64,000 bases of DNA from Tupaia tana (lineage: Eukaryota; Chordata; Mammalia; Scandentia; Tupaiidae), in contig JAKSZU010000032.1 in NCBI GenBank assembly GCA_026018925.1, positions 1,612,001 to 1,676,000 on the forward strand, given 5' to 3'. Positions 1 through 64,000 of this stretch are shown here, piece after piece. The notes below the pieces were generated by a model that saw nothing but the letters and a program-made list of their open reading frames with translations, did not search any database and was not told where the DNA came from. The position numbers and the translations under genes are program-made. Numbering within the stretch: the first letter of the stretch is position 1; every line of letters starts with the position of its first letter.

Positions 1-10
1 CCTAACCCTA

Positions 11-2698
11 GGCGGACACCTTAAGCTCATCACCAACCCTAACATGACCCTGACGCTATCTCCAACTGTAACACTTAACCGAAAACTAACAGTAGCCCTA
101 TAATTCCTCACTCAAACTAAGTTCAAACCTAACGTAACCTGAAGCCTAAATCAAACCATACACCTAACCCTAAACCTAGGCGGACACCTTATGCTTAACC
201 CCCACCCTAACCTGACCCTGACCCTAACTCCAACCGTAACAGTTAACCGAAAACTAACAGTAGACCTAAACATACTCCCTCAAACTAAGTTCAAACCTAA
301 CCTAACCTGAAGCCTAAATCAAACCATACACCTAACCCTAACCCTAGGCAGACACCTTAAGCTCAACCCCAACCGTAACCTGACCATCACGCTAACTCCA
401 ACCATAACACTGAACCGAAAACTAAGAGTAGCCCTAAACTTACTCCCTCAAACTAAGTTCAAACCTAACCTAACCTGAAGCCTAAATCAAACCATACACC
501 TAACCCTAACCCTAGGCGGACACCTTAAACTCAACCCCAACCCTAACCTGACCCGGACGCTAACTCGAACCATAAGAGTTAACCGAAAAATAGCAATAGC
601 CCTAAACTAACTCCCTCAAACTAAGTTCAAACCTCACCTAACCTGAAGCCTAAATCAAACCATACACCTAACCCTAATCGTAGGCGGACACCTGATGCTT
701 AACCCCCACTCTAACCTGACCCTGACCATAACTCCATCCGTAACAGTTAACCGAAAACTAACAGTAGACCTAAACTTAATCCGTCAAACTAAGTTCAAGC
801 CTAACCTAACCTGAAGCCGAAATCAAACCATACACCTAACCCTAACCGTAGGCGGACACCTTAAGCTCAACCCCAACCCTATCCTGACCCTGACCCTAAG
901 TCCAACCGTAACACTGAACCGAAAACTAACAGTAGCCCTAAACTTACTCCCTCAAACTAAGTTCAAACCTAATCTAACCTGAAGCCTAAATCAAACCATA
1001 CACTTAACCCTAACCCTAGGCGGACACCTTAAGCTCAACCCCAACCCTATCCTGACCCTGACGCTTACTCCATCCGTAACACAGAACCGAAAACTAACAG
1101 TAGCCCTAAACGTACTCCCTCAAACTAAGTTCAAACCTAACCTAACCTGAAGCCTAACTCAAACCATAAAACTGACCCTAACTCTAGGCGGACACCTGAT
1201 GCTCAACCCCAACCCTATCCTGACCCTGACGATAACTCCACCCGTAACACTGAACCGAAAAATAACAGCAGCCCTAAACTTACTCCCTCAAACTAAGTTC
1301 AAACTTAACCTAACCTGAAGCCTAAATCAAACCATTCACCTAACCCTAAACCTAAGCGGACACCTTATGCTTAACCCCCACCCTAACCTGACCCTGACCC
1401 TAAATCCAGCCGTAACAGTTAACCGAAAACTAACAGTAGACCTAAACTTACCCCCTCAAACTAAGTTCAAACCTAACCTAACCTGAAGCCTAAATCAAAC
1501 CATACACCAAACTCTAACCGTAGGCGGACACCTTAAGCTCAACCCCTACAATACCCACACCCTCACGATAACTCCAACCGTAACACTGAACCGAAAAATA
1601 ACAGTAGGTCTAAACTTACTCACTCAAACTAAGTTCAAACGTAACCTAACCTGAAGCCTAACTCAAACCATAGACCTAACCCTAACCCTAGGCGGAAACC
1701 TTAAGCTCAACTCCAACCCTAACGTGACCCTCACGCTAACTCCAACCGTAACACTAAACCAATAACTTACAGTAGCCCTGAACGTACTCCCTCAAAGTAA
1801 GTTCAAACCTAACCTAACCTGAAGCCTAACTCAAACCACAGACCTAACCCTATCCCTAGGCGGACACCATAAGCTCAACAAGAACCCTAAAATGACCCTG
1901 ACGCTATCTCCAACCGTAACACTTAACCGAAAACTAACAGAAGCCCTAAACTTCCTCACTCAAACTAAGTTCAAACCTAACCTAACCTGAAGCCTAAATC
2001 AAACCATACACCTAACCCTAACCCTAGCCGGACACCTTAAGCTCAACACCAACCCTAACATGACCCTGACGCTATCTCCAACCGTAACACTTAACCGAAA
2101 ACTAACAGTAGCCCTAAACTTCCTCACTCAAACTAAGTTCAAACCTAACCTAACCTGAAGCCTAAATCAAACCATACACCTAAACCTAACCATAGGCGGA
2201 CATCTTAAGCTCAACCCAAAAACTAACCTAACCCTCACGCTAACTCCAACCGTCACACTGAACCGAAAACTAACAGTAGCCCTAAAATAATTCCCTAAAA
2301 CTAAGTTCAAACCTAACCTAACCTGAAGCCTAAATCAAACCATACACCTAACCCTAACCCTAGGGGGACACCTTAAGCTCAACCCCAACCCTAACCTGAC
2401 CCTCACGCTAACTCCAACAATAACACTGAACCGAAAACTAACAGTAGCACTAAACTTACTCCCTCAAACTAAGTTCAAACCTATCCTAACCGGAAGCCTA
2501 ACTCAAACCATAGACATAACCCTAACCCTAGGCGGACACCTTAAGCTCAACTCCAACCATAACCTGACCCTCACGCTAACTCCAACCGTAACACTTAACC
2601 AATAAATAACAGTAGCCCTGAACTTACTCCCTCAAACTAAGTTAAAACCTAACCTAAGTTGAAGCCTAACTCAAACCACAGACCTAACCCTAACTCTG
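11..2698 (+). repeat. Higher-order repeat unit 1 (16 monomers, 2,688 bp)
   Basis: Sixteen monomers start at 11, 179, 347 and so on to 2531 with no net indel. Each has private marks that recur in the next units: a (11, 'gctcatcacc'), b (179, 'ttatgcttaa'), c (347, 'ggcagacacc'), d (515, 'acccggacgc'), e (683, 'tgatgcttaa'), f (851, 'ccctaagtcc'), g (1019, 'cttactccatcc'), h (1187, 'tgatgctcaa'), i (1355, 'aaatccagcc'), j (1523, 'tacaataccc'), k (1691, 'cctaacgtga'), l (1859, 'caacaagaac'), l' (2027, 'gccggacacc'), m (2195, 'catcttaagc'), n (2363, 'gggggacacc') and o (2531, 'aaccataacc'). Against later units it has the extra monomer l' and lacks x. Its f monomer ends with x-type sequence. Confidence 0.9.
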
Positions 2699-5386
2699 GG
2701 CGGACACCTTAAGCTCATCACCAACCCTAACATGACCCTGACGCTATCTCCAACCGTAACACTTAACCGAAAACTAACAGTAGCCCTATAATTCCTCACT
2801 CAAACTAAGTTCAAACCTAACGTAACCTGAAGCCTAAATCAAACCATACACCTAACCCTAAACCTAGGCGGACACCTTATGCTTAACCCCCACCCTAACC
2901 TGACCCTGACCCTAACTCCAACCGTAAAAGTTAACCGAAAACTAACAGTAGACCTAAACATACTCCCTCAAACTAAGTTCAAACCTAACCTAACCTGAAG
3001 CCTAAATCAAACCATACACCTAACCCTAACCCTAGGCAGACACCTTAAGCTCAACCCCAACCGTAACCTGACCATCACGCTAACTCCAACCATAACACTG
3101 AACCGAAAACTAAGAGTAGCCCTAAACTTACTCCCTCAAACTAAGTTCAAACCTAACCTAACCTGAAGCCTAAATCAAACCATACACCTAACCCTAACCC
3201 TAGGCGGACACCTTAAACTCAACCCCAACCCTAACCTGACCCGGACGCTAACTCGAACCATAAGAGTTAACCGAAAAATAGCAATAGCCCTAAACTAACT
3301 CCCTCAAACTAAGTTCAAACCTCACCTAACCTGAAGCCTAAATCAAACCATACACCTAACCCTAATCGTAGGCGGACACCTGATGCTTAACCCCCACCCT
3401 AACCTGACCCTGACCATAACTCCATCCGTAACAGTTAACCGAAAACTAACAGTAGACCTAAACTTAATCCGTCAAACTAAGTTCAAGCCTAACCTAACCT
3501 GAAGCCGAAATCAAACCATACACCTAACCCTAACCGTAGGCGGACACCTTAAGCTCAACCCCAACCCTATCCTGACCCTGACCCTAAGTCCAACCGTAAC
3601 ACTGAACCGAAAACTAACAGTAGCCCTAAACTTACTCCCTCAAACTAAGTTCAAACCTAACCTAACCTGAAGCCTAAATCAAACCTTACACCTAACCCTA
3701 ACCCTAGGCGGACAATTTAGACTCAACCCCAACTCTACCATGACCCTGACGCTAACTCGAACCGTAACAGTTAACCGAAAACTAACAGTAGCCCTAAACT
3801 TACTCCCTCAAACTAAGTTCAAACCTAATCTAACCTGAAGCCTAAATCAAACCATACACCTAACCCTAACCCTAGGCGGACACCTTAAGCTCAACCCCAA
3901 CGCTATCGTGACCCTGACGCTTACTCCATCCGTAACACAGAACCGAAAACTAACAGTAGCCCTAAACGTACTCCCTCAAACTAAGTTCAAACCTAACCTA
4001 ACCTGAAGCCTAACTCAAACCATAAACCTGACCCTAACTCTAGGCGGACACCTGATGCTCAACCCCAACCCTATCCTGACCCTGACGATAACTCCAACCG
4101 TAACACTGAACCGAAAAATAACAGCAGCCCTAAACTTACTCCCTCAAACTAAGTTCAAACTTAACCTAACCTGAAGCCTAAATCAAACCATTCACCTAAC
4201 CCTAAACCTAGGCGGACACCTTATGCTTAACCCCCACCCTAACCTGACTCTGACCCTAAATCCAGCCGTAACAGTTAACCGAAAACTAACAGTAGACCTA
4301 AACTTACCCCCTCAAATTAAGTTCAAACCTAACCTAACCTGAAGCCTAAATCAAACCATACACCAAACTCTAACCGTAGGCGGACACCTTAAGCTCAACC
4401 CCTACAATACCCACACCCTCACGTTAACTCCAACCGTAACACTGAACCGAAAAATAACAGTAGGTCTAAACTTACTCACTCAAACTAAGTTCAAACGTAA
4501 CCTAACCTGAAGCATAACTCAAACCATAGACCTAACCCTAACCCTAGGCGGACACCTTAAGCTCAACTCCAACCCTAACGTGACCCTCACGCTAACTCCA
4601 ACCGTAACACTAAACCAATAACTAACAGTAGCCCTGAACTTACTCTCTCAAAGTAAGTTCAAACCTAACCTAACCTGAAGCCTAACTCAAACCACAGACC
4701 TAACCCTATCCCTAGGCGGACACCATAAGCTCAACAAGAACCCTAAAATGACCCTGACGCTATCTCCAACCGTAACACTTAACCGAAAACTAACAGAAGC
4801 CCTAAACTTCCTCACTCAAACTAAGTTCAAACCTAACCTAACCTGAAGCCTAAATCAAACCATACACCTAAACCTAACCCTAGGCGGACATCTTAAGCTC
4901 AACCAAATAACTAACCTAACCCTCACGCTAACTCCAACCGTCACACTGAACCGAAAACTAACAGTAGCCCTAAAATAATTCCCTAAAACTAAGTTCAAAC
5001 CTAACCTAACCTGAAGCCTAAATCAAACCATACACCTAACCCTAACCCTAGGGGGACACCTTAAGCTCAACCCCAACCCTAACCTGACCCTCACACTAAC
5101 TCCAACAATAACACTGAACCGAAAACTAACAGTAGCACTAAACTTACTCCCTCAAACTAAGTTCAAACCTATCCTAACCGGAAGCCTAACTCAAACCATA
5201 GACATAACCCTAACCCTAGGCGGACACCTTAAGCTCAACTCCAACCATAACCTGACCCTCACGCTAACTCCAACCGTAACACTTAACCGATAAATAACAG
5301 TAGCCCTGAACTTACTCCCTCAAACTAAGTTAAAACCTAACCTAAGTTGAAGCCTAACTCAAACCACAGACCTAACCCTAACCCTA
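2699..5386 (+). repeat. Higher-order repeat unit 2 (16 monomers, 2,688 bp)
   Basis: This unit has the order a-b-c-d-e-f-x-g-h-i-j-k-l-m-n-o, aligning with unit 1 at an offset of 2,688 bp. Monomer x (3707, 'gacaatttagac') is present between f and g, while l' of unit 1 is absent, so the total stays at 16. Most shared monomers differ from unit 1 by only a few bases each by eye, far less than neighbouring monomers differ from one another. That is the hallmark of a higher-order repeat. Confidence 0.9.
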
Positions 5387-8074
5387 GGCGGACACCTTAA
5401 GCTCATCACCAAACCTAACATGACCCTGACGCTATCTCCAACCGTAACACTTAACCGAAAACTAACAGTAGCCCTATAATTCCTCACTCAAACTAAGTTC
5501 AAACCTAACGTAACCTGAAGCCTAAATCAAACCATACACCTAACCCTAAACCTAGGCGGACACCTTATGCTTAACCCCGACCCTAACCTGACCCTGACCC
5601 TAACTCCAACCATAACAGTTAACCGAAAACTAACAGTAGACCTAAACATACTCCCTCAAACTAAGTTCAAACCTAACCTAACCTGAAGCCTAAATCAAAC
5701 CATACACCTAACCCTAACCCTAGGCAGACACCTTAAGCTCAACCCCAACCGTAACCTGACCATCACGCTAACTCCAACCATAACACTGAACCGAAAACTA
5801 AGAGTAGCCCTAAACTTACTCCCTCAAACTAAGTTCAAACCTAACCTAACCTGAAGCCTAAATCAAACCATACACCTAACCCTAACCCTAGGCGGACACC
5901 TTAAACTCAACCCCAACCCTATCCTGACCCGGACGCTAACTCGAACCATAAGAGTTAACCGAAAAATAGCAATAGCCCTAAACTAACTCCCTCAAACTAA
6001 GTTCAAACCTCACCTAACCTGAAGCCTAAATCAAACCATACTCCTAACCCTAACCGTATGCGGACACCTGATGCTTAACACCCACCCTAACCTGACCCTG
6101 ACCATAACTCCATCCGTAACAGTTAACCGAAAACTAACAGTGGACCTAAACTTAATCCGTCAAACTAAGTTCAAGCCTAACCTAACCTGAAGCCGAAATC
6201 AAACCATACACCTAACCCTAACCGTAGGCGGACACCTTAAGCTCAACCCCAACCCTATCCTGACCCTGACCCTAAGTCCAACCGTAACACTGAACCGAAA
6301 ACTAACAGTAGCCCTAAACTTACTCCCTCAAACTAAGTTCAAACCTAACCTAACCTGAAGCCTAAATCAAACCTTACACCTAACCCTAACCCTAGGCGGA
6401 CAATTTAAACTCAACCCCAACTCTACCGTGACCCTGACGCTAACTCGAACCGTAACAGTTAACCGAAAACTAACAGTAGCCCTAAACTTACTCCCTCAAA
6501 CTAAGTTCAAACCTAATCTAACCTGAAGCCTAAATCAAACCATACACTTAACCCTAACCCTAGGCGGACATCTTAAGCTCAACCCCAACCCTAACCTGAC
6601 CCTGACGCTAACTCCAACCGTAACACTGAATTGAAAACTAACAGTAGCCCTAAACTTACTCCCTCAAACTAAGTTCAAACGTAACCTAACCTGAAGCCTA
6701 AATCAAACCATACACCTAACCCTAACCCTAGGCGGACACCTTAAGCTCAACCCCAACCCGCACCTGACCATGACGCTTACTCCATCCGTAACACAGAACC
6801 GAAAACTAACAGTAGCCCTAAACGTACTCCCTCAAACTAAGTTCAAACCTAACCTAACCTGAAGCCTAACTCAAACCATAAACCTGACCCTAACTCTAGG
6901 CGGACACCTGATGCTCAACCCCAACCCTATCCTGACCCTGACGATAACTCCAACCGTAACACTGAACCGAAAAATAACAGCAGCCCTAAACTTACTCCCT
7001 CAAACTAAGTTCAAACTTAACCTAACCTGAAGCCTAAATCAAACCATTCACCTAACCCTAAACCTAGGCGGACACCTTATGCTTAACCCCCACCCTAACC
7101 TGACTCTGACCCTAAATCCAGCCGTAACAGTTAACCGAAAACTAACAGTAGACCTAAACTTACCCCCTCAAACTAAGTTCAAACCTAACCTAACCTGAAG
7201 CCTAAATCAAACCATACACCAAACTCTAACCGTAGGCGGACACCTTAAGCTCAACCCCTACAATACCCACACCCTCACGATAACTCCAACCGTAACACTG
7301 AACCGAAAAATAACAGTAGGTCTAAACTTACTCACTCAAACTAAGTTCAAACGTAACCTAACCTGAAGCATAACTCAAACCATAGACCTAACCCTAACCC
7401 TAGGCGGACACCTTAAGCTCAACTCCAACCCTAACGTGACCCTCACGCTAACTCCAACCGTAACACTAAACCAATAACTAACAGTAGCCCTGAACTTACT
7501 CCCTCAAAGTAAGTTCAAACCTAACCTAACCTGAAGCCTAACTCAAACCACAGACCTAACCCTATCCCTAGGCGGACACCATAAGCTCAACAAGAACCCT
7601 AAAATGACCCTGACGCTATCTCCAACCGTAACACTTAACCGAAAACTAACAGAAGCCCTAAACTTCCTCACTCAAACTAAGTTCAAACCTAACCTAACCT
7701 GAAGCCTAAATCAAACCATACACCTAAACCTAACCCTAGGCGGACATCTTAAGCTCAACCAAATAACTAACCTAACCCTCACGCTAACTCCAACCGTCAC
7801 ACTGAACCGAAAACTAACAGTAGCCCTAAAATAATTCCCTAAAACTAAGTTCAAACCTAACCTAATCTGAAGCCTAAATCAAACCATACACCTAACCCTA
7901 ACCCTAGGCGGACACCTTAAGCTCAACTCCAACCATAACCTGACCCTCACGCTAACTCCAACCGTAACACTTAACCGATAAATAACAGTAGCCCTGAACT
8001 TACTCCCTCAAACTAAGTTAAAACCTAACCTAAGTTGAAGCCTAACTCAAACCACATACCTAACCCTAACTCTA
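5387..8074 (+). repeat. Higher-order repeat unit 3 (16 monomers, 2,688 bp)
   Basis: This unit has the order a-b-c-d-e-f-x-y-g-h-i-j-k-l-m-o. It keeps x (6395) and adds y (6563, marked by 'ctgaattgaaaac'), but lacks n ('ccaacaataac') between m (7739) and o (7907). Its length is again exactly 16 monomers. Starts were checked on 'ggcgg' or variants at 5387, 5723, 6227, 6563, 6899, 7235, 7571, 7907 and 8075. Confidence 0.9.
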
Positions 8075-11000
8075 GGCGGACAACTTAAGCTCATCACCAA
8101 CCCTAACATGACCCTGACGCTATCTCCAACCGTAACACTTAACCGAAAACTAACAGTAGCCCTATAATTCCTCACTCAAACTAAGTTCAAACCTAACGTA
8201 ACCTGAAGCCTAAATCAAACCATACACCTAACCCTAAACCTAGGCGGACACCTTATGCTTAACCCCCACCCTAACCTGACCCTGACCCTAACTCCAACCG
8301 TAACAGTTAACCGAAAACTAACAGTAGACCTAAACATACTCCCTCAAACTAAGTTCAAACCTAACCTAACCTGAAGCCTAAATCAAACCATACACCTAAC
8401 CCTAATCCTAGGCAGACACCTTAAGCTCAACCCCAACCGTAACCTGACCATTACACTAACTCCAACCATAACACTGAACCGAAAACTAAGAGTAGCCCTA
8501 AACTTACTCCCTCAAACTAAGTTCAAACCTAACCTAACCTGAAGCCTAAATCAAACCATACACCTAACCCTAACCCTAGGCGGACACCTTAAACTCAACC
8601 CCAACCCTAACCTGACCCGGACGCTAACTCGAACCATAAGAGTTAACCGAAAAATAGCAATAGCCCTAAACTAACTCCCTCAAACTAAGTTCAAACCTCA
8701 CCTAACCTGAAGCCTAAATCAAACCATACACCTAACCCTAACCGTAGGCGGACACCTGATGCTTAACACCGACCCTAAGCTGACCCTGACCATAACTCCA
8801 TCCGTAACAGTTAACCGAAAACTAACAGTAGACCTAAACTTAATCCGTCAAACTAAGTTCAAGCCTAACCTAACCTGAAGCCGAAATCAAACCATACACC
8901 TAACCCTAACCGTAGGCGGACACCTTAAGCTCAACCCCAACCCTATCCTGACCCTGACCCTAAGTCCAACCGTAACACTGAACCGAAAACTAACAGTAGC
9001 CCTAAACTTACTCCCTCAAACTAAGTTCAAACCTAACCTAACCTGAAGCCTAAATCAAACCTTACACCTAACCCTAACCCTAGGCGGACAATTTAAACTC
9101 AACCCCAACTCTACCGTGACCCTGACGCTAACTCGAACCGTAACAGTTAACCGAAAACTAACAGTAGCCCTAAACTTACTCCCTCAAACTAAGTTCAAAC
9201 CTAATCTAACCTGAAGCCTATATGAAACCATACACATAACCCTAACCCTAGGCGGACATCTTAAGCTCAACCCCAACCCTAACCTGACCCTGACGCTAAC
9301 TCCAACCGTAACACTGAATTGAAAACTAACAGTAGCCCTAAACTTACTCCCTCAAACTAAGTTCAAACGTAACCTAACCTGAAGCCTAAATCAAACCATA
9401 CACCTAACCCTAACCCTAGGCGGACACCTTAAGCTCAACCCCAACCCGAACCTGACCCTGACGCTTACTCCATCTGTAACACAGAACCGAAAACTAACAG
9501 TAGCCCTAAACGTACTCCCTCAAACTAAGTTCAAACCTAACCTAACCTGAAGCCTAACTCAAACCATAAACCTGACCCTAACTCTAGGCGGACACCTGAT
9601 GCTCAACCCCAAACCTATCCTGACCCTGACGATAACTCCAACCGTAACACTGAACCGAAAAATAACAGCAGCCCTAAACTTACTCCCTCAAACTAAGTTC
9701 AAACCTAATCTAACCTGAAGGCTAAATCAAACCATACACCTAATCCTAACCCTAGGCGGACACCTTAAGCTCAACTCCAACCATAACCTGACCCTCACGC
9801 TAACTCAAACCGTAACACTTAACCGATAAATAACAGTAGCCCTGAACTTACTCCCTCAAACTAAGTTCAAACCTAACCTAGCCTGAAGCCTAAATCAAAC
9901 CATACATCTAACCCTAACCCTAGGCGCACAATTTAAACTCAACCCCAACACTACCCTGACCCTGACGCGAACTCAAACCGTAACAGTTAACCGAAAACTA
10001 ACAGTAGAAATAAACTTACTCCCTCAAACTAAGTTCAAACCTAACCTAACCTGAAGCCTAAATCAAACCATACACTTAACCCTAACCGTAGGCGGACACC
10101 TTAAGCTCAACTCCAACCCTAACCAGACCCTGATTCTAATCCAACCGTAACACTGAACCGAAAACTAACAGTAGCCCTAAACTTATTCCCTCAAACTAAG
10201 TTCAAACGTAACCTAACCTGAAGCCTAACTCAAACCATAGACCTAACCCTAACCCTAGGCGGACACCTTAAGCTCATCACCAACCCTAAAATGACCCTGA
10301 CGCTATCTCCAACCATAACACTTAACCGAAAACTAACAGTAGCCCTAAAATTCCTCACTCAAACTAAGTTCAAACCTAACGTAACCAGAAGCCTAAATCA
10401 AACCATACACCTAACCCTAACCCTAGGCGGACATCTTAAGCTCAACCCCATCCCTAACCAAACCCTCACGCTAACTCCAACCGTCACACTGATCCAAAAA
10501 CTAATAGTAGCCCTAAAATTACTCCCTCAAACTAAGTTCAAACCTAACGTAACCTGAAGCCTAACTCAAACCATAGACCTAACCCTAACCCTAGGCGGAC
10601 ACCTTAAACTCAACTCCAACCCTAACCTGACCCTCATGCTAACTCCAACCGTAACACTAAACCGATAACTAACAGTAGCCCTGAACTTACTCCCTCAAAC
10701 TAAGTTCAAACCTAACCTAACCTGAAGACGAACTCAAACCATAGACCTAAGCCTAACCCTAGGCGTACACCTTAAGCTAAACTCCAACCCTAACCTGACC
10801 CTCACGCTACCTCCAACAGTAACACTGAACCGAAAACTAACAGTACCCTAAACTTACTCACTCAAACTAAGTTCAAACGTAACCTAACCTGAAGCCTAAA
10901 TCAAACCATAGACCTAACCCTAAACCTCGGCGGACACCTTATGCTTAACCCCCACCCTAAACTGTACCTGAACCTAACTCCAACCGTAACAGTTAACCGA

Positions 11001-13784
11001 AAACTAACAGTAGACCTAAACTAATACCCTAAAACTAAGTTCAAACCTAACCTAACCTGAAGCCTAAATCAAACCATACACCTAACCCTAACCCTAGGCG
11101 GACACCTTAAGCTCAACCCCAACCCTAACCTGACCCTGACCCTAACTCCTTCCGTAACACTGAACCAAAAACTAACAGTAGCCCTCAACCTACTCCCTCA
11201 AACTAAGTTCAAACCTAACCTAACCTGAAGCCTAAATCAAACCATACAATTACACCCTAAACCTAGGCGGACACCTTAAGCTCAACCCCAACCCTAACTT
11301 GACCCTGACCCTAACTCCAAACGTAACACTGAACCGATAACTAACAGTAGCCCTAAACTTACTCCCTCAAACTAAGTTCAAACCTAACCTAATCTGAAGC
11401 CTAAATCAAACCATACACCTGACCCTAACCCTAGGTGGACACCTTAAACTGAACCCCAACACTACCCTGACCCTGACGCTAACTCGAACCGTAACAGTTA
11501 ACCGAAAACTAAAAGTAGCCCTAAACTTACTCTCTCAAACTAAGTTCAAACCTAACCTAACCTGAAGCCTACATCAATCCATACATCTAACACTAACCCT
11601 AGGGGGACACCTTAAGCTCAACCCCAACCCTAACCTTACCCTCACGCTAACTCCAACCGTAACACTGAACCGAAAACTAACAGTAGCCATAAACTTACTC
11701 CCTCAAATTAAGTTCAAACCTAACCAAACCTGAATCCTAACTCAAACCATAGACCTAACCCTAACCCTAGGCGGACACCTGAAGCTCAACCCCAACCCTA
11801 AACTGACCCTGACGCTATCTCCAACAGTAACACTGAACCGAAAACTAACAGTAGTCCTAAACTTATTCACACAAACTAATTTCAAACCAAACCTAACCTG
11901 AAGGCTAAATCAAACCATACACCTAATCCTAACCATAGGCGAACATCTTAAGCTCAACCCCAACACTAACCTGACCCTGACACTAACTCCAACCGTAACA
12001 CTGAACAGAAAATTAACAGTAGCCCTAAATTTACTCCCTCAAACTAAGTTCAAACCTAACCTAACCTGAAGCCTAACTCAACCATAGACCTAACCATAAC
12101 CCTAGGCGGACACCTGAAGCTCAACCCCAACACTAACCTGAACCTGACGCTACCTCCCACCGTAACACTGAACCGAAAACTAACAGTAGCCCTAAACTTA
12201 CTCCTTCAAACTAAGTTCAAACCTAACCTAACCTGAAGCCTACATCAAACCATACACCTAACCCTAACCGTAGGCGGACAACTTAAGGTCAACCCCAACC
12301 CTAACCTGACCCTCACGATAACTCCAACCGTAACACTGAACCGAAAAATAAGAGTAGCCCTAAACTTACTCCCTCAAACTAAGTTGAAACCTAACCTAAC
12401 CTGAAGCCTAAATCAAACCATACACCTAACCCTAACCCTAGGCGGACACCTTAAACTCAACCCCAACCGTAACCTGACCCTGACCCAAACTCCAACCGTA
12501 ACACTGAACCGAAAACTAACAGTAGCCCTAAACTTACTCCCTCAAACTAAGTTCAAACCTAACCTAACCTGAAGCCTAAATCAAACCATACACCTAACCC
12601 TAACCCTAGGCGCACAATTTAAACTCAACCCCAACACTACCCCGACCCTGAAGCGAACTCAAACCGTAACAGTTAACCGAAAACTAACAGTAGAAATAAA
12701 CTTACTCCCTCAAACTAAGTTCAAACCTAACCTAACCTGAAGCCTAAATCAAACCATACACCTAAACCTAACCCTAGGCGGATATCTTAAGCTCAACCCC
12801 ATCCATAACCAAACCCTCACGCTAACTCCAACCGTCACACTGATCCAAAAACTAATAGTAGCCCTAAAATTACTCCCTCAAACTAAGTTCAAACCTAACG
12901 TAACCTGAAGCCTAACTCAAACCATAGACCTAACCCTAACCCTAGGCGGACACCTTAAGCTCAACTCCAACCCTAACCTGACCCTCACGCTAACTCCAAC
13001 CGTAACACTAAACCGATAACAAAGAGTAGCTCTGAACTTACTCCCTCAAACTAAGTTCAAACCTAACCTAACCTGAAGACGAACTCAAACCATAGACCTA
13101 ACCCTAACCCTAGGCTGATACCTGAAGCTCAACCCCAACCCTAACCTGACCCTGACGCTATCTCCAACCGTAACACTGAACCGAAAACTAACAGTAGCCC
13201 TAAACTTACTCACTCAAACTAAGTTCAAACGTAACCTAACCTGAAGCCGAACTCAAACCATAGACCTAACCCTAACCCTAGGCGGATACCTTAAGCTCAA
13301 CTCCAACCCTAACCTGACCCTCACGCTAACTCCAACCGTAACACTAAACCGATAACTAACAGTAGCCCTGAACTTACTCCCTCAAACTGAATTCAAACCT
13401 AACCTAACCTGAAGACGAACTCAAACCATAGACCTAACCCTAACTCTAGGCGGACACCTTAAGATCGACTCCAACCCTAACCTGACCCTCACGCTACCTC
13501 CAACCTTAACACTGAAACGAAAACTAACAGTAGCCCTAAACTGACTCACTCAAACTAAGTTCAAACGTAACCTAACCTGAAGACTAAATCAAACCATACA
13601 ACTAACACTAAACCTCGGCGGACACCTTAAGCTTAACCCCCACCCTAAACTGAACCTGACCCTAACTCCAACCGTAACAGTTAACCGAAAACTAACAGTA
13701 GACCTAAACTTATACCCTCAATCTAAGTTCAAACCTAACCTAACCTGAAGCCTATATCAAACCATACACCTAACCCTAACCCTA
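7907..13784 (+). repeat. Segmental duplication A, copy 1 (about 5.9 kb)
   Basis: This block aligns with 14121-21341. Landmarks are 6,214 bp apart on the left (7907/14121, 8075/14289, 9755/15969, and the one-base-deleted motif 'gattctaatcc' at 10132/16346) and 7,557 bp apart on the right (10762/18319, 13785/21342). It holds the partial unit 4, then monomers with 'gcgcacaattta' (about 9923 and 12608), 'gctgatacct' (about 13112) and 'acctcggcgg'. At 10258-10425 lies the monomer whose private marks start the open frame 10291-10557. That frame is non-coding in my view. Confidence 0.85.
8075..9754 (+). repeat. Partial higher-order unit 4 (first 10 monomers)
   Basis: Monomers a-b-c-d-e-f-x-y-g-h run in phase at 8075, 8243 and so on to 9587 and match unit 3, including the y marker 'ctgaattgaaaac' near 9315. 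After h the order breaks. The next monomer (9755) is o-like, with 'aactccaaccataacc' and 'ccgataaataac', instead of i. The unit is therefore truncated by a recombination junction at about 9690-9755. Confidence 0.85.
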
Positions 13785-14456
13785 GGCGGACAACTTAAGC
13801 TCAACCCCAACCCTAACCTGACTCAGACCATAACTCTTTCCGTAACACTGAACCGAAAACTAACAGTAGCCCTCAACTTACTCACTCAAACTAAGTTCAA
13901 ACCTAACCTAACCTGAAGCCTAAATGAAACCATAGACATAACCCTAACCCTAGAGGGACACCTTAAGTTCGACCCCAACCCTAACCTGACCCTCACACTA
14001 ACTCCAACAATAACACAGAACCGAAAACTAACAGTAGCCCTAAACTTACTCCCTCAAACTAAGTTCAAACCTATCCTATCCGGAAGCCTAACTCAAACCA
14101 TAGATATAACCCTAACCCTAGGCGGACACCTTAAGCTAAACTCCAAACATAACCTGACCCTCACGCTAACTCCAACCGTAACACTTAACCGATAAATAAC
14201 AGTAGCCCTGAACTTACTCCCTCAAACTAAGTTAAAACCTAACCTAAGTTGAAGCCTAACTCAAACCACATACCTAACCCTAACTCTAGGCGGACAACTT
14301 AAGCTCATCACCAACCCTAACATGACCCTGACGCTATCTCCAACCGTAACACTTAACCGAAAACTAACAGTAGCCCTATAATTCCTCACTCAAACTAAGT
14401 TCAAACCTAACGTAACCTGAAGCCTAAATCAAACCATACACCTAACCCTAAACCTA
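13617..14456 (+). repeat. Five-monomer cassette, occurrence 1
   Basis: The order is a monomer with 'acctcggcgg' and 'ttaagcttaa' (13617), one with 'gactcagacc' (13785), an n-type with 'gttcgacccc' (13953), an o-type with 'ccgataaataac' (14121), and an a-type with 'gctcatcacc' (14289). The same order and spacing occurs at 22181 (offset 8,564) and at 32741. The n-o-a part also occurs at 2363, 5051 and 31064. Confidence 0.8.
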
Positions 14457-15968
14457 GGCGGACACCTTATGCTTAACCCCAACCCTAACCTGACCCTGAC
14501 CCTAACTCCAACCGTAACAGTTAACCGAAAACTAACAGTAGACCTAAACATACTCCCTCAAACTAAGTTCAAACCTAACCTAAACTGAAGCCTAAATGAA
14601 ACCATACACCTAACCCTAATCCTAGGCAGACACCTTAAGCTCAACCCCAACCGTAACCTGACCATTACACTAACTCCAACCATAACACTGAACCGAAAAC
14701 TAAGAGTAGCCCTAAACTTACTCCCTCAAACTAAGTTCAAACCTAACCTAACCTGAAGCCTAAATCAAACCATACACCTATCCCTAACCCTAGGCGGACA
14801 CCTTAAACTCAACCCCAACCCTAACCTGACCCGGACGCTAACTCGAACCATAAGAGTTAACCGAAAAATAGCAATAGCCCTAAACTAACTCCCTCAAACT
14901 AAGTTCAAACCTCACCTAACCTGAAGCCTAAATCAAACCATACACCTAACCCTAACCGTAGGCGGACACCTGATGCTTAACACCCACCCTAACCTGACCC
15001 TGACCATAACTCCATCCGTAACAGTTAACCGAAAACTAACAGTAGACCTAAACTTAATCCGTCAAACTAAGTTCAAGCCTAACCTAACCTGAAGCCGAAA
15101 TCAAACCATACACCTAACCCTAACCGTAGGCGGACACCTTAAGCTCAACCCCAACCCTATCCTGACCCTGACCCTAAGTCCAACCGTAACACTGAACCGA
15201 AAACTAACAGTAGCCCTAAACTTACTCCCTCAAACTAAGTTCAAACCTAACCTAACCTGAAGCCTAAATCAAACCTTACACCTAACCCTAACCCTAGGCG
15301 GACAATTTAAACTCAACCCCAACTCTACCGTGACCCTGACGCTAACTCGAACCGTAACAGTTAACCGAAAACTAACAGTAGCCCTAAACTTACTCCCTCA
15401 AACTAAGTTCAAACCTAATCTAACCTGAAGCCTATATGAAACCATACACCTAACCCTAACCCTAGGTGGACATCTTAAGCTCAACCCCAACCCTAACCTG
15501 ACCCTGACGCTAACTCCAACCGTAACACTGAATTGAAAACTAACAGTAGCCCTAAACTTACTCCCTCAAACTAAGTTCAAACGTAACCTAACCTGAAGCC
15601 TAAATCAAACCATACACCTAACCCTAACCCTAGGCGGACACCTTAAGCTCAACCCCAACCCGAACCTGACCCTGACGCTTACTCCATCTGTAACACAGAA
15701 CCGAAAACTAACAGTAGCCCTAAACGTACTCCCTCAAACTAAGTTCAAACCTAACCTAACCTGAAGCCTAACTCAAACCATAAACCTGACCCTAACTCTA
15801 GGCGGACACCTGATGCTCAACCCCAACCCTATCCTGACCCTGACGATAACTCCAACCGTAACACTGAACCGAAAAATAACAGCAGCCCTAAACTTACTCC
15901 CTCAAACTAAGTTCAAACCTAATCTAACCTGAAGGCTAAATCAAACCATACACCTAATCCTAACCCTA
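14289..15968 (+). repeat. Partial higher-order unit 5 (first 10 monomers), copy of unit 4
   Basis: Monomers a to h repeat at 14289 to 15801, exactly 6,214 bp downstream of unit 4 and with the same truncation after h. Because it ends at the same internal junction as unit 4, it arose by copying the already broken unit rather than by an independent truncation. It is the left part of the larger 7907-13784 to 14121-21341 duplication. Confidence 0.85.
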
Positions 15969-15998
15969 GGCGGACACCTTAAGCTCAACTCCAACCAT

Positions 15999-17173
15999 AA
16001 CCTGACCCTCACGCTAACTCAAACCGTAACACTTAACCGATAAATAACAGTAGCCCTGAACTTACTCCCTCAAACTAAGTTCAAACCTAACCTAACCTGA
16101 AGCCTAAATCAAACCATACATCTAACCCTAACCCTAGGCGCACAATTTAAACTCAACCCCAACACTACCCTGACCCTGACGCGAACTCAAACCGTAACAG
16201 TTAACCGAAAACTAACAGTAGAAATAAACTTACTCCCTCAAACTAAGTTCAAACCTAACCTAACCTGAAGCCTAAATCAAACCATACACTTAACCCTAAC
16301 CGTAGGCGGACACCTTAAGCTCAACTCCAACCCTAACCAGACCCTGATTCTAATCCAACCGTAACACTGAACCGAAAACTAACAGTAGCCCTAAACTTAT
16401 TCCCTCAAACTAAGTTCAAACGTAACCTAACCTGAAGCCTAACTCAAACCATAGACCTAACCCTAACCCTAGGCGGACACCTTAAGCTCAGCTCCAACCA
16501 TAACCTGACCCTCACGCTAACTCCAACCATAACACTTAACCGATAAATAACAGTAGCCCTGAACTTACTCCCTCAAACTAAGTTCAAACCTAACCTAACT
16601 TGAAGCCTAACTCAAACCACAGACCTAACCCTAACCCTAGGCGGACACCTTAAGCTCATCACCAACCCTAAAATGACCCTGACGCTATCTCCAACCATAA
16701 CACTTAACCGAAAACTAACAGTAGCCCTAAAATTTCTCACTCAAACTAAGTTCAAACCTAACGTAACCAGAAGCCTAAATCAAACCATACACCTAACCCT
16801 AACCCTAGGCGGACATCTTAAGCTCAACCCCATCCCTAACCAAACCCTCACGCTAACTCCAACCGTCACACTGATCCAAAAACTAATAGTAGCCCTAAAA
16901 TTACTCCCTCAAACTAAGTTCAAACCTAACGTAACCTGAAGCCTAACTCAAACCATAGACCTAACCCTAACCCTAGGCGGACACCTTAAACTCAACTCCA
17001 ACCCTAACCTGACCCTCATGCTAACTCCAACCGTAACACTAAACCGATAACTAACAGCAGCCCTGAACTTACTCCCTCAAACTAAGTTCAAACCTAACCT
17101 AACCTGAAGACGAACTCAAACCATAGACCTAAGCCTAACCCTAGGCGGACACCTTAAGCTAAACTCCAACCCT
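15999..17173 (+). repeat. 1,175-bp tandem duplication, left unit
   Basis: The unit is seven monomers minus one base; the missing base is the deletion in 'gattctaatcc' at 16346. It is followed directly by a second unit that I could not distinguish from it by eye over its full length. That includes private changes such as 'aaaatttctcac', 'gctcagctcc' and 'aacagcagccctg'. The crossover point lies within an identical stretch, so the borders are accurate to about 18 bp. Confidence 0.88.
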
Positions 17174-18348
17174 AACCTGACCCTCACGCTAACTCAAACC
17201 GTAACACTTAACCGATAAATAACAGTAGCCCTGAACTTACTCCCTCAAACTAAGTTCAAACCTAACCTAACCTGAAGCCTAAATCAAACCATACATCTAA
17301 CCCTAACCCTAGGCGCACAATTTAAACTCAACCCCAACACTACCCTGACCCTGACGCGAACTCAAACCGTAACAGTTAACCGAAAACTAACAGTAGAAAT
17401 AAACTTACTCCCTCAAACTAAGTTCAAACCTAACCTAACCTGAAGCCTAAATCAAACCATACACTTAACCCTAACCGTAGGCGGACACCTTAAGCTCAAC
17501 TCCAACCCTAACCAGACCCTGATTCTAATCCAACCGTAACACTGAACCGAAAACTAACAGTAGCCCTAAACTTATTCCCTCAAACTAAGTTCAAACGTAA
17601 CCTAACCTGAAGCCTAACTCAAACCATAGACCTAACCCTAACCCTAGGCGGACACCTTAAGCTCAGCTCCAACCATAACCTGACCCTCACGCTAACTCCA
17701 ACCATAACACTTAACCGATAAATAACAGTAGCCCTGAACTTACTCCCTCAAACTAAGTTCAAACCTAACCTAACTTGAAGCCTAACTCAAACCACAGACC
17801 TAACCCTAACCCTAGGCGGACACCTTAAGCTCATCACCAACCCTAAAATGACCCTGACGCTATCTCCAACCATAACACTTAACCGAAAACTAACAGTAGC
17901 CCTAAAATTTCTCACTCAAACTAAGTTCAAACCTAACGTAACCAGAAGCCTAAATCAAACCATACACCTAACCCTAACCCTAGGCGGACATCTTAAGCTC
18001 AACCCCATCCCTAACCAAACCCTCACGCTAACTCCAACCGTCACACTGATCCAAAAACTAATAGTAGCCCTAAAATTACTCCCTCAAACTAAGTTCAAAC
18101 CTAACGTAACCTGAAGCCTAACTCAAACCATAGACCTAACCCTAACCCTAGGCGGACACCTTAAACTCAACTCCAACCCTAACCTGACCCTCATGCTAAC
18201 TCCAACCGTAACACTAAACCGATAACTAACAGCAGCCCTGAACTTACTCCCTCAAACTAAGTTCAAACCTAACCTAACCTGAAGACGAACTCAAACCATA
18301 GACCTAAGCCTAACCCTAGGCGGACACCTTAAGCTAAACTCCAACCCT
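17174..18348 (+). repeat. 1,175-bp tandem duplication, right unit
   Basis: This repeats 15999-17173 at an offset of 1,175 bp (16472/17647 and 16673/17848). The left unit ends in a chimeric monomer: at 17148 it begins with 'ttaagctaaactcc' but continues with 'gctaactcaaacc'. The right unit instead continues with 'gctacctccaacag', as in the related copy at 10762. This marks the site of unequal exchange near 17174-17192. Confidence 0.88.
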
Positions 18349-21341
18349 AACCTGACCCTCACGCTACCTCCAACAGTAACACTGAACCGAAAACTAACAG
18401 TACCCTAAACTTACTCACTCAAACTAAGTTCAAACGTAACCTAACCTGAAGCCTAAATCAAACCATAGACCTAACCCTAAACCTCGGCGGACACCTTATG
18501 CTTAACCCCCACCCTAAACTGTACCTGAACCTAACTCCAACCGTAACAGTTAACCGAAAACTAACAGTAGACCTAAACTAATACCCTAAAACTAAGTTCA
18601 AACCTAACCTAACCTGAAGCCTAAATCAAACCATACACCTAACCCTAACCCTAGGCGGACACCTTAAGCTCAACCCCAACCCTAACCTGACCCTGACCCT
18701 AACTCCTTCCGTAACACTGAGCCAAAAACTAACAGTAGCCCTCAACCTACTCACTCAAACAAAGTTCAAACCTAACCTAACCTGAAGCCTAAATCAAACC
18801 ATACAATTACACCCTAAACCTAGGCGGACACCTTAAGCTCAACCCCAACCCTAACCTGACCCTGACCCTAACTCCAAACGTAACACTGAACCGATAACTA
18901 ACAGTAGCCCTAAACTTACTCCCTCAAACTAAGTTCAAACCTAACCTAACCTGAAGCCTAAATCAAACCATACACCTGACCCTAACCCTAGTTGGACACC
19001 TTAAACTGAACCCCAACACTACCCTGACCCTGACGCTAACTCGAACCGTAACAGTTAACCGAAAACTAAAAGTAGCCCTAAACTTACTCTCTCAAACTAA
19101 ATTCAAACCTAACCTAACCTGAAGCCTACATCAATCCATACATCTAACACTAACCCTAGGGGGACACCTTAAGCTCAACCCCAACCCTAACCTTACCCTC
19201 ACGCTAACTCCAACCGTAACACTGAACCGAAAACTAACAGTAGCCATAAACTTACTCCCTCAAATTAAGTTCAAACCTAACCAAACCTGAATCCTAACTC
19301 AAACCATAGACCTAACCCTAACCCTAGGCGGACACCTGAAGCTCAACCCCAACCCTAAACTGACCCTGACGCTATCTCCAACAGTAACACTGAACCGAAA
19401 ACTAACAGTAGTCCTAAACTTATTCACACAAACTAATTTCAAACCAAACCTAACCTGAAGGCTAAATCAAACCATACACCTAATCCTAACCATAGGCGAA
19501 CATCTTAAGATCAACCCCAACACTAACCTGACCCTGACACTAACTCCAACCGTAACACTGAACAGAAAATTAACAGTAGCCCTAAATTTACTCCCTCAAA
19601 CTAAGTTCAAACCTAACCTAACCTGAAGCCTAACTCAACCATAGACCTAACCATAACCCTAGGCGGACACCTGAAGCTCAACCCCAACACTAACCTGAAC
19701 CTGACGCTACCTCCCACCGTAACACTGAACCGAAAACTAACAGTAGCCCTAAACTTACTCCTTCAAACTAAGTTCAAACCTAACCTAACCTGAAGCCTAC
19801 ATCAAACCATACACCTAACCCTAACCGTAGGCGGACAACTTAAGGTCAACCCCAACCCTAACCTGACCCTCACGATAACTCCAACCGTAACTCTGAACCG
19901 AAAAATAAGAGTAGCCCTAAACTTACTCCCTCAAACTAAGTTGAAACCTAACCTAACCTGAAGCCTAAATCAAACCATACACCTAACCCTAACCCTAGGC
20001 GGACACCTTAAACTCAACCCCAACCGTAACCTGACCCTGACCCAAACTCCAACCGTAACACTGAACCGAAAACTAACAGTAGCCCTAAACTTACTCCCTC
20101 AAACTAAGTTCAAACCTAACCTAACCTGAAGCCTAAATCAAACCATACACCTAACCCTAACCCTAGGCGCACAATTTAAACTCAACCCCAACACTACCCC
20201 GACCCTGAAGCGAACTCAAACCGTAACAGTTAACCGAAAACTAACAGTAGAAATAAACTTACTCCCTCAAACTAAGTTCAAACCTAACCTAACCTGAAGC
20301 CTAAATCAAACCATACACCTAACCCTAACCCTAGGCGGATATCTTAAGCTCAACCCCATCCATAACCAAACCCTCACGCTAACTCCAACCGTCACACTGA
20401 TCCAAAAACTAATAGTAGCCCTAAAATTACTCCCTCAAACTAAGTTCAAACCTAACGTAACCTGAAGCCTAACTCAAACCATAGACCTAACCCTAACCCT
20501 AGGCGGACACCTTAAGCTCAACTCCAACCCTAACCTGACCCTCACGCTAACTCCAACCGTAACACTAAACCGATAACAAAGAGTAGCTCTGAACTTACTC
20601 CCTCAAACTAAGTTCAAACCTAACCTAACCTGAAGACGAACTCAAACCATAGACCTAACCCTAACCCTAGGCTGATACCTGAAGCTCAACCCCAACCCTA
20701 ACCTGACCCTGACGCTATCTCCAACCGTAACACTGAACCGAAAACTAACAGTAGCCCTAAACTTACTCACTCAAACTAAGTTCAAACGTAACCTAACCTG
20801 AAGCCTAAATCAAACCATAGACCTAACCCTAACCCTAGGCGGATACCTTAAGCTCAACTCCAACCCTAACCTGACCCTCACGCTAACTCCAACCGTAACA
20901 CTAAACCGATAACTAACAGTAGCCCTGAACTTACTCCCTCAAACTAAATTCAAACCTAACCTAACCTGAAGACGAACTCAAACCATAGACCTAACCCTAA
21001 CTCTAGGCGGACACCTTAAGATCGACTCCAACCCTAACCTGACCCTCACGCTACCTCCAACCTTAACACTGAAACGAAAACTAACAGTAGCCCTAAACTG
21101 ACTCACTCAAACTAAGTTCAAACGTAACCTAACCTGAAGCCTAAATCAAACCATACAACTAACACTAAACCTCGGCGGACACCTTAAGCTTAACCCCCAC
21201 CCTAAACTGAACCTGACCCTAACTCCAACCGTAACAGTTAACCGAAAACTAACAGTAGACCTAAACTTATACCCTCAATCTAAGTTCAAACCTAACCTAA
21301 CCTGAAGCCTATATCAAACCATACACCTAACCCTAACCCTA

Positions 21342-22180
21342 GGCGGACATCTTAAGCTCAACTCCAACCCTAACCTGACCCTCACGCTAACTCCAACCGT
21401 AACACTAAACCGATAACTAAGAGTAGCCCTGAACTTACTCCCTCAAACTAAGTTCAAACCTAACCTAACCTGAAGACGAACTCAAACCATAGACCTAACC
21501 CTAACCCTAGGCTGATACCTGAAGCTCAACCCCAACCCTAACATGACCCTGACGCTATCTTCAACCGTAACACTTAACCGAAAACTAACAGTTGCCCTAA
21601 AATTCCTCACTCAAACTAAGTTCAAACCTAACGTAACCTGAAGCCTAAATCAAACCATACACCTAACCCTAACCCTAGGCGGACATCTTAAGCTCAACCC
21701 AATCCCTAACCTAACCCTCACGCTAACTCCAACCGTCACACTGATCCAAAAACTAACAGTAGCCTTAAAATTACTCCCTCAAACTAAGTTCAACCCTAAT
21801 CTTACCTGAAGCCTAAATCAAACCATACACCTAACCCTAACCGTAGGCGGACACCTTAAGCTCAACTCCCACCCTAACCTGACCCTGATGCTAATCCAAC
21901 CGTAACACTGAACAGAAAACTAACAGTAGCCCTAAACTTATTCCCTCAAACTAAGTTCAAACGTAACCTAACCTGAAGCCTAACTCAAACCATAGACCTA
22001 ACCCTAACCCTAGGCGGACACTTTAAGCTCAACTCCAACCATAACCTGACCCTCACGCTAACTCCAACCATAACACTGAACCGAAAACTAACAGTAGCCC
22101 TAAACTGACTCACTCAAACTAAGTTCAAACGTAACCTAACCTGAAGCCTAAATCAAACCATACACCTAACCCTAAACCTC
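21342..22180 (+). repeat. Satellite monomers linking duplication A to the cassette
   Basis: These are five ordinary monomers. The one at 21510 has 'gctgatacct' as near 13112 and 20671. The one at 21678 resembles the 'catcttaagc' monomer at 16808. The next carries a one-base deletion in 'gatgctaatcc'. I see no gene or other element. Confidence 0.8.
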
Positions 22181-23020
22181 GGTGGACACCTTAAGCTTAA
22201 CCCCCACCCTAAACTGACCCTGACCCTAACTCCAACCGTAACAGTTAACCGAAAACTAACAGTAGACCTAAACTTATACCCTCAATCTAAGTTCAAACCT
22301 AACCTAACCTGAAGCCTAAATCAAACCATACACCTAACCCTAACCCTAGGTGGACAACTTAAGCTCAACCCCAACCCTAACCTGACTCAGACCCTAACTC
22401 CTTCCGTAACACTGAACCGAAAACTAACAGTAGCCCTCAACTTACTCACTCAAACTAAGTTCAAATGTAACCTAACCTGAAGCCTAAATCAAACAATAGA
22501 CCTAATCCTAACCCTAGGGGTACACCTTAAGTTCGACCCCAAACCTAACCTGACCCTCACGCTAACTCCAACAATAACACTGAACCGAAAACTAACAGTA
22601 GCCCTAAACTTACTCCCTCAAACTAAGTTCAAACCTATCCTAACTGGAAGCCTAACTCAAACCATAGACATAACCCTAACCCTAGGCGGACACCTTAAGC
22701 TCAACTCCAAACATAACCTGACCCTCACGCTAAATCCAACCATAACACTTAACCGATAAATAACAGTAGCCCTGAACTTACTCCCTAATACTAAGTTCAA
22801 ACCTAACCTAACTTGAAGCCTAACTCAAACCACAGACCTAACCCTAACCCTAGGAGGGCACCTTAAGCTCATTACCAACCCTAACATGACCCTGACGCTA
22901 TCTTCAACTGTAACACTTAACCGAAAACTAACAGTAGCCCTAAAATTCCTCACTCAAACTAAGTTCAAACCTAACGTAACCTGAAGCCTAAATCAAACCA
23001 TACACCTAACCCTAACCCTA
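22181..23020 (+). repeat. Five-monomer cassette, occurrence 2
   Basis: Monomers at 22181, 22349, 22517, 22685 and 22853 carry the same ordered marks as 13617-14456: 'acctcggtgg', 'gactcagacc', 'gttcgacccc', 'ccgataaataac' and 'gctcattacc'. The constant 8,564-bp offset shows no net indel between the two. After the a-type monomer the context differs, so this is a separately moved block. Confidence 0.8.
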
Positions 23021-23860
23021 GGCGGACATCTTAAGCTCAACCCCATCCCTAACCTAACCCTCACGCTAACTCCAACCGTCACACTGATCCAAAAACTAAC
23101 AGTAGCCCTAAAATTACTCCCTCAAACTAAGTTCAACCCTAATCTTACCTGAAGCCTAACTCAAACCATAGACCTAACCCTAAACCTAGGCGGAAACCTG
23201 AAGCTCAACCCCAACCCTAACCTGACCCTGAACCTAACTCCTTCCGTAAAACTGAACCGAAAACTAACAGTAGCCCTAAACTTACTCCCTCAAACTAAGT
23301 TCAAACCTAACCTAACCTGAAGGCTAACTCAAACCATAGACCTAACCCTAACCCTAGGCGGACACCTTAAGCTCAACCCCAACCCTAAACTGACCCTGAC
23401 GCTATCTCCAAACGTAACACTGAACCGAAAAATAACAGTAGGCTTGAAGTTACTCCCTCAAACTAAGTTCAAACCTAACCTAACCTGATGCCTAAATCAA
23501 ACCATAAACCTAACCCTAACCCTATGGGGACACCTTAAGCTCAACCCCAACCCTAACCTGACCCTCACGCTAACTCCAACCATAACACTGAACCGAAAAC
23601 TAACAGTAGCCCTAAACTTACTCCCTCTAACTAAGTTTAAACCTAACCTAACCTGAAGCCTAAATCAAACCATACACCTAACCCTAACCCTAGGCGGACA
23701 CCTTAAGCTCAACCCCAACCCTAACGTGACCCTCACGCTAACATCAACCGTAACAGTTAATCGAAAACTAACAGTAGCCCTAAACTTATTCCCGAAAACT
23801 AAGTTCAAACCTAACCTTACCTGAAGCCTAAATCAAACCATACACCTAATCATAACCCTA

Positions 23861-25036
23861 GGTGGACAATTTAAACTCAACCCCAACCGTACCCTGACCC
23901 TGACGCTAACTCGAACCGTAACACTGAACCGAAAACTAACAATAGCCCTAAACTTACTCCCTCAAACTAAGTTCAAACCTAACCTAACCTGAAGCCGAAA
24001 TCAAACCATACACCTAACCCTAACACTAGGCGGACATCTTAAGCTCAACCCCAACCCTAACCTGACCCTCACGCTAACTCCAAACATAACACTGAACCGA
24101 AAACTAACAGTAGCCCTAAACTTACTCACACAAACTAAGTTCAAACGTAACCTAACCTGAAGCCTAACTCAAACCATAGACTTAACCCTAACCCTAAGCG
24201 GACACCTTAAGCTCAACCCCAACCCTAACCTGACCCTGACGCTATCTCCAACCGTAACACTGAACCGAAAACTAACAGTAGCCCTAAACTTACTCCCTCA
24301 AACTAAGTTCAAACCTAACCTAACCTGAAGACTAACTCAAACCATAGACCTAACCCTAACCCTAGGCGGACACCTGAAGCTCAACCCCAACCCTAACCTG
24401 ACCCTGAAGCTATGTCCAACCGTAACACTGAACCGAAAACTAACAGTAGGCTTAAACTTACTCCCTCAAACTAATTTCATACCTAACCTAACCTGATGCC
24501 TAAATCAAACGATAAACCTAACCTTAACCCTAGGGGGACACCTTAAGCTCAACCCCAACCCTAACCTGACCCTCACGCTAACTCCAAACATAACACTGAA
24601 CCGAAAACTAACAGTAGCCCTAAACTTACTCCCTCAAACTAAGTTCAAACCTAACCTAACCTGAAGCCTAAATCAAACCATACACCTGAACCTAACCCTA
24701 GGCGGACACCTTAAACTCAACCCCAACAGTAACCTGAACCTGACGCTAACTCGAACAGTAACAGTTAAACAAAAACTAAAAATAGCCCTAAACTTACTCT
24801 GTCAAACTAAGTCCAAACCTAACCTAATCTGAAGCCTAAATCAAACCATACAATTAACCCTAAACCTAGGGTGACACCTTAAGCTCAACCCCAACCCTAA
24901 CCTTACACTCACGATAACTCCAACCTTAACACTGAACCGAAAACTAACAGTAGTCCTAAACTTACTCCCTCAAACTAAGTTTAAACCTAACCTAACCTGA
25001 AGCCTAAATCAAACCATACACCTAACCCTAACCCTA
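23861..25036 (+). repeat. Seven-monomer block, copy 1 (period about 2.17 kb)
   Basis: This block starts with 'ggtggacaattt' (23861) and includes monomers marked 'ctgaagctatgtcc', 'ccaaacataac' and 'gggtgacacc' (24869). The same order recurs at 26033, 2,172 bp away. That is 13 monomers minus 12 bp, the 12 bp coming from the two 162-bp monomers between the copies (25037 and 25367). Confidence 0.85.
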
Positions 25037-25198
25037 GGCGGACACCTTAAACTCAACCCCAACCCTACCCTGACGCTAACGCGAAACGTAACAGTTAACC
25101 GAAAAATAACTGTAGCCCTAAACTTACTCTCTCAAACTAAGTTCAAACCTCACCTAACCTGAAGCCTAAATCAAACCATAAACCTAACCCTAACCCTA
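25037..25198 (+). repeat. 162-bp monomer lacking one hexamer (1 of 5)
   Basis: The distance to the next landmark is 162 bp. In 'aaccctaccctgacgctaac', one CCCTGA/CCTGAC-type hexamer present in normal monomers ('ccctgaccctgacgc') is missing. The loss is exactly one 6-bp unit. Sister monomers with the same deletion lie at 25367, 29224, 35429 and 38614. Confidence 0.9.
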
Positions 25199-25366
25199 GG
25201 GGGACACCTTAAGCTCAACCCCAACCCTAACCTGACCCTCACGCTAACTCCAACCATAACACTGAACCGAAAACTAACAGTAGCCCTAAACTTACTCCCT
25301 CTAACTAAGTTTAAACCTAACCTAACCTGAAGCCTAAATCAAACCATACACCTAACCCTAACCCTA

Positions 25367-25528
25367 GGCGGACACCTTAAACTCAACCCCAACCCTACCC
25401 TGACGCTAACGCGAAACGTAACAGTTAACCGAAAAATAACTGTAGCCCTAAACTTACTCTCTCAAACTAAGTTCAAACCTCACCTAACCTGAAGCCTAAA
25501 TCAAACCATACACCTAACCCTAACCCTA
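25367..25528 (+). repeat. 162-bp monomer lacking one hexamer (2 of 5)
   Basis: It carries the same hexamer loss and the same private marks ('gctaacgcgaaac', 'aaataactgtag') as the monomer at 25037, only 330 bp away. The two are a local duplicate. Confidence 0.9.
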
Positions 25529-26032
25529 GGGGGACACCTTAATCTCAACCCCAACCCTAACGTGACCCTCACGCTAACACCAACCGTAACAGTTAATCGA
25601 AAACTAACAGTAGCCCTAAACTTATTCCTGAAAACTAAGTTCAAACCTAACCTTACCTGAAGCCTAAATCAAACCATACACCTAACCCTTACCCTAGGCG
25701 GGCACCTTAAGCTCAACCCCAACCCTAACCTGACGCTCACGCTAACTCCAACCGTAACACTGAACCGAAAATTAACAGTAGCCCTAAACTTACTCCCTCA
25801 AACTAAGTTCAAACCTAACCTAACCTGGAGCCTAACTCAAACCATAGACCTAACCCTAACCCTAGGCGGACACCTTAAGCTCAACCGCAACCCTAACCTT
25901 ACCCTGACCCTAACTCCAACTGTAACACTGAACCGAAAACTAACAGTAGCCCTAAACTTACTCCCTCAAACTAAGTTCAAACATAACCTAACCTGAAGCC
26001 TAAATCAAACCATACACCTAATCATAACCCTA

Positions 26033-27208
26033 GGTGGACAATTTAAACTCAACCCCAACCGTACCCTGACCCTGACGCTAACTCGAACCGTAACACTGAA
26101 CCGAAAACTAACAATAGCCCTAAACTTACTCCCTCAAACTAAGTTCAAACCTAACCTAACCTGAAGCCGAAATCAAACCATACACCTAACCCTAACACTA
26201 GGCGGACATCTTAAGCTCAACCCCAACCCTAACCTGACCCTCACGCTAACTCCAAACATAACACTGAACCGAAAACTAACAGTAGCCCTAAACTTACTCA
26301 CACAAACTAAGTTCAAACGTAACCTAACCTGAAGCCTAACTCAAACCATAGACTTAACCCTAACCCTAAGCGGACACCTTAAGCTCAACCCCAACCCTAA
26401 CCTGACCCTGACGCTATCTCCAACCGTAACACTGAACCGAAAACTAACAGTAGCCCTAAACTTACTCCCTCAAACTAAGTTCAAACCTAACCTAACCTGA
26501 AGACTAACTCAAACCATTGACCTAACCCTAACCCTAGGCGGACACCTGAAGCTCAACCCCAACCCTAACCTGACCCTGAAGCTATGTCCAACCGTAACAC
26601 TGAACCGAAAACTAACAGTAGGCTTAAACTTACTCCCTCAAACTAAGTTCATACCTAACCTAACCTGATGCCTAAATCAAACGATAAACCTAACCTTAAC
26701 CCTAGGGGGACACCTTAAGCTCAACCCCAACCCTAACCTGACCCTCACGCTAACTCCAAACATAACGCTGAACCGAAAACTAACAGTAGCCCTAAACTTA
26801 CTCCCTGAAACTAAGTTCAAACCTAACCTAACCTGAAGCCTAAATCAAACCATACACCTGAACCTAACCCCAGGCGGACACCTTAAACTCAACCCCAACA
26901 CTAACCTGACCCTGACGCTAACTCGAACCGTAACAGTTAAACAAAAACTAACAATAGCCCTAAACTTACTCTGTCAAACTAAGTCCAAACCTAACCTAAC
27001 CTTAAGCCTAAATCAAACCATACACTTAACCCTAACCCTAGGGTGACACCTTAAGCTCAACCCCAACCCTAACCTTACCCTCACGCTAACTCCAACCTTA
27101 ACACTGAACCGAAAACTAACAGTAGTCCTAAACTTACTCCCTCAAACTAAGTTCAAACCTAACCTAACCTGAAGCCTAAATCAAACCATAGACCTAACCC
27201 TAACCCTA
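26033..27208 (+). repeat. Seven-monomer block, copy 2
   Basis: This aligns with 23861-25036 at a constant offset of 2,172 bp (23861/26033 and 24869/27041). A third, slightly shortened relative is at 36095-37102, where the monomer with 'ctgaagctatgtcc' has been lost. Confidence 0.85.
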
Positions 27209-27879
27209 GGCAGACACCTGAAGCTCAACCCCAACCCAAACCTGACCCTGACGCTATCTCCAACCGTAACACTGAACCGAAAACTAACAGTAGCCCTAAA
27301 CTTACTCACACAAACTAAGTTCAAACGTAACCTAACCTGAAGCCTAACTCAAACCATAGACCTAACCCTAACCCTAGGCGGAAACCTTAAGCTCAACCGC
27401 AACCCTAACCTGACCCTGACCCTAACTCCAACCGTAACACTGAATCGAAAACTAACAGTGGCCCTAAACTTACTCACTCAATCTAAGTTCAAAGGTAACC
27501 TAACCTGAAGCCTTAATCAAACCATAGACCTAACCCTAACCCTAGGCGGACACCTTATGCTTAACCCCCAACCTAACCCTACCCTGACACTAACTCCAAC
27601 CATAACACTGAACCGAAAATTAACAGTAGCCCTAAACTTACTCCCTCAAACTAAGTTCAAACCTAACCTAACCTGGAGCCTAACTCAACCATAGACCTAA
27701 CTATAACCCTAGGCGGACACCTGAAGCTCAACCCCAACACTAACCTGACCCTGACGCTATCTACAACCGTAACACTGAACCGAAAACTACCAGTAGCCCT
27801 AAACTTACTCCCTCAAACTAAGTTCAAACCTAACCTAACCTGAAGCCTAACTCAAACCATAGACCTAACCCTAAACCTA

Positions 27880-28047
27880 GGCGGACACCTTAAGCTCAAC
27901 CCCAACCCTAACCTGACCCTGACCCTAACTCCAACCGTAACACTGAACCGAAAACTAACAGTAGCCCTAAACTTACTCCCTCAAACTAAGTTCAAACGTA
28001 ACCTAACCTGAAGCCTAAATCAAACCATACACCTAATCATAACCCTA
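27880..28047 (+). repeat. Representative 168-bp monomer
   Basis: This monomer is near the majority sequence and shows the parts in order: 'ggcggacacc', 'ttaagctcaa', a run of CCCTAAC/CCTGACC hexamers, 'ccgtaacactgaaccg', 'aaaactaacagtagcc', 'ctaaacttactccctc', 'aaactaagttcaaac', then 'cctgaagcct' and a tail of telomere-like hexamers leading into the next 'ctagg'. Cut every six bases, it falls into 28 hexamers, most ending in -AAC, -AAA or -GAC. It departs from the majority at only a few sites, for example 'aaacgtaacc' for 'aaacctaacc' and 'aatcataacc' for 'aaccctaacc' near its end. It has no fully open frame, no clear hairpin beyond the 6-bp palindromes, and no promoter or terminator signal. 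Confidence 0.9.
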
Positions 28048-29223
28048 GGCGGACAATTTAAACTCAACCCCAACCCTACCCTGACCTTGACGCTAACTCG
28101 AACCGTAACACTGAAACGAAAACTAACAATACCCCTAAACTTACTCCCTCAAACTAAGTTCAAACCTAACCTAACCTGAAGCCTAAATCAAACCATACAC
28201 CTAACCCTGACCCTAGGCGGGCACCTTAAGCTCAACCCCAACCCTAACCTGACCCTCACGCTAACTCCAACCGTAACACTGAACCGAAAATTAACAGTAG
28301 CCCTAAACTTACTCCCTCAAACTAAGTTCAAACCTAACCTAACCTGGAGCCTAACTCAAACCATAGACCTAACCCTAACCCTAGGCGGACACCTTAAGCT
28401 CAACCGCAACCCTAACCTGACCCTGACCCTAACTCCAACTGTAACACTGAACCGAAAACTAACAGTAGCCCTAAACTTACTCCCTCAAACTAAGTTCAAA
28501 CGTAACCTAACCTGAAGCCTAAATCAAACCATACACCTAATCATAACCCTAGGTGGACAATTTAAACTCAACCCCAAACCTACCCTGACCCTGACGCTAA
28601 CTCGAACCATAACACTGAACCGAAAACTAACAATAGCCCTAAACTTACTCCCTCAAACTAAGTTCAAACCTAACCTAACCTGAAGCCTAAATCAAACCAT
28701 ACACCTAACCCTAACCCTAGGCGGACATCTTAAGCTCAACCCCAACCCTAACCTGACCCAGATACTAAATCCAACCGTAACACTGAAGCGAAAACTAACA
28801 GTAGCCCTAAACTTACTCCCTCAAACTAAGTTCAAACCTAACCTAACCTGAAGCCTAACTCAAACCATAGACCTAACCCTAACCCTAGGCGGACACCTTA
28901 AGCTCAACCCCAACCCTAACATGACCCTGACGCTATCTCCAAACGTAACACTGAACCGAAAAATAACAGTAGGCTTGAAGTTACTCCCTCAAACTAAGTT
29001 CAAACCTAACCTAACCTGATGCCTAAATCAAACCATAAACCTAACCCTAAGCCTAGGGGGACACCTTAAGCTCAACCCCAACCCTAACCTGACCCTCAGG
29101 CTAACTCCAAACATAACACTGAACCGAAAACTAACAGTAGCCCTAAACTTACTTCCTCTAACTAAGTTTAAACCTAACCTAACCTGAAGCCTAAATCAAA
29201 CCATACACCTAACCCTAACTCTA

Positions 29224-29385
29224 GGCGGACACCTTAAACTCAACCCCAACCCTACCCTGACGATAACGCGAAACGTAACAGTTAACCGAAAAATAACTTT
29301 AGCCCTAAACTTACTCTCTCAAATTAAGTTCAAACCTCACCTAACCTGAAGCCTAAATCAAACCATACACCTAACCCTAACCCTA
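29224..29385 (+). repeat. 162-bp monomer lacking one hexamer (3 of 5)
   Basis: It has the same deletion with a further change, 'gataacgcgaaac', and 'aaataactttag'. Its exact partner is at 38614, in the other copy of the 10-kb-offset duplication. Confidence 0.9.
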
Positions 29386-31390
29386 GGGGGACACCTTAAG
29401 CTCAACCCCAACCCTAACGTGACCCTCACGCTAGCACCAACCGTAACAGTTAATCGAAAACTAACAGTAGCCCTAAACTTATTCCCGAAAACTAAGTTCA
29501 AACCTAACCTAACCTGAAGCCTAAATCAAACCATACACCTAACCCTGACCCTAGGCGGGCACCTTAAGCTCAACCCCAACCCTAACCTGACCCTCACGCT
29601 AACTCCAACCATAACACTGAACTGAAAATTAACAGTAGCCCTAAACTTACTCCCTCAAACTAAGTTCAAACCTAACCTAACCTGGAGCCTAACTCAAACC
29701 ATAGACCTAACCCTAACCCTAGGCGGACACCTTAAGCTCAACCGCAACCCTAACCTGACCCTGACCCTAACTCCAACTGTAACACTGAACCGAAAACTAA
29801 CAGTAGCCCTAAACTTACTCCCTCAAACTAAGTTCAAACGTAACCTAACCTGAAGCCTAAATCAAACCATACACCTAATCATAACCCTAGGTGGACAATT
29901 TAAACTCAACCCCAACCCTACCCTGACCCTGACGCTAACTCGAACCGTAACACTGAACCGAAAACTAACAATAGCCCTAAACTTACTCCCTCAAACTAAG
30001 TTCAAACCTAACCTAACCTGAAGCCTAAATCAAACCATACACCTAACCCTAACACTAGGCGGACATCTTAAGCTCAACCCCAACCCTACCCTGACCCTCA
30101 CGCTAACTCCAAACATAACACTGAACCGAAAACTAACAGTAGTCCTAAACTTACTCCCTCAAACTAAGTTCAAACCTAACCTAACCTGAAGCCTAACTAA
30201 AACCATAGACCTAACCCTAACCCTAGGCGGACAAATGAAGCTGAACCCCAACCCAAACCTGACCCTGACGCTATCTCCAACCGTAACACTGAACCGAAAA
30301 CTAACAGTAGCCCTAAACTTACTCACACAAACTAAGTTCAAACGTAACCTAACCTGAAGCCTAACTCAAACCGTAGACTTAACCCTAACCCTAAGCGGAC
30401 ACCTTAAGCTCAACTCCAACCCTAACCTGGCCCTCACGCTAACTCCAACCTTAACACTGAACCGAAAACGAACAGTAGCCCTAAACTTACTCACTCAAAC
30501 TAAGTTCAAACGTAACCTAACATGAAGCCTAAATCAAACCATACACCTAACCCTAACCCTAGGCTGACACCTTATGCTCACCCCAACCCTAACCTGACCC
30601 TGACGCTATCTCCAACAGTAACACTGAACCTAAAACTAACAGTAGCCCTAAACTTACTCCCTCAAACTAAGTTCAAACCTAACCTAACCTGAAGTCTAAA
30701 TCAAACCATACACCTAACCCTAACCCTAGGCGGACACCTGAAGCTCAACCCCAACCCGAACCTGACCCTGACGCTAACTCCACCCGTAACATAGAACAGA
30801 AAACTAACAGTAGCACTATACTTACTCCCTCAAACTATGTTCAAACCTAACCTAACCTGAAGCCTAACTCAAACCATAAACCTAACCCTTACCCTAGCGG
30901 ACACCTGAAGCTCAACACCAACCCTAACCTGACCCGTACCCTAACTACTTGCGTAACACTGAACCGAAAACTAAGAGTAGCCCTCAACTTACTCACTCAA
31001 ACTAAGTTCAAACCTAATCTAACCTGAAGCCTAAATCAAACCATAGACCTAACCCTAACCCTTGGGGGACACCTTAAGTTAGACCCCAACCCTAACCTGA
31101 CCCTCACGCTAACTCCAAAAATAACACTGAACCGAAAACTAACAGTAGCCCTAAACTTACTCCCTCAAACTAAGTTCAAACCTATCCTAACCGGAAGCCT
31201 AACTCAAACCATAGACATAACCCTAACCCTAGGCGGACACCTTAAGCTCAACTCCAACCATAACCTGACCCTCACGCTAACTCCAACCGTAACATTTAAC
31301 CGATAAATAACATTAGTCCTGAACTTACTCCCTAAAACTAAGTTCAAACCTAACCTAACTTGAAGCCTAACTCAAACCACAGACCTAACC

Positions 31391-32740
31391 CTAACCCTAG
31401 GCGGACACCTTAAGCTCATCACCAACCCTAACATGACCCTGACGCTACCTCCAACCATAAAACTTAACCGAAAACTAACAGTAGCCCTAAAATTCCTCAC
31501 TCAAACTAAGTTCAAACCTAACGTAACCTGAAGCCTAAATCAAACCATACACCTAACCCTAAACCTAGGCGGACACCTTAAGCTCAACCCCTACCCTAAC
31601 CTGACGATCACGCTATCTCCAACCATAACACTGAACCGAAAACTAACAGTAGCCCTAAACTTACTCCGTCAAACTAAGTTCAAACCTAACCTAACCCGAA
31701 GCCTAAATCAAACCATACACCTAACCCTAACCCTAGGCAGACACCTTAAACTCAACCCGAACCCTACCCTGACCCTGACGCTAACTCGAACCGTAAGAGT
31801 TAACCGAAAAATAGCAGTAGCCCTAAACTTACTCCCTCAAACTAATTTCAAACCTCACTAACCTGAAGCCTAAATCAAACCATACACCTAACCCTAACCC
31901 TTGAGGACACCTTAAGCTCAACCCAAACCCTAACCTGACCCTCAAGTTTACTCCAACCGTAACATTTAACCGAAAACTAACAGTAGCCCTAAACTTACTC
32001 CTGAAAACTAAGTTCAAACCTAATCTAACCTGAAGCCCAAATCAAACCATACACCTAATCCTAACCCTAGGCGAACATCTTAAGCTCAACCCCAACACTA
32101 ACCTGACCCTGACGCTATCTCCAACCGTAACACTGAACCGAAAACTAACAGTAGCCCTAAACTTACTCCCTCAAACTAAGTTCAAACCTAACCTAACCTG
32201 AAGCCTAACTCAAACCATAGACCTAACCCTAACCCTAGGCGGAAACCTGAAGCTCAAACCCAACCCTAACCTGACCCTGACGCTATCACCAACCGTAAAA
32301 CTGAACCGAAAACTAACAGTAGCCCTAAAGTTACTCACTCAAACTAAGTTCAAACGTAACCTAACCTGAAGCCTATCTGAAACCATAGACCTAACCCTAA
32401 CCCTAGGCGGACACCTTAAGCTCAACTCCAACCCTAACGTGACCCTCACGCTAACTCCAACGGTAACACTAAACCAATAACTAACAGTAGCCCTGAACTT
32501 ACTCCCTCAAACTAAGTTCAAACCTAACCTAACCTGAAGACGAACTCAAACCATAGACCTAACCCTAACCCTAGGCGGACACCTTAAGCCAACTCCAACC
32601 CTAACCTGACCCTCACGATACCTCCAACCGTAACACTGAACTGAAAACTAACAGTAGCCCTAAACTGACTCACTCAAACTAAGTTCAAACGTAACCTAAC
32701 CTGAAGCCTAAATCAAACCATACACCTAACCCTAAACCTC
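31391..32740 (+). repeat. Ordinary satellite monomers
   Basis: About eight monomers begin with an a-type (31400, 'gctcatcacc'). They include one with small deletions near 31855 ('cctcactaacc') and 31900 ('cttgaggacacc'), which locally shift the 6-bp phase. The open frame 31829-32017 on the minus strand results from those frame-shifting deletions and is not a gene. No other element was seen. Confidence 0.8.
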
Positions 32741-33580
32741 GGCGGACACCTTAAGCTTAACCCCCACCCTAAACTGACCCCGACCCTAACTCCAACAGTA
32801 ACAGTTAACCGAAAACTAACAGTAGACCTAAACTTTTACCCTCAAACTAAGTTCAAACCAAACCTAACCTGAAGCCTAAATCAAACCATACACCTAACCC
32901 TAACCCTAGGCGGACACCTTAAGCTCAACCCCAACCCTAAACTGACCCTGACCCTAACTCCTTCCGTAACACTGAACAGAAAACTAACAGTAGCCCTCAA
33001 CTTACTCACTCAAACTAAGTTCAAACCTAACCTAACCTGAAGCCTAAATCAAACCATAGTCCTAACCCTAACCCTAGAGGGACACCTTAAGTTCGACCCC
33101 AACCCTAACCTGACCCTCACGCTATCTCCAACAATAACACTGAACCGAAAAGTAACAGTAGCCCTAAACTTACTCCCTCAAACTAAGTTCAATCCTATCC
33201 TAACCGGAAGCCTAACTCACACCATAGACATATCCCTAACCCTAGGCGGACACCTTAAGCTCAACTCCAACCATAACCTGACCCTCATGCTAACTCCAAC
33301 CGTAACACTTAACCGATAAATAACAGTAGTCCTGAACTTACTCCCTCAAACTAAGTTCAGACCTAACCTAACCTGAAGCCAAACTCAAACCACAGACCTA
33401 ACCCTAACCCTAGGCGGACACCTTAAGCTCATCACCAACCCTAACATGACCATGACGCTATCTCCAACCGAAACACTTAACCGAAAACTAACAGTAGCCC
33501 TAAACTTACTCACTCAAACTAAGTTCAAACGTAACCTAACCTGAAGCCTAACTCAACCCATAGACCTAACCCTAACCCTA
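32741..33580 (+). repeat. Five-monomer cassette, occurrence 3
   Basis: Monomers at 32741 ('acctcggcgg'), 32909 ('aactccttcc'), 33077 ('gttcgacccc'), 33245 ('ccgataaataac') and 33413 ('gctcatcacc') reproduce the cassette with more private substitutions than the other two. The second monomer lacks 'gactcagacc' but keeps the 'cttccgtaac' mark. Confidence 0.75.
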
Positions 33581-35428
33581 GGTGGACACCTTAAGCTCAA
33601 CTCCAACCATAACCTGACCCTCACATTAACTCCAACCGTAACACTTAACCGATAAATAACAGTAGCCCTGAACTTACTCCCTCAAACTAACTTCAAACCT
33701 AACCCAAACTGAAGCCTAACTCAAACCATTGACCTAACCCTAAACCTAGGCGGACACCTTATGCTTAACCCCCACCCTAACCTGACCCTGACGCTAACTC
33801 GAACCGTAACAGTTAACCGAAAAATAGCAGTAGCCCTAAACTTAATCCCTCAAAATAAGTTCAAACCTCACCTAACCTGAAGCCTAAATCAAACCATACA
33901 CCTAACCCTAAACCTCGGCGGACACCTTATGCTTAACCCCCACCCTAAACTGACCCTGACCGTAACTCCAACCGTAACAGTTAACTGAAAACTAACAGTA
34001 GACCTAAACTAATACCCTCAAACTAAGTTCAAACCTAACCTAACCTGAAGCCTAAATCAAACCATACACCTAACACTAACCCTAGGCGGACTCCTTAAGC
34101 TCAACCCCAACCCTAACCTGACCCTGACCCTAACTCCTTCCGTAACACTGAACCGAAAACTAACAGAAGCCCTCACCTTACTCACTCAAACTAAGTTCAA
34201 ACCTAACCTAACCGGAAGCCTAACTCAAACCCTAGACATAACCCTAACCCTAGGCGGACACCTTAAGCTCATCACCAACCCTAACATGACCCTGACGATA
34301 TCTCCAACCGTAACACTTAACCGAAAACTAACAGTAGCCCTAAAATTCCTCACTCAAACTAAGTTCAAACCTAACGTAACCTGACGTCTAAATCAAACCA
34401 TACACATAACCCTAACCCAAGGCGGACATCTTAAGCTCAACCCCATCCCTAACCTAACCCTCACGCTAACTCCAACCATAACACTGAACCGAAAACTAAC
34501 AGTAGCCCTAAACTTACTCACTCAAACTAAGTTCAAACGTAACATAACCTGAAGCCTAAATTAAACCATAGACCTAACCCTAACCCTAGGGGGAAACTTT
34601 ATGCTTCACCCCCACCATAACCTGACCCTAACGCTTACTCCAACCGTAACAGTTAACCGAAAACTAACAGTAGCCCTAAACTTACTCCCTCAAACTAAGT
34701 TCAAACCTAACCTAACCTGAAGCCTAAATCAAACCATACAAATAACCCTAATCCTAGGCGGACACCTTAAGCTCATCCCCAACCCTAACCTTAACCTCAC
34801 GCTAACTCCAACCGTAACACTGAACCGAAAACTAACAGTAGCCCTAAACGTACTCCCTCAAACTAAGTTCAAACCTAACCTAACCTGAAGCCTAACTCAA
34901 ACCATAGACCTAACCCTAACCCTTGGAAGACACCTGAAGCTCAACCCCAACCCTAACCTGACCCTGACGCTATCCCCAACCGTAACACTGAACCTAAAAC
35001 TAACAGTAGGCTTAAACTTATTCCCTCAAACTAAGTTCAAACCTAACCTAACCTGAAGCCTAAATCAAACCATAAACCTAACCCTAACCCTAGGGAGACA
35101 CCTTAAGCTCAACCCCAACCCTAACCTGACCCTCACGCTAACTCCAACCATAACACTGAACCGAAAACTAACAGTAGCCCTAAACTTAGTCCCTCTAACT
35201 AAGTTTAAACCTAACCTAACCTGAAGCCTAAATCAAACCATACACCTAACCCTAACCCTAGGCGGATACCTTAAACTGAACCCCGACCCTACCCTGACCC
35301 TGACGCTAACTCGAACCGTAACAGTTAACCGAAAAATAACAGTTGACCTAAACTTACTCCCTCAAACTAAGTTCAAACCTCACCTAACCTGAACCCTAAA
35401 TCAAACCATACAACTAACCCTAACCCTA
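33581..35428 (+). repeat. Ordinary satellite monomers
   Basis: These are eleven monomers of mixed type, including b-like (33749, 'ttatgcttaa'), 'acctcggcgg' (about 33917), a-like (34253, 'gctcatcacc') and 'ggagacacc' types. I recognised no long-range copy with constant offset here, so this looks like an older or more reshuffled stretch. It has no gene or unique DNA. Confidence 0.75.
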
Positions 35429-35590
35429 GACGGACAATTTAAACTCAACCCCAACACTACCCTGACGCTAATGCGAAACGTAACAGTTAACCGAAAAATA
35501 ACTGTAGCCCTAAACTTACTCTCTCAAACTAAGTTCAAACCTCACCTAACCTGAAGCCTAAATCAAACCATACACCTAACCCTAATCCTA
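35429..35590 (+). repeat. 162-bp monomer lacking one hexamer (4 of 5)
   Basis: It has the same deletion with 'gctaatgcgaaac' and starts with 'gacggacaattt'. It lies 10,062 bp downstream of the one at 25367 and opens copy 2 of duplication B. Confidence 0.9.
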
Positions 35591-38500
35591 GGGGGACACC
35601 TTAAGCTCAACCCCAACCCTAACGTGACCCTCACGCTAACACCAACCGTAACAGTTAATCGAAAACTAACAGTAGTCCTAAACTTATTCCTGAAAACTAA
35701 GTTCAAACCTAACCTTACCTGAAGCCTAAATCAAACCATACACCTAACCCTGACCCTAGGCGGGCACCTTAAGCTCAACCCCAACCCTAACCTGACCCTC
35801 ACGCTAACTCCAACCGTAACACTGAACCGAAAATTAACAGTAGCCCTAAACTTACTCCCTCAAACTAAGTTCAAACCTAACCTAACCTGGAGCCTAACTC
35901 AAACCATAGACCTAACCCTAACCCTAGGCGGACACCTTAAGCTCAACCGCAACCCTAACCTGACCCTGACCCTAACTCCAACTGTAACACTGAACCGAAA
36001 ACTAACAGTAGCCCTAAACTTATTCCCTCAAACTAAGTTCAAACATAACCTAACCTGAAGCCTAAATCAAACCATACACCTAATCATAACCCTAGGTGGA
36101 CAATTTAAACTCAACCCCAACCCTACCCTGACCCTGACGCTAACTGGAACCGTAACACTGAACCGAAAACTAACAATAGCCCTAAATTTACTCCCTCAAA
36201 CTAAGTTCAAACCTAACCTAACCTGAAGCCTAAATCAAACCATACACCTAACCCTAACACTAGGCGGACATCTTAAGCTCAACCCCAACCCTAACCTGAC
36301 CCTCACGCTAACTCCAAAGATAACACTGAACCGAAAACTAACAGTAGCCCTAAACTTACTCACACAAACTAAGTTCAAACGTAACCTAACCTGAAGCCTA
36401 ACTCAAACCATAGACTTAACCCTAACCCTAAATGGACACCTTAAGCTCAACCCCAACCCTAACCTGACCCTGACGCTATCTCCAACCGTAACACTGAACC
36501 GAAAACTAACAGTAGCCCTAAACTTACTCCCTCAAACTAAGTTCAAACCTAACCTAACCTGAAGACTAACTCAAACGATAAACCTAACCTTAACCCTAGG
36601 GGGACACCTTAAGCTCAACCCCAACCCTAACCTGACCCTCACGCTAACTCCAAACATAACACTGAACCGAAAACTAACAGTAGCCCTAAACTTACTCCCT
36701 CAAACTAAGTTCAAACCTAACCTAACCTGAAGCCTAAATCAAACCATACACCTGAACCTAACCCTAGGCGGACACCTTAAACTCAACCCCAACACTAACC
36801 TGACCCTGACGCTAACTCGAACCGTAACAGTTAAACAAAAACTAACAATAGCCCTAAACTTACTCTGTCAAACTAAGTCCAAACCTAACCTAACCTGAAG
36901 CCTAAATCAAACCATACACTTAACCCTAACCCTAGGGTGACACCTTAAGCTCAACCCCAACCCTAACCTTACCCTCACGCTAACTCCAACCTTAACACTG
37001 AACCGAAAACTAACAGTAGTCCTAAACTTACTCCCTCAAACTAAGTTCAAACCTAACCTAACCTGAAGCCTAACTCAAACCATAGACCTAACCCTAACCC
37101 TAGGCAGACACCTGAAGCTCAACCCCAACCCAAACCTGACCCTGACGCTATCTCCAACCATAACACTGAACCGAAAACTAACAGTAGCCTTAAACTTACT
37201 CACACAAACTAAGTTCAAACGTAACCTAACCTGAAGCCTAACTCAAACCATAGACCTAACCCTAACCCTAGGCGGAAACCTTAAGCTCAACCGCAACCCT
37301 AACCTGACCCTGACCCTAACTCCAACCGTAACACTGAATCGAAAACTAACAGTGGCCCTAAACTTACTCACGCAAACTAAGTTCAAAGGTAACCGAACCT
37401 GAAGCCTTAATCAAACCATAGACCTAACCCTAACCCTAGGCGGACACCTTATGCTTAACCCCCAACCTAACCTGACCCTGACCCTAACTCCATCCGTAAC
37501 ACTGAATCGAAAACTAACAGTAGACTTAAACTTACTCCCTCAAACTAAGTTCAAACCTAACCTAACCTGAAGCCTAAATCAAACCATAAACCTAACCCTA
37601 ACCCTAGGCGAACATCTTAAGCTCAACCACAACACTAACCCGACCCTGACACTAACTCCAACCATAACACTGAACCGAAAATTAACAGTAGCCCTAAACT
37701 TACTCCCTCAAACTAAGTTCAAACCTAACCTAACCTGGAGCCTAACTCAACCATAGACCTAACTATAACCCTAGGCGGACACCTGAAGCTCAACCCCAAC
37801 ACTAACCTGACCCTGACGCTATCTACAACCGTAACACTGAACCGAAAACTACCAGTAGCCCTAAACTTACTCCCTCAAACTAAGTTCAAACCTAACATAA
37901 CCTGAAGCCTAACTCAAACCATAGACCTAACCCTAACCCTAGGCAGACACCTTAAGCTCAACCCCAACCCTAACCTGACCCTGACCCTAACTCCAACCGT
38001 AACACTGAACCGAAAACTAACAGTAGCCCTAAACTTACTCCCTCAAACTAAGTTCAAACGTAACCTAACCTGAAGCCTAAATCAAACCATACACCTAATC
38101 ATAACACTAGGCGGACAATTTAAACTCAACCCCAACCCTACCCTGACCTTGACGCTAACTCGAACCGTAACACTGAAACGAAAACTAACAATAGCCCTAA
38201 ACTTACTCCCTCAAACTAAGTTCAAACCTAACCTAACCTGAAGCCTAACTCAAACCATAGACCTAACCCTAACCCTAGGCGGACACCTTAAGCTCAACCC
38301 CAACCCTAACCTGACCCTGACGCTATCTCCAAACGTAACACTGAACCGAAAAATAACAGTAGGCTTGAAGTTACTCCCTCAAACTAAGTTCAAACCTAAC
38401 CAAACCTGATGCCTAAATCAAACCATAAACCTAACCCTAACCCTAGGGGGACACCTTAAGCTCAACCCCAACCCTAACCTGACCCTCAGGCTAACTCCAA

Positions 38501-38613
38501 ACATAACACTGAACCGAAAACTAACAGTAGCCCTAAACTTACTCCCTCTAACTAAGTTTAAACCTAACCTAACCTGAAGCCTAAATCAAACCATACACCT
38601 AACCCTAACCCTA

Positions 38614-38775
38614 GGCGGACACCTTAAACTCAACCCCAACCCTACCCTGACGATAACGCGAAACGTAACAGTTAACCGAAAAATAACTTTAGCCCTAAAC
38701 TTACTCTCTCAAACTAAGTTCAAACCTCACCTAACCTGAAGCCTAAATCAAACCATACACCTAACCCTAACCCTA
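38614..38775 (+). repeat. 162-bp monomer lacking one hexamer (5 of 5)
   Basis: It is the partner of 29224 at an offset of 9,390 bp, sharing 'gataacgcgaaac' and 'aaataactttag'. Confidence 0.9.
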
Positions 38776-40790
38776 GGGGGACACCTTAAGCTCAACCCCA
38801 ACCCTAACGTGACCCTCACGCTAGCACCAACCGTAACAGTTAATCGAAAACTAACAGTAGCCCTAAACTTATTCCAGAAAACTAAGTTCAAACCTAACCT
38901 AACCTGAAGCCTAAATCAAACCATACACCTAACCTTGACCCTAGGCGGGCACCTTAAGCTCAACCCCAACCCTAACCTGACCCTCACGCTAACTCCAACC
39001 GTAACACTGAACCGAAAATTAAGAGTAGCCCTAAACTTACTCCCTCAAACTAAGTTCAAACCTAACCTAACCTGGAGCCTAACTCAAACCATAGACCTAA
39101 CCCTAACCCTAGGCGGACACCTTAAGCTCAACCGCAACCCTAACCTGACCCTGACCCTAACTCCAACTGTAACACTGAACCGAAAACTAACAGTAGCCCT
39201 AAACTTACTCCCTCAAACTAAGTTCAAACGTAACCTAACCTGAAGCCTAAATCAAACCATACACCTAATCATAACCCTAGGTGGACAATTTAAACTCAAC
39301 CCCAACCCTAACCTGACCCTGACGCTAACTCGAACCATAACACTGAACCGAAAACTAACAATAGCCCTAAACTTACTCCCTCAAACTAAGTTCAAACCTA
39401 ACCTAACCTGAAGCCTAAATCAAACCATACACCTAACCCTAACACTAGGCGGACATCTTAAACTCAACGCTAACCCTAACCTGACCCTCACGCTAACTCC
39501 AAACATAACACTGAACCGAAAACTAACAGTTGCCCTAAACTTACTCACACAAACTAAGTTCAAACATAACCTAACCTGAAGCCTAACTCAAACCATAGAC
39601 TTAACCCTAACCCTAAGCCGACACCTTAAGCTCAACCCCAACCCTAACCTGACCCTGACGCTATCTCCAAATGTAACACTGAACCGAAAACTAACAGTAG
39701 CCCTAAACTTACTCCCTCAAACTAAGTTCAAACCTAACCTAACCTGAAGACTAACTCAAATCATAGACCTAACCCTAACCCTAGGCGGACACCTGAAGCT
39801 AAACCCCAACCCTAACCTGACCCTGAAGTTATCTCCAACCGTAACACTGAACCGAAAACTAAGAGTAGGCTTAAACTTACTCCCTCAAACTAAGTTCAAA
39901 CCTAACCTAACCTGAAGCCTAAATCAAACCATACACCTAATCATAACCCTAGGTGGACAATTTAAACTCAACCCCAACCCTACCCTGACCCTGACGCTAA
40001 CTCGAACCGTAACACTGAACCGAAAACTAACAATAGCCCTAAACTTACTCCCTCAAACTAAGTTCAAACCTAACCTAACCTGAAGCCTAAATCAAACCAT
40101 ACACCTAACCCTTACACTAGGCGGACATCTTAGCTCAACCCCAACCCTAACCTGACCCTCACGCTAACTCCAAACATAACACTGAACCGAAAACTAACAG
40201 TAGTCCTAAACTTACTCCCTCAAACTAAGTTCAAACCTAACCTAACCTGAAGCCTAACTAAAACCATAGACCTAACCCTAACCCTAGGCGGACAAATGAA
40301 GCTGAACCCCAACCCAAACCTGACCCTGACGCTATCTCCAACCGTAACACTGAACCGAAAACTAACAGTAGCCCTAAACTTACTCACACAAACTAAGTTC
40401 AAACGTAACCTAACCTGAAGCCTAACTCAAACCGTAGACTTAACCCTAACCCTAAGCGGACACCTTAAGCTCAACTCCAACCCTAACCTGGACCTCACGC
40501 TAACTCCAAACTTAACACTGAACCAAAAAAGAACAGTAGCCCTAAACTAACTCACTCAAACTAAGTTCAAACGTAACCTAACATGAAGCCTAAATCAAAC
40601 CATACACCTAACCCTAAACCTAGGCGGACACCTTATACTTAACCCCCACCCTAACCTGACCCTGACCGTAACTCCAACCGTAACAGTTAACCGAAAACTA
40701 ACAGTAGCCCTAAACTTACTCCCTCAAACTAAGTTCAAACCTAACCTAACCTGAAGTCTAAATCAAACCATACACCTAACCCTAACCCTA

Positions 40791-43140
40791 GGCGGACACC
40801 TGAAGCTCAACCCCAACCCGAACCTGACCCTGACGCTAACTCCACCCGTAACATAGAACAGAAAACTAACAGTAGCACTATACTTACTCCCTCAAACTAT
40901 GTTCAAACCTAACCTAACCTGAAGCCTAACACAAACCATAAACCTAACCCTTACCCTAGGCGGACACCTGAAGCTCAACACCAACCCTAACCTGACCATG
41001 ACCCTAACTACTTCCATAACACTGAACCGAAAACTAAGAGTAGCCCTCAACTTACTCACTCAAACTAAGTTCAAACCTAATCTAACCTGAAGCCTAAATC
41101 AAACCATAGACCTAACCCTAACCCTTGGGGGACACCTTAAGTTAGACCCCAACCCTAACCTGACCCTCACGCTAACTCCAACAATAACACTGAATAGAAA
41201 ACTAACAGTAGCCCTAAACTTACTCCCTCAAACTAAGTTCAAACCTAACCTAACCGGAAGCCTAACTCAAACCATTGACATAACCCTAACCCTAGGCAGA
41301 CACCTTAAGCTAAACTCCAAACATAACCTGACCCTCACGCTAACTCCAACCGTAACACTTAACCGATAAATAACAGTAGCCCTGAACTTACTCCCTCAAA
41401 CTAAGTTCAAACCTAACCCAACCGGAAGCCTAACTCAAACCATAGACATAACCCTAAACCTAGGCGGACACCTTATGCTTAACCCCAACCCTAACCTGAC
41501 CCTGACCCTAACTCCAACCGTAAGAGTTAACCGAAAACTAACAGTAGACCTAAACTTACTCCCTCAAACTAAGTTCAAACCTAACCCAACCTGAAGCCTA
41601 AATCAAACCATACACCTAACCCTAACCGTAGGCGGACACCTTAAGGTGAACCCCAACCCTACCTGACCCTCACGATAACTCCAACCGTAACACTGAAACG
41701 AAAATTAACAGTAGCCCTAAACTTACTCCCTCAAACGAAGTTCAAACCTAACCTAACCTGAAGCCTAAATCAAACCATACACCTAACCCTAACCCTAGGT
41801 GGACACCTTAAGCTCAACCCCAACCCTAACCTGACCCTGACCCTAACTCCAACCATAACACTTAACCGATAAATAACAGTAGCCCTGAACTTACTCCCTC
41901 AAACAAAGTTCAAACCTAACCCAACCGGAAGCCTAACTCAAACCATAGACATAACCCTAAACCTAGGCGGACACCTTATGCTTAACCCCCACCCTAACCT
42001 GACCCTGACCCTAACTACAACCGTAAGAGTTAACCGAAAACTAACAGTAGACCTAAACTTACTCCCTCAAACTAAGTTCAAACCTAACCTAACCTGAAGC
42101 CTAAATCAAACCATACACATAATCCTAACCCTAGGCGAACATCTTAAGCTCAACCGCAACACTAACCTGACCCTGACACTAACTTCAACCGTAACACTGA
42201 ACCGAAAACTAACAGTAGCCCTAAACTTACTCCCTCAAACTAAGTTCAAACCTCACCTAACCTGAAGCCTAAATCAAACCATACACCTAACCCTAACCCT
42301 AGGGGGACACTTTAAGCTCAACCCCAACCCTAACCTGACCCTCACGCTAACTCCAACCGTAACAGTTAACCGAAAACTAACAGTAGCCCTAAACTTACTC
42401 CCGAAAACTAAGTTAAAACCTAACCTAACCTGAAGCCTAAATCAAACCATACACCTAACCCTAATCCTAGGCGGACACATTAAGCTCAACCCCAACCCTA
42501 ACCGGACCCTCACGCTAACTCCAACCGTAACGCTGAACCGAAAACTAACAGTAGCCCTAAACTTACTCCCTCAAACTAAGTTCAAACCTAACCTAACCTG
42601 AAGCCTAACTCAAACCATACACCTAACCCTAACTGTAGGCGACACCTTAAGCTCAACTCCAACCCTAACCTGACCCTGATGCTAATCCAACCGTAACACT
42701 GAACCGAAAACTAACAGTAGCCCTAAACTTATTCCCTCAAACTAAGTTCAAACGTAACCTAACCTGAAGCCTAACACAAACCATAGACCTAACCCTAACC
42801 CTAGGCGGACACCTGAAGCTCAACCCTAACTCGAACCTGACCCTGACGCTAACTCCAACCGTAACAGTTAACCGAAAACTAACAGTAGCGCTAAACTTAC
42901 TCCCTCAAACTAAGTTCAAACCTAACCTAACCTGAAGCCTAAATCAAACCATACACCTAACCCTAACCCTACGCAGACACCTTAAGCTCAACTCCAACCC
43001 TAACCTGGCCCTCACGCTAACTCCAACCTTTCCACTGAACCGAAAACTAACAGTAGCCCTAAACTTACTCACTCAAACTAAGTTCATTCGTAACCTAACA
43101 TGAAGCCTAAATCAAACCATACACCTGAACCTAACCATAG
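40791..43140 (+). repeat. Block C, diverged relative of the 2,013-bp tandem pair
   Basis: Landmarks lie 8,900 bp upstream of those in the first 2,013-bp unit: 40791/49691, 41631/50531 ('ttaaggtgaacc', with one base lost in 'ccctacctgacc') and 41798/50698. It then carries an internal duplication of about three monomers (the 'cccaaccggaagcc' to 'ttatgcttaa' junction near 41420 and again near 41920) that the later units lack. Right of this the shared marks return: 'gatgctaatcc' (about 42678), 'ctcgaacctg' (about 42830) and 'acctggccctc' (about 43003). Confidence 0.8.
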
Positions 43141-43679
43141 GACGACACCTTAAACTCAACCCCAACCCTAACCTGACCCTGACGCTAACTCGAACCGTAA
43201 CAGTAAACCGAAAACTAACAGTAGCCCTAAACTTACTCCCTCAAACTAAGTTCAAACCTAACCTCACCTGAAGCCTAAATCAAACCATACACCTGAACCT
43301 AACCATAGGACGACACCTTAAACTCAACCCCAACCCTAACCTGACCCTGACGCTATCTCCAACCGTAACACTGAACCGAAAACTAAGAGTAGCTCTAAAC
43401 TTACTCACACAAATAAGTTCAAACCTAACCTAACCTGAAGCCTAAATCAAACCATACACCTAACCCTAACCCTAGGGGGACACATTAAGCTCAACCCCAA
43501 CACTAACCTTACCTTCACGCTAACTCCAACTGTAACACTGAACCGAAAACTAACAGTAGCCCTACACTTACTCCCTCAAACTAAGTTCAAACCTAACCTA
43601 ACCTGAAGCCTAACTCAAACCATAGACCTAACCCTAACCCTTGGAAGTCACCTGAAGCTCAACCCCAACCCCAACCTGA
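43141..43679 (+). repeat. Ordinary satellite monomers
   Basis: These include two adjacent near-copies of a monomer start with 'accataggacgac' (about 43133 and 43301), a local one-monomer duplication. Nothing else was seen. Confidence 0.75.
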
Positions 43680-44760
43680 CCCTGACGCTATCTCCAACCG
43701 TAACACTGAACCGAAAACTAAGAGTAGGCTTTAACTTACTCCCTCAAACTAAGTTCAAACCTAACCTAACGTGAAGCCTAAATCAAACGTTAAACCTAAC
43801 CCTAACCCTAGGGGGACACCTTAACTCAACCCCAACCCTAACCTGACCCTCATGATAACTCCAACCATAACACTGAACCCAAAACTAACAGTAGCCCTAA
43901 ACTTACTCCCTCAAACTAAGTTCAAACCTAACCTAACCTGAAGCCTAAATCAAACCATACACCTTAACCTAACCCTAGGCGGACACCTTAAACTCAAACC
44001 CAACCCTAACCTGACCCTGACGCTATCTCCAACCGTAACACTGAACCGAAAACTAAGAGTAGCTCTAAACTTACTCACAGAAACTAAGTTCAAACGTAAC
44101 CTATCTTGAAGCCTAACTCAAACCACAGACCTAACCCTAACCCTAGGCGGATACCTTAAGCTCAACCCCAACCCTAACCTGACCCTGACGCTAACTCCAA
44201 CTGTAACACTGAATCGAAAACTAACAGTAGGCCTAAACTTACTCACTCAAACTAAGTTCAAAGGTAACCTAACCTGAAGCCTAAATCAAACCATAGACAT
44301 AACCCTAACCCTAGGCAGACACCTTATGCTTAACCCCCACCCTAACCTGACCCTGACGCTTACTCCAACCGTAACAGTTAACCGAAAACTAACAGTAGCC
44401 CTAAACTTACTCCCGAATACTAAGTTCAAACCTAACCTAACCTGAAGCCTAAATCAAACCATACACCTAACCCTAACCCTAGGCGGACACCTTAAGCTCA
44501 ACCCCACTCCTAACCTGACCCTCACGCTAACTCCAACCATAACACTGAAGCCAAAACTAACAGTAGCCCTAAAGTTACTCCCTCAAACTAAGTTCAAACC
44601 TAACCTAACCTGGAGCCTAAATCAAACCATACAACTGAACCTAACCCTAGGCGGACACCTTAAACTAAACCCCAACCCTACCCTGACCCTGACGTTAACT
44701 CGAAACCGTAACAGTTAACCGAAAAGTAACAGTAGCCCTAAACTTATTCTCTCAAAGTAA
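43680..44760 (+). repeat. Block D, copy 1
   Basis: This aligns with about 56440-57519 at an offset of 12,758-12,759 bp. The shared marks are 'aatcaaacgtta' (about 43780), 'agctctaaac' with 'ctcacagaaac' (44061), 'cctatcttgaag', 'ctcccgaatac' and 'actgaagccaaaac'. The 1-bp offset change is a base lost in 'ccttaactcaac' at about 43820. Confidence 0.82.
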
Positions 44761-47700
44761 GTTCAAACCTAACCTAACATGAAGCCTAAATGAAACAATA
44801 GACCTAACCCTAACCCTAGGTGTACACCTTAAGCTCAACTCCAACCCTAAACTGACCCTCACGCTAACTCTAAACTTAACACTGGAACGAAAACTAATAG
44901 TAGCCCTAAACTTACTCACTCAAACTAAGTTCAAACGTAACCTAACCTGATGCCTAAATCAAACCATAGAACTAACTCTAACCCTAGGCGGACACCTTAT
45001 GCTTAACCCCCACCCTAACCTGACCCTGACGCTTACTCCAACCCTAACAGTTAAACGAAAACTAACAGTAGCCCTAAACTTACTACCTCAAACTAAGTTC
45101 AAACCTAACCTAACCTGAAGCCTAAACCAAACCATAAACCTAACCCTAAACCTAGGCGGACACCGTAAGCTCAACCCCAACCCTAACCTGACCCTGACGA
45201 TAACTCCAACCGTAACACTGAACCGAAAACTAACAGTAGCCCTAAACTTACTCCCTCAAACTAAGTTCAAACCTAACATAATTTGAAGCCTAACTCAAAC
45301 CATAGACCTAACCCTAATCCTAGGCGGAAAACTCAAGCTTAACCCCAACCCTAACCTAACCTTGACGCTAACTCCAATCATAATACTGAACCGAAAAGTA
45401 ACAGTAGCCCTAAACTTACTCCCTCAAACTAAGTTCAAACCTAACCTAACATGAAGCCTAAAACAAACCATACCCCTAACCCTAACCGTAGGCAGACACC
45501 TTAAACTCAACCCCAAACCTAACCTGACCCTGACGCTTATTCCAACCGTAACAGTTAACCGAAAACTAACAGTAGCCCTAAACTTATTCACTCAAACTAA
45601 GTTCAAACCTAACCTAACCTGAAGCCTAAATCAAGCCATACACCTAACCCTAACCCTAGGAAGACACCTTAAGCTGAACCCCAAGCCTAACCTGACCCTC
45701 ACGCTAACTCCAACAGTAACACTGAACCGAAAACTAAGAGTAGCCCTAAACTTACTCCCTCAAACTAAGTTCAAACCTAACATAACCTGAAGTCTAACTC
45801 AAATCACATACCTAATCCTAAACCTAGGCAGACACCCGAAGCTCAACCCCAATCCTAACCAGACCGTGACGCTATCTACAACCGTATCACTGAACCGAAA
45901 ACTTACAGTAGCCCTAAACTTACTCCCTCAAACTAAGTTCAAACCTAACCTAACCTGAAGCCTAAATCAAACCATACACCTAACCCTAACCCTAGGCGGA
46001 CACCTTAAGCTCTACCCCAACCCTAACCTGACCCTGACGCTAACTCCAACCGTAACACTGAACCGAAAACTAACAGCAGCCCTAAACTAACTCCCTCAAA
46101 CTAAGTTCATACCAAACCTAACCTGAAGCCTAAATCAAATCATACACCTTAGCCTAACCCTAGGAGGACACCTTAAACTCAACCCCAAACCTACCCTGAC
46201 CCTGACGCTAACTCGAACCGTAACAGTAAACCGAAAACTAACAGTAGCCCTAAACTTACTCCCTCAAACTTAGTTCAATCCTAACCTAAGCTGAAGCATA
46301 AATCATACCATACACCTAACCCTAACCCTTGGCGGACATCTTAAGCTCAACCCCAACCCTAACCTAACCCTCACGATAACTCGAACCGTAACACTGAACC
46401 GAAAAATAACAGAAGACCTAAAATTACTCCCTCAAACTAAGTTCAAACCTAACCTAACCTGAAGCCTAACTCAAACCATAGACCTAACCCTAAACTTAGG
46501 TGGACACCTGAAGCTCAACCCCAACCCTAACCTGACCCTGACGCTATCTCCAACCGTAACACTGAACCGAAAACTAACAGAAGCCCTAAAATTACTCCCT
46601 CCAAATAAGTTCAAACCTAACCTAACATGAAGCCTAACTCAAACCACAGACCTAACCCTACCCCTAGGCGGACACCTTAAGCTCAACTCCAACCCTAACC
46701 TGACCCTCACGCTAACTCCAACCATAACACTGAACTGAAAACTAAGAGTAGCCCTATACTTACTCACTCAAACTAAGTTCAAACGTAACCTAACCAGAAG
46801 CCTAAATGAAACCATAGACCTAACCCTAACACTTGGCGGACACCTTATGCTTAACCCTCACCCTAACCTGACCCTGACACTTACTCCAACCGTAACAGTT
46901 AAATGAAAACGAACAGTAGCCCTAAACTTACTACCTCAAACTAAGTTCAAACCGAACCTAACCTGAAGCCTAAACCAAATCATACACCTAACCCTAACCC
47001 TAGGCGGACACCTGAAACTCAACCACAACCCTAACCAGACCCTGACGCTATCTCCAACCGTAACACTGAACCGAAAACTAACAGTAGCCCTAAACTTACT
47101 CCCTCAAACTAAGTTCAAACCTAACCTAACCTGAAGACTAACTCAAACCATAGACCTAAACCTAACCCTAGGCGGACACCTGAATCTCAACCCCAATCCT
47201 AACCTGACCCTGAAGCTATCTCCAACCGTAACACTGAACCGAAAACTAACAGTAGGCTTAAACTTACTCCCTCAAACTAAGTTCAAACCTAACCTAACCT
47301 GATGCCTAAATAAAACCGTAAACCTAACCTTAACCCTAGGGGGACACCTTAAGCTCAACCCCAACCCTAACCTGACCCTCACGCTAACTCCAAACATAAC
47401 ACTGAACCGAAAACTAACAGTAGCCCTAAACTTACTCCCTCAAACTAAGTTCAAACCTAACCTAACCTGAAGCCTAAATCAAACCATACACCTGAACCTA
47501 ACCCTATTGCGGACACCTTAAACTCAACCCCAACACTACCCTGACCCTGACGCTAACTCGAACCGTAACAGTTAACCAAAAACTAACAGTAGCCCTAAAC
47601 TGACTCTGTCAAACTAAGTCCAAACCTAACCTAACCTGAAGCCTAAATCAAACCATACACTTAACCCTAACCCTAGGGAGACACCTTAAGCTCAACCCCA

Positions 47701-49317
47701 ACCCAAACCTGACCCTCACGCTAACTCCAAAGTTAACACTGAACCGAAAACTAACAGTAGTCCTAAACTTACTCCCTCAAACTAAGTTCAAACCTAACCT
47801 AACCTGAAGCCTAACTCAAACCATAGACCTAACCCTAACCTAGGCGGACATCTGAAGCTGAACCCCAACCCAAACCTGACCCTGACGCTATCTCCAACCG
47901 TAACACTGAACCGAAAACTAACAGTAGCCCTAAACTTACTCACACAAACTAAGTTCAAACGTAACCTAACCTGAAGCCTAACTCAAACCATAGACTTAAC
48001 CCTAACCCTAAGCGGACACCTTAAGCTCAACTCCAACCCTAACCTGGCCCTCACGCTAACTCCAACCTTAACACTCAACCGAAAACTAACAGTAGCCCTA
48101 AACTTACTCACTCAAACTAAGTTCAAACGTAACCTAACTTGAAGCCTACATCAAACCATACACCTAATCCTAAACCTAGGCGGACACCTTATGCTTAACC
48201 CCCACCCTAACCTGACCCTGACCCTAACTCCAACCGTAACAGTTAACTGAAAACTAACAGTAGACCTAAACTTAATCCCTCAAACTAAGTTCAAACCTAA
48301 CCTAACCTGATGCCTAAATCAAACCACACACCTAACCCTAAACCTACGCGGACAATTTAAACTCAACCCCAACTCTACCGTGACCCTGATGCTAACTCGA
48401 ACCGTAACAGTTAACCGAAAACTAACAGTAGCCCTAAACTTACTCCCTCAAACTAAGTTCAAACCTAACCTAACCTGAAGCCTAACTCAAACCATAAACC
48501 TAACCCTAACCCTAGGCGGACACCTGAAGCTCAACACCAATCCTATCCTGACCCTGACGATAACTCCAACCGTAACACTGAACCGAAAAATAACAGTAGC
48601 CCTAAACTTACTCCCTCAAACTAAGTTCAAACCTAACCTAACCTGAAGCCTAACTCAAACCATAGACCTAACCCTAACCCTAGGCGGACACCTGAAGCTC
48701 AACCCCAACCCTAACCTGACCCTGACGCTATCTCCAACCGTAACACTGAACCGAAAACTAACAGTAGGCTTAAACTTACTCCCTCAAACTAAGTTCAAAC
48801 CTAACCTAACCTGATGCCTAAATCAAACCATCAACCTGACCCTAACCCTAGGGGGACACCTTAAGCTCAACCCCAACCCTAACCTGACCCTCACGCTAAC
48901 TCCAACCATAACACTGAACCGAAAACTAACAGTAGCCCTAAACTTACTCCCTCAAACTAAGTTCAAACCTAACTTAACCTGAAGCCTAAATCAAACCATA
49001 CACCTGAAGCTAACCCTAGACAGACACCTTAAACTCAACCCCAAACCTACCCTGACCCTGACGCTAACTCGAACCGTAACAGTTAACCGAAAACTAACAG
49101 TAGCCCTAAACTTACTCTCTCAAACTAAGTTCAAACCTAACCTAACCTGAAGCCTAAATCAAACCATACACCTAACCCTAACCCTAGGGGGACACCTTAA
49201 GCTCAACCCCAACCCTAACCTTAACCTCACGCTAACTCCAACCGTAACACTGAACCGAAAACTAACAGTAGGCTTAAACTTACTCCCTCAAACTAAGTTC
49301 AAACCTAACCTAACCTG
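44761..49317 (+). repeat. Satellite monomers with older long-range relatives
   Basis: About 27 monomers. The piece 45827-46600 resembles 53885-54700 ('atctacaacc', 'caccttagcc' at 46150 and 54371). The piece 47000-48180 resembles the 'ctgaagctat', 'ccaaacataac', 'ctgaagctgaacc' and 'acctggccctc' series of 24365-25036, 26537-27208 and 30226-30561. The piece 48515-49190 resembles 55228-55900 ('caacaccaatcc'). The stretch 44800-46900 has more private substitutions than most of the window. No gene was seen. Confidence 0.75.
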
Positions 49318-51330
49318 ATGCCTAAATCAAACCATCAACCTAACCCTAACCCTAGGGGGACACCTTAAGCTCAACCCAAACCCTAACCAGACCCTCACGC
49401 TAACTCCAACCATAACACTGAACCGAAAACTAACAGTAGCCCTAAACTTACTCCCTCAAACTAAGTTCAAACCTCATCTAACCTGAAGCCTAAATCAAAC
49501 CATACAACTAACCCTAACCCTAGGGGGACACTTTAAGCTCAACCCCAAACCTAACCTGACCCTCACGCTAACTCCAACCGTAACAGTTAACCGAAAACTA
49601 ACAGTAGCCCTAAACTTACTCCCGAAAACTGAGTTCAAACCTAACCTAACCTGAAGCCTAAATCAAACCATACACCTAACCCTAACCCTAGGCGGACACC
49701 TGAAGCTCAATCCCAACCCAAACCTGACCCTGACGCTAACTCCAACCGTAACACAGAACAGAAAACTAACAGTAGCACTATACTTACTCCCTCAAACTAT
49801 GTTCAAACCTAACCTAACCTGAAGCCTAACTCAAACCATAAACCTAACCCTAACCCTAGGCGGACACCTGAAGCTCAACACCAACCCTAACCTGACCCTG
49901 ACCCTAACTCCTTCCGTAACACTGAACCGAAAACTAAGAGTAACCCTCAACTTACTCACTCAAACTAAGTTCAAACCTAATCTAACCTGAAGCCTAAATC
50001 AAACCATAGACCTAACCCTAACCCTTGGGGGACACCTTAAGTTCGACCCCAACCATAACCTGACCCTCACGCTAACTCCAACAATAACACTGAATAGAAA
50101 ACTAACAGTAGCCCTAAACTTACTCCCTCAAACTAAGTTCAAACCTAACCTAACCAGAAGCCTAACTCAAACCATTGACATAACCCTAACCCTAGGCAGA
50201 CACCTTAAGCTCAACTCCAACCATAACCTGACCCTCACGCTAACTCCAACCGTAACACTTAACCGATAAATAACAGTAGCCCTGAACTTACTCCCTCAAA
50301 CTAAGTTCAAACCTAACCCAACCGGAAGCATAACTCAAACCATAGACCTAACCCTAAACCAAGGCAGACACCTTAAGCTTAACCCCCACCCTAACCTGAC
50401 CCTGACCCTAACTCCAACCGTAAGAGTTAACCGAAAACTAACAGTAGACCTAAACTTACTCCCTCTAACTTAGTTCAAACCTAACCTAACCTGAAGCCTA
50501 AATCAAACCATACACCTAACGCTAACCGTAGGCGGACACCTTAAGGTGAACCCCAACCCTACCTGACCCTCACGATAACTCCAACCGTAACACTGAAACG
50601 AAAATTAACAGTAGCCCTAAACTTACTCCCTCAAACTAAGTTCAAACCTAACCTAACCTGAAGCCTAAATCAAACCATACACCTAACCCTAACACTAGGT
50701 GGACACCTTAAGCTCAACCCCAACCCTAACCTGACCCTGACCCTAACTCCAACCGTAACACTGAACCGAAAACTAACAGTAGCCCTAAACTTACTCCCTC
50801 AAACTAAGTTCAAACCTAACCTAACCTGAAGCCTAAATCAAACGATACACCTAACCCAACCCTAGGCGGACAATTTAAACTCAACGCCAACACTACCCTG
50901 ACCCTGACGCTAACTCGAACCGTAACAGTTAACCGAAAACTAACAGTGGCAATAAACTTACTCCCTCAAACTAAGTTCAAACCTAACCTAACCTGAAGCC
51001 TAAATCAAACCATACACCTAACCCTAACCGTAGGCGGACACCTTAAGCTCAACTCCAACCCTAACCTGACCCTGATGCTAATCCAACCGTAACACTGAAC
51101 CGAAAACTAACAGTAGCCCTAAACTTATTCCCTCAAACTAAGTTCAAATGTAACCTAACCTGAAGCCTAACACAAACCATAGACCTAACCCTAACCCTAG
51201 GCCGACACCTGAAGCTCAACCCAAACTCGAACCTGACCCTGACGCTAACTCCAACCGTAACAGTTAACCAAAAACTAACAGTAGCGCTAAACTTACTCCC
51301 TCAAACTAAGTTCAAACCTAACCTAACCTG
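49318..51330 (+). repeat. 2,013-bp tandem duplication, left unit
   Basis: The unit is twelve monomers minus three bases. The missing bases are three single-base deletions present in both units: 'ccctacctgacc' (about 50559), 'cacctaacccaacc' (about 50850) and 'gatgctaatcc' (about 51074). The next unit follows directly and differs by only a handful of substitutions by eye. The borders fall in a shared stretch and are uncertain by about 40 bp. Confidence 0.88.
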
Positions 51331-53343
51331 ATGCCTAAATCAAACCATCAACCTAACCCTAACCCTAGGGGGACACCTTAAGCTCAACCCAAACCCTAAC
51401 CAGACCCTCACGCTAACTCCAACCATAACACTGAACCGAAAACTAACAGTAGCCCTAAACTTACTCCCTCAAACTAAGTTCAAACCTCATCTAACCTGAA
51501 GCCTAAATCAAACCATACAACTAACCCTAACCCTAGGGGGACACTTTAAGCTCAACCCCAAACCTAACCTGACCCTCACGCTAACTCCAACCGTAACAGT
51601 TAACCGAAAACTAACAGTAGCCCTAAACTTACTCCCGAAAACTGAGTTCAAACCTAACCTAACCTGAAGCCTAAATCAAACCATACACCTAACCCTAACC
51701 CTAGGCGGACACCTGAAGCTCAATCCCAACCCAAACCTGACCCTGACGCTAACTCCAACCGTAACACAGAACAGAAAACTAACAGTAGCACTATACTTAC
51801 TCCCTCAAACTATGTTCAAACCTAACCTAACCTGAAGCCTAACTCAAACCATAAACCTAACCCTAACCCTAGGAGGACACCTGAAGCTCAACACCAACCC
51901 TAACCTGACCCTGACCCTAACTCCTTCCGTAACACTGAACCGAAAACTAAGAGTAGCCCTCAACTTACTCACTCAAACTAAGTTCAAACCTAATCTAACC
52001 TGAAGCCTAAATCAAACCATAGACCTAACCCTAACCCTTGGGGGACACCTTAAGTTCGACCCCAACCATAACCTGACCCTCACGCTAACTCCAACAATAA
52101 CACTGAATAGAAAACTAACAGTAGCCCTAAACTTACTCCCTCAAACTAAGTTCAAACCTAACCTAACCAGAAGCCTAACTCAAACCATTGACATAACCCT
52201 AACCCTAGGCAGACACCTTAAGCTCAACTCCAACCATAACCTGACCCTCACGCTAACTCCAACCGTAACACTTAACTGATAAATAACAGTAGCCCTGAAC
52301 TTACTCCCTCAAACTAAGTTCAAACCTAACCCAACCGGAAGCATAACTCAAACCATAGACCTAACCCTAAACCAAGGCAGACACCTTAAGCTTAACCCCC
52401 ACCCTAACCTGACCCTGACCCTAACTCCAACCGTAAGAGTTAACCGAAAACTAACAGTAGACCTAAACTTACTCCCTCAAACTTAGTTCAAACCTAACCT
52501 AACCTGAAGCCTAAATCAAACCATACACCTAACCCTAACCGTAGGCGGACACCTTAAGGTGAACCCCAACCCTACCTGACCCTCACGATAACTCCAACCG
52601 TAACACTGAAACGAAAATTGACAGTAGCCCTAAACTTACTCCCTCAAACTAAGTTCAAACCTAACCTAACCTGAAGCCTAAATCAAACCATACACCTAAC
52701 CCTAACACTAGGTGGACACCTTAAGCTGAACCCCAACCCTAACCTGACCCTGACCCTAACTCCAACCGTAACACTGAACCGAAAACTAACAGTAGCCCTA
52801 AACTTACTCCCTCAAACTAAGTTCAAACCTAACCTAACCTGAAGCCTAAATCAAACGATACACCTAACCCAACCCTAGGCGGACAATTTAAACTCAACGC
52901 CAACACTACCCTGACCCTGACGCTAACTCGAACCGTAACAGTTAACCGAAAACTAACAGTGGCAATAAACTTACTCCCTCAAACTAAGTTCAAACCTAAC
53001 CTAACCTGAAGCCTAAATCAAACCATACACCTAACCCTAACCGTAGGCGGACACCTTAAGCTCAACTCCAACCCTAACCTGACCCTGATGCTAATCCAAC
53101 CGTAACACTGAACCGAAAACTAACAGTAGCCCTAAACTTATTCCCTCAAACTAAGTTCAAACGTAACCTAACCTGAAGCCTAACACAAACCATAGACCTA
53201 ACCCTAACCCTAGGCCGACACCTGAAGCTCAACCCAAACTCGAACCTGACCCTGACGCTAACTCCAACCGTAACAGTTAACCGAAAACTAACAGTAGCGC
53301 TAAACTTACTCCCTCAAACTAAGTTCAAACCTAACCTAACCTG
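51331..53343 (+). repeat. 2,013-bp tandem duplication, right unit
   Basis: This repeats 49318-51330 at a constant offset of 2,013 bp (49522/51535). One visible difference is 'ccctcaaacttag' near 52483 against 'ccctctaacttag' near 50461. After 53343 the sequence returns to a 'cctgaagcct' tail where the left unit has 'cctgatgcct', marking the end of the duplicated piece. Confidence 0.88.
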
Positions 53344-56300
53344 AAGCCTAAATCAAACCATACACCTAACCCTAACCCTACGCGGACACCTTAAGCTCAA
53401 CTCCAAACCTAACCTGGCCCTCACGCTAACTCCAACCTTACCACTGAACCGAAAACTAACAGTAGACCTAAACTTACTCACTCAAACTAAGTTCAATCGT
53501 AACCTAACATGAAGCCTAAATCAAACCATACACCTAACCCTAAACCTAGGCGGACACCTTATGCTTAACCACCACCCTAACCTGACCCTGACCCTAACTC
53601 CAACCGTAACAGTTAACCGAAAACTAACAGTAGACCTAAACTTAATCCCTCAAACTAAGTTCAAGCCTAACCTAACCTGAAGCCTAAATCAAACCATACA
53701 CCTAACCCTAACCGTAGGCGGACACCTTAAGCTCAACCCCAACCCTAACCTGACCCTCACGCTAACTCCAACGGTAACACTGAACCGAAAACTAAGAGTA
53801 GCCCTAAACTTACTCCCTCAAACTAAGTTCATACCTAACATAACCTGAAGTCTAACTCAAATCACAGACCTAATCCTAAACCTAGGCGGACACCTGAAGC
53901 TCAACCCCAATCCTAACCTGACCCTGACGGTATCTACAACCTTAACACTGAAGCGAAAACTAACAGTAGCCCTAAACTTATTCCCTCAAACTAAGTTCAA
54001 ACCTTACCTAACCTGAAGCCTAACTCAAACCACAGACCTAACCCTAACCCTAGGCGGACACCTTAAGCTCAACTCCAACCCTAACCTGAACCTCAAGCTA
54101 ACTCCAACCATAACACTGAAACGAAAACTAACAGTAGCCCTAAACTTACTCCCTAAAACTAAGTTCAAACCTAAGCTAACCTGAAGCCTAAATCAAACCA
54201 TACACCTAACCCTAACCCTAGGCGGACAGCTTAAGCTCTACCCCAACCGTAACCTGACCCTGACTCTATCTCCAACCGCAACACTGAACCGAATACTAAC
54301 AGTAGCCCTAAACTTACTCCCTCAAACTAAGTTCAAACCAAACCTAACCTGAAGACTAAATCAAATCATACACCTTAGCCTAACCCTAGGAGAACACCTT
54401 AAACTCTACCCCAAACCAACCCTGACCCTGACGCTAAGTCGAAACGTAACAGTAAACCAAAAACTAACAGTAGCCCTAAACTTACTCCCACAATCTAAGT
54501 TCAAACCTAAGCTAAGCTGAAGCCTAAATCAAACCATACACCTAACCCTAACCCTAGGCGGACATCTTAAGCTCAACCCCAACCCTAACCTAACCCTCAC
54601 GCTAACTCCAACCGTAACACTGAACCGAAAACTAAGAGTAGCCCTAAACTTACTCCCTCAAACTAAGTTCAAACGTAACCTAACCTGAAGCCTAAATCAA
54701 ACCATACACCTAATCATAACCCTAGGTGGACAATTTAAACTCAACCCCAACCCTACCCTAACCCTGACGCTAACTCGAACCGTAACACTGAACCGAAAAC
54801 TAACAATAGCCCTAAACTTACTCCCTCAAACTAAGTTCAAACCTAACCTAACCTGAAGGCTAAATCAAACCATACACCTAACCCTAACCCTAGGCGGACA
54901 CCTTAATCTCAACCCCAACCCTAACCTGACCCTCACGCTAACTCCAACCGTAACGCTTAACCGAAAACTAACAGTAGCCCTAAACTTACTCCCTTAAACT
55001 AGTTCAAACCTAACCTAACCTGAAGCCTAAATCAAACCATACACTTAACCCTAACCCTAGGCGGACATCTTAAGCTCAACCCCAACCCTAACCTGACCCT
55101 GACGCTAACTCCAACCGTAACACTGAACCGAAAACTAACAGTAGCACTAAACTTACTCTCTCAAACTAATTTCAAACCTAACCTAACCTGAAGCCTAACT
55201 CAAACCATAAACCTAACCCTAACCCTAGGCGGACACCTGAAGCTCAACACCAATCCTATCCTGACCCTGACGATAACTCCAACCGTAACACTGAACCGAA
55301 AAATAACAGTAACCCTAAACTTACTCCCTCAAACTAAGTTCAAACCTAACCTAACCTGAAGCCTAACTCAAACCATAGACCTAACCCTAACCCTAGGCGG
55401 TCACCTGAAGCTCAACCCCAACCCTAACCTGACCCTGACGTTATCCTCAACCGTAACACTGAACCGAAAACTAACAGTAGTCTTAAACTTACTCCCTCAA
55501 ACTAAGGTCAAACCTAACCTAACCTGATGCCTAAATCAAACCATCAACCTGACCCTAACCCTAGGGGGACACCTTAAGCTCAACCCCAACCCTAACCTGA
55601 CCCTCACGCTAACTCCAACCATAACACTGAACCGAAAACTAACAGTAGCCCTAAACTTACTCTCTCAAACTAAGTTCAAACCTAACCTAACCTGAAGCCT
55701 AAATCAAACCATACACCTAACCCTAACCCTAGGGGGACACCTTAAGCTCAACCCCAACCCTAACCTTACCCTCACGCTAACTCCAACCGTAACACTGAAC
55801 CGAAAACTAACAGTAGCCCTAAACTTACTCCCTCAAACTAAGTTCAAACATAACCTAACCTGAAGCCTAACTCAAACCATAGACCTACCCAAACCCTTGG
55901 AAGACACCTGAAGTTCAGCCCCAACCCTAACCTGACCCTGACGCTATCTCCAACCGTAACACTGAACCGAAAACTAACAGTAGGCTTAAACTTACTCCCT
56001 CAAACTAAGTTCAAACCTAACCTAACCTGAAGCCAAAATCAAACCATACACCTTACCATAACCCTAGGCGGACACCTTAAGCTCAACCCCAACCCTAACC
56101 TGACACAGATGCTAACTCCAACCGTAACACTGAACCGAAAAATAACAGTAGTCCTAAACTTACTCCCTCAAACTAAGTTCAAACCTAACCTAACCTGAAG
56201 CCTAACTCAAACCATAGACCTAACCCTAACCCAAGGCGGACACCTGAAGCTCAACCCCAACCCTAAGCACCCTGACCCTATCTCCAACCGTAACACTGAA

Positions 56301-56439
56301 CCGAAAACGAACAGAAGGCTTAAACTTACTCCCTCAAAATAAGTTCAAACCTGACCTAACCTGATGCCTAAATGAAACCATAAACCTAACCCTAATCCTA
56401 GGGGGACACCTTAAGCTCAACCCCAACCCTAACCTGACC
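53344..56439 (+). repeat. Satellite monomers with scattered relatives
   Basis: About eighteen monomers. The first ('accttaccactg') matches the end of block C. The piece 53885-54700 matches 45827-46600, and 55228-55900 matches 48515-49190. Small deletions occur near 55000 ('aaactagttcaaac') and 56270 ('cctaagcaccctg'). No gene was seen. Confidence 0.75.
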
Positions 56440-57519
56440 CTGACGCTATCTCCAACCGTAACACTGAACCGAAAACTAACAGTAGGCTTAAACTTACTCC
56501 CTCAAACTAAGTTCAAACCTAACCTAACGTGAAGCCTAAATCAAACGTTAAACCTAACCCTAACCCTAGGGGGACACCTTAAACTCAACCCCAATCCTAA
56601 GCGGACCCTCATGATAACTCCAACCATAACACTGAACCGAAAAATAACAGTAGCCCTAAACTTACTCCCTCAAACTAAGTTCAAACCTAACCTAACCTGA
56701 AGCCTAAATCAAACCATACACCTGAACCTAACCCTAGGCGGACACCTTAAACTCAAACCCAACCCTAACCTGACCCTGACGCTATCTCCAACCGTAACAC
56801 TGAACCGAAAACTAAGAGTAGCTCTAAACTTACTCACAGAAACTAAGTTCAAACGTAACCTATCTTGAAGCCTAACTCAAACCACAGACCTAACCCTAAC
56901 CCTAGGCGGACACCTTAATCTCAACCCCAACCCTAACCTGACCCTGACGCTAACTCCAACTGTAACACTGAATCGAAAACTAACAGTAGGCCTAAACTTA
57001 CTCACTCAAACTAAGTTCAAAGGTAACCTAACCTGAAGCCTAAATCAAACCATAGACCTAACCCTAACCCTAGGCAGACACCTTATGCTTAACCCTCACC
57101 CTAACCTGACCCTGACGCTTACTCCAACCGTAACAGTTAACCGAAAACTAACAGTAGCCCTAAACTTACTCCCGAATACTAAGTTCAAACCTAACCTAAC
57201 CTGAAGCCTAAATCAAACCATACACCTAACCCCAACCCTAGGCGGACACCTTAGGCTCAACCCCACCCCTAACCTGACCCTCACGCTAACTCCAACCATA
57301 ACACTGAAGCCAAAACTAACAGTAGCCCTAAACTTACTCCCTCAAACTAAGTTCAAACCTAACATAACCTGGAGCCTAAATCAAACCATACACCTGAACC
57401 TAACCCTGGGCGGACACCTTAAACTAAACCCCAACCCTACCCTGACCCTGACGCTAACTCGAACCGTAACAGTTAACCGAAAACTAACAATAGCCCTAAA
57501 CTTACTCTCTCAAACTAAG
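56440..57519 (+). repeat. Block D, copy 2
   Basis: This is the homologue of 43680-44760 with the same ordered private marks, including 'agctctaaac' at 56820 and 'actgaagccaaaac' near 57300. The two copies differ by scattered single-base changes. Confidence 0.82.
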
Positions 57520-60500
57520 TTCAAACCTAACCTAACCTGAAGCCTAAATCAAACCATACACCTAACCCTAACCCTAGGGGGACACCTTAAGCTCAACCCC
57601 AACCCTAACCTTTCCCTCACGCTAACTCCAACCGTAACACTGAACCGAAAACTAACAATAGCCCTAAACTTACTCCCTCAAACTAAGTTCAAACCTAACC
57701 TAACCTGAAGCCTAACTCAAACCATAGACCTAACCCTAACCCTAGGCGGACACCTTCAGCTCTACCCCAAACCTAACCTGACCCTCACGCTAACTCCAAC
57801 CGTAACGCAGACCCGAAAACTAAGAGTAGACCTAAACATACTCACTAAAACTAAGTTCAAACCTAATCTAACCTGAAGCCTAAGTCAAACCATACACATA
57901 ATCCTAACCCTAGGTGAACATCTATAGCTCAACCACAACACTAACCTGACCCTGACACTAACTCCAACAGTAACACTGATACGAAAATTAACAGTAGCCC
58001 TAAATTTACTACCTCAAACTAAGTTCAAACCTAACCTGACCTGAAGCCTAACTCAACCATAGACCTAACCCTAACCCTAGGCGGACACCTTAAGCTAAAC
58101 TCCAACCCTAACCTGACCCTCACGCTAACCCCAACCGTAACACTGAACCGAAAACTAACAGTAGCCCTAAATTTACTCACTCAAACTAAGTTCAAACGTA
58201 ACCTAACCTGAAGCCTAAATCAAACCATAGACCTAACCCTAACCCTAGGCGGACACTTTATGCTTAACCCTCACCATAACCTGACCCTAACGCTTACTCC
58301 AACCGTAACAGTTAAATGAAAACTAACAGTAGCCCTAAACTTACTCCCTCAAACTAAATTCAAACCTAACCTAACCTGAAGCCTAAATCAAACCATACAC
58401 CTAACCCTAACCCTAGGGGGACACCTTAAGCTCAACCCCAAAACTAACCTGACCCTCACGCTAACTCCAACCATAACACTGAACCCAAAACTAACAGTAG
58501 CCCTAAACTTACTCCCTCAAACTAAGTTCAAACCTAACCTAACCTGAAGCCTAAATCAAACCATACACCTGAACCTAACCCTAGGCGGACACCTTAAACT
58601 CAACCCCAACCCTAACCTGACCCTGAGGCTATCTCCAACCGTAACACTGAACCGAAAACTAACAGTAGCCATAAAATTACTCACTCAAACTAAGTTCAAA
58701 CGTAAACTAACCTGAAGCTTAACTGAAACCATAGACCTAACCCTAACCCTAGGCGGACACCTTAAGCTCAACTCCAACCCTAACCTGACCCTCACGCTAA
58801 CTCCACCCGTAACACTGAACCGAAAAGTAACAGTAGCCCTAAACTTACTCACTCAAACTAAGTTCAAACCTAACCTAACCTGAAGCCTAACTCAAACCAT
58901 AGAGCTAACCCTAACCCTAGGCAGACACCTGAAGCTCAATCCCAACCCTAACCTGACCCTGACGCTATCTCCAACCGTAACACTGAACCGAAAACTAACA
59001 GTAGCCCTAAACTTACTCCCTCAAACTAAGTTCAAACCTAACCTAACCTGAAGCCTAAATCAAACCATACACCTGAACCTAACCCTAGGCGGACACCTGA
59101 AGCTCAACCCCAACCCTAACCTGACCCTGACGCTATCTCCAACCGTAACACTGAACCAAAAACTAACAGTAGCCCTAAAATTACTCACTCAAACTAAGTT
59201 CAAACCTAACCTAACCTGAAGCCTAACTCAAACCATAGACCTAACCCTAACCCTAGGCGGACACCTTAAGCTAAACTCCAACCCTAACCTGACCCTCACG
59301 CTAACTCCAACAGTAACTCTGAACCGAAAACTAACAGTAGACCTAAACTTACTCACTCAAACTAAGTTCAAACGTAACCTAACCTGAAACCTTAATCAAA
59401 CCATATACCTAACCCTAACCCTAGGTGGACACTTTATGCTTAACCCCCACCATAAAATGACCCTAACGCTTACACCAACCGTAACAGTTAACCGAAAACT
59501 AACAGTAGACCTAAACTTACTCCCTCAAACTAAATTCAAACCTAACCTAACCTGAAGCCTAAATCAGACCATAGACCTAACCCTAACCCTAGGGGGACAC
59601 CTTAAGCACCACCCCAAACCTAACCTGACCCTCATGCTAACTCCAACCATAACACTGAACCAAAAACTAACAGTAGACCTAAACTTACTCCCTCTAACTA
59701 AGTTTAAACCTAACCTAACCTGAAGCCTAAATCAAACCATACACCGAACCCTAACCCTAGGCGGACACCTTAAACTCAACCCCAACCCTACCCTGACCCT
59801 GACGCTAACTCGAAACGTAACAGTTAACCGAAAATAACAGTAGCCCTAAACTTAATCCCTCAAACTAAGTTCAAACCTCACCTAACCTGAAGCCTAAATC
59901 AAACCATACACCTAACCCTAACCCTAGGGGGACACCTGAAGCTCAACCACAACCCTAACCTGACCCTCACGCTAACTCCAACCGTAACAGTTAATCGAAA
60001 ACTAACAGTAGCCCTAAACTTATTCCCGAAAACTAAGTTCAAACCTAACCTAACCTGAAGCCTAAATCAAACCATACACCTAATCCTAACCCTAGGCGAA
60101 CATCTTAAGCTCAACCACAACACTAACCTGACCCTGACACTAACTCCAACCGTAACACTGAACCGAAAACTAACAGTAGCCCTAAACTTACTCCCTCAAA
60201 CTAAGTTCAAACCTAACCTAACCTGAAGCATAACTCAAACCATAGACCTAACCCTAACCCTAGGCTGACACCTTAAGCTCAAACCCAACCCTAACCTGAC
60301 CCTGACCCTAACTCCAACCGTAACACTGAACCGAAAACTAACAGTAGCCCTAAACTTACTCCCTCAAACTAAGTTCAAACGTAACCTAACCTGAGGCCTA
60401 AATCAAACCATACACCTAATCATAACCCTAGGCGGACAATTTAAACTCAACCCCAACCCTACCCTGACCCTGACGCTAACTCAAACCGTAACACTGAACC

Positions 60501-63500
60501 GAAAACTAACAATAGCCCTAAACTTACTCCCTCAAACTAAGTTCAAACCTAACCTAACCTGAAGCCTAAATCAAACCACACACCTAACCCTAAACCTAGG
60601 CGAACATCTTAAGCTCAACCCCAACCCTAACCTGACCCAGATGCTAAATCCAACCGTAACACTGAACCGAAAAATAACAGTAGCCCTAAACTTACTTCCT
60701 CAAACTAAGATCAAACCTAACCTAACCTGAAGCCTAACTCAAACCATAGACCTAACTCTAAACCTAGGCGGACACCTGAAGCTCAACCCCAACCCTAACC
60801 TGACCCTGACGCTATCTCCAAACGTAACACTGAACCGAAAAATAACAGTAGGCTTAAACTTACTCCCTCAAACTAAGTTCAAACCTAACCTAACCTGATG
60901 CCTAAATCAAACCATAAACCTAACCCTAACCCTAGGGAGACACCTTAAGCTCAACCCCAACCCTAACCTGACCCTCATGTTAACTCCAACCATAACACTG
61001 AACCGAAAACTAACAGTAGCCCTAAACTTACTCCCTCTAACTAAGTTTAAACCTAACCTAACCTGAAGCCTAAATCAAACCATAAACCTAACCCTAACCC
61101 TAGGTGGACACTTTAAACTCAACCCCATTCCTACCCTGACCATGACGCTAACTCGAAACGTAACAGTTAACCGAAAAATAACAGTAGCCCTAAACTTACT
61201 CTCTCAAACTAAGTTCAAACCTCACCTAACCTGAAGCCTAAATCAAACCATATACCTAACCCTGACTCTAGGCGGGCACCTTAAGCCCAACCCCAACCCT
61301 AACCTGACCCTACCCCTAACTCCAACCATAACTCTGAACCGAAAACTAACAGTAGACCTAAACACACAGCCTCAAACTAAGTTCAAACCTAATCTAACCT
61401 GAAGCCTAAATCAAACCATACACCGAATCCTAACCCTAGGTGAACATCTTAAGCTCAACCACAATACTAACCTGACCCTGACACTAACTCCAACCGTAAC
61501 ACTGAACCGAAAATTAACAGTAGCCCTAAACTTACACCCTCAAACTAAGTTCAAACCTAACCTAACCTGAAGCCTAAATCAAACCATACACCTAACCCTA
61601 ACCCTAGGCGGACATCTTTAGCTCAACCCCAACCCAAACCTGACCGAGATGCTAACTCCAACCATAACACTGAACCGAAAACTAACAGTAGCCCTAAACT
61701 TACTCCCTCAAACTAAGTTCAAACCTAACCTATCCTGAAGCCTAACTCAAACCATAGACCTAACCCTAACCCTAGGCGGACACCTGAAGCTCAACCCCAA
61801 CCCTAACCTGACCCTGACGCTATCTCCAACCGTAACACTGAACCGAAAACTAACAGTAGGCTTAAACTTACTCCCTCAAACTAAGTTCAAACCTAACCTA
61901 ACCTGATGCCTAAATCAAACCATAAACCTAACCCTAACCCTAGGGGGACACCTTAAGCTCAACCTCAACCCTAACCTGACCCTCACGCTAACTCCAAACA
62001 TAACACTGAACCGAAAACTAACAGTAGCCCTAAACTTACTCCCTCAAACTACGTTCAAACCTAACCTAACCTGAAGCCTAAATCCAACCATACACCTGAA
62101 CCTAACCCTAGGCGGACACCTTAAACTCAACCCCAACCCTACCCTGACCCTGACGCTAACTCGAACCGTAACAGTTAACCAAAAACTAACAGTAGCCCTA
62201 AACTTACTCTGTCAAACTAAGTCCAAACCTAACCTAACCTGAAGACTAAGTCAAACCATACACCTAACCCTAACCCTAGGGGGAAACCTTAAGCTCAACC
62301 ATAACCCTAACCTTACCCTCACGCTAACTCCAACCGTAACACTGAACCGAAAACTAACAGTAGCCCTAAACTTACTCCTTCAAACTAAGTTCAAACCTAA
62401 CCTAACCCGAAGCCTAACTCAAACCATAGACCTAACCCTAACCCTAGGCGGACACCTGAAGCTCAACACCAACCCTAACCTGACCCTGACGCTATCTCCA
62501 ACCGTAACACTGAACCGAAAACTAACAGTAGCCCTAAACTTACTCACACAAACTAAGTTCAAACATAACCTAACCTGAAGCCTAACTCAAACCATAGACT
62601 TAACCCTAACCCTAGGCGGACACCTTAAGCTCAACCCCAACCCTAACCTGACCCTGACGCTAACTCCAAACGTAACACTGAATCGAAAACTAACAGTAGC
62701 CCTAAACTTACTCACTCAATCAAAGTTCAAAGGTAACCTAACCTGAAGCCTAAATCAAACCATAGACCTAACCCTAACCCTAGGCGGACACCTTATGCTT
62801 AACCCCCACCCTAACCTGACCCTGACCCTAACTCCAACCATAACACTGAACCGAAAACTAACAGTAGCCCTAAACTTACTCCCTCAAACTATGTTCAAAC
62901 CTAATCTAACCTGAAGCCTAAATCAAACCATACACCTGAACGTAACCCTAGGCGGACACCTGAAGCTCAACCCCAACCCTAACCTGACCCTGACGCTATC
63001 TCCATCCGTAACACTGAACCGAAAACTAACAGTAGGCTTAAACTTACTCCCTCAAACTAAGTTCAAACCTAACCTAACCTGAAGCCTAAATCAAACCATA
63101 CACGTGAACCTAACCCTAGGCGGACACCTGAAGTTCAACCCCAACCCTAACCTGACCCTGACGCTATCTCCAAACGTAACACTGAACCGAAAACTAACAG
63201 TAGCCCTCAAATTACTCACTCAAACTAAGTTCAAATGTAATCTAACCTGAAGCTTAACTCAAACCATAGACCTAACCCTAACCCGAGGTGGACACCTTAA
63301 GCTCAACTCCAACCGTAACATGACCCTAACGCTAACTCCACCCGTAACACTGAACCGAAAACTCACAGTAGCCCTAAACTTACTCACTCAAACTAAGTTC
63401 TAACCTAACCTAACCTGAAGCCTATCTCAAACCATAGACCTAACCCTAACCCTACGCGGACACCTGAAGCTCAACCCCAACACTAACCTGACCCTGACGC

Positions 63501-64000
63501 TATCTCCAACCGTAACACTGAACCGAAAACTAACAGTAGGCTTAAACTTACTCCCTCAAACTAAGTTCAAACCTAACCTAACCTGAAGCCTAAATCAAAC
63601 CATAAACCTAACCCTAACCCTAGGGAGACACCTTAAGCTCAACCCAACCCTAACCTGACCCTCACGCTAACTCCAACCATAACACTGAACCGAAAACTAA
63701 CAGTAGCCCTAAACTTACTCCCTCAAACTAAGTTCAAACCTAACCTAACCTGAAGCCTAAATCAAACCATACACCTGAACCTAAACCTAGGCGGACACCT
63801 GAAGCTCAACTCCAACCCTAACCTGACCCTCACGCTAACTCCACCCGTAACACTGAACCGAAAACTAACAGTAGCCCTAAACTTACTCACTCAAACTAAG
63901 TTCAAACGTAACCTAACCTGAAGCCTAAATCAAACCATAGACCTAACCCTAACCCTTGGCGGACACTTTATGCTTAAACCCCACCATAACCTGACCCTAA
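57520..64000 (+). repeat. Satellite monomers to the window edge
   Basis: About 38 monomers, many with 'gtaggcttaaac' or the 'ctaactaagttta' mark seen near 23630, 25300, 35200 and 38550. I did not trace a constant-offset duplication through this part. The array is still in phase at 63958 and runs off the edge, so its true length exceeds 64 kb. Confidence 0.75.

Follow-up and report, generated by a model that had tools for sequence, protein, structure and literature searches.

A 168-bp satellite of Tupaia tana that probably descends stepwise from the telomere repeat through an 84-bp unit and its dimer

How does a telomere repeat turn into the bulk satellite of a genome? The question is raised by a stretch of 64,000 nucleotides of Tupaia tana (hereafter the window; C453:1612001-1676000, on a contig of 4,187,571 bp in a 2.95-Gb assembly) in which TRF recognizes, from position 1 to 63998, a single array of 381.3 copies of a 168-bp unit. 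Skews indicate that the + strand is C-rich, like the C-strand of telomeres, along the entire window. The original prediction held that a degenerate telomeric tract of 28 hexamers had been captured as one long unit and then massively amplified. Descent from telomeres and mass amplification are retained here, by way of intermediate arrays found in the same genome; the capture of one 28-hexamer tract is given up, as the monomer appears to be a dimer of a 14-hexamer unit. Judging from its sequence, the satellite, which we infer to be non-coding, very probably descends from TTAGGG repeats by steps that include an 84-bp unit, a dimer of 90 + 78 bp, nested changes and amplification. As a rule, the birth of a satellite family has to be guessed from its final consensus. 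The present genome seems to have preserved the telomere repeat, the 14-hexamer unit, the dimer, two later states and a family of ~64 Mb. Whether unit formation came before dimerisation, and dimerisation before amplification, thereby becomes testable on sequence, in a concrete case of a telomere repeat becoming bulk satellite.

The monomers of the window (n = 381) have a mean identity of 93.5% to their consensus. Most of them (339) are 168 bp long, the others being 167 bp (31), 162 bp (five), 169 bp (four) or 166 bp (two). Length variants had been said to come in hexamer steps, a point that proves weak. Five 162-bp monomers do exist (Table 1); they fit one common 6-bp deletion, with deletion counts of at least 5 in each of columns 41-46, and most of the 42 off-length monomers differ by 1 bp. 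A regular higher-order repeat across the whole window was considered and rejected, a clear one being found in the first 60 monomers only.

Table 1. Coordinates of the satellite features in the window and of related arrays elsewhere in the assembly
Feature	Position	Strand	Basis or remark
Satellite array, 168-bp unit, 381 monomers	1..64000	+	TRF, skews, monomer cutting
First monomer, 28 hexamers, read as two halves that have diverged: 1-90 (90 bp) and 91-168 (78 bp)	1..168	+	
Intact telomeric core CCTAACCCTAACCCTAGG (G-strand CCTAGGGTTAGGGTTAGG), across monomer junction	331..348	+	sequence
162-bp monomer (6-bp deletion)	25027..25188	+	monomer cutting
162-bp monomer (6-bp deletion)	25357..25518	+	monomer cutting
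162-bp monomer (6-bp deletion)	29214..29375	+	monomer cutting
162-bp monomer (6-bp deletion)	35419..35580	+	monomer cutting
162-bp monomer (6-bp deletion)	38604..38765	+	monomer cutting
Monomers 0-59, where local higher-order repetition (16 monomers, 2688 bp) is clearest	1..10080	+	
84-bp unit arrays	C320:11.41 Mb; C309:162.45 Mb		two loci, three pieces
168-bp dimer arrays	C275:24.39 Mb; C309:58.27 Mb; C231:31.83 Mb; C531:156.67 Mb; C253:37.44 Mb		five loci
L127	C309:212.458 Mb		
L128	C320:2.753 Mb		

The telomere likeness of the satellite is confirmed. In a consensus built from 322 pieces of exactly 168 bp (out of 396 pieces between 397 anchor matches), 106 of the 168 positions are those of (CCTAAC)28 in one register, exactly as first counted, and the expectation from base composition alone, once recomputed, agrees with the earlier value of ~56. 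Dinucleotide shuffles, each taken in its best register, give 65.1 ± 4.0 matches with a maximum of 86, none of 20,000 reaching 106. The 6-bp periodicity on which the prediction was to be checked is also present, with a self-match at lag 6 of 88/168 vs. 50.8 ± 6.1 in dinucleotide shuffles (0/20,000 reach it). Among shuffles that preserve trinucleotides, 0/5,000 reach 106 matches or the lag-6 value of 88; among those that preserve tetranucleotides, 0/5,000 reach 106 matches and 2/5,000 reach the lag-6 value. Closing the monomer into a circle and aligning it to the telomere repeat yields exactly 28 units, as anticipated from a length of 28 x 6; at each of three gap costs, the alignment counts 122 matches and 44 mismatches, plus two insertions and two deletions. 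The AT skew is 0.36 for the consensus vs. 0.33 for a pure telomere C-strand. Minor variants in the window show no lean to the telomere base (0.0195 vs. 0.0258 expected), and a C to A mutation signature (21/62 in the fixed register, only 12/44 with indels) was dropped. The divergence between satellite and telomere amounts to 0.33-0.51 substitutions per site. For simple decay of one telomere tract to reach this level, the usual mammalian rates would demand a very long time, and this route was set aside.

The monomer itself carries signs of a half-size unit. Its two insertions, at columns 17 and 107, are 90 bp apart, as are its two deletions, after columns 42 and 132. Its hexamer-lag self-match peaks at 78, which equals 90 on the circle (94/168; family-wise p 0.034 vs. 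a null preserving the hexamer profile). Derived substitutions common to both halves of the satellite show no excess (3 vs. 2.2, p 0.38). With no more than the satellite to go on, one could only suspect that a unit of half the size had come first.

A comparison of the satellite with interstitial telomeric tracts of the source genome, which the original prediction had called for, revealed related 84-bp and dimer arrays. Across the genome, 3,603 matches to imperfect telomere tracts were obtained; 12 places were taken among the 100 matches listed and three were extended. Eleven arrays were compared with the satellite, hexamer-block shuffles of each piece serving as control and one C309 piece being excluded. 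Under this control, the array at C275:24.39 Mb reaches z 8.4-14.3 in four pieces, that at C320:11.41 Mb z 3.5, 3.5 and 5.7 (-0.4 for the piece beyond the array) and that at C309:162.45 Mb z 4.4 and 1.6; six other degenerate telomere arrays range from -1.8 to 1.6. The array at C353:40.6 Mb gives z 5.3, but ordinary sequence in the piece lowers its null. When the decoys are hexamer-permuted satellites, z is 11.3 for C275, 5.7 and 4.4 for two others and 1.0-3.1 for six controls; the second piece of C309:162.45 Mb (z 2.9) falls within the control range.

The units of these arrays were then derived from segments of each array (first 1500-1700 bp) without use of the satellite. Among the eight non-satellite pieces, the best unit is 168 bp in five and 84 bp in three, the latter from two loci; in these three, a unit of 167-168 bp is nearly as good (956 vs. 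945, 1065 vs. 1039, 772 vs. 754). All dimer loci except that on C275 were picked via a 37-mer of the family, neither the 168-bp period nor the rest of the unit being imposed. This 37-mer has 463 matches genome-wide at ≤3 mismatches, and its best match in the window has 7 mismatches. The 84-bp unit is exactly 14 hexamers with one insertion and one deletion; the dimer is made of two such units, one half with one hexamer more and the other with one hexamer less, hence 90 + 78 bp. In one alignment, telomere matches are 147-150/160 for the doubled 84-bp unit, 140-150/166 for the dimers and 122/166 for the satellite. An outgroup homologue clearly unlike telomeres had been named as evidence against a telomeric origin; the homologues within this genome go the other way, being closer to the telomere repeat than the satellite is. 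Against the satellite, the dimers reach z 9.4-14.1, each above all of its 30 hexamer-permuted satellite decoys, and the doubled 84-bp unit reaches z 5.1-6.7, above the best of 30 such decoys. Six of the nine changes of the dimer beyond the 84-bp unit also occur in the satellite, and the two halves agree at 72/78 positions in the dimer consensus vs. 49/78 in the satellite. Identity of copies to their own consensus is 0.81-0.88 for the 84-bp arrays, 0.86-0.92 for the dimers and 0.94 for the satellite; copies thus tend to diverge more within arrays of the earlier forms, which fits a greater age.

Thirty-two columns separate the dimer consensus from the satellite. A 36-mer that combines dimer and satellite states has 10,218 matches at ≤3 mismatches, and two arrays inside large scaffolds, L127 and L128, were chosen among the 100 matches listed. 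In four dimer loci, the satellite state is the commoner one at none of the 32 columns (L124 and L126), at one (L113) or at two (L123); it is so at nine in L128, 14 in L127 and 30 in L050, a piece of the satellite. All nine satellite-state columns of L128 fall within the 14 of L127 (chance 7e-5). Outside the 36 searched columns, L128 has the satellite state at 7/25 columns and L127 at 11/25, and the seven of L128 are again all among the 11 of L127 (chance 7e-4). Both satellite-state columns of L123 are among the nine of L128 (chance 0.07). In L127, one state is close to fixation at many columns (11, 21 and 108 for that of the satellite; 12, 76 and 113 for that of the dimer), which is what a chronological intermediate should show. 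Several others, including 27, 46 and 121, hold mixed states, so exchange between repeat types is possible.

Combining these data, the following history can be proposed. A telomere tract would have given rise to a tandem unit of 14 hexamers, altered by about five substitutions, one inserted base and one deleted base, a stage seen as present-day arrays. Two 84-bp units would then have formed the 168-bp dimer, whose 90 + 78 bp structure is seen; an unequal exchange in hexamer register, by which one half gained a hexamer and the other lost one, may have been the cause. The passage from the dimer consensus to the satellite would have required 32 substitutions, partly in a nested order of which intermediate states are seen, and most satellite-specific substitutions would postdate dimerisation. 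The dimer would finally have been amplified and homogenised to an estimated ~64 Mb. This order is drawn from the comparison of consensus sequences within one genome.

The scale of the amplification can be approached with a 36-mer that has, at ≤2 mismatches, 330,757 matches genome-wide and 329 in the window; by scaling, the satellite would number ~383,000 copies or ~64 Mb, an estimated 2% of the assembly. It is present on many contigs and on several chromosome-size scaffolds. The consensus of six other array pieces (169 monomers) differs from that of the window at 1-3 columns, and that of a larger set drawn from 44 pieces (332 rows, of which some are partial) at one column. As 21 of these 44 pieces were placed on satellite matches and the others on contigs known to carry the satellite, this sample is biased to similar copies. 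An exact 140-bp stretch of the consensus occurs at 3 places only.

On C453, C1086 and C111, satellite blocks of either orientation occur, one of them internal to C111; these arrangements rule out a uniform telomere orientation of the blocks and argue against a purely terminal account. At one end of C608, a run of N separates the satellite from a pure TTAGGG tract that points the same way. On C453 (~3416515-3416988), three elements adjoin in this order: unique DNA, which we take to be LINE-like, a telomere tract and the satellite. The satellite starts at its telomeric core, and the same strand is G-rich throughout the junction. The tract contains 39 TTAGGG, 13 CTAGGG, 7 TCAGGG, 5 TTTAGGG and 1 TTGGGG, and its TCAGGG run is on the side away from the satellite. 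We infer that the satellite lies here beside a former chromosome end, or beside a telomere tract that was inserted, an assembly error being possible. Elsewhere on the same contig, around C453:1780001-1780400, the + strand of the satellite switches composition, being C-rich in the samples up to 1.76 Mb and G-rich from 1.80 Mb on; this piece holds a fragment that we assume to be a LINE-1-like reverse transcriptase, for which Pfam returned no match. The non-satellite DNA at C453:3400001-3400400 has an open frame of 57 aa, presumably PAIP2-like and perhaps a retrocopy, also without a match in Pfam.

Other origins have to be weighed against this stepwise descent. The resemblance might be convergent, the satellite being C/A-rich and hexameric by chance and without telomere kinship. 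Few hexamers can fit a strand rich in C and A, and CCTAAA (109 matches) even lies slightly above CCTAAC among all hexamers in the fixed register. Convergence is nonetheless extremely improbable: when indels are allowed, the telomere class ranks at the top of 700 hexamer classes (70 vs. 61 for the runner-up), the maximum score of 300 shuffles being 32 vs. 71 for the consensus, and the related dimer arrays are nearer to the pure telomere repeat. The capture of one degenerate 28-hexamer tract, amplified as a whole, would explain why 28 hexamers complete the monomer without remainder and agrees with the lack of excess of derived substitutions common to its halves. It appears very unlikely in view of arrays for which 84 bp is the best unit, of dimers with nearly identical halves and of the recurrence of both register shifts at 90 bp. 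It could also be that L127 and L128 are mosaics produced by gene conversion between dimer arrays and satellite rather than stages, as the mixed columns of L127 would suggest; the near fixation of other columns of L127 and the nesting of satellite-state columns between L128 and L127 make this explanation improbable.

A further proposal, compatible with descent, is that telomere-type sites were kept for use, TRF1 and TRF2 binding the satellite and favouring its spread or packaging. The window holds 721 copies of YTAGGGTTR, which we take to be the TRF-type half-site motif, vs. 28.2 ± 4.8 in 30 shuffles, a weak null once descent is granted; at least one is present in 367/381 monomers (1.9 per monomer on average), those of the telomeric core being at positions 165 and 3 of the monomer, and extrapolation gives ~725,000 genome-wide. 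The most conserved 18-bp stretch in the sample of other arrays is the telomeric core, but with a permutation p of 0.09, and in the window the most conserved stretch (columns 114-128 and neighbours, p 0.007-0.057 at four widths) is non-telomeric. A conserved protein-binding box was rejected, since p is 0.07-0.35 at five widths in the wider sample, where columns 114-128 are not the best. Mean conservation is 0.943 for telomere-matching columns vs. 0.923 for the others in the window (p 0.87) and 0.951 vs. 0.921 in the wider sample (p 0.40). As neither difference is significant, the likeness is read as ancestry and not as selected function, and retention for TRF1 and TRF2 seems unlikely. Only slightly less doubtful is the idea, suggested by the same motifs, that the satellite might load shelterin proteins and compete for them with true telomeres, thereby helping its spread; were this true, the block beside the telomere tract of C453 would be an array grown past an old chromosome end.

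Stepwise descent from telomeres, the preferred reading, can be set beside known systems. The repeat forms long tandem arrays of one unit in very high copy number, as satellite DNA does, and the shuffle controls, together with more telomere-like relatives in the same genome, place it among telomere-derived satellites. Its unit is near nucleosome length, as in centromeric satellites, a weak indication since this is common to many satellites. For a subtelomeric satellite, the signs diverge: the orientation agrees with that of the telomere tracts on C608 and C453, but blocks of both orientations occur and one of them is inside C111. Another mammalian satellite, the heavy satellite of baleen whales, holds TTAGGG-like sequence in a unit of ~422 bp; this length vs. 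168 bp here sets the two apart. In the open-access literature, neither a published series of such intermediates nor this satellite was found. Heterochromatic interstitial telomeric sequences (het-ITS), such as those of Chinese hamster, are reported to comprise much telomere-related repeat inside chromosomes, in degenerate blocks for which amplification has been proposed (PMC6410037). Large amounts of telomere-related repeat are thus common to het-ITS and to this satellite, but het-ITS are described as telomeric hexamers (PMC6410037), whereas the unit here is a 168-bp dimer, 122/166 telomeric, with intermediates kept. Since its unit is not the hexamer and it does not consist of blocks of TTAGGG, the satellite is not filed under het-ITS, though it is close to them. 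Variants of proximal human telomeres include TCAGGG, TGAGGG and TTGGGG (PMC3919612). Each of them occurs once in the satellite consensus (chance 0.048 if variants are equiprobable, a post hoc value). In the C453 tract, TCAGGG sits towards the unique DNA, which recalls the human proximal telomere; the human variants are hexamer runs at chromosome ends (PMC3919612), whereas the satellite is a long fixed unit found in many places.

Several other repeats were encountered in this genome. The four arrays L107, L109, L116 and L118, which served as controls, are degenerate telomere arrays with 82-86% identity to the pure telomere repeat. Three more (L114 on C245, L111 on C264 and L110 at C353:40603601-40604800) are degenerate telomere arrays with a period of 31 bp, which is not a multiple of six and stands out most in L114 (0.74 self-match at lag 31); they may represent another repeat of telomeric origin. 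Near one end of C508 (L048) and at C309:734401-735600 (L108) lies a GC-rich tandem repeat of a different kind, ~200 bp long, with short intact CCCTAA runs and the motif TTTGACC two or three times per unit. The left ends of C608 (L054) and C220 (L068) share the same other tandem repeat, which is not telomere-like. Finally, cytochrome b and globin exons mark the genome as mammalian; the cytochrome b family has 21 matches genome-wide, of which the one on C1198 looks mitochondrial and the others may be nuclear copies.
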